A stretch of DNA of 64,000 bases from assembly GCF_036250755.1 (NCBI RefSeq), contig NZ_CP109583.1:8426001-8490000 (forward strand), written 5' to 3'. Below the pieces are notes generated by a model. It had not been told where the DNA came from and searched no databases. It worked only from the letters and a program-made list of their open reading frames with translations. Numbering within the stretch: the stretch's first letter is position 1; every line of letters starts with the position of its first letter. This document shows positions 1-64,000 of this stretch, piece by piece. The translations under genes and the position numbers were made by a program. The stretch comes from Streptomyces uncialis (GTDB lineage Bacteria > Actinomycetota > Actinomycetes > Streptomycetales > Streptomycetaceae).

Positions 1-1026
1 CATGCCACCGGCGTTGACCCGGATGTCCACGATCAGACCCCGCCACGCGCCGGGACCGGAGGTACGGGCCCGGGTGACGATCCGGTCCAGCACCTTGGTC
101 AGCTCGGCGGCGTCCGCCTGGTAGACGGGGGCGTCCGGGGTGTACCAGGTGAAGCGGTTGATCCGCAGGTAGCCGATCCCGCCGGGCAGTTCACCGTAAC
201 CGATCGCGCCGTTCGCATGGCTCTCAAGCGGCACCCCGCCGAAGTCCCGGCGCTCGATGAACTCGCGGACCCGCTCGTCGTACTCCAGGCTGGGCGCGAC
301 CGTCCCCTCACGCCCCACCCGCGCGGACCGGGTGAGCTCCGGGGTGTCCGCCTCCAGGGCGACATGCCCGTCCTGGAGCGGCGCGGTCATCTCCGCCAGG
401 ATGTCGAAGAGTTCGGCGGGCGTCGTCCGGGCGGTGACCTTCGGCCGGTACTTCGCGCGGACCGCGTCCCAGTCCACGCCCCGGGCGGCGAAGAAGGCGT
501 AGTTCTCCTCGAACGTCTGCCAGAAGACGTCGAAGTTCGCCAGCGGCCCGGTCGCGGGGGCCCGCCCGCACAGCTCGGGCAGCGCGGGGACACGGCGCAT
601 GTCACGGGTGCCCACCCCGCCGTCGACGGCCAGGGTCGCCCGTTCGGTGCCCCGTTGCCGCACGATGAGGACGGCCTCCGGTGAACCGAACCGGACCTCC
701 CCGCCGGGGCCGGGGGCACCTTGCCGGGTCGCCGTCAGACCGGGCAGGCAGCTGAGGGCCGTGGTGTCCCAGGTGCGCAGCACCCCACCGCTGACCGTGA
801 CGAACAGCCCGTAGCCGTCCATCCGCCACACACCGTCGGCCGGCGCGGCGTTCCGCGCCGCCCGGGTGTCCGGTGCGGTGGGCACGGCCGCGGCCGTGCC
901 CAGGGAACCGGCCAGCGCGAGGACGGTGCCCACCGCGGTGAGGACGGCACGCCGGGTGCGGCGCGGGGCGGGGCGGGCGGGTCTGGCGGATTCCCCGGCC
1001 CCGGCCCGGGACGTCACTGATCTCAC
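1..1026 (-). CDS. S41 family peptidase (C-terminal part cut by window edge)
   Basis: Predicted secreted serine protease of the S41 (tail-specific/tricorn C-terminal) family. The visible 342 codons start with a basic, Arg-rich N-terminus followed by a hydrophobic stretch (about residues 25-48) ending in Ala-rich sequence, consistent with a signal peptide. A helical domain follows with the S41 landmarks FWQTFEENYAFF and DGHVAL, then GYLRINRF and VDIRVNAGG, which is the strand-and-turn before the catalytic Ser region. The Ser/Lys catalytic part lies outside the window. The GTG start at 1026 was chosen because GGAGAACACA sits directly upstream as a ribosome site and the signal-like segment begins in frame. 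The next gene upstream is on the same strand after a 257-base gap, so it probably has its own promoter. Family assignment is firm; the substrate is unknown. Confidence 0.85.
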   Translation of the reverse strand, partial: MRSVTSRAGAGESARPARPAPRRTRRAVLTAVGTVLALAGSLGTAAAVPTAPDTRAARNAAPADGVWRMDGYGLFVTVSGGVLRTWDTTALSCLPGLTATRQGAPGPGGEVRFGSPEAVLIVRQRGTERATLAVDGGVGTRDMRRVPALPELCGRAPATGPLANFDVFWQTFEENYAFFAARGVDWDAVRAKYRPKVTARTTPAELFDILAEMTAPLQDGHVALEADTPELTRSARVGREGTVAPSLEYDERVREFIERRDFGGVPLESHANGAIGYGELPGGIGYLRINRFTWYTPDAPVYQADAAELTKVLDRIVTRARTSGPGAWRGLIVDIRVNAGGM

Positions 1027-1283
1027 TGTGTTCTCCGATGAATCGTTCTGCTGACAGGGTCCCGTGCACGGTTCCGTCACGGTATCCAGCGGGGCCCTCC
1101 GGCCGGGTCAACCGCCAGGGCGACTACGGGGACCGGCTCCCTTAAGGGCTGTCCCGGGCGGCCGACGGGTCGCGGCGGGCGCCCTCCCTGATCGGGATGC
1201 CCGATGCCCGGGACGAAATGCCTGGTGGCGGCGGGTGCCCTGGGCCGGACGGCCGTCGGGGACATCGGACACCCGCCCCGGGG

Positions 1284-2759
1284 TCAGCGCACCGTGACGG
1301 CGGGCGGGCTCTCCGGCTCGGTGTCGGCGGGCGGGGCACCCGGCTCCGTACCGGCGGACGCGCTGAGTTGCGGCCGCCGCAGGGTCAGCGCGATGAGCAG
1401 ACCGCCCGCCATTCCCGCCGCGGTGAGCAGCACGACCAGGAACTCCCCGTCGGCGGTGGCCGCGCGCAGGGCCTCACCGCTCTTGCCGTCCGTACCCCGG
1501 TCGGCGAGCGCCGTGAACACCGCGAGTCCGATGGCGTTGCCGATGTTGAGCCCGGTGGAGGCGGCTCCGTTGGCGACACCCTGTTCCTCCGGCGCGGTGC
1601 CGGTGGCCGCGGTGATCCACATCGCCGTCCAGACGATGCCCTGGCCGAGGCCGGAGACGATCAGACCGGGCACCAGCAGACCGTATCCGGCGTCCTTGTC
1701 GAAGCCGAGGGCGAGGACGGCCGTCCCGACGGCGCCGACGGCGAACCCGGTCACCAGTGTCGTGCGCACCCCCACGCGGCCCACCGCGCGTTCCCCGAGC
1801 TGGGTGCCGACGGCGATGGCGACCGAGGGGATCAGGAAGGCGAGTCCGGTCCCCAGCGCGGTGTAGCCGTGCACGGTCTGCATCAGGACGGTGAGGAAGT
1901 ACGGGAGCACACCGAACGTCGCCATGTACAGGAACGTGATCGCCACCGCGGCGGTGAGGCTCCGGTTGCGGAACAGCCGGAACGGCAGCAGTGGATCGGC
2001 ACTGCGCGTCTCGACGACCGCGAAGAACACCAGCGCGACCACGGCCAGCCCGGACGCGCCGAGCACCGCCGGGCTGCCCCAGCCCAGTTCGGGGCCCTGG
2101 ACCAGCGCGAACACCAGCAGGGTGGCACCGGCGGTGACACCGAGCGCCCCCGGCAGGTCGAACGCGCGGCGCTCGCCGCGCTCGGGGTCACGGGGGATCA
2201 CGAACAGGGTGGCCACCGCGATCACCACGGCGAGGGGGACATTGACATAGAAGACGGCGGGCCAGCCGAACTGCTCGGTGAGCACTCCGCCGAGCAGCGC
2301 GCCGATGGTCAGCCCACTGGCGCCCGCGCCGCCCCAGACGGCGAGGGCCCGGTTGCGCGCCGGACCCTCCGTGAAGAGGGTGTTGATCAGCGCGAGTGTC
2401 GCGGGCAGCAGCAGCGCGCCGCCGATCCCCTGCACCGCACGGGCCGCGACGATCAACTCCGGGCTCCGCGCGAGACCGCCCGCCAGCGAGGACACGGCGT
2501 ACAGGGCCAGGGCGACGACGAACACCCGGCGGCGGCCCAGCAGATCCGCCGCCCGCCCACCGAGCAGCAGGAAGCCGCCCGCGAAGACGACGTACGCGCT
2601 GACCACCAACTGCTGGGTCTGGCCAGGGAATCCCAGAGCCGAGCCGATCTCGGGGAGCGCGACGAAGACGATGTTCAGATCGAGGGCGTACATCAGCTGG
2701 GCCAGGGCCAGTAACGCGAGCGTCCAGCCGGGGCGTGGCCGGGTCGGGTTGGGAGACAT
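1284..2759 (-). CDS. DHA2-type MFS drug exporter
   Basis: A 491-residue major facilitator superfamily transporter of the EmrB/QacA (14-TM, DHA2) type, expected in the cytoplasmic membrane and driven by proton motive force. It starts with a hydrophobic helix ending LDLNIVFVALPEI, the usual motif D1 region. It then shows GGRAADLLGRRRVF (motif A between TM2 and TM3) and ARAVQGIGGALLLPA (TM4). An Arg/Pro/Glu-rich tail closes the protein. The ATG at 2759 is preferred over an in-frame start 25 codons upstream because AAGGAGCACC lies just before it and the hydrophobic helix follows closely. It is transcribed divergently from the CPBP protease gene at 2982. A near-palindrome at 2809-2829 may control both. 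The exported compound cannot be told from sequence. Confidence 0.9.
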   Translation of the reverse strand: MSPNPTRPRPGWTLALLALAQLMYALDLNIVFVALPEIGSALGFPGQTQQLVVSAYVVFAGGFLLLGGRAADLLGRRRVFVVALALYAVSSLAGGLARSPELIVAARAVQGIGGALLLPATLALINTLFTEGPARNRALAVWGGAGASGLTIGALLGGVLTEQFGWPAVFYVNVPLAVVIAVATLFVIPRDPERGERRAFDLPGALGVTAGATLLVFALVQGPELGWGSPAVLGASGLAVVALVFFAVVETRSADPLLPFRLFRNRSLTAAVAITFLYMATFGVLPYFLTVLMQTVHGYTALGTGLAFLIPSVAIAVGTQLGERAVGRVGVRTTLVTGFAVGAVGTAVLALGFDKDAGYGLLVPGLIVSGLGQGIVWTAMWITAATGTAPEEQGVANGAASTGLNIGNAIGLAVFTALADRGTDGKSGEALRAATADGEFLVVLLTAAGMAGGLLIALTLRRPQLSASAGTEPGAPPADTEPESPPAVTVR

Positions 2760-2808
2760 ACGGGGGTGCTCCTTCAACGGGTGCGTGCCATGGATGACTG
2801 TTCGTATA

Positions 2809-2829
2809 TTCACGTACAGTCGTACTGAA
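2809..2829. promoter_or_regulatory. Candidate operator between divergent MFS and CPBP genes
   Basis: The sequence TTCACGTACAGTCGTACTGA(A) is an imperfect inverted repeat (TTCA-GTAC/GTAC-TGAA with one inserted base) lying about 50 bases upstream of the MFS start and 150 bases upstream of the CPBP start. It is the only AT-richer palindrome in the divergent gap. It resembles a dimeric HTH repressor site. The cognate regulator is unknown; the ArsR-type protein at 3917 is one candidate. Confidence 0.35.
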
Positions 2830-2981
2830 GGCAAGCGGCTGCGATGGCCGCTGCATCGAACGATGCAGAGCGATCTCCCCGGTGAGGACGACGCGGCACG
2901 TACGACGGAAAGGAAGAGTGGTCGTCCTGGCGCCGCCCGCTCGGCGCCACCCCGAGTCCCGACCCCAGCCCCGAGGGAGAC

Positions 2982-3920
2982 ATGACAGCGCGGTGTGAAC
3001 CAAGGGCCTTCCCTTCACGGAGCAGGTCCCTCGGCCGGGCACTGCTCGGCGGCCTCGTCATGGCGACCTCGCTGGGAGCGGGTACCGCCGTCGGCTCGGT
3101 GCTCACCAAGGCGGCGGGCCTCGACGGAGTGCCGGCCCGGCTGGTGTCCGCGGCGCTGGTCAGCGCCATCGCCACCCCACTCGTGCTGCTCGCCGCCCGT
3201 CGTGCGCGACTCCCCGCGCGGCTGCTGGGGACCGGGGGACCGCGCGCGATGTTCCGGGCCTTCCTCGCCGGGTCGGGGGTGATGGCCGCCGCGGCGGCAC
3301 TCGTCATGGGGGCGGCCACCGCGGCGGGGCTGCTGCGCTGGTCGGCTCCCGACCTCGTGACCCTCGCCGGATTCCTCGTCACGAACGGCGTGGTCGCCCT
3401 GCTGCTGGAGGCGTGGCCCGAGGAAGTGACCCTGCGCGGCTATACCTGGGCCGCGCTGCGGGAACGGTTCCGCGGGCTGTGCGCGGGCCTCGCGACGACG
3501 GTGGTGTTCCTGCTGGTGCCCGGCGCCTCGACGGTTGTTCGCGCCGTGGTCGGCCGGGCCCTGGGTGAGGACGAGGTCCCGCCGCTCGGGCTCGCCCCGC
3601 CGGGGCAGTCCACCGCCGACTATCTGATCCTGCTGGCCGTCTTCGGATCGGCCCTCGTGGTGGCGCGCACCGCGGTACCGGGACCAGCGCCGCTGGGGGC
3701 GGCGATCGGGGCGCATCTGGTCTTCCTCACCGTGAACCGGGTCGTGTTCGACGGCGAGGCCCGGGGCGCGGGCTGGTCGGCGGAGCTGTCGTCGCCCGAC
3801 GCCGCGCTGCTCGTCCCGGCGTATCTGCTGGTCGCCGTCGCCGGGTTCCGGCTGTACCGGCGGGTGCGGCCACCGGTGCCCGCGAGACGGTACGACTGTC
3901 CGGGTACGCTGGGACCATGA
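2982..3920 (+). CDS. CPBP family intramembrane protease-like protein
   Basis: A 312-residue polytopic membrane protein of the CPBP (CaaX protease/bacteriocin-processing, Abi) family. The family's metal/catalytic motif EExxxR is present as PEEVTLRGY after a long hydrophobic segment. Later hydrophobic helices include AAIGAHLVFLTVNR, with a His in the position of the second conserved motif. The start is supported by GAGGGAGAC immediately before the ATG. The stop codon overlaps the start of the downstream ArsR-type regulator (ATGA), so the two form an operon. In actinomycetes such proteins are mostly uncharacterised; roles in peptide processing or bacteriocin immunity are suggested for relatives, but nothing here fixes a substrate. 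Confidence 0.8.
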   Translation: MTARCEPRAFPSRSRSLGRALLGGLVMATSLGAGTAVGSVLTKAAGLDGVPARLVSAALVSAIATPLVLLAARRARLPARLLGTGGPRAMFRAFLAGSGVMAAAAALVMGAATAAGLLRWSAPDLVTLAGFLVTNGVVALLLEAWPEEVTLRGYTWAALRERFRGLCAGLATTVVFLLVPGASTVVRAVVGRALGEDEVPPLGLAPPGQSTADYLILLAVFGSALVVARTAVPGPAPLGAAIGAHLVFLTVNRVVFDGEARGAGWSAELSSPDAALLVPAYLLVAVAGFRLYRRVRPPVPARRYDCPGTLGP

Positions 3921-4246
3921 CCTACCGCCATCCGGACCGTGAACAGATCAGGATCGAAGGTGTCCTGTCGGCGCTCGGCCACCCTGTGCGGCTCTCGGCG
4001 GTGCGGGTGCTCGACGCGGGGGGTGAGCACAACTGCGGCAGCGTGCTGAGGGTTCTCGGCATCACCGCGAAGTCGACGATGACGCATCACTGGCGGGTGC
4101 TGCGGGACAGCGGGGTCATCCGGCAGGAGCCTGCCGGACGGGAGAATCTGCTGACGCTGCGGCGGGTGGACCTGGACGCGCGCTATCCCGGGCTGCTGGA
4201 CGCGGTGCTGGTCGGCGCGGCGACCGACGGAGTCACCACCGGCTGA
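3917..4246 (+). CDS. ArsR-family HTH transcriptional regulator
   Basis: A 109-residue winged helix protein of the ArsR/SmtB type. The segment VLSALGHPVRLSAVRVL is the characteristic first helix pair, followed by a recognition helix around TAKSTMTHHWRVLRDSGVI and the wing RQEPAGRENLLTLR. Only one Cys (in EHNCGS) is visible and there is no clear metal-binding Cys cluster, so a metal-independent or thiol/ligand signal is more likely than arsenic sensing. It is translationally coupled to the CPBP gene by an ATGA overlap and probably controls its own operon. A hairpin-rich repeat follows within 15 bases and may terminate the transcript. Confidence 0.85.
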   Translation: MTYRHPDREQIRIEGVLSALGHPVRLSAVRVLDAGGEHNCGSVLRVLGITAKSTMTHHWRVLRDSGVIRQEPAGRENLLTLRRVDLDARYPGLLDAVLVGAATDGVTTG

Positions 4247-4259
4247 GCGGCCGACCTCA

Positions 4260-4694
4260 CTTGTTCCTGTACAGGTAGTTCGTGGGTGCGCAGTTCCCCG
4301 CGGGTCGCCTTCGCTCGCGCTTTTGAGGTTTCCTGTGCTGGGCGTACTTGTTCCTGTACAGGTCGTCCGGGGGCGCGCAGTTCCCCGCGCCCCTTTGGGG
4401 GCGCCTCAGCCTCTTGCTGTTGTTCTTCGCCATTCTCCTCGTGCAGTCGCGCTGCTGCGGGAGGGGGTGGGCGGGAATCTCTGCCCGCAGACTCCGATGC
4501 TCTTCAGTAGCTCCGCTGGACGTCGTACCGAGCGTGTCGGATCGAGGACGGAGAATCCCGACCGGCACCGACCCGAAGAACCGGCAGAACGCGCCCCAAA
4601 GGGGCGCGGGGAACTGCGCAAACCCACCGAGCGACGGCACAGGGACAAGCGCGTCCCGCCGGACGGACCTGGGAAGCGCAAGCGAAGGCGACCC
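4260..4694. repeat. Mirrored repeat block with two inverted element pairs
   Basis: Between the convergent ArsR and thioesterase genes lies about 435 bases of non-coding repeat. A roughly 43-base unit beginning CTTGTTCCTGTACAGGT and running into GCGCAGTTCCCCGCG occurs at 4260-4302 and again at 4347-4390. The longer core at 4375-4404 (hairpin GCGCCCC-TTT-GGGG) returns inverted at 4591-4619. A second motif, GGGTCGCCTTCGCTCGCGCTT (4302-4322), returns inverted at 4672-4694 with one change. The block therefore has mirrored ends. Its hairpins could terminate both flanking genes. Similar GGGGAACTGCGC elements are, as I recall, common in Streptomyces intergenic DNA. Confidence 0.8.
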
Positions 4695-4696
4695 GC

Positions 4697-5494
4697 TCAG
4701 CCCGGCCGCGCCGCCGACACCCGTAGTCGCCGGGTCACCACGGACGCCACCGCGGGGAGCTGCGCGGCCGGGAAGAAGTGGTCCCCGGGGAGCACCTCGT
4801 GGTGGAACGACCCGGCGGTCACGTCCGCCCAGCGGGCCGCCGCCGCCGGTTCGACGGCCAGATCCGCCGTGCCGGTGAGAACGGTGAGGTCCAGCGGCAG
4901 TGGCGGGGACACCGGTGTCGGTACATGGGTCTCCGCGAGGCGGTAGTCCGCGCGGACGATCGGCAGGAACAGATCCCTCAGATCCGGCTCCGCGAGCACC
5001 TCCGCGTTGACCCCGCCGTGTCGGCGCAGCACCTCAAGGAACTCCTCCTCGGGCAGGAGATGCACCTGCCGGTCCCGGGGATGGTGGGGAGCCTGCCGGG
5101 CGGAGGCGAAGAAGTGCACGAGCGTGCGGGCGTGCCCCGGGTCCGCGAGGAGCAGCCGCAGCACCTCGTAGCCGATCGTCGCCCCCATGCTGTGTCCCAG
5201 CACGGCCGTCGGCCGGTCCAGCAGCGGGGCGATCGCGTCCGCCGCGCCCCGGGCGAGCTCGTCGAGGCTCCGGGCCGGGGGCTCCTTGATCCGGCGCTCA
5301 CGGCCCGGGTACTGGACGGCCCACGCCTCGATGTCGGGAGGCAGTGCCTTCGGCCAGTCCCGGAAGAATCCGGCGGAACCGCCCGCGTGCGGGAGGAGGA
5401 TCAGCCGGGAGGTGGCGTCCGGCCGTGCCTCCAGGGGGCGCAGCCAGGCCGCTTCCGGCCCGGCGTGTGTCCCCTGCCCGTGTACCGCTCCCAC
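4697..5494 (-). CDS. Type II thioesterase of the siderophore cluster
   Basis: A 265-residue alpha/beta hydrolase of the type II (GrsT/YbtT/RifR) thioesterase family, which cleaves stalled or wrong acyl groups from carrier domains of NRPS and PKS lines. Family marks are LILLPHAGGSAGFF near the N-terminus, VQYPGRE, the nucleophile elbow GHSMGA (Ser about 102), and a C-terminal GDHFF holding the catalytic His. The GTG at 5494 follows GGAGGCA closely; a longer form from 5539 is possible but adds only low-complexity sequence. It is transcribed away from the ABC pair at 6054 and has an iron-box-like promoter at 5551-5583. Because neither the PKS nor the NRPS proteins end in a thioesterase domain, this enzyme may also take part in product release. 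Confidence 0.88.
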   Translation of the reverse strand: MGAVHGQGTHAGPEAAWLRPLEARPDATSRLILLPHAGGSAGFFRDWPKALPPDIEAWAVQYPGRERRIKEPPARSLDELARGAADAIAPLLDRPTAVLGHSMGATIGYEVLRLLLADPGHARTLVHFFASARQAPHHPRDRQVHLLPEEEFLEVLRRHGGVNAEVLAEPDLRDLFLPIVRADYRLAETHVPTPVSPPLPLDLTVLTGTADLAVEPAAAARWADVTAGSFHHEVLPGDHFFPAAQLPAVASVVTRRLRVSAARPG

Positions 5495-5550
5495 ACTGCC
5501 TCCGCCTCGCCCCGGTGAACGGGGAGTCCGCCCGCGCACCGCTCCGGGCC

Positions 5551-5583
5551 GTCGGTAAGTCGTACCTTAATCAATTGCGTCAA
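5551..5583 (-). promoter_or_regulatory. Iron-box-like promoter of the type II thioesterase
   Basis: Reading the minus strand, TTGACG (5583-5578) is followed after 17 bases by ACTTAC. The spacer and -10 contain TAAGGTACGACTTACCGAC (5551-5569), which matches the DmdR1/IdeR iron-box consensus TTAGGTTAGGCTCACCTAA at about 12 of 19 positions. Placement over the core promoter fits iron-dependent repression. Confidence 0.5.
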
Positions 5584-5805
5584 GCTGTCATCAAAACGTC
5601 CCGGCCCTCCCGGGGGTTCCCGGTCAACCGAGCGATGTCGCGAGATCGTTGACATCCCGTCAGTACGAGCGATCATCCGCGACGCTCTGACCTGCCGCGC
5701 CGCTCAACCACGGGAAGTCCGGGGCGGGATCTTCCAGACGCGCCCCACCCGGCCGTGAGGCGTGTTCGTACCGACCCCGGCGGCGCCCTCCCGCTTCATG
5801 GCTGG

Positions 5806-5824
5806 TTAGGCGGGCCTTGCCGAT
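5806..5824. promoter_or_regulatory. Iron box upstream of the YbtPQ-like ABC genes
   Basis: The minus-strand reading ATCGGCAAGGCCCGCCTAA shares GGCAAGGC and CCTAA with the stronger box at 30901-30919 (ATAGGCAAGGCTTACCTAA). It lies about 230 bases before the start of the first ABC gene, in the divergent region 5495-6053. Match to the DmdR1 consensus is partial, so the call rests on its resemblance to the other boxes in this locus. Confidence 0.5.
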
Positions 5825-6053
5825 TAATGACGACCTGTTGCAAACTAACGCTGCGTCGGCCTCGGGCCATCCCCCGCGCCGGGGTCGGCGCCTTCCCTCC
5901 GTCTGCCCAGGGGTCCGCCATGACCGAAGCGCGACACCCGGCCCGCACCACCGGCCGGCCACCTCCCGCACCGTGTCCGGCGGCCCGCCCGCGCCGCCGC
6001 CCCCTACCGCGATCGCCCCGCACCGCTCGTACCCGCCCTTCTGGAGCACCCTG

Positions 6054-7826
6054 ATGTCCGATCAGCCTGGCGGTCCACCCGCCACCCTCGGGGAGCTCCT
6101 CGCCCCGGTACGGCCGAGGATCGTCACCGCCACGGCCCTGTCCGTGCTGGCCGCGCTGGCGGGCCTGGTGCCCTTCGCGGCGGTGTATCCGCTGGCCCTG
6201 GAACTGAGCGAGGCGGCGCCCGACCGCGCCACCGTGTGGACCGTCGTCGCGGTCACCCTGGGCGCGGTGGCCGTCCAGTTCCTGTGCAACGGGGCGGCCG
6301 TCGCGATCTCGCACCGCGCCGACACCACCCTCCAGACCCTGCTGCGCCGGGCCATGGCCGAACGGCTCTCCAAGGCGCCGCTCGGCTGGATCGGCCGCCA
6401 GGGCAGCGGCAAGGTGAAGGCCACCCTCCAGGACGACGTGGAGGACATGCACTATCTGATCGCCCACGCGCTGCCCGATCTCGCGGTCGCCGTGGCCGCC
6501 CCGATCGCGGCCGCGCTCTGCCTCGCCACGGTCGACTGGCGGCTGACCCTGGTCTGTCTGATCGGCATCCCGCTCTACTACGCCGGATACCGGGCCGCGA
6601 CCCGGGCGGCCGGCTCCCGGATGGGTGCCATCGGCGCCGCGATGGGCCGGCTGAACTCCGCCGTCGTGGAGTTCGTGCAGGGCATCGCCGTGGTCAAGGC
6701 GTTCGGGCAGGCCCACCGGGCGCACGCCCGGTTCGCCACCGCCGCCGACAACTACCTGGAGACCTTCAGCTCCGCGATGCGGCCCATCCTGCGCATCCAG
6801 TCGCTCAGCGGCGCCGTCGTCTCACCGGTCACCACCCTCCTGGTCGTCGCCCTCGCCGGAACCCTCTTCGTCGGCCAGGGCTGGACCGCCCCGATCGACC
6901 TCGTGCCGTTCCTCACCCTCGGCCTCGGTCTCACCGCGCCCGTCCTCACCCTGGGCCTCGCGGGCGGCACCCTGCGCACCGCGCGCGCCGCCGCCGGACG
7001 CGTCGGCGAACTCCTCGCCGTCGAACCGCTGCCCGAGACCGCCACCCCGCTGCGGCCCGACGGCCACCAGGTCGAGTTCAGGGATGTCACCTTCGGCTAC
7101 GACAGTGCCGCCCCCGTACTGCGGGACATCAGCGCCGTCCTGCCCGAAGGCACCGTCACCGCGCTCGTCGGACCCTCCGGCGCGGGCAAGTCCACCCTCG
7201 CCGCTCTCGCCCTGCGGTTCGCGGACCCCCAGCGGGGCCAGGTCCTGATCGGCGGCACCGATGTCCGTGACATCCCGAGCGCCGACCTCTACCGCTACGT
7301 CGGCTTCGTCCTCCAGGACGCCCGTTTCCTGCGCGCCTCCGTCGCCGACAATCTGCGTCTCGCCGCACCCGACGCCACCGACACCGACCTCGCGCACGCG
7401 GCCCGCGCGGCCGGCGTCCACGAGCGCGTCCAGCAACTCCCGCGCGGCTACGACTCGGTGATCGGGGAGGACGCCCGGCTCTCCGGCGGCGAGACCCAGC
7501 GGCTCGCCATCGCCCGGGTGCTGCTCGCCGACACCCCCGTCGTCGTCCTGGACGAGGCCACCGCGCACGCCGACCCCGAGTCCGAGGCCGCCGTCCAGAA
7601 GGCCCTGTCCACCATGATCGCCGGACGTACCGTCCTGGTCATCGCCCACCGGCTGGGCAGCGTCGCCACCGCCGACCGGATCGTCGCCCTGGACGAGGGC
7701 CGCATCGCCGAACAGGGCACCCATGACGAACTCCTCGCCCTCGGCGGCCTGTACGCGCGGCTGTGGGCGACCGAACGGCAGCACATCGACGCGGCCGACG
7801 CCGCACGGACCGAGGTGGCGCGATGA
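6054..7826 (+). CDS. Siderophore ABC transporter, TMD-NBD half (YbtP/IrtA-like)
   Basis: A 590-residue half-transporter with an N-terminal six-helix exporter-fold domain (about residues 20-320) and a C-terminal ATPase. The NBD carries Walker A GPSGAGKST, signature LSGGETQR and Walker B VVVLDEATAH, followed by the switch His in VIAHRLG. Fused TMD-NBD pairs of this kind next to salicylate-siderophore genes (YbtPQ in Yersinia, IrtAB in Mycobacterium) import the ferric siderophore even though they have the exporter fold. The extra N-terminal siderophore-reductase domain of IrtA is absent here. The ATG at 6054 is chosen because GGAG lies 8 bases upstream and the preceding in-frame sequence is low-complexity. 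The gene overlaps the next half-transporter (ATGA), indicating a heterodimer. Confidence 0.88.
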   Translation: MSDQPGGPPATLGELLAPVRPRIVTATALSVLAALAGLVPFAAVYPLALELSEAAPDRATVWTVVAVTLGAVAVQFLCNGAAVAISHRADTTLQTLLRRAMAERLSKAPLGWIGRQGSGKVKATLQDDVEDMHYLIAHALPDLAVAVAAPIAAALCLATVDWRLTLVCLIGIPLYYAGYRAATRAAGSRMGAIGAAMGRLNSAVVEFVQGIAVVKAFGQAHRAHARFATAADNYLETFSSAMRPILRIQSLSGAVVSPVTTLLVVALAGTLFVGQGWTAPIDLVPFLTLGLGLTAPVLTLGLAGGTLRTARAAAGRVGELLAVEPLPETATPLRPDGHQVEFRDVTFGYDSAAPVLRDISAVLPEGTVTALVGPSGAGKSTLAALALRFADPQRGQVLIGGTDVRDIPSADLYRYVGFVLQDARFLRASVADNLRLAAPDATDTDLAHAARAAGVHERVQQLPRGYDSVIGEDARLSGGETQRLAIARVLLADTPVVVLDEATAHADPESEAAVQKALSTMIAGRTVLVIAHRLGSVATADRIVALDEGRIAEQGTHDELLALGGLYARLWATERQHIDAADAARTEVAR

Positions 7827-9565
7827 TCCGCAAGCTCTTCCAGGTCGCCGGACCCGAGAGCCGGGGCCCGATGACCGCGCAGTTCGTGGCGCTGATCGTC
7901 TACAGCGTCCTGCAAGGCGCCGCGTTCGTCCTCGTCGTCCCCCTGCTCGGCAGTCTCCTCGGTGACGATCCCGGCGACGCCTGGCCCTGGGCCGCCGCCC
8001 TCACCGTCGTCGCCCTGGCCACCGCCGTCGCCCACTACCTCCAGCAGATGATCGGCTTCCAGGTCGCGCTGGCCGTCTCGCACCGCCTCTACCACCGCCT
8101 CGGCGACCATGTGTCCACCCTGCCGCTCGGCTGGTTCTCCGGCGAACAGGTCGGCAGGCTCGCACAGTTGGCGTCACGCGGCGTTCCGCAGGTGCGCGGG
8201 TTGCTGGCCCATCTGCTGCAACCCCTGCTGTCCGCCGTCCTGACCCCGCTGACCGTGATCGTGGCGATGGTCTTCTACGACTGGCGGCTCGCCGTCGCCA
8301 CCGCCGCCGGTGTCCCCGTGATGTACCTCGCCTACCGCTGGGCCGTCGGCGCCACCGCCCGCGCCGACGAGGCCGTCGACGCCGCCGCCGCGGCGGCCAA
8401 CGAACGCGTCGTCGAGTACGTCCGCGCCCAGCCCGTCCTGCGGACCACCGGCGGCGGCGCCCGCGGCCGCGCGCTGCTGGAACGCTCCCTCACCGAACAG
8501 GACGCCGCCGCGCGGGCCCAGACCGCCCGGACCGCGCCCGGCCGCACCGCCTTCAGCGCGGTGGTCCTGCTCGCCGTCGCCTCGGTGATCGTGACCGGCG
8601 CCGCGCTCGGACTGCGCGGCGGCGCCGACATCGCCGAACTCGTCGCCACCCTGGTCCTCGTCGTACGGTTCGCCGAACCCGTCTCCGGCATGGCCGAACT
8701 CGGCGCCGGCCTGCGTGCCGCGAGCGGCGCGCTCGACCGGATCGACGCCGTCCTGTCCACCGCGCCCCTCCCCGAGCCCACCACCCCCGGCCCCGGCCCC
8801 GCCGACTCCTCCGTCACCCTGCGGGACGTCCGCTTCGGCTACGACGACGGTGTCCCCGTCCTCGACGGGGTGAACCTGGAACTGCCCGCCCGCACCACCA
8901 CCGCCGTGGTCGGACCCTCCGGCTCCGGCAAGACCAGCCTCATCCGGCTCCTCGCCCGCTTCTGGGACACCGGCACCGGAGCCGTGCTGCTCGGCGGCGT
9001 CGACGTCCGCGACCTGACCGGTGAGCAACTGCGCACCCAGGTCTCCCTGGTCTTCCAGGACGTGTACCTCTTCGACGCCACCATCCGGGAGAACATCGCC
9101 GTCGGCCGGCCCGACGCCGACGACATGCGGATCGCGGAAGCCGCCCGGCTGGCCGGGGTCGACGAGATCGTGGCCCGGCTGCCCCAGGGCTGGGACACCC
9201 CCGTCGGCGAGGGCGGCACCGCGCTGTCCGGCGGCGAACGCCAGCGGGTCTCCCTCGCCCGCGCCCTGCTGAAGGACGCGCCCGTGCTGCTCCTCGACGA
9301 GGCGACCTCGTCACTGGATCCCGCCAACGAGGCCGCCGTGCAGCACACCCTTGACGCCCTCACCGGACGCCGCACCCTGGTCGTCGTCGCACACCGGCTC
9401 CAGACCGTGGTCCGCGCCGACCGGATCGTCTTCCTCGACGGCGGACGGATCACGGAGAGCGGCACCCATGAGGAACTGCTGGCCCTCGGCGGGCGCTACG
9501 CCGACTTCTGGCGGGAGCGCGGCAGCGCCCAGGGCTGGCAGCTCGCCCGGCAGGTGACACGGTGA
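7823..9565 (+). CDS. Siderophore ABC transporter, TMD-NBD half (YbtQ/IrtB-like)
   Basis: The 580-residue partner of the preceding half-transporter, with the same order of domains: six transmembrane helices, then an NBD with Walker A GPSGSGKTS, signature LSGGERQR and Walker B VLLLDEATSS. Both NBDs keep a glutamate after the Walker B aspartate, so both ATP sites may be active. The start is fixed by the ATGA overlap with the upstream gene, giving MIRKLFQVAG at the N-terminus. The stop overlaps the GTG start of the TetR gene, so transporter and regulator are one transcription unit. Import of the ferric siderophore is inferred from context; export of the apo-siderophore is the alternative. Confidence 0.88.
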   Translation: MIRKLFQVAGPESRGPMTAQFVALIVYSVLQGAAFVLVVPLLGSLLGDDPGDAWPWAAALTVVALATAVAHYLQQMIGFQVALAVSHRLYHRLGDHVSTLPLGWFSGEQVGRLAQLASRGVPQVRGLLAHLLQPLLSAVLTPLTVIVAMVFYDWRLAVATAAGVPVMYLAYRWAVGATARADEAVDAAAAAANERVVEYVRAQPVLRTTGGGARGRALLERSLTEQDAAARAQTARTAPGRTAFSAVVLLAVASVIVTGAALGLRGGADIAELVATLVLVVRFAEPVSGMAELGAGLRAASGALDRIDAVLSTAPLPEPTTPGPGPADSSVTLRDVRFGYDDGVPVLDGVNLELPARTTTAVVGPSGSGKTSLIRLLARFWDTGTGAVLLGGVDVRDLTGEQLRTQVSLVFQDVYLFDATIRENIAVGRPDADDMRIAEAARLAGVDEIVARLPQGWDTPVGEGGTALSGGERQRVSLARALLKDAPVLLLDEATSSLDPANEAAVQHTLDALTGRRTLVVVAHRLQTVVRADRIVFLDGGRITESGTHEELLALGGRYADFWRERGSAQGWQLARQVTR

Positions 9566-10587
9566 CAGCGGCCCGGGGCCGCCCGGGGCGGCGCCCTCTG
9601 GTCGACCGCGACTCCGTCCTCGCGGCCGTCGTCGAACAGGGCTTCGGCACCGTCACGGTCAGCTCGGTCGCCCAGCGGCTCGGTATCCGGCCGTCCACCC
9701 TGTACCGCTACTTCGCCAACCGCGACGAGATGGTGGCCGCCGCCGTCGAAACCTGCTTCGCCCGTGTCCCGCAGCAGGCCGAAGGGCACGGCTGGCGCGC
9801 CCGGCTGGCCTCCGGGGCCTGGGGACTGTGGGGTGTGTACGCCGCGCATCCCGGTCTCGCCGAGGCGGTCGTCGTCCAGCCCACCTCGCCCCCGGCGCTC
9901 GCCATCCGGATGGACCGGATGGCGGTGCGGCTGCTGGAGAGCGGATTCCAGCCCATCGACGCGGTCCTCGCGGTGGACGTCATCGGTGAACTGGCCCTCG
10001 ACACCTTCCTGCTGGGACGTATCACCACGGGCCCCCGGGCCGACGGCACCGGCGCGCTCACCGCCCGCCGCGGCCGGATCGAGGCGGCGACCCCGCTGCT
10101 GGACCCCCGGCTGCGCGGACCCATCGAGCACGCGGTCGTCTGCTCCCCGCGCGCCTGGTTCGGACGCAAGCTCGACCTGGTGCTCGACGGCCTGACCGAC
10201 CGCGCCCCCGCCCCCGGCGCCCCGGCCTCCGACACCCCGGTCCTCGCGAAACCGGTCCCCGGCACCCACGTCCCCGCGACCCCGGCCACCTACGAACCGG
10301 CCTGCGACACCCACGCCCCCGAGACCCGCGTGCCCGAGACCCAGGCACCTGGTACCCCGCCCACCGGGGAATCCGCCTCCTCCCAGCCGGACGCCTCCGG
10401 TACGGACGCCACCGGTACCGCCACGACCGGTACCGCCACGACCGGCACCGCCACGACCGGTACGAGCGCCGCCGGCAAGGCCACCCCCGCCAAGGCCACC
10501 CCCGCCACAGCCGCCCCCGTCACAGCCACCGGTACGGACGCCACCGCCCCCGGCGTCCCGGACCAGGCCGCACCACCACCGAGATGA
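9562..10587 (+). CDS. TetR-family regulator with long low-complexity tail
   Basis: A 341-residue TetR/AcrR regulator. The N-terminal HTH is clear (VTVSSVAQRLGIRPSTLYRYFANRDEMVAAA) and the ligand domain ends near WFGRKLDLVLDG (about residue 210). This ending is shared with the TetR at 28046-28771, so the two are probably related regulators flanking the biosynthetic operon. The last about 130 residues are an unusual Thr/Ala/Pro/Gly-rich tail encoded partly by a 15-base tandem repeat (10411-10455). Such a tail is not part of the family and may be disordered or neutral. The GTG start overlaps the ABC stop (GTGA). It probably senses the siderophore or a precursor and controls the transporter operon; iron boxes suggest a second layer of control. 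Confidence 0.85.
   Translation: MTAARGRPGRRPLVDRDSVLAAVVEQGFGTVTVSSVAQRLGIRPSTLYRYFANRDEMVAAAVETCFARVPQQAEGHGWRARLASGAWGLWGVYAAHPGLAEAVVVQPTSPPALAIRMDRMAVRLLESGFQPIDAVLAVDVIGELALDTFLLGRITTGPRADGTGALTARRGRIEAATPLLDPRLRGPIEHAVVCSPRAWFGRKLDLVLDGLTDRAPAPGAPASDTPVLAKPVPGTHVPATPATYEPACDTHAPETRVPETQAPGTPPTGESASSQPDASGTDATGTATTGTATTGTATTGTSAAGKATPAKATPATAAPVTATGTDATAPGVPDQAAPPPR
10411..10464 (+). repeat. 15-base tandem repeat inside the TetR tail
   Basis: ACCGGTACCGCCACG is repeated at 10411, 10426 and 10441 (one base changed in the third) with a partial fourth copy. It encodes repeated Thr-Gly-Thr-Ala-Thr. Because the unit is a multiple of three, copy-number change would lengthen or shorten the tail without a frameshift. 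Confidence 0.85.
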
Positions 10588-10686
10588 CCATCACCGGGGC
10601 GGGTACGGGTGGGGCCGGCCCGACCCCGAGCGGGCCGGACACGGGAGTGGCGACTGGGCTGCGCACACTCCCGGGTCCGGCCGGTC

Positions 10687-10721
10687 CGATGGCCCGGCGC
10701 GATCGCCGCGCCGGGCCATCG
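10687..10721. terminator. Strong bidirectional hairpin terminator
   Basis: CGATGGCCCGGCGCG (10687-10701) pairs perfectly with CGCGCCGGGCCATCG (10707-10721) around a five-base loop. It lies between the convergent TetR gene and the salicylate synthase gene, so it can stop transcription from both sides. Three copies of CGGCxxCACCTGGGCGGT-like sequence follow at about 10720-10795. Confidence 0.8.
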
Positions 10722-10793
10722 GCACCACCTGGGCGGTTCGGCATCACCTGGGCGGTGCGGCACGAGTCGGGCCGTCCGGCGCCACCTGGGCGG

Positions 10794-12425
10794 TCAGACC
10801 GCCGACCGTGGCGTGCCACCGTCCCGCTGCGCCCGTACCAGTTCCCCCCAGGCGGCCAGCGTGGGCTCCAGGGCCAGGTCCGCCACCTTCAGCCGTACCC
10901 CGAAGGCGCTCCACTTGCTGGCGACCGTCATCAGGCCCACCGAGTCGAGCCCCTGCGCGATCAACGACCGTTCGTCATCGACCAGTTCGACGGGGCAGCG
11001 CAGCGCCTCCGCGATGTCCGCCCGCATCCGCTCGACGCTCAGCCCCGTGTCCCGGTCCGCCCGGTCCGGTGCCGCCGCGTCCACGCCGGGTGCCTGGGCC
11101 GCCACCACGCTCAAGGACACACTGCGCAGCTTCTCGCAGGTCTCCGTGAACTCCCGCTCCGGCAGCGACTGCCCGACGATCCCGGCCCCCGCCCGCAGCC
11201 AGGTGCGCTCCCCCCGCTGATACACGGACCGCAGCACCAGCGCCACGTCGAACGACCCGTCCTGGTCGACGGTGAGCACCGCGCCGCCGTACAGCCCCCG
11301 GGGATCGCGCTCCAGCCGCCGGATGCAGACGTTGGCCGCGGACTTGGGCACCCCGGACACCGTGACCGCGGGGAACAGCGACGCGAGGGCGTCCCAGCCG
11401 TCGCGGCCCGGGGCGAGCGTCCCCGCCAGCTCCGAGGCGAGGTGCTGCGCCGTGCCGCGAGGCTTGACCGACATGTAGTCGTGCACCGCCACCGAGCCGG
11501 GGACACAGATGTCCGCCAGCTCGCCGAACGACGTACGGACCGTCACCGCGTGCTCGTAGAACTCCTTCGGGTCCGCGAGCAGTTCCCGGCGCAGCCGGTC
11601 GTCCTCGCCCGCCTCCCCGGTCAGCGCCCGGGTCCCGGCCAGCGGCTGGGTCCGCACCCGTCCGCCGGGGTCGACGGCCAGCACGATCTCCGGACTGAAC
11701 CCGGCGGCCCGCAGTCCGTCCAGACCCAGCAGGAACGAACGGGCGGGGGTGTTGCGGGAGCGGCCCAGCAGATAGGTGCGGGCGATGTCCACCGGCTCCC
11801 GGACCGGCACCGAACGCGACAGGATCACCTTGCGGGGGCTGCCGTCCCGGCCCTCCCGGATCTCCTGCGCCGCGCTGGAGACCGCCTTGAGGTACAGCTC
11901 GGAGTCCTCGCCCGCCAGATCCACCGGCACCGTACGGCCGACCTCGATCGCGGTCGGGTCGAGGGCCGCCGCCGTGCGCTCGGCCGCCTCGGGGTCCAGG
12001 GCCCGGATCACGGCCGTGCCGTCCGTGATCCGGGTCTCCACCGCCGGGACGATAAGCCGCAACAGCACCTGGTCGCGTGGGAGTTCAGCCAGTGACGGCG
12101 TACCCGCGTAGGCCAGTTCGAAGGCGGCCGTGCCGTAGGCGCGCCAGTCCTCGAACGGCAGCCCGGCCAGCAACTGCCTTACGACCGGCCCGGGATGTCC
12201 TTCCCAGGGCGCGGTGCGCTCCCCGTCCGGCGCGCTCAGCCGCACCTCGGCCGGGGTGACCGTCAGCTCGGCCGCCGCGCCCACCGCGACGGACCAGGTC
12301 CCGTGCCGCTCGTACAGCACATGGGGGGTGTCCGCGGCCCGCATCGCGAGGCGGACGGCGACCGTCAGCGGATCACCGGGCACAGGTGTCGAGAGGGTGT
12401 GGTAAAGCCGCGGGGATGATGTCAT
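10794..12425 (-). CDS. Salicylate synthase fused to an aryl carrier protein domain
   Basis: A 543-residue fusion. Residues 1 to about 440 are a chorismate-using enzyme of the MbtI/Irp9/YbtS salicylate synthase group, which makes salicylate from chorismate through isochorismate. Visible marks are KVILSRSV, TQPLAGTRAL, ASLFPAVTVSGVPK and the C-terminal catalytic block GLYGGAVL...TWLRAGAGIV...EREFTETCEKL, close to MbtI. Residues about 470-530 form a carrier domain with the phosphopantetheine site GLDSVGLM (Ser about 495) and a Trp-rich helix like the aryl carrier domain of EntB. The protein therefore seems to make the aryl starter and also carry it. The ATG at 12425 overlaps the ligase stop (ATGA). 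This is the last gene of the operon. I do not recall this fusion in characterised pathways. Confidence 0.88.
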   Translation of the reverse strand: MTSSPRLYHTLSTPVPGDPLTVAVRLAMRAADTPHVLYERHGTWSVAVGAAAELTVTPAEVRLSAPDGERTAPWEGHPGPVVRQLLAGLPFEDWRAYGTAAFELAYAGTPSLAELPRDQVLLRLIVPAVETRITDGTAVIRALDPEAAERTAAALDPTAIEVGRTVPVDLAGEDSELYLKAVSSAAQEIREGRDGSPRKVILSRSVPVREPVDIARTYLLGRSRNTPARSFLLGLDGLRAAGFSPEIVLAVDPGGRVRTQPLAGTRALTGEAGEDDRLRRELLADPKEFYEHAVTVRTSFGELADICVPGSVAVHDYMSVKPRGTAQHLASELAGTLAPGRDGWDALASLFPAVTVSGVPKSAANVCIRRLERDPRGLYGGAVLTVDQDGSFDVALVLRSVYQRGERTWLRAGAGIVGQSLPEREFTETCEKLRSVSLSVVAAQAPGVDAAAPDRADRDTGLSVERMRADIAEALRCPVELVDDERSLIAQGLDSVGLMTVASKWSAFGVRLKVADLALEPTLAAWGELVRAQRDGGTPRSAV

Positions 12426-14113
12426 GCGGGACTCCGTCGCTCGGCCTTCGAGGGGGGCTGGTGCGGTCGGTGCGTGGTGCGGGACCGTTCGGCGGCCCGC
12501 GCGGTCAGGGCCCGCCGGTCGACCTTGCCGACCCCGGTGACGGGCCAGCCGCCGGCGGTCTCCACCTGGTCGGGCCGTTTGAACGCGGCCAGTCCCGCGG
12601 CCCGCAGATGGTCGGCCAGGACCGGCGCGGTCAGCGCCGCCGGATCGGTGCCCGGGGCGGGCCGTACCCAGGCGCACACCCGTTCCCCGAGCACGTCGTC
12701 GGGGACCCCGACCACCACCACCGCGTCCACCGCCGGATGGCTCAGGAGATGCGTCTCCACCTCCTCCGGGGACACCTTCTCCCCGCCGCGGTTGATCTGC
12801 TCCTTGACCCGGCCCTCGACGACGAGGTCGCCCGCCGCCGTGCGCCGCACCAGATCACCGGAGCGGTAGTGGCCGTCGGGCGTGAACGCGACGGCGTTGT
12901 GCGCCTCGGCTCGGTAGTAGCCGCGCAGGGTGTACGGGCCCCGGGTGAGCAGTTCGCCGGTGGTCCCGTCGGGCACCGGGGCGCCGTCCTCCCCGACGAC
13001 GAGGATCTCGTCGTCGGGCGAGACGGGGCGCCCCTGGGTCGTGGCCACGACCTCCGGCGGGTCGTCGGCACGGGTGGCGCACAGCAGCCCCTCCGCCATG
13101 CCGAAGACCTGTTGCAGCCCGCAGCCCAGCGCGCCGGGCAGTGCACGGGCCGTCGCCTCCGGCAGCCGGGCGCCGCCGACCTGCACCAGCCGCAGACTGC
13201 CCAGATCCGCCGGGACCCAGGCGGCGGCCTTCGTCCACAGCGCCGCCAGCGGCGGCACCAGCGCGGTCACGGTCACCCGCTCCCGTTCGATCAGCGGGAA
13301 GACCTCCGGCGGACTCGCGACCTCGGTGAGCACGGTCCGGCTGCCCGCGACGATCGCGCCGAGCAGCCCCGGGCACGCCAGCGGAAAGTTGTGGCCGACC
13401 GGCAGCACCGCCAGATATGTGTCGTCGGGCGTCAGCCCGCACCACGCGGCCATGGTGCGCGCGTTGTACGCGTAGTCGTCATGGGTGCGCGGGATCAGCT
13501 TCGGCAGCCCCGTGGAACCGCCGGACAGCAGCAGCAGCGCGGGCCCCGAGGGGTCGGGGTCCGGCCCGGCCAGCGGCTCGTGCGCGGTGAGCGAGCCGAA
13601 CGGCACCTCGCCGGGGCCCGCCTCCCCGACGGTCACCAGATGCCGCACCGAGGGACACGCCTCGTGCAGCCCCTCGGTGACCGGCGGACCGTCCGGGGCC
13701 CGCGCACCGCCCGTACCCACATAGGCGACGGCCCCGGACAGCTCGCTCAGATACCGGATCTCGGTCCGGCCGTGCGCGGGCAGCGCGAGGACCGGCAGCG
13801 CGCCGAGCCGGAACAGCGCGAAGCACAGCACCGCGAACTCCGTCCGGTTCGGCAGATGCACCACCACCCGGTCGCCCGGCGCGACACCGAGCGAGCGCAG
13901 TCCGGCGGCGGTCCGGTCGGCCGCGTCGTCCAGCGCGGTGAACGACCAGCGGCTGTGCTCGTCGGCCACCGCGATCCGCTCGCCGTGCGCCCCGGCCGCC
14001 TCGCGCAGCAGCCCGCCCAGCGGGACACCGCGCCAGTGGCCCGCCGCGCGGTACCGCTCGGCGAAGCCGGCCGGCCAGGGAACGAATCCTTCGGCCACGG
14101 TGCTGTTCGGCAT
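12422..14113 (-). CDS. Salicyl-AMP ligase (YbtE/MbtA/DhbE family)
   Basis: A 563-residue stand-alone adenylation enzyme that should activate salicylate with ATP and load it on the aryl carrier domain encoded by the next gene. Family features include GFVPWPAGFAERYRAAGHW at the N-terminus, the P-loop-like motif LLLLSGGSTGLPKLIPRTH, the aryl-acid loop VLPVGHNFPLACPG, FGMAEGLLC, YRSGDLVR and the C-terminal Lys in TGVGKVDRR. The ATG at 14113 is chosen over one at 14155 because GGAAGGAGCAGC precedes it and homologues begin near this point. It sits 59 bases after the methyltransferase gene, the widest gap in this part of the operon, and overlaps the salicylate synthase start. 2,3-Dihydroxybenzoate is an alternative acid but no DHB genes are present. 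Confidence 0.9.
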   Translation of the reverse strand: MPNSTVAEGFVPWPAGFAERYRAAGHWRGVPLGGLLREAAGAHGERIAVADEHSRWSFTALDDAADRTAAGLRSLGVAPGDRVVVHLPNRTEFAVLCFALFRLGALPVLALPAHGRTEIRYLSELSGAVAYVGTGGARAPDGPPVTEGLHEACPSVRHLVTVGEAGPGEVPFGSLTAHEPLAGPDPDPSGPALLLLSGGSTGLPKLIPRTHDDYAYNARTMAAWCGLTPDDTYLAVLPVGHNFPLACPGLLGAIVAGSRTVLTEVASPPEVFPLIERERVTVTALVPPLAALWTKAAAWVPADLGSLRLVQVGGARLPEATARALPGALGCGLQQVFGMAEGLLCATRADDPPEVVATTQGRPVSPDDEILVVGEDGAPVPDGTTGELLTRGPYTLRGYYRAEAHNAVAFTPDGHYRSGDLVRRTAAGDLVVEGRVKEQINRGGEKVSPEEVETHLLSHPAVDAVVVVGVPDDVLGERVCAWVRPAPGTDPAALTAPVLADHLRAAGLAAFKRPDQVETAGGWPVTGVGKVDRRALTARAAERSRTTHRPHQPPSKAERRSPA

Positions 14114-14172
14114 CGCTGCTCCTTCCACCGGTGTCTGATGTGCGGGGCCTGTCATGGCGCAGGGGCCGGGGA

Positions 14173-15192
14173 TCAGACCGGCCGGGCCTCGACCAGGGAC
14201 TCGCTGTCGGGCCGCAGATCCGTGCGGGACAGCTCAAGACCGGCCCGCGCGAAGAGTTCGCGGTACTGCTCCGGGGTACGCAGCCGCGCCTGGAGCAGGA
14301 CGAACATGTACAGGTCCAGCGCCCGTACGTAGTGCGTGCGGTCCTCGCCGGTCGGCATATGGCCGACGATCACGAGACGGGACGTCGGCCGCATCACCGC
14401 GCGCACGGCCCGCAGGATGCGTACCGAGTCCTCGTCGTTCCAGTTGCCGATCACCCGGCTCAGCAGATAGACGTCGCCGCCCTCGGGAACCCCGTCGAAG
14501 AAGCTGCCGGCCGTGACGGTGGCCCGGGCGGAGACCCCCGCGTCGGCGAGCACCTTCGCCGCGCCGGTCACCGCGCCCGGCAGGTCGAACACCGTCCCGG
14601 TCAGCCCGGGACGCGCGGTCAGCAGCTGGGCGAGCATCGCGCCCCGGCCGCCGCCGACGTCCACGACATGCGCGTCGTCGGGGAAGGCGTAGGCCGAGCT
14701 GACGGTGTGCGCGGCGGCGGACTCGGCCATCGCCCGGTGGAACACCCCGGAGAACTCGGCGTTCTCCCCGTCCCCCATGTGCGACCACAGGGAGCGGCCG
14801 AACGCCGCGTCGAAGGCGGGCGTGCCGGTGCGCGCGGTGTGGGACGCGTTCGCCCAGGTCCGGGCGAACTCCTCCATCCCGGTGAGGCGGCACATCTCGC
14901 GCATGCTCGTCGGATGGTCGGAGCGCAGCACGGCGCCTACCTCGGTGAGCGCGAACCGGCCGTCGGGCCGGGCGAGCACCACCCCGGCGGTGGCGGCGGC
15001 GTACAGGAAGCGCTCCAGCGCGTCGGGGTCCGTGCCGCTGCCCTCGGCCAGTTCGGCGGTGGTCCGCGGCTCGTCGAGCAGATCGGCGACGCCCAGTTCG
15101 GCGAGGGCCGACACGGCGGCGGAGACCCAGCCCGCGGAGATGATCTCGATCAGACGCAGTCGGGGCGGGAGGGCGGGGGTTTCCTGGCTCAT
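14173..15192 (-). CDS. SAM-dependent O-methyltransferase of the cluster
   Basis: A 339-residue class I methyltransferase of the plant/actinomycete small-molecule O-methyltransferase type (dimerisation domain plus Rossmann domain). The N-terminal about 100 residues form the winged dimerisation part (ELGVADLLDEPRTTAELAEGSG). The SAM site is VVDVGGGRGAMLAQLL, followed by FDLPGAV, and a His-like general base is near SRVIGNWNDEDSVRIL. ATGA overlap with the PKS stop ties it to the line. Its natural target may be the enol of a beta-keto group made by the ketoreductase-less PKS, or the salicyl hydroxyl; methylating the latter would spoil an iron ligand, so the former seems likelier. This is inference only. 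Confidence 0.82.
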   Translation of the reverse strand: MSQETPALPPRLRLIEIISAGWVSAAVSALAELGVADLLDEPRTTAELAEGSGTDPDALERFLYAAATAGVVLARPDGRFALTEVGAVLRSDHPTSMREMCRLTGMEEFARTWANASHTARTGTPAFDAAFGRSLWSHMGDGENAEFSGVFHRAMAESAAAHTVSSAYAFPDDAHVVDVGGGRGAMLAQLLTARPGLTGTVFDLPGAVTGAAKVLADAGVSARATVTAGSFFDGVPEGGDVYLLSRVIGNWNDEDSVRILRAVRAVMRPTSRLVIVGHMPTGEDRTHYVRALDLYMFVLLQARLRTPEQYRELFARAGLELSRTDLRPDSESLVEARPV

Positions 15193-18100
15193 TCTTCGTC
15201 CTGTCCGTTCGGAGGAGCTGCTGTTGATGCTGCTGCTGAAGGGTCGGGGGAAGGGGCGGGCGAGAGGGTGGGGGAGTCGGCGGGGGACGACTGACCGGCA
15301 GCCGCTCCGGCGGGCGTCCCGGCGTCAGCGGGCCCGGTCCCGGTGGGCCCGGTCCGGTTGTGCTCGGCGGCCTCGGCGGCCTCGGCGAGGAATCCGGCCA
15401 CGGTGAGCCGGTCGCCCACGTACAGACGGCGTACCGACAGGTCGACGCCCAGGGCGTCCCGTACCTGCCCGGTCAGCCGCATCAGCAGCATCGAGTCGCC
15501 GCCGAGGTCGAAGAAGTTCTGGTCGGGCGCGATACCGGTGACGCCCAGCGACTCCTCCCAGAGCCGGGTCACCCGCCCCAGCGGGCTGTCGTCCGGCGGA
15601 CCGGACCGGGATCGCGTGCCGACCGCCGCCACCGGCGGCGAGCCGCCGTCCGCCGGGGTGTACGACGGCACCGGGCCGCCGCTGACCGGGCCCCCGCCCG
15701 GCGGGTCGATCCAGAACCGGGAGCGGGCGAACGGATATCCGGGCAGCGGGACCCGGCGCGGACGGGTCCCGCGCCACAGGGCCGGCAGATCCGGCTCGGC
15801 GCCCGCGCACCACAGCGCGCCCAGCGCGCCCAGCAGGAACGACCCGTCGTCCTGCTCGGCGTAGGCGTGCCGCAGCGCGGCCACCACCGGGACCCGCGGA
15901 CCCAGTACGGTCCGGGCGAGCTTGCCGAGCCCGCCGCCCGGACCGGCCTCCAGCAGCACCGGCGGCCGGGCCGCGTCGCCCAGGGTCCGCAGCGCGTCCG
16001 CGAACCGCACGGTCCGCCTGCTGTGCCGCACCCAGTACTCGGGGTCGGTGGCCTCCTCCTCGGTGATCCAGGTGCCGGTGACGTTCGACAGGTACGGGAC
16101 CCGGGGCTTGCTCAGCCGGATGCCCGCCACCAGGTCCCGGAACTCGGGGAGCACCGGGTCCAGGACGGGGGAGTGCACGGCCACCGGCACCCGCAGCCGG
16201 TGATGGTCCACCCCGGCGGCGGCCAGCCGGGCCTCCAGCGCGATCACCGCGTCGGTCCGCCCGGAGACCGTGCAGGCGTCCGGGCCGTTGACCGCGGCCA
16301 CCGCGAGGCCCGGCGCGAGGAACGGCGTCACCGCGTCCTCGCCCCGCCGCACGCTCAGACTGGTCCCGCCGACCGAGGCGAACAGCCGCTCCCGCTCCGC
16401 GACCAGCGGCAGTACGTCCTCCAGGGCGATCACCCCGGCCAGGCAGGCGGCCGTGTACTCGCCGAGGCTGTGCCCGAGCAGCGCCACCGGGGTCACGCCG
16501 TAACGCTGTTCCAGCACCCGGGCCAGCGCGTACTCGGTGGCCACCAGCGCCGGGAACGACGCCGCGCGGTGACCGGTGGCGGTCCCGTCGAGCAGGGCGG
16601 TGTGCTCGCCCCCGTCCCGGGAGGCGGCGGCCTCCGCCAGGAGCGCGTCCCTGATGTCCCGGCCCAGCACCGGCCGCAGGATCCCGGCGCACCGGTCGAT
16701 CGTCTCCCGGTACACGGGCTCGGTCGCGTACAGACCCCGGCCCATCCCGTCGTAGTGGACACCGCCGCCCGGCAGCAGCAGCGCCACCGGCCGCTGCCGC
16801 GCCGGTTCCGCGGCGGCCCCGATGGTCTCCCGCAGCCGCTCGGCGGCCTCGTCCGCGGACCGTACGACCAAGGCGCGGCGGTAGGGGTGCGCGGTGCGGC
16901 CGGCGGCGAGGGTGTGGCCGATGTCGTCGAGCCGCGGCGCCGGTCCGGCCGCCAGCCGCTCGCCCAGCAGACGGGCCGTCTCGTCCAGCGCGGCGGGGGT
17001 GCGCGCCGAGATCGTCAGCAGTGTGTGCTCCCGGCCGGGCGCGGACGGCGGCGCGGACGGCGGCTGCTCCAGGACGACATGGGCGTTGGTGCCGCCGATC
17101 CCGAAGGAACTGACACCCGCGCGCCGCGGGCCGGGCACCCGCCACGGACGGGCCGTCACCGCGGGCTCGAAGGGACTCGCCGCCCAGTCGAACAGCTCGG
17201 TCGGCTCGTCCAGGTGCAGGGTGGGCGGGATCGTGCCGTGCTCCAGCGCCAGCACCGTCTTGATCAGCCCCGCCACGCCCGCCGCCGCGTCGAGATGACC
17301 GATGTTGGTCTTCACCGACCCGATCGCGCAGCCCCCCGGATGGCCGCCCGCCCGCTCGAACGCGTCGTGCAGCGCGGTCAGTTCGATCGGGTCGCCGACC
17401 GGGGTGCCCGTACCGTGCGCCTCGACGTACCCGATGGACGCCGGGGACACCCCGGCCTCCAGCAGCGCCGACACGATCACCTCCGTCTGCCCGGTGGTGC
17501 TCGGCGCGGTGAACCCGATCTTGCGGTCGCCGTCGTTGTTCACGGCGGAACCGAGGACGACCGCCCGGACGGTGTCCCCGTCGGCCAGCGCGTCCGCGAG
17601 CCGCTTGAGCACCACGACCCCCGCGCCGTCCCCTTGCAGCATCCCGGCGGCCCGCCGGTCGAAGGCGCGGACCTTGCCGTCCGGCGAGTACGGGCCGTCC
17701 TGGACGTAGCGGTAGCCGAGCCGGGCGTGCGGATTGAGCGCCACCCCGCCCGCGAGCGCCAGATCGCAGCGCTGCGCCAGCAGGTCCTGGCAGGCGAGGT
17801 GCACCGCCACCAGCGACGTCGAACAGGCCGTCGCCACGCTGATGCTGGGGCCCGTGAGCCCCATCAGGTACGAGACGCGGGTGGGCAGGGTGCCCGCCGA
17901 GTTGGCGGACAGCGCGGCCGTGTGGTCGAGCGAACCGGGGCGGCCCGCGTACCAGGGCGCCAGGTTCGTGGTGAAGTACCGGCTCGGTCCGGAACCGGCG
18001 TAGACACCGACCGCCCCGGGATGTCCGCCCGGCGGATAGCCGCTGTCCTCGAACGCGTGATGGGCGACCTCCAGGAACATCCGCTGCTGCGGGTCCAGCA

Positions 18101-18383
18101 GCGCGGCCTCCGCCGGGGAGTAGCCGAAGAACTCCGCGTCGAACCGGTCCAGTCCGGCGATCTCCGCGACGGCCCGCACATGGTAGGGGTCGTCGAGCAG
18201 CGCCGGATCACCCCCGGCGGCCAGATGCTGCGCCTCGTCGAGGACCGTGATCCCCTCGTCGCCCGCCAGCAGCGACCGCCACAGTTCGCCCGTGCCGTCC
18301 GCGCCGGGGAACCGCCCCGCCAGCCCGATGACGGCCACACTGAACCGCGGGTCGGGCCCCTCGTCGTCGTGCCGCTCAGTCAT
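15189..18383 (-). CDS. Type I polyketide synthase module KS-AT-ACP
   Basis: A 1064-residue single PKS module. The ketosynthase (about residues 14-440) has the active-site Cys187 in VATACSTSL and the two His motifs EAHGTGTPVGDPIE and KTNIGHLDAAAGVAG. The acyltransferase (about 520-830) has the nucleophile LGHSLGEYTAA and a VPVAVHSP motif, most like malonyl-type enzymes. A carrier domain with LGGDSMLLM ends the core at about residue 990, followed by a Pro/Ala-rich tail. There is no ketoreductase, dehydratase, methyltransferase or thioesterase domain. The module should add one two-carbon unit and leave a beta-keto thioester. The ATG at 18383 was chosen from AGGGAGGGAC upstream and overlaps the NRPS stop by 8 bases. 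Gene order suggests it acts last in the line, leaving release unexplained. Confidence 0.9.
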   Translation of the reverse strand: MTERHDDEGPDPRFSVAVIGLAGRFPGADGTGELWRSLLAGDEGITVLDEAQHLAAGGDPALLDDPYHVRAVAEIAGLDRFDAEFFGYSPAEAALLDPQQRMFLEVAHHAFEDSGYPPGGHPGAVGVYAGSGPSRYFTTNLAPWYAGRPGSLDHTAALSANSAGTLPTRVSYLMGLTGPSISVATACSTSLVAVHLACQDLLAQRCDLALAGGVALNPHARLGYRYVQDGPYSPDGKVRAFDRRAAGMLQGDGAGVVVLKRLADALADGDTVRAVVLGSAVNNDGDRKIGFTAPSTTGQTEVIVSALLEAGVSPASIGYVEAHGTGTPVGDPIELTALHDAFERAGGHPGGCAIGSVKTNIGHLDAAAGVAGLIKTVLALEHGTIPPTLHLDEPTELFDWAASPFEPAVTARPWRVPGPRRAGVSSFGIGGTNAHVVLEQPPSAPPSAPGREHTLLTISARTPAALDETARLLGERLAAGPAPRLDDIGHTLAAGRTAHPYRRALVVRSADEAAERLRETIGAAAEPARQRPVALLLPGGGVHYDGMGRGLYATEPVYRETIDRCAGILRPVLGRDIRDALLAEAAASRDGGEHTALLDGTATGHRAASFPALVATEYALARVLEQRYGVTPVALLGHSLGEYTAACLAGVIALEDVLPLVAERERLFASVGGTSLSVRRGEDAVTPFLAPGLAVAAVNGPDACTVSGRTDAVIALEARLAAAGVDHHRLRVPVAVHSPVLDPVLPEFRDLVAGIRLSKPRVPYLSNVTGTWITEEEATDPEYWVRHSRRTVRFADALRTLGDAARPPVLLEAGPGGGLGKLARTVLGPRVPVVAALRHAYAEQDDGSFLLGALGALWCAGAEPDLPALWRGTRPRRVPLPGYPFARSRFWIDPPGGGPVSGGPVPSYTPADGGSPPVAAVGTRSRSGPPDDSPLGRVTRLWEESLGVTGIAPDQNFFDLGGDSMLLMRLTGQVRDALGVDLSVRRLYVGDRLTVAGFLAEAAEAAEHNRTGPTGTGPADAGTPAGAAAGQSSPADSPTLSPAPSPDPSAAASTAAPPNGQDEE

Positions 18384-21300
18384 CCGGCCGTCCCTCCCTG
18401 GCGCGGGTCCGGCGTGCGGCCCCCGCTGACCGTGCCGCCCGCCGACGGCGGGCCAGCTCCTCGTCCCGTTCCCGTACCGCCCGGTCCACGCCGCCGGACC
18501 CGCTGTCACCGGAGGCCGCGGCGAGCAGCGCCGCCAGATCGGCGACCGTCGGACGGGAGAACAGGTCCACCACCCGTACCCGGTGCCCCAGCTCCGCCTC
18601 CAGCGCGGCCTGCACCCGCAGGGTCAGCAGCGAATGCCCGCCCAGATCGAAGAAGTTGTCCCGGGCGCCGACCTCCGGCACCCCGAGCACCCGTGCCCAG
18701 ACCGCCGCCACCGCCTGCTCCAGCCCCTCCCGGGGGCGGACGTACGGCGCCACGACCGGGGCCGCCGCGGGCAGCGAGGCGAGCGCCGCCCGGTCCGCCT
18801 TGCCCGACGGCATCAGCGGCAACTCGGCCAGCACCTGCGCGGAGTGCGGCACCGCGTACTCCGGCAGCCGCTCCGCCGCCCACACCCGCAGCTCCTGCTC
18901 ACCGGGCGCGGGCCGGTCCGGTGCCGCCAGGCAGTACGCCGCCAGGTGCTGGGTGCCCGGGGTGTCCTCCCGGACCAGGACCACCGCTTGGCGCACCGCC
19001 GGATGGCGGCCGAGCACCGACTCCACCTCCTCCAGCTCGATCCGGTAGCCGCGGATCTTCACCTGATGGTCCGCGCGGCCCAGGAACTCGATCACCCCGT
19101 CGTGCCGGAAGCGGCCCAGGTCCCCGGTGGCGTACAGCCGCGCCCCGGGAACGCCGCCGAACGGATCGGGCACGAACCGGTCCGCCGTCCGCAGCGGATC
19201 ACCGAGATAGCCCTCGGCGACCTGCACCCCGCCCACATGGATCTCCCCCGGGACACCGGGCGGTACGGGCCGCTGACCGGGCGCCAGCACATACATCCGC
19301 ACATTCGGGTTGGGCCGCCCGATGGTGATCCCGGTCCGGGCGTCCGCCCCCCGGTACACCTCGCAGCTGACCCCGATGGTGGTCTCGGCGGGCCCGTAGC
19401 CGTGGTACATCGTGCTGTCGGGCAGCCGGGTCCGGAACCGGTCGAACAGCTCCGGGGTCAGCACCTCGCCGCCGCACCACACATGACGCAGCGTCCGCGC
19501 GGCCCGCCCGGTGTCCGGCCGGACCAGCATCGCGTCGAGCATCGTGGACGTCACATAGACGAAGCTGACGCCCTCGTCGGCGATCAGCCCGATCAGCCGG
19601 TCCGGGTCCTTGTCCGCGCCGGGCGGCGCCAGCACGAGCCGCGCCCCGCAGACGAGCGGCAGGAAGATCTCGTTGACGGAGATGTCGAAGCCCAGCGGCG
19701 CCTTGTGCAGCACCGCGTCACCCGGCCCCAGCCCCAGCAGCTCCGCCTGCCACGGCAGCCGGTTGCAGATCCCCCGGTGCCCCAGCATCGCGCCCTTCGG
19801 CGACCCGGTGGAGCCCGAGGTGTAGATGACGTACGCCAGATCGTCCGCGGTGACGGTGGCGGCCGGTCCCCGGGGGACGGAGCCGCCGGGCTCCGCCGAC
19901 GGGTCCACCGCGGGCACCGGACCCCAGCCGTCGGCGTCCCGGGACAGCACGGCCACCGGCGACGCGTTCCTCACCACCTCCTCGACCCGGCGCGGCGGCC
20001 ACGACGGCTCCAGCGGGACGAACGCCGCACCCGACTTGAGCACCGCGAGCAGCCCCACCACCAGATCCGCCGACCGCTCCAGATGGATACCGACCAGCCG
20101 CCCGGCCGTGGCGCCCAGCGCGCCGAGCCGGGCCGCGAGCCGGTCGGCCGCCGCGTCCAGCTCCGCGTACGACCACCGCACCCCGTCGGCCACCAGCGCC
20201 TGCGCGTCCGGTGAACGGCGCACCTGGTCCTCGACCAGACCGTGCAGGGTCGCGGGCGCCAGCAGCTCCGGACGGTCGGTGTCGTTCCACTCCACCAGGA
20301 CCTTGTGCCGCTCCCCGGGGAGCAGGAACGGCAGCTCCGCGACGGGCCGCCCCGGGTCCGCCACCGCACCGGCCAGCAGGGTCTCCAGATGCGCGAGCAG
20401 CGCCCCGGCGGTGGTGCCGGTGTACAACTCGGTGCGGTACGTGGCACCGAGTACGGTGGTGCTTCCGTCGTCGACGGCCTCCACCGCCAGGTCGAAGCGG
20501 GCCGTGCCGTTGTGGACCTGCCGCTCCCGCACCTCGACACCCGGCAGCTCCAGCGCGCCCAGACCCGCCACCCGGCGCGAGAACATCGTGTCCGCCAGCG
20601 GATGGCGGCCCGCGCTGCGCTGCGGCCGGACCGCCTCCACCACCCGCTCGAACGGCACGTCCTGATGGGCGTACGCGGCCAGGCACTCCGCCTTCACCCG
20701 GCGCAGCACCGTCCGGAAGTCGTCGTCGGCGGACACCTCCGCCCGCAGCACCAGACTGTTGCCGAAGTTCCCCACGAGGTCCCGCAGCGAGGGGTCCTCC
20801 CGGTCGACGACCGGGGTGCACACCGCGAGATCGCTCTGCCCGGTGTACCGGTGCAGCAGCACCAGATATCCGGCGAACGCCACCATGAACGGGGTCGCCG
20901 CCTCCGCCCTCGCCAGCGCGCCCAGCCCCTTGTGGAGCGCGGCCGGCAGCGGACGCGTCACCCGCGCCCCGGCCGGTCCCGGCCGGGCCGGGCGCGGCAG
21001 ATCCGGCATCGGCGCGGCGGGCACCGGGACGGGCGTCAGCCGCTCGCGCCAGAACGCCGTGCCGCTGTGCTCGCGGCGCTGTTCATGGACCGCGTGGTCC
21101 GCGTACTGCACCGGCAGCGGCTGTGCGGGCGGCGTCTCCCCGCGCAGCGCGGAACGGTAGCCCGCGGCGGCCCCGGCGAACAGCGGGGCCCAGCTCAGAT
21201 CGTCGCAGGCGATGTGATGGAGCACCACGAGCAGCACATGACGCTCCGGGGCGAGCCGGTACAGCCGCAGCCGCAGCGGTGTCGCCACCGCCAGGTCGAA

Positions 21301-21789
21301 GGGCCGCGCCGCGTACGCCGACGCCGCCGCGTCGAGCGCGTCCGCGGTGACGTCCACCACCGAGAACGGCGGCGGCGCCGACACCAGGACATGCTGGAGC
21401 GGGGTGCCGTCCGGCCCCGGCCGGTACACCGTGCGCAGCACCTCGTGCCGCCGCGCGACCGCCGCGAACGAGGCCTCCAGCGCCGCCGGGTCCAGCGGCC
21501 CCGTCAGCTCGGCGGCGACCGCCAGGTTGTACGCGGGGCTGTCCGGCTGCGCGTGCTGGTGGAACCACATGCGGTACTGCGCCGACGACAGCACGGCCGG
21601 ACCGTCGTCGCCGCGCCGCGGGATGCCGGACTCCGCCGGGGCGCCGCCCTCCCGCTCCAGCAGCAACCGGATCAGCCGTTGCTGCTCCGGCCCGAGACCA
21701 CCGTCCCCGGCTCCGTCCTGTCCGCCCATGTCCGTCCGTCCCTCCGCTCGCCGTGCCGTCCGCCCGTCGCCGGGCCCCGATGCCGTCAT
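18376..21789 (-). CDS. NRPS module C-A-PCP, hydroxyornithine-type specificity code
   Basis: A 1137-residue NRPS module. After a short docking-like N-terminus (GPEQQRLIRLLLERE) the condensation domain shows LSSAQYRMWF and the catalytic HHIACDD (His191-192). The adenylation domain has VIYTSGSTGSPKG, GFDISVNEIF, HGYGPAETT, YATGDLGR and PSGKADR. A peptidyl carrier site FFDLGGHSLL follows, with a charged C-terminal tail. Reading the ten specificity positions gives D-I-N-Y-W-G-G-I-G-K. I recall this code for N5-formyl-N5-hydroxyornithine in pyoverdine and coelichelin synthetases. No ornithine N-monooxygenase or formyltransferase is in the window, so a near-isostere such as graminine is proposed. 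The start is fixed by the ATGA overlap at 21786-21789. Confidence 0.9.
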   Translation of the reverse strand: MTASGPGDGRTARRAEGRTDMGGQDGAGDGGLGPEQQRLIRLLLEREGGAPAESGIPRRGDDGPAVLSSAQYRMWFHQHAQPDSPAYNLAVAAELTGPLDPAALEASFAAVARRHEVLRTVYRPGPDGTPLQHVLVSAPPPFSVVDVTADALDAAASAYAARPFDLAVATPLRLRLYRLAPERHVLLVVLHHIACDDLSWAPLFAGAAAGYRSALRGETPPAQPLPVQYADHAVHEQRREHSGTAFWRERLTPVPVPAAPMPDLPRPARPGPAGARVTRPLPAALHKGLGALARAEAATPFMVAFAGYLVLLHRYTGQSDLAVCTPVVDREDPSLRDLVGNFGNSLVLRAEVSADDDFRTVLRRVKAECLAAYAHQDVPFERVVEAVRPQRSAGRHPLADTMFSRRVAGLGALELPGVEVRERQVHNGTARFDLAVEAVDDGSTTVLGATYRTELYTGTTAGALLAHLETLLAGAVADPGRPVAELPFLLPGERHKVLVEWNDTDRPELLAPATLHGLVEDQVRRSPDAQALVADGVRWSYAELDAAADRLAARLGALGATAGRLVGIHLERSADLVVGLLAVLKSGAAFVPLEPSWPPRRVEEVVRNASPVAVLSRDADGWGPVPAVDPSAEPGGSVPRGPAATVTADDLAYVIYTSGSTGSPKGAMLGHRGICNRLPWQAELLGLGPGDAVLHKAPLGFDISVNEIFLPLVCGARLVLAPPGADKDPDRLIGLIADEGVSFVYVTSTMLDAMLVRPDTGRAARTLRHVWCGGEVLTPELFDRFRTRLPDSTMYHGYGPAETTIGVSCEVYRGADARTGITIGRPNPNVRMYVLAPGQRPVPPGVPGEIHVGGVQVAEGYLGDPLRTADRFVPDPFGGVPGARLYATGDLGRFRHDGVIEFLGRADHQVKIRGYRIELEEVESVLGRHPAVRQAVVLVREDTPGTQHLAAYCLAAPDRPAPGEQELRVWAAERLPEYAVPHSAQVLAELPLMPSGKADRAALASLPAAAPVVAPYVRPREGLEQAVAAVWARVLGVPEVGARDNFFDLGGHSLLTLRVQAALEAELGHRVRVVDLFSRPTVADLAALLAAASGDSGSGGVDRAVRERDEELARRRRAARSAGAARRTRAREGRPDD

Positions 21790-24700
21790 GACCGCCCCAG
21801 TTCGTCGAGGGCGGCGGCCGTCTGCTCCGGGGACAGCGCGGACACCGTCCGGTGCAGCCGCGCGACCAGGTCGAGGCGGCCCGGCGCGGACTCCGCGCCG
21901 CGCAGGGCCTCGGCCATACCCGTGACCGTCAGCGTCTCGAACAGGGTCCGGGCGGTGAGCCGTTCGCCCGCGAAGATCCCGCGCAGCCGGGTGAGGATGC
22001 GGGCGCCGAGCAGCGAGTCGCCGCCCAGTGCGAAGAAGTCCTCGTCGGGCCCCACCCCGTCGACACCCAGCGCGCGCGACCACTCCTCGGCCAGCAGCAG
22101 CTCCAGCGGCCCGCCGGCCGGCCCGGCCGGTTGCGGCGGCCCGGCCGGTGGCCGCGCCGCCCGTCCGGCCGCCTCGGTCAGCGCCGCCCGGTCGACCTTG
22201 CCGTTGGCGGTCAGCGGGAACGCCGTGACGCGCAGGAACGCGGCCGGCACCATGTGCTCCGGCAGCCGCTCCCGCAGATGCGCCCGCAGCTCCCGGGGAT
22301 CGGGGCCGCCGCCGGAGCCCAGCACATGGGCGGCCAGCGCCTTGTACCCGCGCCGTCCGCCGTCCGCCGGTACCCCGGTGACCACCGCCCGCGCCACCCC
22401 GGGGTGCAGCGCCAGCGCCGCCTCGACCTCGGCGGGCTCGATCCGCTGCCCGCGTACCTTCAGCTGGAGATCCGCCCGGCCCACGAACTCCAGTGCCCCG
22501 TCCGGCAGATACCGGCCCAGATCCCCGGTGCGGTACAGCCGCTCACCGGTGTCGGGATGGACGAGGAACGCCGCCGCGGTGCGCTCGGTGTCCCGCCAGT
22601 AGCCGCGGGCCAGCCCCACCCCCGACACATACATCTCCCCGGTGACCCCGTCGGGTCGGTCCCGCAGCCGCTCGTCCAGCAGGTGATAGGCGGTGTTGGC
22701 GATCGGCTTGCCGTACGGTACCCCGGGCACCGCCGGGTCCAGCGCGTCCACCGGGTGCCAGATGTTCCACAGCGTCGTCTCCGACGGACCCCCGACGCCC
22801 ACCAGCCGCGCGTTCGGAGCCAGTTCGGCGAGGCTCCGCACCAACTCCGGCGGAATCCAGTCCCCTCCGGTGAACGCGAGCCGCAGTGAGGCCAGCGCCC
22901 CGGCCGCACCGGGGTCGTCCAGCATCATCTCCAGCATCGCCGGGACGCTGTTCCACAAGGTGACCCGGTGCCGGCGCAGCAGCTCCGCCCAGTGCGCCGG
23001 GTCACGCTCGGCGCCCGGATCGGGCAGTACCAGGGTGCCCCCGGCACCCAGCACCCCGAACAGGTCGAACGCCGACATGTCGTGGTGCAGCGCGGTCAGC
23101 CCCAGCACCGTGTCGTCCGGCCCGACCCCGAAGGTCTCCTCCGTCTCCCGCAGGGCGTTGACCATCCCCGCGTGCTCGACCATCACCCCCTTGGGCGTGC
23201 CCGTCGAACCCGACGTGAACAGCACGTACAACAGATCCCCGGGCCCCTGCGGCAACTCCTCCACCACCGGCACCGGTACGTCCGGCAGCTCCCCGTCGAC
23301 CGCGACCGCCCGCACCCCCTCGGGCAGCCCGCCGTGCGGTCCGCCGCCCCGGACCAGCACGGTGTCCACCCCCGCGTCCGCCAGCACGGCCCGCAGCCGC
23401 ACCTCGGGCATCGCCGGGTCCAGCGGCAGATACGCGGCGCCCGCCAGCAGCACCCCGTACACCGCGACCACCTGCTCCTGGCCCTTGTCCAGCAGCACCC
23501 CCACCACCGGCCCGGGCCCGCGGCCGCCGTCCGTGAGGAGGCTCGCGACCCCCGCCGCCCGCCGCGCCAGCCGCCCGTACCCGAGCTCCCCGGCGGACGT
23601 CACGACCGCCGTGCGTCCCGGGTCCTCGGCGGCACGCCGCAGGAACGCCGCGTGCGCCGGGACCGCGGGCAGCTCCCTCGGACGGCCCCGGACCGCCTCC
23701 CGCCGGGCACGCTGGTCCGGCGGCAGCACCTCCAGCCCGGTGGAGCGCCACCGGCTGTGCGCCAGCCGCTCCAGCAGCGCCCGGAACGCCTCGAACATGG
23801 CCTCCGGCATCCCCGCCGGGAACAGCTCGTCGACCGAGTCCCAGTTGTAGACCAGCCGTCCCTGCCGCTCGTCGAGCTGCACATCGAGGAAGACCTGAGG
23901 CGTCTGCGACACCCCGTGCACCTGGGTCCAGATCCGGTCCAGGGCGGTGCCCTCCGGGTCGGCCCAGGCCAGCGTGCTGGTCAGCACCACCGGCATCCGC
24001 GCCCGGTCCATGCTGTTGTGCAGCCGCGCCAGCTCCCGGAGCATCCACGCACCCGACACCTGATGATGGCTCAGGTCCTCCCACAACCGCCGCTGGATAC
24101 GCAGCGCCCGCTCCTCGAAGGTGTCCCGCGCCCGGTTGTCGACCTCGACCAGCGAGAACGACGCGAACTCCCCGACCAGCCGCTCCACCCGCGGAAGCAA
24201 CGGAAGCCGGTTCATCCGCGGCACATTGACCGTGAACCGGGCCTCCTCGCTCCAGGCCGCCAGCACCTCCGCGAACACGGCGAGCAGCAGGGCCGACGGG
24301 GTCAGCCCCGCGGACCTGGCCCGCGCGGTGAGCCGCGCCCAGTCCGCCCGAGGCAGCTCCGCCTCCCGCCGCACGAAACGCGACCGCGCCAGCTGTCCCG
24401 GGTCGGCGGCCAGCGGCAGCCGGGGCGGCGGCGGCAGCTCCGCGATCCGCTTGTGCCAGTACGCCTCCGCCTCCCGGTACTCCTCCCCGTCACGCAGCGC
24501 CCGTTCCGCCAGCACGTACTCACGGAACGAACCGCTGAGCGGCTCCAGCACGGCCCCGGGGTCCGTGTACAGCAGGGACAGCTCCCCGGACAGCACATGC
24601 CAGCTCGCGAAGTCGCAGACCAGCCCGTCGAAGCCGATGAACACCCGCACCAGGTCGTCCCGCAGCCGCGCCACGGTCACCCCGAACAGCGGCCACCGGT

Positions 24701-25052
24701 CGGCGGGCCGCACCTCGTGCGACAGCCGCTCACGCAACGCGGCCAGCTCCGCCTCGCGCGCCGCCACGGACAGCCGCCGCAGATCCACCACATCGGGCAC
24801 GAAGGGCGGCGCGTCCGGCAGCACCCGCTGCTCCATGCTGTCCGGCAGCATCACGGCCCGCAGCATGTCGTGCCGTTCGACCAGCAGCCGCCAGGCGGTC
24901 GCGAACCGCTCCGGATCCAGATCGCCGTCGAACTCGAAGTACGCGTGGGTGGACACATTGCCCAGCGCGAACATGTCGCCCCGGCCCAGCAGATACGCCC
25001 GCTGCGTGTCGGTGAGCGGGAAGGGCGCGTACCGCTCGTCGTCGGTGCTCAC
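21786..25052 (-). CDS. NRPS module Cy-A-PCP (heterocyclising)
   Basis: A 1088-residue module that should condense salicylate with Cys, Ser or Thr and cyclise to a thiazoline or oxazoline. The N-terminal domain is a cyclisation (Cy) domain: FPLTDTQRAYLLGR, RHDMLRA, the signature DGLVCDFAS (DxxxxDxxS, residues 142-150) and SQTPQVFLDVQ. The adenylation domain has LFTSGSTGTPKG, YRTGDLGRYL and ANGKVDRA. Its code reads about D-M-F-N-F-G-V-L-W-K, closest to cysteine codes (D-L-Y-N-L-S-L-I-W-K). The carrier site is FFALGGDSLL, with a helical docking-like tail. The GTG start at 25052 comes from the GTGA overlap with the upstream gene; no internal ATG fits better. No thiazolinyl reductase gene is present, so the ring should stay a thiazoline. 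Confidence 0.9.
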   Translation of the reverse strand: MSTDDERYAPFPLTDTQRAYLLGRGDMFALGNVSTHAYFEFDGDLDPERFATAWRLLVERHDMLRAVMLPDSMEQRVLPDAPPFVPDVVDLRRLSVAAREAELAALRERLSHEVRPADRWPLFGVTVARLRDDLVRVFIGFDGLVCDFASWHVLSGELSLLYTDPGAVLEPLSGSFREYVLAERALRDGEEYREAEAYWHKRIAELPPPPRLPLAADPGQLARSRFVRREAELPRADWARLTARARSAGLTPSALLLAVFAEVLAAWSEEARFTVNVPRMNRLPLLPRVERLVGEFASFSLVEVDNRARDTFEERALRIQRRLWEDLSHHQVSGAWMLRELARLHNSMDRARMPVVLTSTLAWADPEGTALDRIWTQVHGVSQTPQVFLDVQLDERQGRLVYNWDSVDELFPAGMPEAMFEAFRALLERLAHSRWRSTGLEVLPPDQRARREAVRGRPRELPAVPAHAAFLRRAAEDPGRTAVVTSAGELGYGRLARRAAGVASLLTDGGRGPGPVVGVLLDKGQEQVVAVYGVLLAGAAYLPLDPAMPEVRLRAVLADAGVDTVLVRGGGPHGGLPEGVRAVAVDGELPDVPVPVVEELPQGPGDLLYVLFTSGSTGTPKGVMVEHAGMVNALRETEETFGVGPDDTVLGLTALHHDMSAFDLFGVLGAGGTLVLPDPGAERDPAHWAELLRRHRVTLWNSVPAMLEMMLDDPGAAGALASLRLAFTGGDWIPPELVRSLAELAPNARLVGVGGPSETTLWNIWHPVDALDPAVPGVPYGKPIANTAYHLLDERLRDRPDGVTGEMYVSGVGLARGYWRDTERTAAAFLVHPDTGERLYRTGDLGRYLPDGALEFVGRADLQLKVRGQRIEPAEVEAALALHPGVARAVVTGVPADGGRRGYKALAAHVLGSGGGPDPRELRAHLRERLPEHMVPAAFLRVTAFPLTANGKVDRAALTEAAGRAARPPAGPPQPAGPAGGPLELLLAEEWSRALGVDGVGPDEDFFALGGDSLLGARILTRLRGIFAGERLTARTLFETLTVTGMAEALRGAESAPGRLDLVARLHRTVSALSPEQTAAALDELGRS

Positions 25053-26074
25053 CGCCGCTCCCCCCACAGTTCCGCGGCCCTGGCCAGGCACTGCGCGCGG
25101 GTCCCGGGCGGTCCCACGGCACTCCAGCCCGCGGGCGGACGCCGCCCGGACGGCCATACGGAGAACCGGCCGGCGTCGTTGCGCACCGCCTGATGGTCCG
25201 GGGTGTCCGGCCGCCGGGGAGCCCGCGCGGCCGGCCCGGGAAGCGTTCGCGCGGACAGGAAGGGACAGCGCTCCCACGCCTGCGGCGGGCCGTCGTCGGC
25301 ATCAGGAAGGAAGTACTGCCGCCACTCGCGGTTGTCGGTGTCGCCGTAGCTGCCGAGCGCGGGGGAGGGCGGCACCGTGTCGTAGGCCCGCAGCCGGGCC
25401 CGGATCGTACGGCGGGCCGCGGCGCCCCGGGGGGAGTCGGCCTCCAGCCCCTCGAACACCCAGCGCGGCTGAAACGTGATCATGAAGTCCGCGGCATGCC
25501 GGCTGCGCCGCTCCCCGTGCGCCGGGGTGTTGCAGACGACGAAGATCGGCACCCCGCCGAAGGTGAACTCCCACAGCGGGTCGTCGGGGTCGGTCGGCAG
25601 CTCCGCGGGCCACGGACTGCTGTCCTTGTCCGCGAGATAGCCGAGCACGTCCCAGAACCGCTGCCGGAAGCCGTCCAGCGGCAGCGCGGCACCGCCGGGT
25701 TCGGGCCGGAAGAACACCACGAACGAGGTGTCCTTGCCGAGGGCCTGGTAGCCCTCCAGATAGCGGCGCAGCAGATCGGGCAGCGCCGCCCAGTCGCCGC
25801 GGTCCCCGGCGCCGTCGACGAAGCCGAACCGCAGGGTCCTCTTGCGTGCCGCGGCCACCGCGAAGGTGCAGGGGAAGGGGTGCTCCTGCGAGACCACGGT
25901 CGACAGCAGACCTTCCGCGCTCCGCGGGCCCCAGTGCGGTATTTCACCGATGGTGAGTTCGGGGAGCGTGGCGAGCAAGGAATCGCGTGCGTGCTGAAAC
26001 TTGTTCTCCGGCTCGCTCTCCCGGATGTTTCCGGACTTCATTCCTGAATGGTTCGCGGGGGTGCTTGAGGGCAT
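25049..26074 (-). CDS. YqcI/YcgG-family (putative heme N-oxygenase) fused to MbtH domain
   Basis: A 341-residue two-domain protein. Residues about 30-245 match the YqcI/YcgG family: a FPCTFAV start, then WEFTFGGVPIFVVCNTPAHG, RRSRHAADFMITFQPRWVF and PPSPALGSYGD. Characterised relatives, DcsA (cycloserine) and GntA (guanitoxin), are heme proteins that N-hydroxylate arginine or an arginine-derived substrate, and I recall GrbE of graminine biosynthesis belonging here too. Residues about 297-341 are MbtH-like, with FSVWPSG, PAGWSAV and CLARAAELW in the usual order; MbtH proteins activate NRPS adenylation domains. The fusion could place the oxygenase at the NRPS. The ATG at 26074 is used; its ribosome site GGAG is distant, and an internal ATG at 26041 is possible. 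The gene overlaps the Cy-A-PCP gene. Confidence 0.85.
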   Translation of the reverse strand: MPSSTPANHSGMKSGNIRESEPENKFQHARDSLLATLPELTIGEIPHWGPRSAEGLLSTVVSQEHPFPCTFAVAAARKRTLRFGFVDGAGDRGDWAALPDLLRRYLEGYQALGKDTSFVVFFRPEPGGAALPLDGFRQRFWDVLGYLADKDSSPWPAELPTDPDDPLWEFTFGGVPIFVVCNTPAHGERRSRHAADFMITFQPRWVFEGLEADSPRGAAARRTIRARLRAYDTVPPSPALGSYGDTDNREWRQYFLPDADDGPPQAWERCPFLSARTLPGPAARAPRRPDTPDHQAVRNDAGRFSVWPSGRRPPAGWSAVGPPGTRAQCLARAAELWGERR

Positions 26075-26136
26075 GGCGAATTCATACTCCGATCAAATCC
26101 CGTCACGGATGCCGAGCAGCGGAGGACGAATTCCCC

Positions 26137-27576
26137 TCAGTCGGTGGTGAATTTCTGGAACATGTCCTCGGGGATGATCGGCTGGTGGTAGACGCACGTA
26201 CCCGACAGCACGACGGAACCGTGCAGCCGTGAGGTGGGGATGAGCAGCTTGTCGCCCTCGGACAGCGCGATCCGGTGGGTGACGTTGTGCCAGAAGTGCA
26301 TCTGACCGCTCTCCACCATCACGAGCCGGTGGTCGTCGTGCACATGGGTCGTCGAGGTCTCCTCATGGCTCTCCACGAACGTGTCGAGGTCGACCTCGAT
26401 GTGCTCCGTGGTGAGATGGTCCTGGATGCGCTCGGCGTACGTCTTGAAGTCGTCCACGCGGTCCGCCCAGGCGAGCTGCGCCGTCAGATCGGCGTCCCAG
26501 GCACGGGCGTAGCGGACGGCGTCGGTGAACCCCTCGTGGAACGCGACGACGAAGGACTCGCCGAACAGTTCCGGCAGCGGGCCCAGCAGCCGGTCCACCA
26601 GGTCGTCCGGCTCCAGGGCCGTACCCGCGGCGGGCGGGCGGGGGTACGGGACAGCGTGGCCCAGGGTGTCGCGCAGCGTCGCGGCCAGCGGGGCCGCGGT
26701 CGTCTCCCGCTCGATCAGGAACTGCGCGAGGGCGCCCAGCAGCCGGCCCGGCCTGCCGCCGTCGAGCCCCAGCCCCAGCAGATGGTTGCCCCGCGCCAGC
26801 GAGGAGCCCAGCAGGAACTGCCAGTGCGCGGTGGCGGACGGGCTCAGCCCCGCCCCGGTCCACAGCGCCCGGTAGTCGTCGGCGGCCTCGGTCCAGCGCT
26901 GCCACACCGACAGCAGGAAGGGGCGCAGCCCCGGATGCGCCGCCCCGGTCTCGGCCAGGGCGCCCCGCGCCACCGCGGTGTACGCGGCGGGCAGGAAGGC
27001 GCCCAGCTGCAACAGGAGATAGACGCCCGCGCCGTGTGCGTCCTTGACGCTCGTGGCGGTGGCGAACGCCGTCGGCGGCTCGTCGCGCAGCCCGTCGCGG
27101 TACGCCCGCACCCCGGCCTTGACGGCGTCCACCGTGGGCGCGGCGAGCGGCTCCCGGCCCTCCTCCAGGAAGCCGAAGAGATGGTGTTCGAGCACGGGCC
27201 GGGCGAGCGCCGCGAGCAGCCGGGTGTCCGGCGCGTGGAAGACCGCCCCGTCCGCCCGCGCGGCCGCGTTCCCGTCGGGAGGCAGCAGACCGTGTTCCGC
27301 GTCGTACGCGTTGCGCAGCATCCGGTGCCCCAGCAGCCCGCTGAGCAGCTGTTGCTCATCGGCCGGGAGCACCTTGGAGTAGTCCAGCCAGCCGAGGTCG
27401 TCCGGCCGGACCGGGCGGCGGTACGGGTTGTCCGGGGTCGTCAGTTCCTCGGCGGTCGCGGCCCGGAAGGGGGCAGCGGCCGCGTACGCCTTGAGGATCG
27501 CGTTCGGGTCGCCGTTCAGTTCCGCGAGCGACCGGGCGACGGTACGGGGCGCGGGCGTGTCGTTCTTTTCGGGCAT
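26137..27576 (-). CDS. Large cupin-domain protein, candidate graminine (GrbD-type) enzyme
   Basis: A 479-residue protein and the first gene of the biosynthetic operon. The first about 380 residues are mainly helical with no motif I can name. The C-terminal about 85 residues are a cupin barrel: HVH (411, 413), GDKLLIPTSRLHG with His452, and a closing CVYHQPI. HxH plus a later His, 39 residues on, is the metal-site pattern I recall for the cupin of SznF, the N-nitrosating enzyme of streptozotocin, which also has a helical oxygenase domain before its cupin. However, the HxxxDxxH diiron signature of SznF-type helical domains is not visible here. Position next to the YqcI/YcgG gene suggests the two act together on arginine or ornithine. 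The start has AAAGGTACAGCC upstream. Confidence 0.7.
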   Translation of the reverse strand: MPEKNDTPAPRTVARSLAELNGDPNAILKAYAAAAPFRAATAEELTTPDNPYRRPVRPDDLGWLDYSKVLPADEQQLLSGLLGHRMLRNAYDAEHGLLPPDGNAAARADGAVFHAPDTRLLAALARPVLEHHLFGFLEEGREPLAAPTVDAVKAGVRAYRDGLRDEPPTAFATATSVKDAHGAGVYLLLQLGAFLPAAYTAVARGALAETGAAHPGLRPFLLSVWQRWTEAADDYRALWTGAGLSPSATAHWQFLLGSSLARGNHLLGLGLDGGRPGRLLGALAQFLIERETTAAPLAATLRDTLGHAVPYPRPPAAGTALEPDDLVDRLLGPLPELFGESFVVAFHEGFTDAVRYARAWDADLTAQLAWADRVDDFKTYAERIQDHLTTEHIEVDLDTFVESHEETSTTHVHDDHRLVMVESGQMHFWHNVTHRIALSEGDKLLIPTSRLHGSVVLSGTCVYHQPIIPEDMFQKFTTD

Positions 27577-27920
27577 GGCTGTACCTTTCGCCGGCGTTCG
27601 GTCAGGGCTCTGGGCTGGAAGCAGCGTCGAAGGACGGCACGAAGCGCGCCGGGCCATGGGTGGGAGCCAGGCGGACGCGCGGGGGAGAGGGCGGACGGTG
27701 ACGGGAGAACGACGACGTCGCACCTAGGGAAATCGCCGGTCGAACGGCCCCGAAGGAGGCGGCCGGAAACGCCTGACCGTCACACCTGCCGTGCACGGTG
27801 TGCCACCGGCCCGCGGCTTTCGGGGAAAGCGTGTGGACCCGGGCAATTCATGGCGTGCTGAGTTCGGCCACGGATTCCCGCACGGTCTTCCATACCGCGC
27901 TGAACCCGATAGCGGACGCC

Positions 27921-27950
27921 AGCCTAGGCGCAGGTCGCCTTTTCACGCAA
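27921..27950 (-). promoter_or_regulatory. Candidate promoter of the biosynthetic operon
   Basis: On the minus strand TTGCGT (27950-27945) and TAGGCT (27926-27921) are 18 bases apart. The -10 lies in CGCCTAGGCTGGCG, a weak iron-box-like sequence (about 10 of 19 consensus positions). A start here would give a leader of about 340 bases before the cupin gene at 27576. The stretch 27577-28045 holds no convincing gene. Confidence 0.35.
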
Positions 27951-28045
27951 GACCGCATTTCCGTGCCCCGTACGCGATTTGACGGAAGCGGGATCCGGCA
28001 CCCGGCGCGCGAAGCCGGATCGGACGGCCGGCGCGCGGAACCGGA

Positions 28046-28771
28046 TCAGACAGCCGGTGCCGAGGCGGGGGCGGAGGCGGCAATTCCGTCGAGGAGCACC
28101 TCGATTTTGCGGCCGAACCAGTCCGCCGACGATCCGTTGAGGATGCGGGTGAATGCCGCCTCGATCGACGGATCGGTCACTTCCCGAATGTCGTCGAGCA
28201 TCGCGCGGCGCAGTTCCGCCACCCCTTCGGGGTCGGTCGCGGGCCGGCCGGTCCGCTGCCCCGTGAGGAAGTGGAGCAGCACCTGTTCGTTGACGAGGTC
28301 CTGGGCCAGGGCCGCGGCCTCGGGGTCGAAGCCGAGGTCGACCAGGACCGCCGTGGTCCGCGCGCCCTGCCGGGCGAACTCCCGGACCCCCACCCGCAGC
28401 GCGGCGATATGCGTCGCCAGCCCCGGGTGCTCCTCGAACAGCCGGAAGGCGGCCCGTGCCACGGCCCGCAGATACGGCCGCCAGCCGGCGCAGGGCGACG
28501 GCCAGTCGGCCCCGGCGACCACCTGGTCCGCGGCGGCGGCGATCAGCTCCTCCTTGTTGGAGAAGTACCGGTACAGGGTGGAGTGCTTCACCCCGAGGCG
28601 CCGCGCGACGGCGCTCACGCTCAGCTCGTCGAAGCCGACCTCGACGGCGGCGTCCACGATGGAACGCCGGCCGACCTGGGACGGGCGTCCGAGCTTGGGC
28701 ACCCTCAGCCGGGCGTTCAGCTCCGGGCGCCGGTGCGGGGGATCAGGGGGCGTGTCAGCCATGCCCCCCAT
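28046..28771 (-). CDS. TetR-family regulator flanking the biosynthetic operon
   Basis: A 241-residue TetR/AcrR regulator with the HTH in LSVSAVARRLGVKHSTLYRYFSNKEELIAAA (about residues 55-85). The ligand domain shares features with the TetR at 9562-10587, notably the HPGLA segment and the closing WFGRKIEVLLDGIA, so the two are paralogues or members of one subfamily. ATG at 28771 has GGGG four bases upstream; a second ATG three codons later is equally possible. The gene is co-directional with the biosynthetic operon and separated from it by 469 bases. It probably represses siderophore genes in response to a pathway ligand; target sites were not identified. Confidence 0.85.
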   Translation of the reverse strand: MGGMADTPPDPPHRRPELNARLRVPKLGRPSQVGRRSIVDAAVEVGFDELSVSAVARRLGVKHSTLYRYFSNKEELIAAAADQVVAGADWPSPCAGWRPYLRAVARAAFRLFEEHPGLATHIAALRVGVREFARQGARTTAVLVDLGFDPEAAALAQDLVNEQVLLHFLTGQRTGRPATDPEGVAELRRAMLDDIREVTDPSIEAAFTRILNGSSADWFGRKIEVLLDGIAASAPASAPAV

Positions 28772-28906
28772 TGTCCCCGACCGCGGGGCGGTGCCCAGGG
28801 CCCGCCCCCGGGAGCGCCCGGGGCCCGCCTTCGGGGGGCGCTCGCAGGGGCGCGCGACTCACGGAGGAGCCGGTCCGGGGGCCTCCGGGCACTTAATGAC
28901 AGCGAG

Positions 28907-28935
28907 TTGAAAAGAGGTTAGGCTTACCATACTAT
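28907..28935 (+). promoter_or_regulatory. Iron-box promoter with no clear downstream gene
   Basis: TTGAAA (28907-28912), a 17-base spacer and TACTAT (28930-28935) make a near-consensus promoter. Its spacer is filled by the iron box AGAGGTTAGGCTTACCATA (28913-28931), matching 14 of 19 positions of the DmdR1 consensus. It points to the plus strand, where the next about 740 bases (to the terminator at 29675) contain no convincing gene; only a 60-codon GTG ORF at 28949-29131 is in range. The box could also repress leftward transcription of the TetR gene at 28771. Confidence 0.7.
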
Positions 28936-29674
28936 TCCGGCGTCGAGGGTGGTCACACCTGCCGTGACGGCCCTTCGACGCGACGCGGCCCACGCGACGG
29001 CGCACTTCCAGCGCCGGTACGACCGCGCGGCCGACCTGGAAGGGGCCGTCGCGCGCAGACCAGCCGTTCGCCCGGAGTTCCGGTACCTCCCCAGGATCAG
29101 CGCCCCGCCCCGGCGGCGGTCCCGCCCATGACCGCCCGCCGGTCGCGCCCCGTTCGTCGCCGTCCCCCGCGCCCCAACCCTCCGCGGACGGATCGCGACA
29201 GCGCTTCACCCTTCCGGCACGGCCCGCCGGAAGACCCGTACCCGGCTCCGCCGACGGCGCCGGGCAGTACGCGCGCAGTCGTCGGCGACGGCCGACGGCC
29301 GCGGAGATGTCTCCTCGGCATGTCCGGTCCTCGCGCGGTACGTCCCGACGGGCGCGGTCCGTCAGAGGTGCGTCCGCTCTGTGCGCGCGACGCTCACCCG
29401 GCCGTGCGCTGCCTCGGTCCGCGTGCCGTACCTGTACCCGGGGTGCTGCTGTGTGCCTGACGCCTGGTCGGTGGTCCGGGTGTTGTGCGTGCCGGGGCCG
29501 GTACCCGGGGCGGGCGGCTCGTGATCCGTGCGGGGTCGTGGCGCCCTCACCTCGGGGCCCGGACAGCGAACAGGACCCGGTTCCGGTGCTGGGGGAACCA
29601 GGTCCTGTCCATCGATCGCCGTGTCACCGGGGCCATACGGCATGCGTGTGGTCCGGGCCCACGGCTGTCATGGG

Positions 29675-29703
29675 CCCGTGTGCGGGGTCGTCCCGCACAC
29701 GGG
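29675..29703. terminator. Hairpin terminator after the siderophore-binding lipoprotein
   Basis: CCCGTGTGCGGG (29675-29686) pairs perfectly with CCCGCACACGGG (29692-29703) around GTCGT. It lies about 70 bases past the stop of the lipoprotein gene. A second smaller hairpin, CGGGCCCA/TGGGCCCG, overlaps it on the left. Confidence 0.75.
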
Positions 29704-29770
29704 GTCGGTCCGCGTACGGGTCAGGGCCGTGCCGTGCCCCCGGGTGCGCGTACGTGTGCCGCGGTGCGGG

Positions 29771-30799
29771 TCACTTGGCCGCCTTCGCCAGCGCGGGGTC
29801 CAGCTCCTTCAGCAGCCAGGGGATGCCGAGGATCGACGGATTGCGCAGCAGGGTGATGGTCTCGCTGTTCACCGCCTGGTAGGTGCCGGACTTCTTCACC
29901 TCGGTGAACGCGGGGTTGGCCTCCAGGGCCTTGCGCACCTGCGGGGAGTTGAAGCCGATCACCACCAGATCGGCCGACAGCTTCTCGGCCTGCTCCGGGC
30001 TCAGGATGCCCGGCTGCACCTTGGTCGCGGTCTTCTCGGTGCCCGCGAGCGACGGTGTCACCTTGGGGCCGAGCGCTTCGAGGAACTTCACGGCGAAGTC
30101 CTTCGGGGAGGCCAGGGTGGCGATCTGGGTCGGGGAGTACCCGAACGAGGCCGAGAACGTCTTGCCCTTGAGTCCGGAATGCCTGGTCGCGGAGGCCGAG
30201 ATCGCGGCCTCCGCCACACCGATCTGCCGCTCGGCGTCCTCGCTCCTGCCGAGGGCGGAACCGATCTGCTTCTCCCGGGTCTGCCAGCTGTCCTCGGCGG
30301 CGGACTTCTGCGGGGCCACCGTCGGGGCGATCTTGCTCAACTGCGTGTAGTGGTCGCCGATCGCGTAGTCCCCGGTCGCCAGGATCAGATCGGGGTCCAG
30401 CGCCGCGACCTTCTCGTAGGAGACGTCCGGGGTCGTGCTGAACAACTCGGTCGCGGCCGGGTCGAGTTCGTCCGTCAGCCAGGGGCTGATGCCCTTGGGG
30501 GCGAACGGGTCCTTGCCCGCGCCGACCGGGGTCACGCCCAGGGAGAGCGCGGCGTCCAGGTCCATCGTGGTGAGCGCCACGACACGCTTGGGGGCGGAGG
30601 AGACCTCGGTGGTGCCCCGGGAGTGCTTCACCTGGACCGGGAAGGCGTCGCCGCCGTCCGCCCCGGCGGACGCCTTCGCCGTCGACTTCGTCTCGCCGTC
30701 GCCGCTGTCGTCCGACGCACCGCAGGCCGTCGCCGTCGTGCACAGCAGTCCGACGGTCAGTAAGGCCGCCGCCGTTCTGGTGCCGTTCGCGCGCCTCAT
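29771..30799 (-). CDS. FepB/FhuD-type siderophore-binding lipoprotein
   Basis: A 342-residue periplasmic-type binding protein for a ferric siderophore. It is anchored outside the membrane by a lipid: the N-terminus RRANGTRTAAALLTVGLL runs into a lipobox ending TATAC with Cys about 26. The body shows the class III binding-protein pattern: PKRVVALTTMDLDAALSLGV, then DPDLILATGDYAIG, and a C-terminal lobe ending PWLLKELDPALAKAAK. The ATG at 30799 is chosen because GGGGAGAACGAC precedes it and the signal peptide starts there; the upstream in-frame extension is not signal-like. An iron box lies 102 bases upstream. It is transcribed separately from the two permeases behind it, and is the likely receptor for the locus siderophore. 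Confidence 0.92.
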   Translation of the reverse strand: MRRANGTRTAAALLTVGLLCTTATACGASDDSGDGETKSTAKASAGADGGDAFPVQVKHSRGTTEVSSAPKRVVALTTMDLDAALSLGVTPVGAGKDPFAPKGISPWLTDELDPAATELFSTTPDVSYEKVAALDPDLILATGDYAIGDHYTQLSKIAPTVAPQKSAAEDSWQTREKQIGSALGRSEDAERQIGVAEAAISASATRHSGLKGKTFSASFGYSPTQIATLASPKDFAVKFLEALGPKVTPSLAGTEKTATKVQPGILSPEQAEKLSADLVVIGFNSPQVRKALEANPAFTEVKKSGTYQAVNSETITLLRNPSILGIPWLLKELDPALAKAAK

Positions 30800-30900
30800 G
30801 TCGTTCTCCCCATCCCCGTGCCCACAGCCCCGGATCGTCGTGACACGGCCGCCCTCGCACTGCGGGCCGCCGGGGGCGACTTTACGACAGGCAGTCATTA

Positions 30901-30919
30901 ATAGGCAAGGCTTACCTAA
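30901..30919. promoter_or_regulatory. Iron box at the siderophore-binding lipoprotein promoter
   Basis: ATAGGCAAGGCTTACCTAA matches the DmdR1/IdeR consensus TTAGGTTAGGCTCACCTAA at 15 of 19 positions, the best in the window. On the minus strand TTGACG lies just upstream and the box sits between it and the presumed -10, so bound repressor would block the promoter of the lipoprotein gene. Confidence 0.82.
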
Positions 30920-30953
30920 TATCCGTCAAGTGGTCTACCGCGCAGGGGGGATG

Positions 30954-32033
30954 TCAGTCACGCGGTCCACCGCGCCGGGTCAGCAGCCAGGCCAGATACG
31001 CCCCGCCGAAAAGACCCGTCGCGATACCGGCCGGCACCTCGACCGACGGCAGCGCCCATTGCGTCGCCACATCCGCGCCCGTCAGCAGGAGCGCGCCTGT
31101 CAGCGCGGACGTGGCGATCCCGGGGCCGGGCGCGCGGGTCAGCCTGCGGGCGATCTGCGGAGCGACGAGCGCGACGAACGTGATGGGGCCCGCCGCCGCC
31201 GTCGAGGCGCCGATCAGGGCCACCCCGGTCACGATGGCGATGACCCGGGTCGGCCGCGGCGGGGTGCCGAGCGCCTCGGCCGTGTCGTCGCCGAGGCTCA
31301 GCAGCCCCAGCCCCCGGCTCTGCGCCACCGCGAGCGGCAGCAGCGCCGCCAGCACGACCGCCAGCGGGGCCACCTGGTCCCACGTACGGCCGTTGAGCGT
31401 GCCCGTCAGCCACAGCTGCGCCACCTCGGCCTCCTGGACACGGGAGCGGCTGAGCAGCCACGCGTTGACCGCCGTCGCCATCGCCGCGATCCCGATGCCG
31501 ACGATGATCAGCCGCTGGCTGTGCAGCCCGTCGCGCCAGGTGATGAGCAGCACCACCGCCGCCGTCACGGCCCCGCCCGCCACCGCGGCGACGGAGGTCC
31601 CGAGGGCGCTCGTGTGCCACATCAGGAGGGCGATCAGCGCCCCGGTCGCCGCGCCGCTGCCGAAGCCGATGACGTCCGGGCTGCCGAGCGGGTTGCGGGT
31701 CACGGACTGGAACAGCGCGCCCGAGGCCCCGAGAGCCGTGCCCACCAGGAGCCCCGCCACGGCACGCGGCAGCCGGAACTCCACCACGATGAACCGGGCC
31801 CCGGGCTCGCCGCCGCCCGCGAGCACCCGCAGCACCTCGGGCATCGGGAGCCCGAAGTCCCCGGTGACGCACGCCAGGACGAAGACCACGGCCGTCACCA
31901 CGAGCAGGGCGGCGCCCACGACCAGGACGCGTGGCCGGACCCGTACCGAGAACCGGCGGGTCCGCAGGGTCCGGGTCCGCAGGGGGCGTTGCTTCGGAGT
32001 GCGGGTGCGCGTACGCGAGGCGGTGGCGGTCAT
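30954..32033 (-). CDS. FecCD-type ferric siderophore permease (second subunit)
   Basis: A 359-residue permease of the FecCD/BtuC family, with about nine or ten transmembrane helices. An Arg/Thr-rich N-terminal tail precedes the first helix. Family marks are RLPRAVAGLLVGTALGASGALFQ, then TRNPLGSPDVIGFGSGAA, and the C-terminal GPITFVALVAPQIARRL, which contacts the ATPase. The ATG at 32033 overlaps the stop of the other permease (ATGA), so the two form a heterodimer. No FecE/FepC-type ATPase gene follows; the next element downstream is the lipoprotein promoter. The complex must borrow an ATPase from elsewhere in the genome. Confidence 0.92.
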   Translation of the reverse strand: MTATASRTRTRTPKQRPLRTRTLRTRRFSVRVRPRVLVVGAALLVVTAVVFVLACVTGDFGLPMPEVLRVLAGGGEPGARFIVVEFRLPRAVAGLLVGTALGASGALFQSVTRNPLGSPDVIGFGSGAATGALIALLMWHTSALGTSVAAVAGGAVTAAVVLLITWRDGLHSQRLIIVGIGIAAMATAVNAWLLSRSRVQEAEVAQLWLTGTLNGRTWDQVAPLAVVLAALLPLAVAQSRGLGLLSLGDDTAEALGTPPRPTRVIAIVTGVALIGASTAAAGPITFVALVAPQIARRLTRAPGPGIATSALTGALLLTGADVATQWALPSVEVPAGIATGLFGGAYLAWLLTRRGGPRD

Positions 32034-33091
32034 CGCCCGGACCTCCGGTTCCGTCGGGACAGCACGATCAGCGCGGGCGCCCCGAGGAACGCCGTCACCA
32101 CCGCGACCTCCAGTTCGCCCGGCCGGGTCAGCACCCGGCCCAGCACGTCCGCGGCCAGCAGCAGCACCGCTCCCAGCACCGCCGAGTACGCCAGGATCCA
32201 GCGGTGGTCCTGGCCCGACCGCCGCCGGGCCAGATGCGGGACCGCGAGGCCGACGAAGGCGATCGGGCCGACCGCCGCCGTCGCGCCCCCGCACAGCAGG
32301 GTGACCGCCAGCACCCCGGCCACCCGGGTCCGGGCGGGCCGTCCCCCGAGGGAGGTCGCGACATCGTCGCCGAGGGTCAGGGCGTCCAGCGGCCGGGCGA
32401 GCGCCAGGGCGAGCAGCATTCCGGCCAGCAGCAGCGGCAGGACCTGCCACAGGGTGTCCGCCTGCCGCCCGGCGAGCGATCCCACCGTCCAGAACCGGAA
32501 GGCGTCGAACACCTCCGGCCGCATCAGCAGCACCGCCGTCACCAGGGCCGTGAGCGCCGCCGACAGCGCGGCCCCGGCCAGCACCAGCCGGATCGGGGTC
32601 GCGCCGCCCGGCCCCGCCGAGCCGATGAGATGCACCATCACCGACACGAGCCCGGCCCCGGCCAGCGCGAACCACACATACCCGCTGAAGTGCTGGAACC
32701 CCGCGAAGCCGATGGCGAGCACCGCGCCCGCCGAGGCACCGGAGTTGACCCCGAGGATGCCCGGATCGGCCAGCGGGTTGCGGGTCAGTGCCTGCATCAG
32801 CGCCCCGGCGAGACCCAGGGCCGCTCCGGTGGCGAGGCCCAACCCGGTTCGTGGCAAACGCAGTTCACGGACGAGGGCCTGGTCCGGGCTGCTGCCGTCG
32901 TGGTCGACGAGGGCGTCGAGGACCGTCGCCAGGGGGATGTCCTTGGTGCCGATCGCCACGGAGGCGAGGAGGACGACGAAGAGGACGGCGAGCCAGCCGG
33001 CCAGCCCCGACGCCCGCGCGGGTAACCGCCGTCCGGGCGGCCGTGGCGCTGCCTTCGGTGGTCCCGCGACCCGCTCGGTGACCGTGCCCAT
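32030..33091 (-). CDS. FecCD-type ferric siderophore permease (first subunit)
   Basis: A 353-residue FecCD/BtuC permease. Marks include ELRLPRTGLGLATGAALGLAG, TRNPLADPGILGVNSGASAG and VGPIAFVGLAVPHLARR. The ATG at 33091 has GGGAGACGC directly upstream. An iron box lies about 35-50 bases before the start, so this is the first gene of a two-permease operon under iron control. Together with the lipoprotein at 29771 it would form the import system for a ferric siderophore, parallel to the YbtPQ-like pair at 6054-9565. Confidence 0.92.
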   Translation of the reverse strand: MGTVTERVAGPPKAAPRPPGRRLPARASGLAGWLAVLFVVLLASVAIGTKDIPLATVLDALVDHDGSSPDQALVRELRLPRTGLGLATGAALGLAGALMQALTRNPLADPGILGVNSGASAGAVLAIGFAGFQHFSGYVWFALAGAGLVSVMVHLIGSAGPGGATPIRLVLAGAALSAALTALVTAVLLMRPEVFDAFRFWTVGSLAGRQADTLWQVLPLLLAGMLLALALARPLDALTLGDDVATSLGGRPARTRVAGVLAVTLLCGGATAAVGPIAFVGLAVPHLARRRSGQDHRWILAYSAVLGAVLLLAADVLGRVLTRPGELEVAVVTAFLGAPALIVLSRRNRRSGR

Positions 33092-33125
33092 GCGTCTCCC
33101 GCCCTCCCGCCGCCTTCAAGCCAAG

Positions 33126-33144
33126 TAAGGACAGGCTAATCCAA
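33126..33144. promoter_or_regulatory. Iron box upstream of the FecCD permease operon
   Basis: TAAGGACAGGCTAATCCAA matches the DmdR1/IdeR consensus at about 13 of 19 positions and lies 35 bases before the first permease start. This is where a repressor would overlap a leaderless or short-leader promoter. Confidence 0.65.
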
Positions 33145-33348
33145 AAATGACAGGGTGTTGCGTGCCGGTCCCGGGCACTTCGTACGGCCCCTACGCCTCG
33201 GACGTGCCGTCAGGAGCGCGTCGCACAGCGGGAGTTCTACGGCCCCCGACCTCGTAGCGGGTACTGACCTCGGACCGGGTACCGACCGGGACCGGATACC
33301 GACCCGCACCGCGGACCGGTGTGCGTACGGCTCGTACCCGGTCAGTGG

Positions 33349-33783
33349 TCAGTGCCGGTTCCGCCGGAGCCAGTGACCGCGGCGCTGGTACCGGGCGACC
33401 GGGGGAGCGGCGGGCGGTGGGGCGCCGGGGGAGGGGGTACCCGTGTTCTGACCGGGAGCCGGAGGGTGACCGGAAGCGGAGGTGCCGTCCGCGGGCGGGG
33501 ACAGGCCCTCCGGGTCGTAGACCGTCGTCGCGATGGTGTCCACGAGCCGCTCCTCGGAGAAGTCCTCCGAACCGGGCACATGGGGGACGAACCCGACGAG
33601 GACCCCTTCGCTGACGATCTCCGCGTCCAGTCCCGCCGCCCCGTCGACGTCCCAGAGCGCCTCCATGTCCGTGTCGAGGACGACCCGGATTCCGAATTCG
33701 TAGACACCGGCCTCCACGAGATGGGCCATCACCCCCCGCTCACGCAGCGCCGCCACCATCCGGCGGGCACGTTCCGCATCCAT
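33349..33783 (-). CDS. Conserved actinobacterial protein of unknown function
   Basis: A 144-residue protein. The first about 90 residues look like a compact alpha/beta domain (MDAERARRMVAALRERGV, EFGIRVVLDTDMEALWDVDG, GVLVGFVPHV). I know this pattern from unnamed Streptomyces proteins but cannot give it a function. The last about 45 residues are Pro/Gly-rich with a basic end. The ATG at 33783 is preferred to one at 33885 because GAAGGAGGTCC lies upstream and the earlier sequence is Pro/Arg-rich. It is divergent from nothing obvious and separated from the permease promoter by repeat-like GTACCG-rich DNA (33230-33340). Confidence 0.6.
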   Translation of the reverse strand: MDAERARRMVAALRERGVMAHLVEAGVYEFGIRVVLDTDMEALWDVDGAAGLDAEIVSEGVLVGFVPHVPGSEDFSEERLVDTIATTVYDPEGLSPPADGTSASGHPPAPGQNTGTPSPGAPPPAAPPVARYQRRGHWLRRNRH

Positions 33784-34072
33784 ACCGGGTGGACCTCCTT
33801 CGTGCGGGAACCCGGGCCGACGCGGGGAGCGGGTCCCTGGGCCTGTCCGGGGGCGCGTCAGCGCTTCGTACGGGCGATCACTCACACCGCCGGACGGCCG
33901 ACCGCCCGACCACGGTCACCCGCACCGGGCGAACCGCACGAACCGGGCCGCCTTGTCTTGTCGTCCACCGGATTCCGGCACCCGCCGGAAACGTCCGCCG
34001 GCCGCCTCGGATCCACCGTACTCCGGCTCGCCCCGGACGGCGCGCGGCGCGCGACCGGGCGCCGCCACCGGC

Positions 34073-36295
34073 CTATACGGGCAGGTGGAAGGGCACGGTG
34101 GTGATGACGATCTTGGGGAGGGGGCGCAGCGCGCGGCGCAGCCGGGTGGCGGTACGGCTGTGCAGGAACCGGTGTCTGCGGCGGCGGGTGACGATCTCCG
34201 GCACGATCACGGTGAGGGTCAGTTCGGGATGCTGCCGGTGCAGCGCTTCGAGATAGTGGACGAGCGGGGCGACGACCGCGCGGTAGGGCGAGATGACGAT
34301 CTCCAGCGGCAGATGGTCGCCCCACAGGGACCAGTAGCCGCGAAAGCGCCTGGCCTCGTCCTCGGTGAGACTGATGTGGACGACGAGGACGGGCTGCTGG
34401 AGCGAGGCGGCGTAGGCGAGGGCCCGCATCCCCGCGAGGTCGAGGGTCGCGATGGCGACGACCGACAGATGACGGATCTCCTCGGGGATCTCCTCGTCCT
34501 CACCACCGCCGTCCGCGCCGCTGCCCCCGGTGAGTGCCGAGCCCCGCGCGGGCAGGGGGCCCCGCGCCGTACGGGCGGGCAGTTCCACGGTGTGCGGATG
34601 CAGCCGCAGGGCGTCGCGGGCGGCCCGGTAGTGCCGTCTGATCCGGGTGGTGACCAGCAGGAACAGTCCGACGGCGACGATGGCGACCCAGGCACCCGAG
34701 GTGAACTTGCTGATCCCCGCGGTGAGGAACACCAGCGCCGACAGCGCCCCGCCCACCGCGTTGAACGCCAGGCTCTTGCGCCAGTGCCGGTTCCGCAGCC
34801 GCCACCAATGGACGACCATCCCGGCCTGCGAGAGCGTGAAGGCGAGGAAGACCCCGACGGCGTACAGCGGGATCAGGGACGCGGTCAGCCCGTCGAACGC
34901 CACGAACACCAGGGCCGCGGCGAGCGACAGGAGCAGGATGCCGTTGCTGTACGCGAGCCGGTCGCCGAGCCGCATGAACACCCGCGGCGCGCAGTCGTCA
35001 CGGGCGAGCAGGGACAGCACCCGGGGGAAGTCGTTGTACGCGGTGTTGGCGGCCAGCAGCAGCACGGCCGCCGTCGCCGTCTGGACGAAGACGTACATCC
35101 ATCCGTCGCCGAACTCCAGATGCGCGAGCCGGGAGAGCACGGTCTCCCCGGAGCCGGGCACCACCCCGGTGAGATGGACGAGCAGGCTGATCCCGGTGAA
35201 CATCACGATCAGCAGGCCCACCATCCAGGTCAGGGTGGTGCGGGCGTTGCGCCATTCGACGGGCTTGAACGCGGGGACGGCGTTGGAGATCGCCTCGATC
35301 CCGGTCATCGCCGTGGCACCGGAGGAGAAGGCCCGCATGACCAGCAGCACCCCGACGGACTCGGTGACGCCCAGCGGCGGAGCCGGACGCGCCTCGAAGC
35401 CCCGGCCGGCCGCGTCCACGAGACCGTAGGCGATCAGGGTGAGCATCGCGGCGACGAAGGCGTAGGTGGGGGCGGCGAAGAGGGCCCCGGCCTGCCGGAT
35501 ACCGCGCAGGTTCCCCGCCAGCAGCAGGACGATCACCCCGACGCCGATGGGTACCGTCTGCCCGGCGAGGGAGGGTACCGCCGAGGTGATGGCCGCGACC
35601 CCGGAGGCGATGGACACGGCGACGGTGAGCACGTAGTCCGTCATCAGACCGGCGGCGGCGACGAGACCGGGCACCCGTCCCAGATTGTCGCTCGCCACGA
35701 TGTACGAGCCGCCGCCGTGCGGATAGGCCCGGATCGTCTGGCGGTACGACAGCCCGACCGCGAGCATCAGGAACACGATCGCCCCGGAGACCGGCAGCGA
35801 GTACGCCAGCCCGGCCGTCCCCGCCAGCACCAGTACGGCGAGCAGGGCCTCCGGACCGTAGGCCACCGACGACAGGGCGTCCGCGGACAGCACCGGCAGC
35901 GCCAGCAGCTTGCGCATGCGCTCGGTCACCACGGCGGAGCTCCGCAGCGCCGCCCCCAGCACCAGCCGCCGGACGAGGGCCCCGGCCCGCGCGGACCGGC
36001 CCGTCGGCGGTTCCTCCGTGTCGACCCGCTCCCCGGCGGAGCGCGGTCCGAGCGGCGAGATCGGCACCAGCCGCCCGAACCGGGGCGGCCTGATCTCGGC
36101 GGGCGGCGGAAACCTCCCCAGGTCCGGATCGACCGGCAGCGCGTCGCGCCACACCTCCGGGGCCGCCGACACCCGCCCCCATTCCCGGCCCACCCGGCGC
36201 AGCACCCGCACCTGCTCGTCGCCCAGCCCCGGCAGCTGGGCGGCGGGGCCCGGCGGACCCGTCCCCGCCCCCCGGTCATCCCGCGTATCCGACAC
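34073..36295 (-). CDS. APC-family permease with cytosolic domain (KimA-like)
   Basis: A 740-residue APC-superfamily transporter. A charged N-terminal region of about 120 residues precedes a 12-helix core that opens with LPVLSADALSSVAYGPEALL, close to the KimA potassium transporter of Bacillus. It continues with YPHGGGSYIVASDNLG and GIEAISNAVPAFKP. The last about 170 residues are soluble (LSVVAIATLDLAGMRALAYA, LTVIVPEIVTRRRRHRFLHS), like the USP-related C-terminal domain of KimA. High-affinity potassium uptake is plausible; amino acid transport is the alternative name such genes often get. The GTG start at 36295 has no strong ribosome site, so the N-terminus is less certain. Confidence 0.8.
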   Translation of the reverse strand: MSDTRDDRGAGTGPPGPAAQLPGLGDEQVRVLRRVGREWGRVSAAPEVWRDALPVDPDLGRFPPPAEIRPPRFGRLVPISPLGPRSAGERVDTEEPPTGRSARAGALVRRLVLGAALRSSAVVTERMRKLLALPVLSADALSSVAYGPEALLAVLVLAGTAGLAYSLPVSGAIVFLMLAVGLSYRQTIRAYPHGGGSYIVASDNLGRVPGLVAAAGLMTDYVLTVAVSIASGVAAITSAVPSLAGQTVPIGVGVIVLLLAGNLRGIRQAGALFAAPTYAFVAAMLTLIAYGLVDAAGRGFEARPAPPLGVTESVGVLLVMRAFSSGATAMTGIEAISNAVPAFKPVEWRNARTTLTWMVGLLIVMFTGISLLVHLTGVVPGSGETVLSRLAHLEFGDGWMYVFVQTATAAVLLLAANTAYNDFPRVLSLLARDDCAPRVFMRLGDRLAYSNGILLLSLAAALVFVAFDGLTASLIPLYAVGVFLAFTLSQAGMVVHWWRLRNRHWRKSLAFNAVGGALSALVFLTAGISKFTSGAWVAIVAVGLFLLVTTRIRRHYRAARDALRLHPHTVELPARTARGPLPARGSALTGGSGADGGGEDEEIPEEIRHLSVVAIATLDLAGMRALAYAASLQQPVLVVHISLTEDEARRFRGYWSLWGDHLPLEIVISPYRAVVAPLVHYLEALHRQHPELTLTVIVPEIVTRRRRHRFLHSRTATRLRRALRPLPKIVITTVPFHLPV

Positions 36296-36460
36296 ATCGC
36301 GCAGTGTCGCCGATCACGGAACCCTGTGGCGGCACCGACATGGCCGGGGGCGCGGGGCGGTGAGGTGTCCGGGGTCGTCCGGTGCGGGGCGGTGGCCGAC
36401 CCGCCCAGGGCGTCCGGCGCGGGGCGGCGGTGAGAGCCCGTGGCCGTACGTCCTGGTCGG

Positions 36461-36532
36461 CGGGCCGGGCGTGGGCGGGCCGGGCGTGGGCGGGCTGGAC
36501 GTGGGTGGGCCGGGCGTGGGTGGGCCGGGCGG
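36461..36532. repeat. 15-base tandem repeat upstream of the FBP-domain gene
   Basis: CGGGCCGGGCGTGGG occurs almost perfectly in tandem from 36461, with four full units and a partial fifth. It ends about 45 bases before the FBP-domain start. The gap 36296-36578 otherwise holds no gene. Confidence 0.8.
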
Positions 36533-36578
36533 AAATGCGGATGCGGGCCGCGGGGCCCGGGGCGTAGGGTCGGCGCCC

Positions 36579-37082
36579 GTGGAACCGCTCACCGAGAAAC
36601 AGATCCGCTCGTCCTTCGTGAACTGCACCAAGGGGGAGGCCGCGCGGCTGAAGCTGCCGCTCGACTTCGCCGACCTCCCCTGGGCGGAACTGGACTTCCT
36701 GGGATGGGTCGATCCCGGGGCCCCGCTGCGGGCCCACCTCGTACTGCCGCGTCCCGGCGGGCCGCTCGGCATCTCGTTGCGGGTGCCCTCCGTGCGCCGC
36801 ACCAGCGCGGTGCGGTCCAGCCTGTGCCAGATCTGCCTCACCGCCCACGCCTCGTCGGGGGTCGCCCTGCTCGCGGCCCCGCTGGCGGGCGCCCGGGGCC
36901 GCGAGGGCAACACGGCGGGTGTGTATCTCTGCGCGGACCTCGCGTGCTCCCTGTATCTACGCGGCAAGCGGCAGCCCAAGCTGCGGTCCGGCTTCTACGA
37001 GGAGTCGCTGACCCTGGAGGAGCGCGTCGCGCGGATGTCGGGCAACCTGGATGCCTTCCTGGCCAAGGTCACCGCGAGCTGA
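36579..37082 (+). CDS. FBP (treble-clef zinc finger) domain protein
   Basis: A 167-residue protein matching the FBP family (EF-G-binding/fibronectin-binding C-terminal treble-clef zinc finger). The start VEPLTEKQIRSSFVNCTKGE and the domain body DLPWAELDFLGW are typical. The Cys pairs CQIC and CADLAC, separated by about 40 residues, form the zinc site. The staphylococcal FusB protein of this family binds elongation factor G and rescues it from fusidic acid; whether the actinomycete versions do so is not known. The GTG at 36579 begins the conserved sequence; an in-frame extension upstream runs through the tandem repeat and is unlikely. It stands alone between the permease and the flavin reductase. 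Confidence 0.8.
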   Translation: MEPLTEKQIRSSFVNCTKGEAARLKLPLDFADLPWAELDFLGWVDPGAPLRAHLVLPRPGGPLGISLRVPSVRRTSAVRSSLCQICLTAHASSGVALLAAPLAGARGREGNTAGVYLCADLACSLYLRGKRQPKLRSGFYEESLTLEERVARMSGNLDAFLAKVTAS

Positions 37083-37125
37083 ACACCCGGTGCGCGGCCC
37101 CTCCCGGGCCCGGCGGGGGAGTGCG

Positions 37126-37749
37126 TCACGACTCCTCGGCGGCCGTCCCCTCCTCATAGGGGAAGAGGGCGGGCGGTGTCGCGCTCTGGAAGAACGTCTT
37201 GGCGCGCAGCATGGCCCGCTCGTCGTCCCGTATCTGTCCGGGCCGGGAGCCGTTGCCGAGCAGCACCCCGCCGAACCCCATCCGCATGTACGCGGCGGTG
37301 TGGTGAAGGGTCGTCACCAGCCCGTCCGCGACGACCTCCTCGTCATCGGCCATGACCGTGACACCCCACAGGGTGCGCCCCGCCATCCGTTCCTTGAACC
37401 GCGCCCCGGGCAGTGACAGCCAGCCCGACCAGTAGTCCAGATAGCGCTTGGTCTGCGCGGACACGTTGTACCAGTACAGGGGGGAGACGATGACGATGTC
37501 GGTCGCCTCCGTGGTGACCCGGCGCAGCTCCTCCTCGTTCTCCCCGCTCGGCCAGGTGCCGGTGTCGTGCCGGTCGTCCTCGAAGTCGGGCAGCGGGGTC
37601 CGGTTCAGGTCCACCCAGTGCTGCGGGACATCGGCGGGCAACTGAGCGGCGGCGGTCCTGGCGAGGATCTCGGAGTTGCCGTCGGCGCGGGAACTGCCGA
37701 GGACGAAGAGAAACGAGCGGGTCGTGCCACGATCCGTTTCGGTGGTCAT
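37126..37749 (-). CDS. NADPH-dependent FMN reductase / flavodoxin-fold oxidoreductase
   Basis: A 207-residue flavodoxin-like protein. The phosphate-binding loop LGSSRADGNSE holds FMN, and SPLYWYNVSAQTKRYLDYWS is the second flavin loop of the NAD(P)H:quinone/FMN reductase group. Expected roles are quinone or nitro reduction or detoxification; no partner gene is adjacent. It is convergent with the FBP-domain gene, with only 43 bases between the two ends, and I see no strong hairpin between them. Confidence 0.85.
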   Translation of the reverse strand: MTTETDRGTTRSFLFVLGSSRADGNSEILARTAAAQLPADVPQHWVDLNRTPLPDFEDDRHDTGTWPSGENEEELRRVTTEATDIVIVSPLYWYNVSAQTKRYLDYWSGWLSLPGARFKERMAGRTLWGVTVMADDEEVVADGLVTTLHHTAAYMRMGFGGVLLGNGSRPGQIRDDERAMLRAKTFFQSATPPALFPYEEGTAAEES

Positions 37750-37920
37750 GTCTGCTCCGGTATCGGACCCCGGCCAGGGGCGCCGGGGGGACCGCGGCGC
37801 CCGATCCCGGACCAGGGTGGTCGGTGGGTTCGCCGCTCCAACTCCCTTGTCCTGGAGGTTATTCCGACCGTTGTCCGTATGCCGGGCAGGTGCTCCAGTG
37901 CCGTTCCCCCAGGTGGGGGG

Positions 37921-37963
37921 CCGGGCCGGACGGTGCCGTGGCTGCGACCACCGTCCGGCCCGG
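37921..37963. terminator. Hairpin terminator of the zinc-starvation ribosomal operon
   Basis: CCGGGCCGGACGGTG (37921-37935) pairs perfectly with CACCGTCCGGCCCGG (37949-37963). The 15-bp stem lies 31 bases beyond the bL32 stop and ends the minus-strand operon that starts at bL31. Confidence 0.8.
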
Positions 37964-37994
37964 GGTCCTCACCGGCGGGCGTGCAGGGCGGCTC

Positions 37995-38168
37995 TCACAC
38001 GTCCCCGGGACGCAACAGGCCGCGCTCGTACGCCTTCACCAGCCGCTGCGGCACTTGATGCACGGCCCCTTCGACGGTGACCGGGACCAGTTGAGGAGTC
38101 GTGGCCTTCCACTGGGCGCGGCGGTGGCGGGTGTTGCTGCGGGACATCTTCCGCTTCGGAACTGCCAT
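37995..38168 (-). CDS. rpmF: Ribosomal protein bL32, cysteine-free form
   Basis: A 57-residue bL32 ([21 protein letters not shown]). It lacks the four zinc-binding cysteines of ordinary bL32, so it is the C-minus paralogue made when zinc is scarce. Replacing zinc-carrying ribosomal proteins frees the metal for other uses. The ATG at 38168 has CAGGAGGACCCC upstream. It is the last gene of the bL31-CobW-bS18-bL32 operon and is followed by a strong hairpin. Confidence 0.93.
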
Positions 38169-38188
38169 GGGGTCCTCCTGGACTGCCG

Positions 38189-38446
38189 TCACAAGTCTTT
38201 CGGTGGGGACTGCTTGCCGGAGTAGGGCAGGAGCGCCGTCTCCCGTGCGTTCTTGATCGCCGCGGCGAGCTGCCGCTGCTGCTGGGCGGTCACCCGGGTG
38301 ACCCGCCGGCTGCGGATCTTGCCCCGGTCGGAGATGAACCTCCGCAGCAGATCGGTGTCCTTGTAGTCGATGTACGTGATCCCCGCCGCGTCGAGCGGGT
38401 TGGGTCGCGGCGCGCGCGGTGCGCGGGGGTCCTGGCGACGGGCCAT
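38189..38446 (-). CDS. rpsR: Ribosomal protein bS18, cysteine-free paralogue
   Basis: An 85-residue bS18. The family core is visible: [21 protein letters not shown], then [10 protein letters not shown] and [21 protein letters not shown]. There is no cysteine, in contrast to the main chromosomal bS18, which fits the zinc-independent set. It lies 20 bases upstream of bL32 and 102 bases downstream of the CobW-like gene, all on the minus strand and probably on one transcript. Confidence 0.93.
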
Positions 38447-38548
38447 GGGTGCCTTCCTTCTGCCTGCCTGCCGACCGGCTGGTCCGGCGGGTCGTTCCTA
38501 CGGGAGCTGCGAACTGCGGGTCAGGGGGGCGCGATCAACGGACCGCGG

Positions 38549-39703
38549 TCAGGGGACGGGGTCGAGGAGGGTGTCGAACGCGGGCGGCAGGTGCTTCCAC
38601 GAGTCGGGACCCGCCGCGTACTCGTCGTCCGTGAGCAGGCATGAGTCCAGCAGCCGCTCCAGACCGTCCCGGTCGAGGCCGGGCGAGGTGAAGACCAGGT
38701 GCTGGCAGCAGTCGCCGTGCTCGGGGTGCCAGTCGAGCGCCGCGGCGGCGCGCCGGGTCGGGGACACCATCTCCCAGGCGGCGTCCGGCAGGGAGGCCAG
38801 CCACGGACCGGCGTTCTCCACGCACAGGGCGCCCCCGGCGGCGTCCCAGGCCAGCAGGGTGTCGGGCCGGTCGGCGAGCCAGAATCGGCCGCGGCTGCGC
38901 GCCGCCGCGCAGCACAGGTCCTCCAGCGCCAGGTACAGCCGCTCCGGGTGGAAGGGGCGGCGCCGGTGCCAGACGAAGGTGGCGACACCCGCCTCGTCCG
39001 CCTCCTGGGGGAGCAGGGCGCAGGCGGGATGCTGGGCCGCGGCGGCGCTCTCCACGTCGAAACCGGCGAAGGCCAGCCGGACGAGTTCCTCCGACCCGGC
39101 GGGCACCCGCCGCGCGGTGGGGTGGAGCTGGGCGAGCAGCGCGTGGTCCTCGTCGTCGGCGCTCTCACCGCCGACGAGCGCGAGGACGGGCGCGTACTCC
39201 AGCTGCCGGGCCCAGGTGTCCCCGACGGTGCGCTGGTCGGTGGGGGCGGAGGCGCGGCCGACATCCGCGAGATCGTCCCCGTCGGCGAGGTACGCGAGGA
39301 CGAGCGCGGGGTCGACCGCGGTCACCACATTGGTGAGCCGCAGCTCGTCGCCACCGTGCGCGACGACGACCTCGGCCATCGCCCGGGGCTCGACCGAGTC
39401 CCAGAGCTCGACGATCGCGAGCCGGGTCGTACCGCCGGTGGCCAGTGCGCGGAGCTCGGGGACGAGATCCTCGCGCAGCGCGCAGCACGCGCAGTCGTTG
39501 ACGAGCGGGGCCTCGCCCCGGGACAGCTCGCCGGAGGCGTCCCGGACGCTGCGCCGCACGGTGCCGTCGTACGCCGTGGCCATGTCGTGGTGGAGAGCGA
39601 CGCTGCCCGGGACGCGCCGCAGGAGGCCGTCGACGACCTCCTTGCGGGCATCCGTGTGGAGTCCGCCGACGATGACGACGGGCAGCCTGTTCCTGTCCTC
39701 CAT
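38549..39703 (-). CDS. CobW/COG0523-like protein with a degenerate P-loop
   Basis: A 384-residue member of the CobW/ZNG (COG0523) family of metal-chaperone GTPases, found in Zur regulons. The CxCC metal motif is kept (DCACCALREDL, Cys71-Cys74), as are VELWDSVEP, TAVDP and the C-terminal CobW domain (FVWHRRRPFHPERLYLAL, WHPEHGDCCQHLVFTSPGLD). The expected Walker A loop GxxGAGKTT is replaced by GGLHTDARKEV, with no Gly-Lys-Thr/Ser. Normal GTP hydrolysis therefore seems lost. The start codon shares bases with the bL31 stop (TGATG). It may still bind zinc or act as an uncatalytic partner. Confidence 0.85.
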   Translation of the reverse strand: MEDRNRLPVVIVGGLHTDARKEVVDGLLRRVPGSVALHHDMATAYDGTVRRSVRDASGELSRGEAPLVNDCACCALREDLVPELRALATGGTTRLAIVELWDSVEPRAMAEVVVAHGGDELRLTNVVTAVDPALVLAYLADGDDLADVGRASAPTDQRTVGDTWARQLEYAPVLALVGGESADDEDHALLAQLHPTARRVPAGSEELVRLAFAGFDVESAAAAQHPACALLPQEADEAGVATFVWHRRRPFHPERLYLALEDLCCAAARSRGRFWLADRPDTLLAWDAAGGALCVENAGPWLASLPDAAWEMVSPTRRAAAALDWHPEHGDCCQHLVFTSPGLDRDGLERLLDSCLLTDDEYAAGPDSWKHLPPAFDTLLDPVP

Positions 39704-39960
39704 CAGTTCGCCGTCCCGCGCCGGGCGTAGCGGCGCTCGAACCGCTCGACGCGTCCCGCGGTGTCCAGGACGCGGGCGGTGCCTGTGTAGAAGGGGTGGC
39801 TCGCGGCGGAGATCTCGACGTCGACGACGGGGTAGGTGGCGCCGTCCTCCCAGGTCACGGTCTTGTCGCTGGTCATGGTGGAGCGGGTGAGGAAGGCGTA
39901 CCCCGCCGCCTTGTCGCGGAAGACGACGGGGCCGTACGCGGGATGGATTCCTTGCTGCAT
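39703..39960 (-). CDS. rpmE2: Ribosomal protein bL31 type B (zinc-independent)
   Basis: An 85-residue bL31 of type [32 protein letters not shown] and [12 protein letters not shown] are diagnostic, and no cysteines are present. In Streptomyces and Bacillus this form replaces the zinc-carrying bL31 under zinc limitation and is repressed by Zur. It is the first gene of the minus-strand operon and overlaps the CobW-like gene by one base. The 324-base divergent gap to bL28 contains a Zur-like box that could serve both directions. Confidence 0.93.
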
Positions 39961-40216
39961 CGCGGGGTCCTTCGGAGAGGTCGGGGGTCTGGGGTCGGGG
40001 AGGGGATCGGGAGGAGCGGGCGGGGTGTCCGCTCCGGGCCTGACGGGTCTGGCCGGGCTGCCAGGCGCGCGCCCGGCGGCGGGGTGGTCCCGACACGGGC
40101 GGCGGCCTGACCGCCATGCCGGGGCCGGTGTCTTCCGGGCGCGTCCGACGGCGCCTTCGACGGTGCTTCGTGGTGCCCGGTCGTGCTCGGTGGTGCTCGG
40201 GCGGGCCGTGAGCCCC

Positions 40217-40239
40217 TACTATATGGGAATGGTTTCCAT
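40217..40239. promoter_or_regulatory. Zur-like box and -10 before bL28
   Basis: TGGGAATGGTTTCCA (40224-40238) is a near-perfect inverted repeat and matches the actinomycete Zur consensus (about TGAAAATGATTTTCA) at 11 of 15 positions. TACTAT (40217-40222) is a good -10 next to it. It lies about 45 bases before the bL28 start and 265 bases upstream of bL31, consistent with zinc-dependent repression of the zinc-independent ribosomal proteins. Confidence 0.7.
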
Positions 40240-40284
40240 TTTCAAAAGGAAGCTGTCCCCGTCCCCCGAGAGGCAGGAGCATCT

Positions 40285-40521
40285 GTGTCCGCCCATTGCC
40301 AACTGACCGGCGCCCGGCCCGGCTTCGGCAACCGCATCTCCCACTCGCACCGGCGCACCTCGCGCCGCTTCGACCCCAACATCCAGCGCAAGCGGTACTG
40401 GCTGGCGAGCGAGGGCCGTCATGTGCGGCTCGTCCTCAGCGCCAAGGGGGTCAAGACCGTCGACCTCATCGGCGTCGAGGCCGCCGTCGTCCGTATCCGG
40501 GCCCGGGGGGTGAAGCTCTGA
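40285..40521 (+). CDS. rpmB2: Ribosomal protein bL28, zinc-independent paralogue
   Basis: A 78-residue bL28: [39 protein letters not shown] and [13 protein letters not shown]. Only one cysteine remains of the usual zinc set, so this is the C-minus form. The GTG at 40285 has GGCAGGAGC upstream. It follows the Zur-like box directly and its stop overlaps the uS14 start (TGATG). Confidence 0.93.
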
Positions 40522-40826
40522 TGGCGAAGAAGAGCAAGATCGCGCAGAACGAGAAGCGCAAGCGGGTCGTCGAGCGGTTCGCCCTGCGCCGGGCCGAGCT
40601 CAAGGAGATCGTGCGCCGCCCGTCGTCCACGGCCGCCGAGCGCCGGGCCGCCCTCGGGGAGTTGCGGCGCCAGCCCCGTGACGCCAGCGCCACCCGCGTC
40701 CGCAACCGCGACAGCGTGGACGGCCGGCCCCGGGGTCATCTGCGCAAGTTCGGACTCTCCCGGGTCCGGATGCGTGAGCAGGCGCACGCCGGATTCCTCC
40801 CGGGGGTCACCAAGTCGTCCTGGTGA
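40521..40826 (+). CDS. rpsN2: Ribosomal protein uS14, zinc-independent paralogue
   Basis: A 101-residue uS14 of the long, cysteine-free class ([40 protein letters not shown]). The main uS14 of actinomycetes is a short zinc-ribbon protein, so this is the zinc-starvation substitute. It is coupled to bL28 and followed 14 bases later by a long hairpin. A bL33 paralogue, which often accompanies this set, is not in the window. Confidence 0.93.
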
Positions 40827-40840
40827 CCACCCGGACAGCG

Positions 40841-40878
40841 CGACGGGCCGCCGTTCCCTCGGGAGCGGCGGCCCGTCG
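40841..40878. terminator. Hairpin terminator after uS14
   Basis: CGACGGGCCGCCG (40841-40853) and CGGCGGCCCGTCG (40866-40878) form a perfect 13-bp stem, with a further TCCC/GGGA pairing inside the loop. It ends the bL28-uS14 transcript. Two 30-base direct repeats (GGGGCGGGTCCGCGGGGTCC core) follow at 40911-40971. Confidence 0.85.
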
Positions 40879-41016
40879 TATGCGGTGCGGGTGGGTGGAC
40901 ATGCCCGTACGGGGCGGGTCCGCGGGGTCCGGCCTGTACGGGGGCGGGTCCGCGGGGTCCGGTCTGTGCGGGTCGGGCCCCCGGGCCTGGGCTGGGCGGG
41001 GCCCGGACCGGGCGGG

Positions 41017-41724
41017 TCAGGTCTGTGGGGGTCGCGGGGCCCGTTGCTCGATGGAGTCGAGGAGCAGCCGCAGTGCCGTCTCGAAGACATCTGCCGGGTC
41101 GACCTCGAACAGCGGGTCGCGGACCCGGTGGATGTGCGGGTACTCGCGCGGGTCCGCCGCGCGGTACGCGCGGGCCCAGCCGTCCGCCTCATGGGCCTTC
41201 GTCTCGGCGTCCAGGCTGTGGAACGCGGCCTCCCCGCCGGACCACAGCAGGGCGAAGTCCGCCACGACCCGGTACAGCAGCGCCGCCTCGGCCGCCCCGA
41301 ACCCGGCGTCGCCGAGCGCTCCGATCACCGTGTCGGCCGCGCGCATCTCGGCGGGCCGCCGGGTGGTGCGCGGACCGGAGAGCGCCGCCGCCGCAGGATG
41401 CGCCAGATAGGCGCCGCGCACCCGGCGGCACACATCGGCGAGGGTGTCCGACCAGTGCGGGTGCGCCTCGAACCCGGTCAGCGCCTCCTCCAGCAGCCGG
41501 TCGGCGACGGCGAGCAGGATCTCGTCCTTGCCCGCGAAATGGCGGTAGACCGCGGTCTGGTCGGCGCCCAGCGCCTTGCCCAGTCGCGGCATGGTGAAGC
41601 CGTCGGTGCCGTGCTCGTCCAGGAGTCGCAGACTCACGTCCACGATGCGTTCGGGGGTGAGCGCGCCCCGGCGCAGCCGGGGACGCCGTGCGGTGGGGGC
41701 GGTGCGGCCGGGTGGTGTGGTCAC
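41017..41724 (-). CDS. TetR-family regulator of the divergent catabolic operon
   Basis: A TetR/AcrR regulator of about 235 residues. The HTH is LTPERIVDVSLRLLDEHGTD followed by FTMPRLGKALGADQTAVYRHFAGKDEILLAVADRLLEEA. The ligand domain ends near DVFETALRLLLDSIEQ. The start is uncertain: GTG at 41724 gives a sensible N-terminus, while an ATG at 41790 would add 22 residues. It is divergent from the amidohydrolase operon across about 415 bases that contain eight perfect copies of GGTGACCC, so it probably represses that operon until its substrate appears. Confidence 0.82.
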   Translation of the reverse strand: MTTPPGRTAPTARRPRLRRGALTPERIVDVSLRLLDEHGTDGFTMPRLGKALGADQTAVYRHFAGKDEILLAVADRLLEEALTGFEAHPHWSDTLADVCRRVRGAYLAHPAAAALSGPRTTRRPAEMRAADTVIGALGDAGFGAAEAALLYRVVADFALLWSGGEAAFHSLDAETKAHEADGWARAYRAADPREYPHIHRVRDPLFEVDPADVFETALRLLLDSIEQRAPRPPQT

Positions 41725-41886
41725 CGGTTCATCATCTCGTTTCGCCGCGTCACGGGGGGTGGTTGCCTCGCAAAGACAGGGAGCCGCCATGTTAGCGCAC
41801 CCTGGACAAAGGCTTAGTCCAAGGCATTGACAGAGGGTCGCGCGAGGTGTTTCCTCGGAGCCATCGCCCCACCGGACAATCCGGCC

Positions 41887-41950
41887 GGTGACCCGGTGAC
41901 CCGGTGACCCGGTGACCCGGTGACCCGGTGACCCGGTGACCCGGTGACCC
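41887..41950. repeat. Eight perfect copies of an 8-base repeat
   Basis: GGTGACCC is repeated eight times without error. Each unit holds the 7-base palindrome GGTGACC. The array lies between the TetR gene and the catabolic operon, about 190 bases before the amidohydrolase start, in DNA with no supported gene. Confidence 0.95.
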
Positions 41951-42139
41951 CGCCGTGGGCGTCGGTGTCGGCGCCCACCCCGTGCCCACCCAGCGCCCAC
42001 CCCGCGTCTGCCGCCCGCACCGAACCCCGGCCTCCCCGCCCCCCGGGACACCGCTCCACCTCACCTCACCCCACCCGGACCCCCGGACACAGCTCCCCCC
42101 GACCCGTCACCCGCCTCCGCACGGAACAGGCCGATCCGA

Positions 42140-43930
42140 ATGACCGACACCCGCACCCAGCCGCCCGCCGCCCGCGGCACCCGGTCCGCGGCGGACCGGG
42201 CCGACCTCGTCCTTCTCGGCGGCCCCGTGTTCACCGCCGACGCGGCCCGCTCCTGGACCGACGGCCTGGCCGTGCGCGCCGGACGGATCGTCGCCCTCGG
42301 CGCTCCCGCGGCCCGCGCCCTCACCGGCCCCCGTACCGAGATCGTCGATCTGGCCGGACGCATGGTCGTGCCCGGCTTCGTGGACGGGCACGCCCACCCC
42401 GTCTTCGGCGGCCTGGAACGCGCCCGCTGCGATCTGCTCGGCGCCGTCGGCCCCGCCGAGTCCGCCCGGCTGGTCGCGGAGTACGCCGCCCGGCACCCCG
42501 GGCGGCCCTGGGTGGTAGGCGGCGGCTGGTCCATGGACCACTTCCCGTCCGGCACCCCCGACCGGGCGACGCTGGACGCGGTCGTCCCCGACCGGCCCGT
42601 CTTCCTGCTCAACCGGGACCGGCACGGTGCCTGGGTGAACACCCGCGCCCTCGAACTCGCGGGGATCGACCGCCGCACCCCCGACCCCTCCGACGGCCGG
42701 ATCGAGCGCGCCCCCGACGGCACCCCCACCGGCACCCTCCACGAAGGCGCGGCGGACCTCGTCGCCCGGCATCTGCCGCCGATCACCGCCCAGGAGTACG
42801 AACAGGCCCTCCTGGAAGGGCAGCGGCATCTGCACTCGCTCGGGGTCACCGGCTGGCAGGACGCCCTGATCGGGGCCTACCTCAGCTACCCCGACCCGCT
42901 CGCCGCCTATCTCTCGCTCGCCGGATCGGGCCGGCTCACCGGACGGGTGACCGGCGCCCTGTGGTGGGACCGCGAACGCGGCGTCGAGCAGCTCGCCGAA
43001 CTCGTCGAACGCCGTGAACGCGGCCATGTCGGGCGATTCCGCGCGACCACCGTCAAGGTGATGCAGGACGGCGTCTGCGAGAACTTCACCGCCGCGCTGC
43101 TCACCCCCTATCTGCCCGCACCGGACGCGGCCCACGGCCCCGGCAGCGGCCACAGCTACCTCGCGCCCGCCGAACTGGACCGGGCCGTCACCGCCCTGGA
43201 CGGCGCCGGGTTCCAGGTCCACTTCCACACCATCGGCGACCGCGCCGTGCGGGAGGCGCTGAACGCGGTCGAGGCCGCCATGACCGCCCGCCACCAAGGC
43301 CCCCCGGCCACCGCGACCGGTCCGCACACCCCCGGTCCGCACGGCCCCCGCACCCATGACTCCCGCACCCACTCCGGCCACCACGGCGACAACCGGCACC
43401 ACCTGGCGCACGTCCAGCTCGTCCACCCCGACGACGTACCCCGCTTCCGGCGGCTGCGGACCGCCGCCAACATGCAGCCCCTGTGGGCCGTCCACGACGA
43501 GCAGATGGCCGAACTCACCGTCCCCTTCCTCGGCGCCGAACGCGCCGCCCGGCAGTACGTCTTCGGCGCGCTGCGCGCCGCCGGGACCACCCTCGTCGCG
43601 GGCAGCGACTGGCCCGTCTCCAGCGCCGACCCGCTCGCCGGGATCCATGTCGCCGTCAACCGCACCACCCCCGGTACCGACACCGAGCGGCCCTTCCTGC
43701 CCGGACAGCGGCTGGACCTCGCCGACGCCCTGTGCGCCTACACCGCCGCCGGAGCCTGGATCAACCACCGCGACCGGACGACGGGCACCCTCGCCCCCGG
43801 GATGTACGCCGACCTCGCCGTCCTCGACCGCGACCCGTTCGAGGGGCCGGTGAACCGGATCGCGGACACCCGGGTCGACCTCACCCTGATCGAGGGTGTC
43901 CCCGTCCACCAGCGGGACGGCGCCCCATGA
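42140..43930 (+). CDS. YtcJ-like amidohydrolase
   Basis: A 596-residue metal-dependent amidohydrolase of the YtcJ type. The N-terminal metal motif is VDGHAHPVFGG, later ligand candidates are HFHTIGDRA and HLAHVQLVHP, and the C-terminal Asp is in AGSDWPVS. ADALC...GTLAPGMYADLAVLDRDPF closes the composite beta-sandwich. An unusual His/Pro/Thr-rich insert of about 30 residues (around 395-425) precedes the HLAHVQL strand. It is the first gene of a long plus-strand operon and overlaps the next gene (ATGA). Expected role: hydrolysis of an amide, carbamate or similar C-N bond in an imported compound; the substrate is unknown. Confidence 0.85.
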   Translation: MTDTRTQPPAARGTRSAADRADLVLLGGPVFTADAARSWTDGLAVRAGRIVALGAPAARALTGPRTEIVDLAGRMVVPGFVDGHAHPVFGGLERARCDLLGAVGPAESARLVAEYAARHPGRPWVVGGGWSMDHFPSGTPDRATLDAVVPDRPVFLLNRDRHGAWVNTRALELAGIDRRTPDPSDGRIERAPDGTPTGTLHEGAADLVARHLPPITAQEYEQALLEGQRHLHSLGVTGWQDALIGAYLSYPDPLAAYLSLAGSGRLTGRVTGALWWDRERGVEQLAELVERRERGHVGRFRATTVKVMQDGVCENFTAALLTPYLPAPDAAHGPGSGHSYLAPAELDRAVTALDGAGFQVHFHTIGDRAVREALNAVEAAMTARHQGPPATATGPHTPGPHGPRTHDSRTHSGHHGDNRHHLAHVQLVHPDDVPRFRRLRTAANMQPLWAVHDEQMAELTVPFLGAERAARQYVFGALRAAGTTLVAGSDWPVSSADPLAGIHVAVNRTTPGTDTERPFLPGQRLDLADALCAYTAAGAWINHRDRTTGTLAPGMYADLAVLDRDPFEGPVNRIADTRVDLTLIEGVPVHQRDGAP

Positions 43931-44910
43931 CCGCCGACGGCGCCCCGGAAGCGGGCGGCGACCTGCGGCTGCGGCTGACCCGACTGTGCTGGGAGGCCGA
44001 CGGTGTCCTGTCGCTGACCCTCACCGATCCGCACGGCCGGCCGCTGCCCGACTGGCGGCCCGGCGCGCATCTGCGGCTCACCCTGCCCACCGGCGTCGAA
44101 CGCCACTACTCGCTGTGCGGCGACCCCGCCGACACCGGCGCCTACCGGATCGCCGTCCTCCATGAACCACGCGGACGCGGCGGCTCCGAGTACATCCACC
44201 GCTTTCTGCGCCCCGGCGCGCTCGTCGCGGCGGGCCGCCCCCGCAACAACTTCCCCCTGCTGCCCGCCGCCCGCTACCTCTTCGTCGCCGGAGGCATCGG
44301 CATCACCCCGATCCTGCCGATGCTCCGCGAGGCCCACCACCGGGGCACCCCCTGGCAGCTGCTGTACGGCGGACGCAGCCGCGCGTCCATGGCGTTCCTC
44401 GCCGAACTGGCCCCGCACGGACGGCGTGTGCGGATCTCCGCCCGCGACGAGCACGGCGCACTGCCGCTCACGGACACCCTCGACGCCGCGTGTCCGGCAC
44501 CCGGCGCCGAGCCGCTCGCCGTCTACTGCTGCGGACCCGAGGGCCTGCTCGACGCGCTCACCGGGCACTGCGCCGGACGCGACGGCCTGCGCGCTCACGT
44601 CGAACGCTTCAAACCGCCCGCCGCCCCCGCCCGCACCGACGACAAACCGGTCGAGGTGCGCTGCGTGCGCTCCGGGACCACCGTGAAGGTGCCCGCCGAC
44701 GAAAGCGTCCTCGACGCGCTCCTCACCGCCGGGGCCAAGGTCCACGGCTCCTGCCGCGAGGGCGTCTGCGGCAGCTGCGAGGTCACCGTCCGCGCCGGCA
44801 CCCCCGACCACCGCGACCACATCCTCGACGCCGCCGAACGGGACACGGCCCAGGTGATGTACCCCTGCGTCTCCCGCTCCCTGACCCCCGTACTGGAGCT
44901 GGACCTATGA
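43927..44910 (+). CDS. PDR/VanB-type ferredoxin-NAD(P)H reductase
   Basis: A 327-residue phthalate dioxygenase reductase-like protein. Order: flavin domain (WRPGAHLRLTLPTG, RHYSLCGDP), NAD domain (FVAGGIGITPILPML, YCCGPEGLLDAL) and a C-terminal plant-type [2Fe-2S] domain with CREGVCGSCEV and a later Cys in VMYPCVSRS. Such proteins pass electrons from NADH to a Rieske oxygenase (VanA, phthalate dioxygenase). No Rieske oxygenase or P450 gene is present in this operon, so the electron acceptor is missing or encoded elsewhere. ATGA overlaps on both sides. Confidence 0.88.
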   Translation: MTADGAPEAGGDLRLRLTRLCWEADGVLSLTLTDPHGRPLPDWRPGAHLRLTLPTGVERHYSLCGDPADTGAYRIAVLHEPRGRGGSEYIHRFLRPGALVAAGRPRNNFPLLPAARYLFVAGGIGITPILPMLREAHHRGTPWQLLYGGRSRASMAFLAELAPHGRRVRISARDEHGALPLTDTLDAACPAPGAEPLAVYCCGPEGLLDALTGHCAGRDGLRAHVERFKPPAAPARTDDKPVEVRCVRSGTTVKVPADESVLDALLTAGAKVHGSCREGVCGSCEVTVRAGTPDHRDHILDAAERDTAQVMYPCVSRSLTPVLELDL

Positions 44911-45560
44911 CCACGACCCCCGTACGGACGCGTCCCGCGCCCAGCCGCCCCCGCCGGATCGGTCTGGACCGGGTCCGCGAGATCGTCGGCACGCCCGACC
45001 CGGTGATGCGGCAGAAGGTCCTCGACCGGCTCGACGACCACTGCCGGCTGTTCCTCGCCCACTCGCCGTTCTGCGTCGTCGCCTCGGCCGATCTCACGGG
45101 GGCGACCGACTGCTCACCGCGCGGCGACCACCCCGGCTTCGTCCGGGTCCTCGACGACCGCACCCTGCTGATCCCCGACCGGCCCGGCAACCAACTCGCC
45201 GACACCTTCACCAACATCACCGAGAACCCCGGAGTGGGACTGCTGTTCCTGGTGCCCGGCTACGCGGAGACCCTGCGGGTCAACGGGCGCGCCTATCCCA
45301 CCGACGACCCCGCGCTGCTGCCCATGCTGGAGTCCCGGGGCCGCCCGGCGAAGCTGGCGACCGTCGTCGAGGTCGAACAGGCGTATCTGCACTGCGCCAA
45401 GGCGGTCATCCGCTCCGGCCTGTGGGACGACGAACCGCGCGCCCTCGCCGGTCTGCTGCCCTCCGGCGGAACCATCGCCGCCGCCCACTTCGGTATCGCC
45501 GGACTCACCGCGGCACTCCTCGACGACGACCTCGCCGACGACTACCGCCGCAATCTCTAG
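44907..45560 (+). CDS. PPOX-type FMN flavoprotein (MSMEG_1061-like)
   Basis: A 217-residue protein of the pyridoxamine-phosphate-oxidase-like split-barrel class. The segments PFCVVASADLTGATDCSPRGD and FVRVLDDRTLLIPDRPGNQ, then ENPGVGLLFLVPG and ETLRVNGRA, are the usual FMN-binding strands of the MSMEG_1061 group. Possible roles are reduction of an unsaturated or nitro substrate with F420H2 or FMNH2, or flavin handling. It is coupled to the PDR reductase by an ATGA overlap, which may supply its electrons. It is followed by a 31-base gap and then the CocE hydrolase. Confidence 0.82.
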   Translation: MTTTPVRTRPAPSRPRRIGLDRVREIVGTPDPVMRQKVLDRLDDHCRLFLAHSPFCVVASADLTGATDCSPRGDHPGFVRVLDDRTLLIPDRPGNQLADTFTNITENPGVGLLFLVPGYAETLRVNGRAYPTDDPALLPMLESRGRPAKLATVVEVEQAYLHCAKAVIRSGLWDDEPRALAGLLPSGGTIAAAHFGIAGLTAALLDDDLADDYRRNL

Positions 45561-45591
45561 CCCTCCCGAACGCCGTCCAGAGAGATATCCC

Positions 45592-47268
45592 ATGACCTTC
45601 CAGTTCCTGCGGGTCGGCCCGTCCCCGCTGCACGCGGGCGCCGAACAGCACATGGTCCCCATGCGCGACGGCGTCCGCCTCGCGACGGACGTGTACCTCC
45701 CGGCATCGCCGCGCAAGCACACCGCCGTCGTCAGCCGGATGCCCTACGACAAGGCGAGCGCCTATATGGCGGTCCACAAGCTCGCCCCGCTCTACCTGGA
45801 ACGCGGCTATGTCCTCGTCGCCCAGGACGTCCGCGGCAAGTTCCGCTCCGAGGGCGACACCGTCCCCTTCGTCCACGAGATCGAGGACACCTACGACACC
45901 CTCGACTGGATCGCCGCGCAGCCCTGGTCCGACGGTTCCGTCGCCATGGTCGGCGACTCCTACCATGGCTACACCCAGTGGGCGGGCGCCGCGAGCGGCC
46001 ACCCCGCGCTGCGCGCGATCGTCCCGCGCGTCACCAGCCTGGAGATCTCCGACCTCCGCGGCCTCACCGGCACCACCCCCGACGCGGCCCTGTCCCTCTA
46101 CCACGCCAACTACTTCGCCCATATGTGGGTCGACCAGGGCCTGTACGCCTACGAGGTCGACTGGTCGGTACGGCCGCTGCGCGACCTCTTCGAGGAAGCC
46201 TTCACCGCGATCGGCCACCGCTCCGCCGCCGTGGACGGAGTCATCGCCGGACGGCCACCCGTCGACCCCTTCCGTACCCGGCCGCCGTTCGCCGCCCGGC
46301 CCGTGCCCGTGCTCCACCGCGTCGGCTGGTTCGACAACCTGATCGACGCCTCCATGCGCGACCACACCGCGCAGCTCGCCGACCCGCGCTGGGCTCCGCA
46401 CACCTACCTCGACGCGGACGCCTGCGACCACCACACCTACCACCTCGACCAGGCACCGGTCCGCCCCGAGCACGACCACGCCCTCGACGAACGCGTCCTG
46501 GACGCCGTCCTGCCCCGCTATCTGGGCCGCACCCTCGACTTCCTCGACACCTTCGTCGCGGGACGCGGGGACACCGCCGCCTTCCCCCGCGCGACCTGGT
46601 ACCAGGGCCACGACGGCACCCGCACCGCCACCTCCTGGCCGCCGCCCGCCGCCCGCGAACTGCGGCTCTACCCCACGGACGCGGCACTCGCCACCACCGG
46701 CGCCGACGGCGGCACCCTCACCGAGGCCCGGGAACGCGAACCCGCCGCCGTCCGCTGGACCCACGATCCGCTCGACCCCGTGCCCTCCCCGGTCCGCGAC
46801 CCCTGGGTCCATCTCCAGGAGTACCCCGAGGAGCAGTCCGTCCACGACCGGCCCGACGTCCTCACCTTCACCGGCGCGCCCGTCACCGCGCCCCTGGACC
46901 TCGTCGGACCCGTCACCGCCACCGTCGACATCGGGACCAGTGCCGCGGCCGGCCATCTCTTCGTCAAGCTCCACGACGTCGCACCCGACGGCACCGCCCG
47001 GATGATCGTGCGCGGTCAGCGCCGTATCCCCGGCGGCGGACCCCTCGCCGCCCGGGTCGACCTCGGCCACACCGGCTACCGGCTGCGCGCCGGCCACCGG
47101 CTGCGACTCCAGCTCTGCGGCAGCGACTTCCCGCTCTACGCCCCCCACCCCGGCACCGACGGCGACCTCTGGCAGGCCACCGCGTTCAGCCCCGCCGAAC
47201 AGACCCTCCGTACCGGCGGCGACCGCACCCACCTCACCCTCACCGTCTGCGACGGCCCCGCCCAGTAG
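45592..47268 (+). CDS. CocE/NonD-family alpha/beta hydrolase
   Basis: A 558-residue hydrolase of the cocaine esterase/X-Pro dipeptidyl-peptidase (S15) type. The N-terminal catalytic fold has the nucleophile elbow GDSYHGYTQW (Ser123) and DVRGKFRSEG, a typical pre-elbow segment. The C-terminal jelly-roll starts near DVLTFTGAPVTAPLDLVGPV and contains FVKLHDVAPDGTARMI. The enzyme probably cleaves an ester, lactam or acyl-proline-like bond. AGAGAGATATCCC precedes the ATG. With the amidohydrolase it gives the operon two different hydrolytic steps. Confidence 0.87.
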   Translation: MTFQFLRVGPSPLHAGAEQHMVPMRDGVRLATDVYLPASPRKHTAVVSRMPYDKASAYMAVHKLAPLYLERGYVLVAQDVRGKFRSEGDTVPFVHEIEDTYDTLDWIAAQPWSDGSVAMVGDSYHGYTQWAGAASGHPALRAIVPRVTSLEISDLRGLTGTTPDAALSLYHANYFAHMWVDQGLYAYEVDWSVRPLRDLFEEAFTAIGHRSAAVDGVIAGRPPVDPFRTRPPFAARPVPVLHRVGWFDNLIDASMRDHTAQLADPRWAPHTYLDADACDHHTYHLDQAPVRPEHDHALDERVLDAVLPRYLGRTLDFLDTFVAGRGDTAAFPRATWYQGHDGTRTATSWPPPAARELRLYPTDAALATTGADGGTLTEAREREPAAVRWTHDPLDPVPSPVRDPWVHLQEYPEEQSVHDRPDVLTFTGAPVTAPLDLVGPVTATVDIGTSAAAGHLFVKLHDVAPDGTARMIVRGQRRIPGGGPLAARVDLGHTGYRLRAGHRLRLQLCGSDFPLYAPHPGTDGDLWQATAFSPAEQTLRTGGDRTHLTLTVCDGPAQ

Positions 47269-47312
47269 AGCCGGCCGACGGCCCGCAGCGGCCACCGAAG
47301 GGGACCACCCTC

Positions 47313-48998
47313 ATGACCCTCACCACCGCGAGACCCCGCCCCACCACACCAAGACCCGTGCGCACCGCGGTACTCGCCGCCGTCGTCACCGCCGCCCTCA
47401 CCCTCGCCGCGTGCGGCGGCGGGGGCGGCGGGAAGGCCACCGCGCCCGACGCCTTCGCCAAGGACCGCTCCGACACCCCCGCCGCCCAGGGCGACCTCGA
47501 CTCCTACACCTGGTACGGCGACTACCGCGCCCCCTACAGCCTCGACCCGGTGAAGAACGCCGACTACCCCGAACAGACCGTCCTGCCGAACATCTGCGAG
47601 TCGCTGCTGCGGGTCAAGAGCGACTACACCCTCGAACCCGGCCTCGCCACCAAGTGGGAACAGCCCGACCCCCGGACCCTGCTCCTCACCGTCCGCGACG
47701 GCGTCAAGTTCGCCGACGGCACCCCGATGACCGTCGCCGACGTGGTGTACAGCCTCGAACGCAACAGGGACACCAGGACCGTCTCCTCGTACGCCTCGCT
47801 GTACGCCAACGTCGCCTCCATCACCGCGGGCACCGGCGCCGGCGCCGCCACCGTGAAGATCGCCTTCCGCACCGACGACGCCGTCTTCGTCAAGGTCCTC
47901 GCCACCCTCGGCGGCTCCGTCGTCAGCCGCGCCCACGCCAAGGCCAAGGGCGCCGACCTCGGCACCCCCAAGGCCGGTGTGCTGTGCACCGGCCCCTACC
48001 GGGTCACCTCCTTCGACGGCGCGGGCGACCTCACCATGGAACGCAACGACCACTACTGGGACGCCGGCACGGTGCGCTCCAAGAAGGTCACCTTCGTCTT
48101 CCCCGCGAGCGCCAAGGCCCTCGGCAACGCCATCGCGGGCAAGGCCGTCGACGGCGGCTTCAACATCCCCTCCCCGCTGGTGCCCACCCTCGCCAAGGCG
48201 AACGGCGGCACACTCTGGACCGGCGCCGAAGGCAGCTCACCGCAGAACCTCGACCTCGTCGTCAGCGACCTCAGGAAAGGCCCCCTCGCCGACCCCCGCA
48301 CCCGCCAGGCCCTCTCCCGCGCCCTCGACCGGGAAGGCATCGCCCGCAGCATCTTCTCCGCCGCCGCCGACCCGCTGTACGCCGTCGCCGGACCGGGCAC
48401 CTGGGGCTACGCCCGCGACCGCTTCCAGCGGGCCTACGACGAACTCACCGTGAGGGCCGACCCCGCCGCCGCCAAGGAACTCATCACCCGGGCGGGCGCC
48501 GAGGGCCGCAAGGTGAAACTCGCCTACCCCACCGGCATCGAGCTGTACGCCGAGGTCGCCACCACCCTCCAGCAGACCGCCGAACGCATCGGCCTCGACA
48601 TGGAGATCGTCGGCCTCCCCCTCGCCCAGTACGGGGAGATGTTCATCGACCCCGCCGCCCGCGAACCCTACGACGCCTTCCTCACCATGAACTACATCCA
48701 GATCACCGAACCGGCGTTCCTGTACGGCTTCATCGCCACCCCCGACGGCCCCCAGAACTACGGCGGCTACGACAACCCCGAGGTCGCCGACCGGATCACC
48801 CGCGCCTTCGGCACCACCGACGACCGGGCCCGCGCCGACCTCCTCATCGAGGCCCAGGAACGACTCGCCCAGGACCTGCCCTGGATACCGATCGTCGCGC
48901 CCCGCGCCACCGTCTACCTGAGCGACAAGGTCGCCGGAGTGCCCCTGACCTTCGGGTACATGGGCCGCCCCTGGGCCGCCGCCGTCGGCGCCCCCTGA
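47313..48998 (+). CDS. Dpp/Opp-type substrate-binding lipoprotein (SBP family 5)
   Basis: A 561-residue extracellular binding lipoprotein. The signal peptide ends in the lipobox LTLAAC, followed by a Gly-rich spacer. The body shows family 5 traits: SLDPVKNADYPEQTVLPNICESLL, LTVRDGVKFADGTPMTVADVVYSL and RNDHYWD. It would capture a peptide-like ligand and hand it to the permeases encoded next. AAGGGGACC lies before the ATG. Dpp-type systems in actinomycetes carry di- and oligopeptides, nickel chelates and assorted amides, so the ligand is open. Confidence 0.9.
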   Translation: MTLTTARPRPTTPRPVRTAVLAAVVTAALTLAACGGGGGGKATAPDAFAKDRSDTPAAQGDLDSYTWYGDYRAPYSLDPVKNADYPEQTVLPNICESLLRVKSDYTLEPGLATKWEQPDPRTLLLTVRDGVKFADGTPMTVADVVYSLERNRDTRTVSSYASLYANVASITAGTGAGAATVKIAFRTDDAVFVKVLATLGGSVVSRAHAKAKGADLGTPKAGVLCTGPYRVTSFDGAGDLTMERNDHYWDAGTVRSKKVTFVFPASAKALGNAIAGKAVDGGFNIPSPLVPTLAKANGGTLWTGAEGSSPQNLDLVVSDLRKGPLADPRTRQALSRALDREGIARSIFSAAADPLYAVAGPGTWGYARDRFQRAYDELTVRADPAAAKELITRAGAEGRKVKLAYPTGIELYAEVATTLQQTAERIGLDMEIVGLPLAQYGEMFIDPAAREPYDAFLTMNYIQITEPAFLYGFIATPDGPQNYGGYDNPEVADRITRAFGTTDDRARADLLIEAQERLAQDLPWIPIVAPRATVYLSDKVAGVPLTFGYMGRPWAAAVGAP

Positions 48999-49015
48999 GA
49001 CCCGGAGCGCGCACC

Positions 49016-49963
49016 ATGACACGATTCCTCGCCGGACGGCTCGCGGGGCTGCTCGTCACCCTCACGGTGTCCAGCTTCGTCGTCTTCGCCGGGCTCTACC
49101 TCGCCCCCGGCAGCCCCGAGTCGGTGCTGCTCGGCAACAGCACGCCCACCCCCGAACGCCGCGCCGCGGTCCGGGAACAGTACGGGCTCGACGACCCGTT
49201 CATGGTGCGCTACCTCCACTGGCTCGGTGACGTCCTCCAAGGCGACCTGGGCACCTCCTTCGTGGGCAACCAGCCGGTGGCCGCCCGGATCGACGCCGTC
49301 TACGGGACGACCCTGTCCCTCGTCGCCGTCACCGCCGTACTGATCGCCGTCCTCGGCCTCGGCCTCGGGCTGCTCGCGGCCCTGCGGCCGGGCCGCACCG
49401 ACGACCTGGTCTCCGCCGCCACCGCGACGGCCGCCGGCGTCCCGGCGTTCGTCGCCGCCTCCCTCGGGATCTCCGTCCTCGCGGTCCGCCTCGGCTGGTT
49501 CCCCGCGTACGGAGCGGGCGGCCCCGGACTCCCCGGCACCCTCCACGCGCTCGTCCTGCCCGCCCTGTCCCTCGCGCTGATCTCGTCCGCGCTGCTCGCC
49601 CGGGTCACCCGGGCGGCGGTCCGCGCCGAACTCGGCAAGGAGTACGTGGAGACCGCCCGCGCCCGCGGCGTCCCCACCCGGCGGGTGATCCGCGCCCATG
49701 TGCTGCCCAACGCGGCGCCACCGCTCATCACCGTCGGCGGACTGCTCGTCGCCGCCCTGCTCGCGGGGACCGTCGTGGTCGAGAACGCGTTCGGACTGCC
49801 CGGCATGGGGTCCCTGCTCATCGGCTCCGTCAACCAGAAGGACTTCCCCACCGTGCAGGCCGTGACCCTGCTGATGGTGACCGGCTTCGTCCTCGTCAAC
49901 CTCCTCGTGGACGTCGCCCAGCAACTCCTCGACCCCCGGCTGCGCCAGGGAGGAACCCCATGA
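49016..49963 (+). CDS. Dpp-type ABC permease, first subunit (DppB-like)
   Basis: A 315-residue inner-membrane permease with the family start RFLAGRLAGLLVTLTVSSFVVF and LAPGSPESVLLG. The EAA loop that contacts the ATPase is LGKEYVETARARGV, followed by HVLPNAAPPLI and ENAFGLPGMG. CCCGGAGCGCGCACC precedes the ATG at 49016, 17 bases past the lipoprotein stop. The stop overlaps the second permease by ATGA. Confidence 0.9.
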   Translation: MTRFLAGRLAGLLVTLTVSSFVVFAGLYLAPGSPESVLLGNSTPTPERRAAVREQYGLDDPFMVRYLHWLGDVLQGDLGTSFVGNQPVAARIDAVYGTTLSLVAVTAVLIAVLGLGLGLLAALRPGRTDDLVSAATATAAGVPAFVAASLGISVLAVRLGWFPAYGAGGPGLPGTLHALVLPALSLALISSALLARVTRAAVRAELGKEYVETARARGVPTRRVIRAHVLPNAAPPLITVGGLLVAALLAGTVVVENAFGLPGMGSLLIGSVNQKDFPTVQAVTLLMVTGFVLVNLLVDVAQQLLDPRLRQGGTP

Positions 49964-50916
49964 CGACGGCACCGACCGCACCGACGGCACCCGCGTCACC
50001 GAAGGCCGCTGCGCAACGGCCCGGCCCCGCGCGCCGGACGGCCACCACCGTCACCACCACCGTCCGCCGACTGCGCGCCCGACTCGGCGTCACCGGGCTC
50101 GTCGCCCTCGCCTGGATCGTCCTCGTCGTGGCGGGCGCCGCCCTCGCACCACTCGTCGCACCCCACGACCCCGACGCCCAGAACCTGCTCGACGTGTACG
50201 CCCCGCCCGGCGGGGAACACCTCCTCGGCACCGACGGCACCGGCCGCGACATCCTCTCCCGGCTGCTGTGGGGAGCCCGCACCAGCCTCGCGGGACCCGC
50301 CCTCGTCGTCCTGCTCAGCCTTGTCGTCGGACTGCCGCTCGCGCTGGCCGCGGCCTGGCGCGGCGGCTGGGCCGACGCCCTCGCCGGACGCTTCCTCGAC
50401 ATCGTCTTCTCGCTGCCCGCCATCCTCCTCGCGGTCCTCGCCGTCGCCGTCTTCCGGCCCGGCCAGACCCCCGCGGTCCTCGCCCTGGCCGTCGCCTACC
50501 TCCCGTACGTCGCCCGGGTCGCCCGCAGCGCCGCCCTGCGCCAGCGCGCCATGCCCTACATCGCCGCACTCACCGTCCAGGGCCACTCCGCCACCGCGAT
50601 CTGCGTACGGCATCTGCTGCCCAACATCGCGCCCGTGGTCGGCGCACAGCTCCCCATCGCCTTCGCGGGCGCCCTCATGGACCTCGCGGCGCTCTCCTTC
50701 CTCGGACTCGCCGTCCAGAGCCCCCAGGCCGACTGGGGTGTCCTCGTCAACGACGCCCAGGCCGTCCTCCAGGGCCACTCGTCCCAGGTCGTGTACGCCG
50801 GAGCGCTCATCGTCGCCACCGTCGTCGCCCTGACCCTCCTCGGCGACCGGCTCGCGGACGGCACCCGCCCCCGACGCGCCCGCCGTTCCCGTATCCGCGC
50901 CCGGAGGACCCGATGA
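49960..50916 (+). CDS. Dpp-type ABC permease, second subunit (DppC-like)
   Basis: A 318-residue permease that pairs with the preceding one. A Thr/Ala/Pro-rich leader precedes the first helix (VALAWIVLVVAGAAL). The usual LAPLVAPHDPDAQNL and LLGTDGTGRDILSRLLWGAR follow, then the EAA-like loop ALRQRAMPYIAALTVQGHS. AGGGAGGAACCCC precedes the ATG; both ends overlap neighbouring genes by four bases. Confidence 0.9.
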   Translation: MTTAPTAPTAPASPKAAAQRPGPARRTATTVTTTVRRLRARLGVTGLVALAWIVLVVAGAALAPLVAPHDPDAQNLLDVYAPPGGEHLLGTDGTGRDILSRLLWGARTSLAGPALVVLLSLVVGLPLALAAAWRGGWADALAGRFLDIVFSLPAILLAVLAVAVFRPGQTPAVLALAVAYLPYVARVARSAALRQRAMPYIAALTVQGHSATAICVRHLLPNIAPVVGAQLPIAFAGALMDLAALSFLGLAVQSPQADWGVLVNDAQAVLQGHSSQVVYAGALIVATVVALTLLGDRLADGTRPRRARRSRIRARRTR

Positions 50917-51899
50917 ACCCGCTGCTCCGCCTCGACGGGATGTCGGTGCGCGTCCCGGTCGCCGCAACCCTCCGGGAGGTCGTCACCGACATCACCCTCG
51001 ACCTCGCACCCGGGGAGGCCCTCGGTATCGTCGGTGAGTCCGGCTCCGGCAAGTCCATGACCGCCCGCACCGTCATGGGACTGCTGCCCCGGGGCAGCGC
51101 CGTCGGCGGCACCGTCCTCCTCGACGGCACCGACCTGTACGCCCCGGGCCGCGCGGGCCGGGCCGCCGCCGCCACCGCCCGCCGGGGCACCGGCATGGTC
51201 TTCCAGGACGCCCGCGCCCATCTCGACCCCCGGCAGCGCATCGGGGACTTCCTCACGGAGACCGGCCCCGCCGGACGCGCCGGCCGTACCGCCGCCGCCG
51301 CGATCCTGGACCGGGTGGGCATCGACGACGCCACCCGGCGCCTGCGCCAGTACCCGCACGAGATGTCCGGCGGCATGCTCCAACGCGTCATGATCGCCTC
51401 CGTCCTGCTGGCCGGACCCCGGCTGATCCTCGCCGACGAACCCACCACCGCGCTCGACGTCACCACCCAGGCCGAGGTGGTCGCCCTGCTGGACGAACTG
51501 CGCCGCGAGAACGGCACCGCGCTCGTCTTCATCACCCACGACATCGACCTCGCCGCCGCCTGCTGCGACCGGATCGCCGTCATGTACGCGGGCTCCCTGC
51601 ACGAGGTCCACCGCGCCGACCTCCTCACCACCGCCCCCCTCCACCCCTACACCCGGGGCCTGCTCGCCTCCCGGCCCAGCACCCGCACCCGCACGGCCCG
51701 GCTGCCCGTCATCCCCGGCCGCCCCCTCTCCGCCTTCGAGGCACCACCCGGCTGCGCCTTCGCGACCCGCTGCACCCACGCGGCCGACCCCTGCCGGGAG
51801 ACCCGCCCGCCCCTGGCACCGCACGACGGCGGACTCGTCCGCTGCGACCGCGTCACCGAGATCGGGGCCGCACCCGCCCCCGGGGAGGCCACCCGATGA
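50913..51899 (+). CDS. Dpp-type ABC ATPase, first subunit (DppD-like)
   Basis: A 328-residue ATPase with Walker A GESGSGKSM, signature MSGGMLQRV, Walker B LILADEPTTALD and switch region ITHDIDLAA. The C-terminal oligopeptide-transporter domain holds the Cys cluster CAFATRC...CRETRP, which binds an iron-sulfur cluster in some Dpp ATPases. CCCGGAGGACCC precedes the ATG. It works with the DppF-like subunit next to it to drive the permease pair. Confidence 0.9.
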   Translation: MNPLLRLDGMSVRVPVAATLREVVTDITLDLAPGEALGIVGESGSGKSMTARTVMGLLPRGSAVGGTVLLDGTDLYAPGRAGRAAAATARRGTGMVFQDARAHLDPRQRIGDFLTETGPAGRAGRTAAAAILDRVGIDDATRRLRQYPHEMSGGMLQRVMIASVLLAGPRLILADEPTTALDVTTQAEVVALLDELRRENGTALVFITHDIDLAAACCDRIAVMYAGSLHEVHRADLLTTAPLHPYTRGLLASRPSTRTRTARLPVIPGRPLSAFEAPPGCAFATRCTHAADPCRETRPPLAPHDGGLVRCDRVTEIGAAPAPGEATR

Positions 51900-52711
51900 G
51901 CACCGGCCCCGAGACCGTCGTCGAGGTCACCGGTCTGCGCAAGGTCTACCCGACCGGCGGGCCCCGGCTCCCCGGCCGCCCCCGGGAGGGCTTCGTCGCC
52001 CTCGCCGGAGCCGACTTCCACCTCGCCGCGGGGGAGTGCCTCGCCGTCGTCGGCGAGTCCGGATCGGGCAAGAGCACCGCCGCCCGGATACTCGCCGGCC
52101 TCGAACACCCCACCGCCGGAACCGTCTCCGTCCTCGGCACCGACCGCAGCCGCCCCGCCCGGGGCTCCGCCGAACGCCACCGGCGCGGCGCCCAGCTCCA
52201 GATGGTGTTCCAGGACCCCTACACCTCCCTCGACCCCCGCCAGAGCGCCCGCGCCGCCATCGCGGAGACCCTGCGGCTGCACACCTCCCTCGACCGCGCC
52301 GGACGCGCCGACCGCGCCACCAGGATCGCCGCGTCCGTGGGCCTGGACGCACGACAGGCCGACGCGCTGCCCGCCGCGCTCTCCGGCGGCCAGCGCCAAC
52401 GCGTCGCCCTCGCCCGCGCCCTGGCCGCCGACCCCCGGGTGATCGTGCTGGACGAGGCCGTCTCCGCGCTCGACGTGTCCATCCAGGCCCAGATCCTCAA
52501 CCTGCTCGCCGACATCCGCGACGCCACCGGCGTGGCCTACCTCTTCATCACCCACGACCTGGCCGTCGTCCGGCACATCGCCGACCGTGTCCTGGTCCTC
52601 CAGCGCGGCCACATCGTCGAACAGGGCCCCACCGCACAGGTGCTGGACGATCCCCGCCACCCCTGCACCCGGCTGCTGCGCGACAGCGTCCCCGGCCGGC
52701 GCGCCCCATGA
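51896..52711 (+). CDS. Dpp-type ABC ATPase, second subunit (DppF-like)
   Basis: A 271-residue ATPase with Walker A GESGSGKST, signature LSGGQRQRV and Walker B VIVLDEAVSALD (Ala-Val in place of the usual Pro-Thr), then ITHDLAVVRHIADRV. It is somewhat shorter than typical DppF because the C-terminal Cys-rich oligopeptide domain is missing; sequence ends soon after HPCTRLLRDSVPG. Starts by ATGA overlap with DppD and leaves a 73-base gap before the AMP ligase. Confidence 0.9.
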   Translation: MSTGPETVVEVTGLRKVYPTGGPRLPGRPREGFVALAGADFHLAAGECLAVVGESGSGKSTAARILAGLEHPTAGTVSVLGTDRSRPARGSAERHRRGAQLQMVFQDPYTSLDPRQSARAAIAETLRLHTSLDRAGRADRATRIAASVGLDARQADALPAALSGGQRQRVALARALAADPRVIVLDEAVSALDVSIQAQILNLLADIRDATGVAYLFITHDLAVVRHIADRVLVLQRGHIVEQGPTAQVLDDPRHPCTRLLRDSVPGRRAP

Positions 52712-52784
52712 CCCGGGCCCAACCGCCCACCACCGCACCGCACCCCCGGCCCAGCGCGCGCCGGACCCCCCGACGGAGGCTCGG

Positions 52785-54332
52785 ATGAACGGACCCGGAG
52801 ACATCTTGCGGCACACCGCCGCCCGCCACGGCGACCGCACCGCCCTGATCACGGCGGACCGCACCCTCACCTACACCGAACTCGACACCGCCTGCGACCG
52901 GGTGGCCGCCGCACTCACCGCCCACGGGGTCCGGCCCGGCCGGACCGTGTCGCTCTACGCCCAGAACCGCTGGGAGTGGATCGCCGCCTACCACGGCGCG
53001 CTGCGCGCGGGCGCGGTCGTCAACCCCGTCAACGTCATGCTCACCCCCGCCGAACTGGCCCATGTGCTCGACGACTGCGGTGCGACCGCCGTGTTCACCG
53101 CCGCCGAACAGGCCCCCGCCGTCCTCGGCGCGGGCGGCGACCCGACCGGGCCCCGCCTGGTCGTGACGTTCGGCGGTCCGGCCGAGGACACGGTCGCCTT
53201 CGACGCCCTCCTCGCCACCGACGGCCCCGCCCCGCACCGGACGGCCGAACCCGACGCCCCCTGCACCATCGGCTACACCTCCGGCACCACCGGGCACCCC
53301 AAAGGCGCCGTGCAGAGCCATCGCGCCGTCCTGCTCAACTGCGCGCTCACCGCGACGATGCACGGCCGCACCGAGCACGACGTCGTCGTCACCGCGTTGC
53401 CCGCCCCGCATGTCTACGGCAACGTCGTCATCAACGGGACGTTCCTGGTCGGCGGGACCGTCGTCCTGATGGAACGCTTCGACGCCGCCGAGGCGCTGCG
53501 GCTGATCGGCGAGCACCGCGCCACCCTGTTCGAAGGCGTCCCGGCGATGTACGCGATGATGCTCGCCGCCCCGTCGCTCGACGGCGCCGACCTGTCGTCC
53601 CTCACCCGCTGCACGGTCGGCGGCCAGACCATGCCCACCGCGACCATCCGCCGCTGGGAGCGGCGCAGCGGCGCCCCCCTCATCGAGCTCTGGGGGATGA
53701 CGGAGATCAGCGGTCTGGGCATCACCCACGCCGTGCACGCGCCCCCGCTGCCCGGCTCCATCGGGGTCTCCCTGCCCGGTGTCGAGACCCGGGTGGCCGA
53801 CCTGGCGGACACCACCCGCGACGCCCCGCCCGGCGAACCCGGCGAACTGATGGTCCGCGGCCCGCTCGTCATGCTCGGCTACCACGGCGACCCCGGGGCC
53901 ACCGCCGAGGCGATCGACACCGACGGCTGGCTGCGCACCGGCGACATCGCGACCATGGACGCCACCGGCCATGTCTTCATCGTCGACCGGCGGAAGGACA
54001 TGGTCATCACCGGCGGCTACAACGTCTATCCGGCGGAGATCGAACGCGTCCTCGCCGAGCACCCGGCCGTCGCGCTGGTCGGCGTCGGCCCCGTACCGGA
54101 CCCGGTGAAGGGCGAACTCGCCTGCGCGTACGTCGTCCTGGCGCCCGGTGCCACCGCCACCGCCGGCGAACTGTCCGCCTTCGCCGCACCCCGGCTCGCC
54201 GCCTACAAACGGCCCCGGCTGATCCGCTTCGTCCCCGATCTGCCGAAGACCTCCTCGGGGAAGATCATGCGCCGCGAGCTGCTGAACGCCTTCACCGCCC
54301 ACCCCACACCTCGACCCACCCGGACACCTTGA
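52785..54332 (+). CDS. Acyl-CoA synthetase / AMP-dependent ligase of the catabolic operon
   Basis: A 515-residue ANL-family ligase. Motifs are IGYTSGTTGHPKGAV (ATP loop), WGMTEISG, WLRTGDIATMD, RRKDMVITGGYNVYPAEIE and the catalytic Lys in KTSSGKIMRR. Expected to activate a carboxylic acid, possibly a fatty or aromatic acid released by the hydrolases upstream, as its CoA thioester. GACGGAGGCTCGG lies before the ATG at 52785. It ends the plus-strand operon, followed by about 320 bases of low-complexity and tandem-repeat DNA without a supported gene. Confidence 0.87.
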   Translation: MNGPGDILRHTAARHGDRTALITADRTLTYTELDTACDRVAAALTAHGVRPGRTVSLYAQNRWEWIAAYHGALRAGAVVNPVNVMLTPAELAHVLDDCGATAVFTAAEQAPAVLGAGGDPTGPRLVVTFGGPAEDTVAFDALLATDGPAPHRTAEPDAPCTIGYTSGTTGHPKGAVQSHRAVLLNCALTATMHGRTEHDVVVTALPAPHVYGNVVINGTFLVGGTVVLMERFDAAEALRLIGEHRATLFEGVPAMYAMMLAAPSLDGADLSSLTRCTVGGQTMPTATIRRWERRSGAPLIELWGMTEISGLGITHAVHAPPLPGSIGVSLPGVETRVADLADTTRDAPPGEPGELMVRGPLVMLGYHGDPGATAEAIDTDGWLRTGDIATMDATGHVFIVDRRKDMVITGGYNVYPAEIERVLAEHPAVALVGVGPVPDPVKGELACAYVVLAPGATATAGELSAFAAPRLAAYKRPRLIRFVPDLPKTSSGKIMRRELLNAFTAHPTPRPTRTP

Positions 54333-54520
54333 CTCGCCCGTCCGCTTGCCCGTTCGCCCGGTCCTCGCTACCCGCCTTCGCCGTCCGGCCCTGCCTGCCT
54401 GCCTGCCTGCGTCGCCCGCCCCCGCCCTCGCCCCTGCTCCCGCCCCCGCCCTCCGGTCCGGACCGCCGCAGGGCCAAGACGCCGTGCGTCGGGGCGAGTC
54501 GGGTACGGGCACACGGCAAC

Positions 54521-54598
54521 GGTACGAGTACCGGACGCACGGCAACGGCTACGAGTACCGGACGCACGGCATCCGTATGAGTACCGGACGCGCGGCGT
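54521..54598. repeat. 26-base tandem repeat, three copies
   Basis: Three 26-base units with the core GAGTACCGGACGCACGGC start at 54521, 54547 and 54573; the third has several changes. They lie in the gap 54333-54649 after the AMP ligase, where I see no gene. Confidence 0.85.
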
Positions 54599-54649
54599 CT
54601 GGGTAGCGGTGCTCAGGCGGCGCCGGGGCCGGGGCGGTTGGCTGGACTC

Positions 54650-55090
54650 ATGCCCGCACACCCCCCGCACCCGCACCCCCACCCCGAGCCCGTCCGTACC
54701 GCCCCGGTCCGCCCGGCCGCCGCTCGTCCCGCCCACGTCAGGGCTCCGCGGGCCGTCGCGCCCCGCGACCGGTTCGCGTGGATCGCCCCGCTGACCGGAA
54801 CCCTCGCGGCCCTCCCCTCCGCACTCCTCCTCGCCACCACGGTCCTCTTCTCCCCGATGGCCTGCGGCTCCTGCGACGCGGCGGACGCGGCACGGTTCGA
54901 CGACAGCTTCGCCCCCGCCCTGTTCGTCGCGATGGGGATCCTGGCCCTCGCGGGCGGCCTGCTGGTCACGTCCTGGGCCCTGCCGTGGCGGACCTCCGCA
55001 CGCACACGCCGGGCGCTGATGGCGGCGCCCGCGCCGTTCCTCGCCCTGGCCGCGTACCTGGTCTTCCTCGAACTGGTGGCCTGGCCGTAG
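54650..55090 (+). CDS. Small membrane protein of unknown function
   Basis: A 146-residue protein I do not recognise. A His/Pro/Ala-rich N-terminus of about 45 residues leads to three hydrophobic segments (WIAPLTGTLAALPSALLLAT, PALFVAMGILALAGGLLVTS and APAPFLALAAYLVFLELVAW). A loop with ACGSCD lies between the first two and could form a disulfide outside the cell. The ATG at 54650 has no clear ribosome site. It is convergent with the response regulator gene, with 16 bases between stops. Confidence 0.55.
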   Translation: MPAHPPHPHPHPEPVRTAPVRPAAARPAHVRAPRAVAPRDRFAWIAPLTGTLAALPSALLLATTVLFSPMACGSCDAADAARFDDSFAPALFVAMGILALAGGLLVTSWALPWRTSARTRRALMAAPAPFLALAAYLVFLELVAWP

Positions 55091-55106
55091 GGTCCGCCGT
55101 CCGGTC

Positions 55107-56195
55107 TCACGGGCGGCGCTCCAGGAAGATGCTGGTGAACACCGCCACCTTCGCCCGCAGCACCCAGGGATCGAACGGCTTGGCGATGTAGTCGACCGCT
55201 CCGGCCGCGTAGCCGCGCGCGGTGTGCTCCGGGTCCGCGCCCATCGCGGTCAGGAACACGATCGGCACATCCCTGGTGCGACGTCTGCGCTTGATGTGCG
55301 CGGCGGTCTCGTAGCCGTCCATCTCCGGCATCTGGACATCGAGCAGGATGACCGCGAAGTCGTCGTGGTGCAGCAGCGCCTTGAGCGCCTCCCGGCCCGA
55401 GGAGACCGCCACCAGCTCCTGGTCGAGGGTGGCGAGCACCGCGCTCATGGCGAGCAGATTGTGCGGCTGGTCGTCCACCGCCAGGATCTTCGGCATGCCC
55501 CGCGCGGCCGGGGCCGCGCCCGGCAGCGGCACCGAGGACCGCTGGGCCCGGTCGATGGCCTCCAACTGCCGCTCCAGCAGCTCGCACCGGTCCTCGGCCT
55601 CCCCGCGCTGCTTCTGCGCCGCGATCAGTTCGGACCCCAGCCGGGCCACCTCGTCCCGCAGGGTGTCCCGTTCGCGCAGCAGCTCCGACACATCGGGGTG
55701 GGCGGACGCCAGCCGGTCCGCCCGCTCCCGTTCGGCGCTCCACTCCGCCTCCAGCTGGCTCAGCCGCACCTCCAGATCCGCGATCCGGTGCTGACGGTCC
55801 AGCAGCGCGTCCCCGAGGACGTCGCCCCGGACACTGGAGCGGCGCGAGACCCGGTCGGCGTCCGCGAGCTGCTGCTCCAGCACCTCCATCGCGTGCCGGG
55901 GCGACGCGCCCGTGGCGACCGCCGCGCGGTGCAGTCCCCGGACATGCTCGATGGCCTCCGGGGTAGCGGGCCGCCCCCGGTGCTCGGCGAGGTCGGTGAA
56001 CAGATCCGTCACCACCTCCCAGGGCGGCACCCGGGCCCCGCTCAGATAGCGCGAGAAAGTCCCCGGGTCACGGGTCCGGCGCGCCGCGTACCGCCGCACC
56101 GACACCTCCAGCCCGTCGAACAGCTCCCGCAACGCCTGGGCCAGCGCCCGGGACTCCGGTGTCAGCCCCTCCCCGAGGGGCCGCAGTTCACCCAT
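55107..56195 (-). CDS. HTH - coiled coil - receiver domain response regulator
   Basis: A 362-residue regulator with an inverted domain order. Residues about 10-80 form an XRE-like HTH (VRRYAARRTRDPGTFSRYLSG, VPPWEVVTDLF). Residues about 115-225 form a long heptad-like coiled coil (LRERDTLRDEVARLGSELIAAQ). Residues about 235-355 are a receiver domain with VDDQPHNLLAM, the phosphorylated Asp in LLDVQMPEMDGYE and Lys in YIAKPFDPW. Usual response regulators have the receiver first and a DNA-binding output last. No histidine kinase is adjacent, so the phosphodonor is unknown. The ATG at 56195 has a weak upstream site. Confidence 0.82.
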   Translation of the reverse strand: MGELRPLGEGLTPESRALAQALRELFDGLEVSVRRYAARRTRDPGTFSRYLSGARVPPWEVVTDLFTDLAEHRGRPATPEAIEHVRGLHRAAVATGASPRHAMEVLEQQLADADRVSRRSSVRGDVLGDALLDRQHRIADLEVRLSQLEAEWSAERERADRLASAHPDVSELLRERDTLRDEVARLGSELIAAQKQRGEAEDRCELLERQLEAIDRAQRSSVPLPGAAPAARGMPKILAVDDQPHNLLAMSAVLATLDQELVAVSSGREALKALLHHDDFAVILLDVQMPEMDGYETAAHIKRRRRTRDVPIVFLTAMGADPEHTARGYAAGAVDYIAKPFDPWVLRAKVAVFTSIFLERRP

Positions 56196-56498
56196 GGCCG
56201 TCCTCCGTCCCGGCCGGAGCCGTCAGCGGGAACGCCGGGGCCGCCCGGGGCGGCACGCGTGAGGGGTCCATCGCATCCCTGTTCCGTCGGGGCCGCGTGC
56301 CGGACGTCCGCCGGAGCGCGGCCCATGACTCACCCCGGCGGCGGCCGGAGGGAGAGCCACAGCATGGAACGCCCGCGGACCGTTGCGCGGCCTCATCGCC
56401 ACATCGGCAACGTTGGAGCGAACTTGGCATCACCCCCGGCCGCGCATGGCGGCCGATGTGCCGGAGCGCGACGACCTGCGCGCGCCGGGGAACCGGCC

Positions 56499-57086
56499 CT
56501 AGGGACGGGGGGAGGCGATCCCGTACTCGCGGGCGGGCCCGTCGGAGTACCGAAGTACCTCGGCGGGGCCCAGCCCCGCCACATATGCGGGGACCCCCGC
56601 CCCGGCCATCTCCGCACCGCTCCGCTCCCACGCCAGCATCCGATGCAGCCCGTCCAGATGGATGAGCCCTTCCCGGGCCGTCATCTCGTCGTAGTCGGCG
56701 CCGGGCACCGTCCGGGTGCTGAGGAACACCGGCTGCCGGGGCGAGCCCGACTGGTACTCCAGCTTCCGCGCGCACGCCGGATTGGTCCGCGCGTACGAGG
56801 AGTCCAGCGCGCGCAGCCGGTCGGCGGTCCCGGCCACGGTCAGTCCGGTCGGCGGGATCAGCTCCACCTCGCCGTACTCACCCACGTGCCAGGGCAGGAC
56901 CACCGACAACAGCTCGGCGCGGTCCAGCAGCACCTTGTGCCACAGCCCGCCGAGAAGCCGCTCGGCGCCGCGGAGATTGACCTCGGCGTCGTCGTTGTAG
57001 TTGTCCGCGTATGTGTCGTCGAAGGGATGCTCCTGCGCGAAGTGCCGCATCACCACGTCGAACGTGACGGTTTCCAGGATCCTCAT
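56499..57086 (-). CDS. Uncharacterised protein, resembles DUF6309
   Basis: A 195-residue soluble protein that I can place only tentatively in an actinomycete family of unknown function (DUF6309, from recollection). The N-terminal MRILETVTFDVVMRHFAQEH and HPFDDTYADNYNDDAEVNLRG are distinctive, as is EGLIHLDGLHRMLAWE near the C-terminus. There is no signal peptide or membrane segment. GAAGGGCAGCG precedes the ATG. The 303-base gap downstream to the response regulator gene carries no gene I can support. Confidence 0.6.
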   Translation of the reverse strand: MRILETVTFDVVMRHFAQEHPFDDTYADNYNDDAEVNLRGAERLLGGLWHKVLLDRAELLSVVLPWHVGEYGEVELIPPTGLTVAGTADRLRALDSSYARTNPACARKLEYQSGSPRQPVFLSTRTVPGADYDEMTAREGLIHLDGLHRMLAWERSGAEMAGAGVPAYVAGLGPAEVLRYSDGPAREYGIASPRP

Positions 57087-57232
57087 CGCTGCCCTTCACC
57101 CTTGCCTCCCGCGGGGAGCGCCACCGCGCGCACGGGACGACCGCCTTCGGCCCAGTGTGCCAAATGATGGGTGATGCACGGGAGTTCGGTCCGGCCCTGA
57201 AGGCCGGCCGCGAGGGTGCTCCCATCGCCTCG

Positions 57233-57940
57233 TCAGCGCTTCCCGGGCAGGGTGTCGTGGACGACGAACCAGATGGCGCGCGCGGTCACCGTTCCCGTGT
57301 TCCCGAAGACATGCGGGGTGCGCGAGTCGAACGAGATCGAGTCACCCACTCCCAGTACGCACTCCTCGTCGCCGACCTGGACGGTCAGCTCGCCCTCGGT
57401 CACCACTCCGTACTCGAAGCCCTCATGACCCGCGCCGTGACCGTCCTCGTCCGAGGAGCCCCCCGGCTCGTAGACGATCTCCAGGAAGTCGACCTGGGCG
57501 TCCGACACCGTCGTCAGCCGTTCCCAGCGGACACCGTTGCCGAAGTCGAGGGCGCGGCGGCCGTCGGCCCGCTGGATCTGCGCCGGGTAGGACGGCGGCA
57601 GTCTGCGCAGCGACCGCAAGCCGTCGGAGGCCGGGATGTCCGGCGTACCGGAGCGCCGCCCGGTGGCGCCGGGGCCGCCCCCGCCCGCCGGGTCCGCCGC
57701 CGCCCCCGGCCGGAGCAGGAAGTCGGTGGACACCTCCAGTGCGCCCGCCAGGCTGTAGAGGACTCCCACCGAGGGCGCCGATCTGCCGAGCTCGATCTGG
57801 GAGAGCAGACTCGCCGAACAGCCGATCCGGCGCGCGAGCCCGCGCACCGACTCGCCCCGCGCCTGACGCGCGGACCTCAGCCGCCCGCCCAGGGCTGCGG
57901 TACGGGGGTCCGGGGCCTGTGCGGGGGTCGTTTGCGTCAC
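57233..57940 (-). CDS. XRE-cupin transcriptional regulator
   Basis: A 235-residue regulator with an N-terminal HTH (LGGRLRSARQARGESVRGLA, IGCSASLLSQIELGRSAPSV) and a C-terminal cupin sensor domain (HEGFEYGVVTEGELTVQVGDE, FDSRTPHVFGNTG). A Pro/Gly-rich linker of about 30 residues separates them. Members often control catabolic or amine genes and bind a small effector in the cupin. The GTG at 57940 is used because the HTH follows shortly after. It is divergent from the amidohydrolase gene at 58370, its most likely target, across 429 bases that contain no other gene. Confidence 0.85.
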   Translation of the reverse strand: MTQTTPAQAPDPRTAALGGRLRSARQARGESVRGLARRIGCSASLLSQIELGRSAPSVGVLYSLAGALEVSTDFLLRPGAAADPAGGGGPGATGRRSGTPDIPASDGLRSLRRLPPSYPAQIQRADGRRALDFGNGVRWERLTTVSDAQVDFLEIVYEPGGSSDEDGHGAGHEGFEYGVVTEGELTVQVGDEECVLGVGDSISFDSRTPHVFGNTGTVTARAIWFVVHDTLPGKR

Positions 57941-58369
57941 GCGTGTCAGTCTAGACCGCACACCCGGATGTGCAGCCAGACTGTACGAAGGTGATCGCCC
58001 CGCCCGCCGCATCACCTGCGGAACGGTCCCGGGAGCGCGGCGACGCGCCTCCAGGACGCGCTACGGGCCTCCCCGCCCGAGGGGCCGCAGAAAGCCCCCA
58101 GTACTCCTCCCCGTACTCCTCTGAACTGCACACTTCATTACGTACGGTAATCCTCGCGAGGTCGCCCGTGGCGGTCGCCGCCCAACACCCGGCCCGCCCG
58201 CGCCCGTTGCCGGGAGCCGTGCGCGGCCCGTCGCGTCACCCCGCGCCACATGTCCAGTGAGGCTTGACAGTGCGCGCGGCGCGTTCCTACGCTCACCGGA
58301 CGACGAGAGGCGCCACCACACCCCCCGGCCTCCGTGCGGGCAGCCCAGCTCAATGCAGAGGAGAACGTG

Positions 58370-59737
58370 GTGAAGCGAACCCTCATCCAGAACGCCTCGA
58401 TCATCAGCGTCGACCCGGCCCTCGGGAACCTCGACGGTGCCGACCTCCTCATCGAGGGCACCAGGATCGCCGCGGTCGGACACGACCTGCCGTCCGACGG
58501 TGCGGAGATCGTCGACGGGCGCGGCACCATCGTGATGCCGGGCATGATCGACACCCACCGCCACCTCTGGCAGACCGTGCTGCGCAACATCGCCGCCGAC
58601 TGGACCCTCAGCCAGTACTTCGCCGGGGTACGCGTACAGCTCGGCGGACACTTCCGGCCCGAGGACGTCTACGCGGGGAACCTCGCCGGGGCCTACGAAG
58701 CACTCAACGGCGGTGTGACGACCGTCCTCGACTGGTCGCACAACATGAACACCCCCGAGCACGCGGACGCGGCGGTCGAGGCGCTCAAGGCGACCCACGG
58801 CAGATTCGTCATGTGCTACGGCAACAGCAACGACGAATGGCTCCCGGTCAGCGACCGCCCGACGAACGCCGCCGACGCCCGCCGGGTACGCGCCCAGCAC
58901 TTCTCCTCCGACGACCAGCTCGTCCGGATGGGCATGGCCCTGCGCGGCCCCCAGTACGCCACCAAGGACGTCACCCTCGACGACTGGGCACTCGCCAGGG
59001 AACTGGGCGTCCTGATCTCCGTCCATGTCGGTGACGGCGCCTGGGGACGCGACCGCCCGGTCGCCTGGCTCGCCGAGAACGGACTGCTCGGCCCCGACGT
59101 GGTGTGCGCGCACTGCAACTCGCTCGCGGACGACGAGTTCCGGATCATGGCCGACTCCGGCTGCTCGGCCGCGATGACCCCCGAGATCGAGATGCAGATG
59201 GGCCACGGCTGGCCCGCCACCCGGCGCCTGCTCGACGTGGGCATGGCCCCCAGCCTCGGCATCGACATCGCCACCTGCAACAGCGGCCATCTCTTCCAGG
59301 TGATGCGCACCGTGCTCCTCGTGGAACGCGCCTTCGCCCACGCGGACGCCGCGCGCCGAGGCGAGACCCTGGACGAGCAACTGCCGGTGAGCACCAAGGA
59401 CGCCATCGAGTTCGCCACCATCAACGGTGCCAAGGCGCTCCGGCTCGACCACCGCATCGGGTCCCTCACCCCCGGCAAGGACGCCGACGTGGTGCTGCTC
59501 CGGGCGGACGGTATCGAGATGGCGCCGATGAACAACGCCGCGGGCGCGGTCGTGCTCGCGGGCCATCCCGGACTGGTCGACTCCGTGTGGGTCGCCGGGC
59601 GCCGGGTGAAGTCCGGCGGGCGCCTCGTCGGCGTCGACGAGCGCAAGGTGGTCCAGCAGGTCGACCGCTCACGTGACTTCGTCCTCGCCCGGGCGGGCGT
59701 CGAACAGGGCGGACGCTTCCACCCGGCGGGCTACTGA
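58370..59737 (+). CDS. TrzA/AtzA-type amidohydrolase or deaminase
   Basis: A 455-residue metal-dependent hydrolase of the ATZ/TRZ (cytosine deaminase-like) group. The HxH metal motif is MPGMIDTHRHLWQTVL. Further ligand positions are HVGDG, CAHCNSL and the Asp in SLGIDIATCNSG. TINGAKALRLDHRIGSLTPGKDADVVLL is the family's C-terminal signature. The GTG at 58370 follows GAGGAGAACGTG; the GTG three bases earlier is also possible. Substrates in the family are amines, halides or guanidino groups on heterocycles or side chains; this one is unknown. Probably regulated by the divergent XRE-cupin protein. Confidence 0.87.
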   Translation: MKRTLIQNASIISVDPALGNLDGADLLIEGTRIAAVGHDLPSDGAEIVDGRGTIVMPGMIDTHRHLWQTVLRNIAADWTLSQYFAGVRVQLGGHFRPEDVYAGNLAGAYEALNGGVTTVLDWSHNMNTPEHADAAVEALKATHGRFVMCYGNSNDEWLPVSDRPTNAADARRVRAQHFSSDDQLVRMGMALRGPQYATKDVTLDDWALARELGVLISVHVGDGAWGRDRPVAWLAENGLLGPDVVCAHCNSLADDEFRIMADSGCSAAMTPEIEMQMGHGWPATRRLLDVGMAPSLGIDIATCNSGHLFQVMRTVLLVERAFAHADAARRGETLDEQLPVSTKDAIEFATINGAKALRLDHRIGSLTPGKDADVVLLRADGIEMAPMNNAAGAVVLAGHPGLVDSVWVAGRRVKSGGRLVGVDERKVVQQVDRSRDFVLARAGVEQGGRFHPAGY

Positions 59738-59787
59738 CGGCACGGGCGGCCGACGACCCGGCGACCTGAACCGGCGGCCGACGGCCT

Positions 59788-59821
59788 CTGCCACCGCCGA
59801 CGACCCCGGCGGCCGTGGCAG
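59788..59821. terminator. Possible bidirectional terminator hairpin
   Basis: CTGCCAC (59788-59794) pairs with GTGGCAG (59815-59821), with partial GCCG/CGGC pairing inside. It lies between the convergent amidohydrolase and MFS genes. Confidence 0.45.
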
Positions 59822-59862
59822 GACAACGCCCCGCCCGGCCGCGGACAGCCCGACGTGTGCGG

Positions 59863-61275
59863 TCAGCGGCGGGGGATGAACGCGGCACACAGTCCGGCCA
59901 GCAGCATGAGGCAGGCGGCGACGAGGTTGACGGCCGCCCCGGCCCCGGCCGTACCCGACGACGTGGCGGACGGTGCCATCGCGAGGTAGACACCGCCCAG
60001 CACCGCGACCCCGACGGCCTGCCCGAGCTGGGTCGCCGTCGCCGTCAGCCCGCTCGCGTCCGCCGCGTCCCGGGGCGCCACCCGCGACAGCGCCGCGTGC
60101 AGCGCGGGACCGTACGCCGCACCCATCCCCGCACCCGCGAGAGTCGCGGACAGCTGGTACAGCGGACCGGCCGGGCCGAGCCCGGACGCGACCAGAGCCA
60201 CACCGGCGTAGCCCGAGGCCGACACGGCCAGCGCCGCCGGGACCAGCCCGTGGTGGTACCGGGCAGGGACCCGCCGCCAGTTCAGCCCCACCAGCCCGAA
60301 TCCCAGGGCGGGCAGGACAAAGGCCAGACCCGCCGCCAGTGGGGACAGCCCGAGACCGCCCTGGAAGTACAGCGTCATGGCGAACAGGAACCCCGCGTAC
60401 CCGGCCATCATCAGGAAGACGGCCATGGTCGCGGGCACCGCCCCCGGCGCCCGCAGCACCGCGCGCGGCAGCAGCGGCACGGCCGCGGCGCGCTGGGTCA
60501 CGGCGAACACACCGAAGAACACCGCACTGCCCGCCAGCATCAACAGGCATTCCACCGGCCACCCCCACTCGTGCCCCACCGTCAACGGCACGACCAGCAG
60601 CAGTACGGCGGACGACAGTGTCAGCAGCCCCGGGAGATCGAGTCCCCGCGCGCCCCGGGCACGGTCGGCGGGCAGCCGGTCCACGGGCAGCAGACGTGCC
60701 GCGGCCACCAGCAGTACGAGCCCGATGGGCACGTTCACCAGGAAGACCGGACGCCAGCCGGAGCCCGCGATGTCCGCGCCGGTCAGGACCCCGCCGAGCA
60801 CCTGCCCGGTGACGGCCCCGCCCGCCAGCACGGTCGTGTACGCGCTGACGGCCCGCGCCCGGGCCGCGCCCGTGAAGGCCAGCTGGATGAGACTGAGCAC
60901 CTGGGGCACCATCAGCGCGGCCCCGGCACCCTGGAACAGCCTGAAGGCGACGAGCCGTTCGGTCGTCCCGGCGAGACCGCATGCCAGGGACGCCACCGTG
61001 AACAGGGCGAGCCCGATGAGGAACAGCCGCCGGTGACCGAACATCCGGCCCAGCCGCGCGCCGGTGACCAGGAGCACCGCGTACACGACCGTGTACCCGG
61101 CCACGACGAACTGGAGGGCCGCCCCGGAGGCGCCCAGATCCGCGCGGACGGACGGCGCCGCCACCGTCACGATGGTGGCGTCGAGGATCGCCATGAACTG
61201 CCCGGCCAGCACGACGAGGAGCAGCGGCCGCGTCCCGCCCCGGAGGGACGTGGCCGGTGAACTGGGTGTGGTCAT
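59863..61275 (-). CDS. DHA2-type MFS exporter
   Basis: A 470-residue multidrug-type transporter. QFMAILDATIVTVAAPSVRADLG opens TM1, GARLGRMFGHRRLFLIG is motif A, and FRLFQGAGAALMVPQVLSLIQ is the TM4 motif. About 14 hydrophobic segments follow. The ATG at 61275 begins the conserved sequence; its ribosome site is weak. It is divergent from the MmyB-like regulator at 61378 with 102 bases between starts, an arrangement typical for a regulator and its exporter gene. Confidence 0.9.
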   Translation of the reverse strand: MTTPSSPATSLRGGTRPLLLVVLAGQFMAILDATIVTVAAPSVRADLGASGAALQFVVAGYTVVYAVLLVTGARLGRMFGHRRLFLIGLALFTVASLACGLAGTTERLVAFRLFQGAGAALMVPQVLSLIQLAFTGAARARAVSAYTTVLAGGAVTGQVLGGVLTGADIAGSGWRPVFLVNVPIGLVLLVAAARLLPVDRLPADRARGARGLDLPGLLTLSSAVLLLVVPLTVGHEWGWPVECLLMLAGSAVFFGVFAVTQRAAAVPLLPRAVLRAPGAVPATMAVFLMMAGYAGFLFAMTLYFQGGLGLSPLAAGLAFVLPALGFGLVGLNWRRVPARYHHGLVPAALAVSASGYAGVALVASGLGPAGPLYQLSATLAGAGMGAAYGPALHAALSRVAPRDAADASGLTATATQLGQAVGVAVLGGVYLAMAPSATSSGTAGAGAAVNLVAACLMLLAGLCAAFIPRR

Positions 61276-61324
61276 GCCGAGCAGCGTGCGGCGCGGAGGG
61301 GAACGGTGGCAGAAGCCCGGTGAT

Positions 61325-61349
61325 CCTGGTACCGACAGCACCTGGTACC
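61325..61349. promoter_or_regulatory. Direct-repeat operator candidate
   Basis: CCTGGTACC occurs at 61325-61333 and again at 61341-61349, 16 bases apart, in the 102-base gap between the divergent MFS and MmyB-like genes. Each copy contains the palindrome GGTACC. It is the best candidate binding site for the regulator encoded at 61378. Confidence 0.5.
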
Positions 61350-61377
61350 CGTACCGGCCCTCGGTCAGGATGGCCGG

Positions 61378-62295
61378 ATGACCACCGCACCGGTATCGAG
61401 CCACCGACCTTCGCGCCGGGCCGAGTTGGCCGCCTTCCTGCGCAGCCGCCGGGGCCGTGTCGCCCCGGCCGACGTGGGTCTCGCGCCCGGCATCCGACGG
61501 CGCACCCCGGGACTGCGCCGCGAGGAGGTCGCCCAGCTCGCCGGGGTCGGTGTCACCTGGTACACCTGGCTGGAGCAGGGCCGCCCGATCAACGCCAGCA
61601 CCCAGGTACTGGACGCGGTCGCCCGCACGCTCCGGCTCGACCACGCCGAACGCGAGCACCTGTACCGGCTGGCCGGTGTCCCCACCGTCCCGCCGACCGC
61701 TGCCGTGGAGGAACGTCCCCTGGGCCCCGAGGTGCAGCTCATCCTCGACGCCCTCGGTCCGCTCGCCGCCGCCGTCTACTCCAGCCGCTTCGATCTGAAG
61801 GCGTGGAACGCCACGTACGCGAGGCTGTTCCACGGCTTCGTGGCCGAACCGCCCGAGCGCCGCAATGTGCTCCGGCAGCACTTCACCGCGAGGTCGTGCT
61901 GCAATCTGTTCATCGACCCGATCGCCGATGTCACCCCCATGGTCGCGATGCTGCGGGCGGCGTTCGGGCGTCATCTGACCGACCCCTCCTGGACCCGCTT
62001 CGTCCACGGACTGGCCGCCGCCAGCCCTGAGTTCGCCCGGATGTGGAGTGCGCATGACGTCGCCGAGCCCGGCCCCAGGACCCGGGTCCTGCACTACGAC
62101 GAGGTCGGGGAAGTACGGCTGACCAGCACGAGCCTCGACCTCGCCGGCACCCCCGAGACCCGGATCGTCGTCCACACACCCGCCGACGACCGCTCCCGGG
62201 ACCGCGTCACGGCCCTGCTCGCACACCCACCAGCGCGCTGCTCCGCACCGGACTGCCCGGATCACGCGCCCAGGGCCCCGGCCGGCCCGTACTGA
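61378..62295 (+). CDS. MmyB-like XRE regulator
   Basis: A 305-residue regulator. The HTH (PGLRREEVAQLAGVGVTWYT, LEQGRPINASTQVLDAVART) is followed by the MmyB-type ligand domain (LDALGPLAAAVYSSRFDLKAWNATY), which is PAS-like and binds fatty acids in relatives. Both the RRTPGLRREEVA and WYTWLEQGR patterns are diagnostic. It probably controls the divergent MFS exporter gene through the direct repeats at 61325-61349. An 8-bp stem hairpin (GGCGGCCG/CGGCCGCC, 62366-62397) lies between it and the convergent LysR gene. Confidence 0.88.
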   Translation: MTTAPVSSHRPSRRAELAAFLRSRRGRVAPADVGLAPGIRRRTPGLRREEVAQLAGVGVTWYTWLEQGRPINASTQVLDAVARTLRLDHAEREHLYRLAGVPTVPPTAAVEERPLGPEVQLILDALGPLAAAVYSSRFDLKAWNATYARLFHGFVAEPPERRNVLRQHFTARSCCNLFIDPIADVTPMVAMLRAAFGRHLTDPSWTRFVHGLAAASPEFARMWSAHDVAEPGPRTRVLHYDEVGEVRLTSTSLDLAGTPETRIVVHTPADDRSRDRVTALLAHPPARCSAPDCPDHAPRAPAGPY

Positions 62296-62365
62296 TCGCG
62301 TCCGGCCGCGCGGGGGGCACCGGTCGGCACCGCCACGACCCCGGTCGCCACCGGCACCGAACGGC

Positions 62366-62397
62366 GGCGGCCGTCGCCCCGACACCGTCCGGCCGCC
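62366..62397. terminator. Possible terminator hairpin between MmyB-like and LysR genes
   Basis: GGCGGCCG (62366-62373) pairs with CGGCCGCC (62390-62397) across a 16-base loop between two convergent genes. The loop is long, so the call is modest. Confidence 0.35.
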
Positions 62398-62483
62398 ATC
62401 AGCCCGGGCCCGTCCTCAGTACCGCCCCACCGGCCCCGCCCCCGTCGCCCCGCCCCCGTGCCCGTCGCACCACCCCGCCGACG

Positions 62484-63392
62484 TCACGACCCCCCGGTCA
62501 GCTCCGCCGGGACCGCGCCGCGCAGCGCCTCGGCCACGGCGGTGATCGCCGGATGCCGTCCCGCGCCACGGCGGTACGCGATCGTGGTGCGCCGCCGCAC
62601 GGGCAGCCGGGTCAGCGAGACGGCGGCCGGTACGTCCACCAGCCCGAGACGCGGCACCAGCGCGACCCCCTGACCGGCGGCCACCAGCGCGAGCACCGTG
62701 GTGAAGTCGTCGACCCGGTGGCGGACATGGGGGGTGAAGCCCGCGGCCTGGCACGCCCGTACCGTCATCGTGTGGCAGAGGGTCCCGGGCGTCGCGGTGA
62801 TCCAGGGGGCGGCGCTCCACCCGGCGAGCACGGACAGCCCGGTCCCCGTCGTACGGGCCGGAGCGGCCGACGCCAGGTACATCGGCTCGGCGCACAGCGG
62901 CTCGACCGCGAGTCCGGGCTCGGTGGGCGCGGGCACGAAGTCGTACTCGTGCAGCAGCGCGACATCCAGGTCACCCGCCCGCAGCGCGTCTGCCACCCGC
63001 GCCGGGTCGGTCTCCGACACCAGGGGCTCCAGCCCCGGATACCGGGCGCCCAGCACGGTCAGCGCGGCGGGCAGGATCGCCCGGGTCGCGCTGGGGAACG
63101 CCCCGATGCGCAACGGACCCGACGGGCCGTGCCGCGCCTCGGCCAGCTCGGCGGCGGCCAGCTCCAGCCGCTCCAGCACGTCCTCCGTACGGCACACCAG
63201 CCGCTGACCGGCGGGCGTGAGCGCGACCCGCCGCCCGGACCGTTCCAGCAGGGCGACACCCGCCTCGCGTTCGAGGACGCTCAACTGCTGGGAGACGGCG
63301 GACGGCGTGAAGGAGAGCGCTTCCGCGACCGCGGCGATGGTGCCCCGGTGCGACAGCTCCCTCAGCAGACGCAGACGCCGGACATCGAGCAT
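62484..63392 (-). CDS. LysR-family transcriptional regulator
   Basis: A 302-residue LysR-type regulator. The N-terminal HTH (LDVRRLRLLRELSHRGTIAA, LSFTPSAVSQQLSVLEREAG) and the effector domain (GPLRIGAFPSATRAILPAAL, DLDVALLHEYDF, FTTVLALVAAGQGVALVPRL) are complete. It starts 71 bases from the divergent DapA-family gene and is its probable regulator, in the common LysR arrangement. Confidence 0.92.
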   Translation of the reverse strand: MLDVRRLRLLRELSHRGTIAAVAEALSFTPSAVSQQLSVLEREAGVALLERSGRRVALTPAGQRLVCRTEDVLERLELAAAELAEARHGPSGPLRIGAFPSATRAILPAALTVLGARYPGLEPLVSETDPARVADALRAGDLDVALLHEYDFVPAPTEPGLAVEPLCAEPMYLASAAPARTTGTGLSVLAGWSAAPWITATPGTLCHTMTVRACQAAGFTPHVRHRVDDFTTVLALVAAGQGVALVPRLGLVDVPAAVSLTRLPVRRRTTIAYRRGAGRHPAITAVAEALRGAVPAELTGGS

Positions 63393-63463
63393 CAGTTCAG
63401 CTTACGTGTCGGCTCGGAAACGCGAACTGGACCTACCGGTACCCCGCGGACCACCCTTGCCAC

Positions 63464-64000
63464 ATGACCTGGCACACACCCGTCGACGGGCTCCACGTAC
63501 CGCTCATCACCCCCTTCACCGCCGAGGGGACGGTGGCGGCGGACGCACTCGAAGCGCTCGCCCGTGCCGCCCTGGACGCGGGCGCCACCGGACTCGTGGC
63601 CCTGGGCACGACAGGCGAGACCGCCGTGCTCGACGCGGACGAACGGCGGACGGTCGTGGAGGTCTGCGCCCGGGTCTGCGAGGAACGCGGCGCCCACCTG
63701 ACGGTCGGCGCGGGGTCCAACGACACCCGGGCCGGTGAGCGCGCGCTGGCCGGTCTCGCCGGGACCGGGGCGAGCGCGGCGCTGGTGACGGTCCCCGCCT
63801 TCACCCGCCCGTCCGAGGAAGGCGTCGTCGCCCACTTCACCCGGCTGGCGGCGGCCTGCCCCGTCCCGCTGATCGTCTATCACATTCCCTACCGCACCGG
63901 GCTGCCGCTGAGCGTGGACGCGCTCCGCGCGCTGGCCCGGATTCCCGGCGTCGCCGCAGTCAAGTACGCACCGGGCGCCATCACCCAGGACACCATGGAA
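63464..64000 (+). CDS. DapA-family (dihydrodipicolinate synthase/NAL) aldolase, cut by window end
   Basis: The first 179 codons of a class I aldolase of the DapA/N-acetylneuraminate lyase family. The start MTWHTPVDGLHVPLITPF is typical, as are the GTTGE loop (LVALGTTGETAVL), the Tyr in VYHIPYRTG, and the Schiff-base Lys in AAVKYAP. The barrel continues past the window. In the family, YNIPGRTG is more usual than YHIPYRTG, so this may be a catabolic member rather than the lysine-pathway enzyme. It is divergent from a LysR gene, which points the same way. Position 63464 is the only start that keeps the N-terminal strand. Confidence 0.88.
   Translation, partial: MTWHTPVDGLHVPLITPFTAEGTVAADALEALARAALDAGATGLVALGTTGETAVLDADERRTVVEVCARVCEERGAHLTVGAGSNDTRAGERALAGLAGTGASAALVTVPAFTRPSEEGVVAHFTRLAAACPVPLIVYHIPYRTGLPLSVDALRALARIPGVAAVKYAPGAITQDTME

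What the first reader, a model, noticed from the sequence alone, without database searches (positions are those of the whole stretch)
4697..33144. Candidate salicylate / C-diazeniumdiolate (graminine) siderophore cluster
The operon combines salicylate synthesis and activation, a Cy-A-PCP module, a C-A-PCP module with a formyl-hydroxyornithine code, a KS-AT-ACP module, a YqcI/YcgG heme-oxygenase-family protein and a cupin protein. No ornithine N-hydroxylase or formyltransferase is present. Graminine, N5-nitroso-N5-hydroxyornithine, is nearly isosteric with N5-formyl-N5-hydroxyornithine, and from memory its biosynthesis uses the grbD/grbE pair, one of which belongs to the YqcI/YcgG family. A product that joins a salicyl-thiazoline to a diazeniumdiolate would be new to me. 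Iron boxes and two siderophore transport systems support an iron role.
Basis: partly seen in the sequence, partly recalled or inferred. Interest (0 to 1): 0.95.

Follow-up and report, generated by a model that had tools for sequence, protein, structure and literature searches.

The report
Salicylate-capped chalkophomycin-like metal-chelator gene cluster
A Streptomyces gene cluster, related to the one that makes the copper-binder chalkophomycin but with salicylate-synthesis genes and likely iron-uptake genes in place of the N-hydroxypyrrole genes, is predicted to make a new small iron chelator that would grip the metal with salicylate and a rare nitrogen-nitrogen (diazeniumdiolate) group.

Summary
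The 'cupin' protein (26137-27576) is a SznF homologue that keeps the three cupin histidines and has lost the diiron ligands. The YqcI/YcgG protein (25049-26074) is AglA-like, keeps the heme-ligand cysteine and is fused to an MbtH domain: the ChmM/ChmN (GrbD/GrbE) pair of graminine biosynthesis. The window's KS clade is sister to a chm-type KS (SH-aLRT 99), and its O-methyltransferase is 56% identical. Here the N-hydroxypyrrole cassette is absent; a salicylate synthase-carrier fusion and a salicylate-AMP ligase take its place, with FecCD and IrtA-like transporters and iron boxes. Six named relatives, one near-identical, share the type. Best reading: a salicylate-starter, likely iron-regulated variant of the chm type, predicted to make salicyl-thiazoline (or -oxazoline)-methoxypyrrolinone-diazeniumdiolate, [M+H]+ 421.118 or 405.140. 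Nine literature searches listed no such compound. Product, metal and ring heteroatom are untested.

The parts
26137..27576 (-). SznF/ChmM/GrbD homologue: predicted N-N bond-forming cupin with a degenerate heme-oxygenase-like diiron domain
   Evidence: SznF (6m9r) E 8e-31; cupin H407/H409/H448 kept as H411/H413/H452; the recalled diiron ligands E189,E215,H225,E281,H311,D315,H318 align to A,W,A,L,P,T,E, read by eye; the three His are invariant in 27 of 27 aligned sequences, the window's own included
25049..26074 (-). YqcI/YcgG protein (ChmN/AglA-like, predicted heme guanidine N-oxygenase) fused to a C-terminal MbtH domain
   Evidence: PF08892 232 bits and PF03621 44 bits in one ORF; AglA E 2e-36; Cys69 kept in 36 of 36 loci with a match, of 41 loci
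21786..25052 (-). NRPS Cy-A-PCP, code DMFNFGVLWK (Cys likely; Ser/Thr possible), predicted to form the thiazoline/oxazoline
   Evidence: Pfam; DxxxxD motif FDGLVCD in the translation; code; PDB matches include the heterocyclising BmdB (rows 2-3) and dihydroaeruginoic acid synthetase (row 9), below the top row 6lta, named only nonribosomal peptide synthetase
18376..21789 (-). NRPS C-A-PCP, code DINYWGGIGK (graminine / formyl-hydroxyornithine code)
   Evidence: Pfam; code; same code in 29 of 41 SznF-homologue loci
15189..18383 (-). PKS KS-AT-ACP (ChmP-like, without room for the R0 domain)
   Evidence: Pfam; KS 59% to the chm-type KS of L041; sister to it in the tree, SH-aLRT 99
14173..15192 (-). 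O-methyltransferase (ChmQ-like), predicted to make the methoxypyrrolinone
   Evidence: PF00891; 56% to L041 OMT; 52% to a Streptomyces anulatus homologue, 75-78% to the homologues of five named relatives and 97% to S. uncialis
12422..14155 (-). salicylate-AMP ligase
   Evidence: closest solved structure salicylate-AMP ligase 5wm2, E 3e-178
10794..12425 (-). salicylate synthase fused to an aryl carrier protein
   Evidence: TIGR03494 414 bits, cut-off 325; PF00550 at the C-terminus
4697..5539 (-). stand-alone thioesterase, GHSMG motif, candidate release enzyme
   Evidence: PF00975 148 bits; motif; matches of 44-63% in L013, L014, L020 and L042, none in the held stretches of L011 and L012
5817..9565 (+). 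ABC exporter-fold pair; the first subunit resembles IrtA of the mycobactin importer
   Evidence: Pfam; for 5817-7826, eight of the top nine PDB rows are named IrtA, the ninth (6tej) drug ABC transporter; YbtPQ entry 6p6i is lower in the list. The second subunit was not searched.
9562..10587 (+). TetR-type regulator
   Evidence: PF00440
28046..28771 (-). TetR-type regulator upstream of the biosynthetic genes
   Evidence: PF00440; matches in L011-L014
29771..30898 (-). substrate-binding protein of the iron-siderophore type
   Evidence: PF01497
30954..32033 (-). FecCD permease 1 (start codon not fixed)
   Evidence: PF01032
32030..33091 (-). FecCD permease 2
   Evidence: PF01032
30901..30919 (.). 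iron box (IdeR/DmdR type), upstream of the binding protein
   Evidence: the same box at the same place in Thermocatellispora L012
33126..33144 (.). iron box upstream of FecCD
   Evidence: counterpart in L012 and, weaker, in L014
28913..28931 (.). weaker iron box upstream of TetR and the biosynthetic genes
   Evidence: 5 mismatches of 19

Best explanation
The cluster is a relative of the chalkophomycin cluster that carries genes of the salicylate-synthase, salicylate-ligase and siderophore-importer families, and it is predicted to make a likely iron-scavenging molecule in which salicylate, a likely thiazoline (or oxazoline) ring and a methoxypyrrolinone bearing a C-diazeniumdiolate side chain would be joined. 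Steps, all inferred from homology: the salicylate synthase makes salicylate from chorismate. The ligase loads it onto the carrier domain fused to the synthase. Cy-A-PCP adds and cyclises Cys (or Ser/Thr). The YqcI/YcgG protein hydroxylates the arginine guanidine, and the SznF-like cupin rearranges it to graminine. C-A-PCP adds graminine, and KS-AT-ACP adds malonate. Attack of the graminine amide nitrogen on the thioester, perhaps helped by the stand-alone thioesterase, closes the ring, and the O-methyltransferase caps it. Phenolate O, ring N and the two diazeniumdiolate O atoms give four donors. Export route unknown; uptake by FecCD and/or the IrtA-like pair, under iron control.
For: SznF homologue with kept cupin His and lost diiron ligands, the state reported for ChmM-type proteins, plus YqcI/YcgG with the heme Cys. 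ChmN of this family hydroxylates arginine, and grbD/grbE are essential for graminine. Code DINYWGGIGK in 29 of 41 SznF-homologue loci, and in none of 26 A-domain hits (some repeats of one domain) read from 19 of the 74 other own-genome matches to the C-A-PCP protein. KS sister to a chm-type KS, SH-aLRT 99; OMT 56% to that locus's OMT. Salicylate synthase over the equivalog cut-off; ligase nearest a salicylate-AMP ligase. Gene set shared, as far as the flanks reach, by S. uncialis, Thermocatellispora, S. niveiscabiei and S. triticagri. SalS-ArCP and/or OMT homologues on contigs of matching length there and in Spongiactinospora and Streptomyces NPDC048182 (for S. niveiscabiei SalS and OMT share one contig, which is not the L013 contig). 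Iron boxes, none in the chm-type locus L041. FecCD and an IrtA-like subunit.
Against: No product has been seen. The N-N step has not been reconstituted even for ChmM. The A code is the same for formyl-hydroxyornithine, and a hydroxylase/formyltransferase pair exists elsewhere in the genome; 55 of the 74 other own-genome matches were not read for their code. In chm the starter ligase ChmK is also predicted for salicylate/dihydroxybenzoate yet loads N-hydroxypyrrole, so the ligase alone is not diagnostic. The PKS lacks the R0 domain described in ChmP, so ring closure may differ. Cys/Ser cannot be read: the chm A domain was predicted Cys but the compound has oxazoline. The donor set resembles that of a copper ligand. 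The chm cluster also has an ABC pair (ChmD/E), assigned to efflux, so the window's ABC pair could export. The contrast in iron boxes rests on one chm-type locus; other SznF loci scanned (L016, L020, L037, L042) also have boxes. The box at 28913 has 5 mismatches and lies about 140 bases from TetR. Downstream genes of L011-L014 could not be read directly.
Confidence: 0.7

Rival explanations
1. Same molecule, but its job is copper: a salicylate version of the chalkophore chalkophomycin, made for copper handling or toxicity.
For: Chalkophomycin coordinates Cu(II) through N-hydroxypyrrole, oxazoline and diazeniumdiolate; the predicted donor set here is equivalent.
Against: Iron boxes at the importer genes, none in the one chm-type locus scanned, L041; FecCD and binding protein and an IrtA-like subunit, with no match to these in L041 within 10 kb.
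Confidence: 0.2
2. The C-A-PCP module loads N5-formyl-N5-hydroxyornithine made elsewhere in the genome; the product is a salicyl-thiazoline hydroxamate and the SznF/YqcI pair does something else.
Against: That pair sits beside a modular PKS with no A domain found in 40 kb, though A-type matches at 8624-8626 kb, about 43 kb away, were not read; a second hydroxylase is beside an IucA/IucC gene; the SznF/YqcI pair stands at the head of the operon here, and the code occurs in 29 of 41 SznF loci.
Confidence: 0.07
3. A graminine metallophore without a closed pyrrolinone: the malonate-extended chain is hydrolysed or decarboxylated, and the O-methyltransferase acts on another group such as the phenol.
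For: No room for an R0 domain in the PKS and a hydrolase-type thioesterase in the cluster.
Against: KS and OMT are nearest, outside their own clade, to those of a chm-type locus among the loci compared; phenol methylation would spoil a metal ligand (inference).
Confidence: 0.15

Closest known systems
Chalkophomycin (chm) cluster, Streptomyces sp. CB00271 / S. anulatus (PMC11085572, PMC10849742)
   Same: SznF homologue with degenerate diiron site + YqcI/YcgG heme enzyme, Cy-A-PCP, C-A-PCP with a formyl-hydroxyornithine-type prediction, related KS-AT-ACP and O-methyltransferase (papers; sequence comparison with the chm-type locus L041 of S. violaceusniger).
   Different: Salicylate synthase-ArCP and salicylate ligase replace the N-hydroxypyrrole cassette; no R0 domain; a thioesterase, FecCD permeases, iron boxes and an MbtH fusion are added.
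Gramibactin (grb) and other GrbD/GrbE siderophores (PMC6771848)
   Same: Graminine-making pair with an NRPS and siderophore transport; GrbE-MbtH fusions are already mentioned there.
   Different: Those clusters are from Burkholderiaceae and the text has no occurrence of 'salicyl'; here salicylate start and PKS/OMT end, in actinomycetes.
Streptozotocin SznF
   Same: Same two-domain protein, same cupin histidines.
   Different: Diiron ligands lost; oxidation probably handed to the heme enzyme; built into an assembly line.
Salicyl-thiazoline/oxazoline siderophores (mycobactin, yersiniabactin, pyochelin)
   Same: Salicylate synthase, ligase, Cy-A-PCP, IrtA-like transporter subunit.
   Different: Second chelating arm predicted to be a diazeniumdiolate instead of a hydroxamate or further thiazolines (comparison recalled).

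Membership tests
Graminine (GrbD/GrbE, ChmM/ChmN) pathway | SznF homologue with intact cupin histidines | tested here: met
   27 of 27 aligned sequences, the window's included
Graminine (GrbD/GrbE, ChmM/ChmN) pathway | YqcI/YcgG partner with the heme-ligand cysteine, adjacent | tested here: met
Graminine (GrbD/GrbE, ChmM/ChmN) pathway | A domain with the code seen in graminine clusters | tested here: met
   the code is shared with formyl-hydroxyornithine, so not exclusive
Graminine (GrbD/GrbE, ChmM/ChmN) pathway | Graminine actually made | not testable with these tools
   needs culture and mass spectrometry
Chalkophomycin (chm) cluster | ChmP-like KS and ChmQ-like OMT next to the C-A-PCP | tested here: met
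Chalkophomycin (chm) cluster | N-hydroxypyrrole cassette (two acyl-CoA dehydrogenases, prolyl A, PCP, hydrolase) | tested here: not met
   no acyl-CoA dehydrogenase match in the likely genes of 4697-33144 that were scanned; two in the chm-type locus L041
Chalkophomycin (chm) cluster | R0 domain in the PKS | tested here: not met
   AT match ends at residue 855 and ACP starts at 979; ChmP R0 spans 823-1299
Salicylate-capped NRPS siderophores | Salicylate synthase and aryl-AMP ligase with aryl carrier | tested here: met
Salicylate-capped NRPS siderophores | Iron regulation and ferric-siderophore uptake genes | tested here: met
   sequence level only:
Salicylate-capped NRPS siderophores | Product binds and delivers iron | not testable with these tools
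   needs experiment

The most novel reading that the evidence does not exclude
A starter-unit swap turned a copper chelator into an iron chelator: by replacing N-hydroxypyrrole with salicylate and taking on iron boxes and ferric importers, a chm-type assembly line would have become the source of the first phenolate-diazeniumdiolate siderophore, a light-sensitive, NO-releasing methoxypyrrolinone present in at least two actinomycete families.
Probability: 0.45. Interest if true: 0.75.

Novelty: new variant of a known kind. Interest (0 to 1): 0.6.

Why it matters
C-diazeniumdiolates are a young class of metal ligand; in graminine siderophores they are photoreactive and derive from arginine, by an N-N step not yet reconstituted for the ChmM-type enzyme. 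A compact, single-module-per-protein cluster that joins them to salicylate gives a predicted exact mass to look for, a second system in which to reconstitute the SznF-like N-N step, and a natural test of whether changing the starter unit changes the metal.

Tried and rejected
Formyl-hydroxyornithine supplied from elsewhere: the own genome was searched for Lys/Orn hydroxylases (10 matches, 4 strong). Some neighbours in their 4 kb loci were scanned (ERAP1_C, IucA/IucC, formyltransferase, FecCD, DJ-1), and 40 kb around the hydroxylase/formyltransferase pair was read: modular PKS, no A domain by motif. One search lists A-type matches at 8624-8626 kb and a C-type one at 8618 kb, about 36-43 kb from the pair, which I did not read. 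Kept as a minor rival.

The strict 19-base iron-box consensus with up to 3 mismatches found nothing; relaxed scans did. One search scanned ten sequences (the window and nine of the 41 loci); nine had at least one box and only L041 had none. One of three shuffles of L014 also gave a hit, and the shuffling was by base triplets, so weak boxes (5 mismatches) are not strong evidence one by one.

The A code DMFNFGVLWK could not be settled between Cys, Ser and Thr; it recurs in Nocardia L037-L039 and L043 and Millisia L046, and its first part in L047, of unknown product. The code positions were located by eye on motifs, not from a reference structure.

Among the 41 loci the BLAST table covers all 41. 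The 10 kb flanks end inside the KS-AT gene for L011-L014, so the OMT and salicylate genes there are inferred from contigs of equal length and, for Thermocatellispora, locus tags 003430 (SznF) and 003435 (OMT). The protein searches list only the best 120.

Literature: ten searches sent, nine answered. No salicylate-graminine compound was seen in the listings. The library lacks most subscription papers, so absence is weak.

Full report
Observation. The window lies in a 9.26 Mb, 3-contig genome and is near-identical at this locus to Streptomyces uncialis DCA2648 (SznF homologue 99%, KS 99.8%). The likely genes between 4.7 and 33.1 kb, chosen by third-position G+C among ORFs of 90 codons or more, were scanned with Pfam; one antisense ORF (29883-30350) was not, and smaller genes were not sought. 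From the YqcI gene down to the salicylate synthase seven genes run in one direction; with the starts I chose, five of six junctions overlap by 4-8 bases and one has a 17-base gap, which suggests one operon (coordinates).

The N-N pair. The protein at 26137-27576 matches SznF over residues 47-464 (E 8e-31). Against SznF numbering, the cupin histidines 407, 409 and 448 are kept; the residues I recall as diiron ligands (E189, E215, H225, E281, H311, D315, H318) align to A, W, A, L, P, T and E. The three histidines are invariant in 27 of 27 aligned sequences, the window's own included. The protein at 25049-26074 is YqcI/YcgG, nearest the solved AglA. It keeps a cysteine in the FPC motif that I take as the counterpart of the heme ligand reported for ChmN, as do 36 of 36 loci with a match (of 41). 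It also carries an MbtH domain; fusions of GrbE homologues to MbtH are already mentioned in PMC6771848 (passages). PMC10849742 (parts 1-3 of 7 and passages read) reports that the SznF homologue ChmM lacks its diiron residues and that ChmN is a heme enzyme that hydroxylates arginine at the guanidine. Activity of ChmM itself was not obtained. The window pair is of this type.

The assembly line. The C-A-PCP code is DINYWGGIGK. It occurs in 29 of 41 loci that encode a SznF homologue (held stretches only). It occurs in none of 26 A-domain hits, some of them repeats of one domain, read from 19 of the 74 other own-genome matches; the other 55 were not read. PMC11085572 (parts 1-3 of 6 and passages read) says the ChmO A domain is likewise predicted for formyl-hydroxyornithine although the compound contains graminine. 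That paper assigns the malonyl PKS module and the O-methyltransferase to the methoxypyrrolinone. Over 400 residues or more, the window's KS is 59% identical to the KS of a chm-type locus in S. violaceusniger (L041) and at most 51.5% to other loci outside its clade; two short end pieces of 84 and 113 residues reach 57% and 55%. A tree of 20 KS rows puts the window clade sister to L041 with SH-aLRT 99 (quick method, L041 flagged as a long branch). L041 was identified as chm-type by its two acyl-CoA dehydrogenases, lone A domains, PCP-Cy-A-PCP, KS-AT, ACP and OMT and by gene order; its PKS reads as two overlapping ORFs in the record. The O-methyltransferase is 56% identical to that of L041, 52% to a Streptomyces anulatus protein and 75-78% to those of five named relatives.

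The starter. No acyl-CoA dehydrogenase family matched the scanned genes of the cluster. It has instead a salicylate synthase (TIGR03494 above cut-off) fused to a carrier domain and a ligase whose nearest solved relative is a salicylate-AMP ligase. The ligase alone would not decide: ChmK is predicted the same way and loads N-hydroxypyrrole.

Metal. Two FecCD permeases and a binding protein, and an ABC pair whose first subunit has eight IrtA-named chains among its top nine PDB rows (second subunit not searched), indicate ferric-siderophore uptake. An exporter role for the ABC pair is open: chm has an ABC pair assigned to efflux. Iron boxes lie upstream of FecCD and of the binding protein; both have counterparts in Thermocatellispora L012. 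L041 has none at the same threshold, but it is one locus, and the other SznF loci scanned do have boxes. The predicted donors equal those of the copper ligand chalkophomycin, so copper is a live rival.

Distribution. L011-L014 share the gene set as far as their flanks reach. Contigs of the same length carry the SalS-ArCP and OMT homologues in S. triticagri (205763), Spongiactinospora (452045) and Streptomyces NPDC048182 (164681), where the SznF homologue is too. Thermocatellispora has SalS on 568882, the length of the L012 contig; S. niveiscabiei has SalS and OMT on one 369204 contig, not the L013 contig; the S. uncialis SalS is on 792784, the length of the L011 contig. That makes six named relatives, of two families on the tree labels (Streptomycetaceae, and Streptosporangiaceae for Thermocatellispora). 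In a sample of the family, 12 of 394 genomes have any SznF homologue at E 1e-50, own included, and the 11 others are at most 55% identical, so this type is rare there. Actinacidiphila alni L020 and Streptomyces CBMA29 L042 show a second salicylate + SznF + KS arrangement with a KS of another branch.

Prior art. The literature searches (listings) showed no compound or cluster that joins salicylate and graminine. PMC12971057 (12 of 19 passages) counts graminine as present in under 2% of metallophore regions and says about 20% of regions have two or more chelator pathways, without naming this pair in what I saw. PMC10849742 says over 400 cryptic SznF-homologue clusters were found; its group may have seen this one without describing it in the parts I read. 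PMC11705231 and PMC12154649 were seen as passages only.

Verdict. A salicylate-starter variant of the chalkophomycin type; not a member of the chm family proper, because the N-hydroxypyrrole cassette and the R0 domain were tested and not met. Chemistry and metal are inferred.

Noticed in passing
L020 and L042 (about 4.4-21 kb): Actinacidiphila alni and Streptomyces CBMA29 carry matches to SznF, YqcI, salicylate synthase, salicylate ligase, thioesterase, FecCD and a KS of another branch; L020 also has a siderophore-interacting flavoprotein: a second, separate salicylate + SznF-type cluster.
   Followed up: partly
L037, L038, L039, L043, L047 (Nocardia), L046 (Millisia): SznF/YqcI clusters with the same Cy-A code DMFNFGVLWK (only its first part legible in L047); a KS of another branch in the Nocardia loci; starter unit not seen within the held 10 kb.
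   Followed up: partly
10794-12425: Salicylate synthase fused to an aryl carrier protein; fusions of about 520-550 aa recur in this clade and in a second group at 45-49% identity.
   Followed up: partly
G000 C1 about 8580600-8608300 (L064, L065): A formyltransferase and an ornithine/lysine-type N-hydroxylase stand divergently next to a large modular PKS, a possible N-formyl-N-hydroxy polyketide cluster.
   Followed up: partly
L016 9970-9988: Actinomadura DC4 has a near-perfect iron box (1 mismatch) just upstream of its SznF homologue.
   Followed up: no
42140-54332: Amidohydrolase, X-Pro-type peptidase, an oligopeptide ABC transporter set and an AMP-ligase beyond the cluster; no link to it seen.
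   Followed up: no
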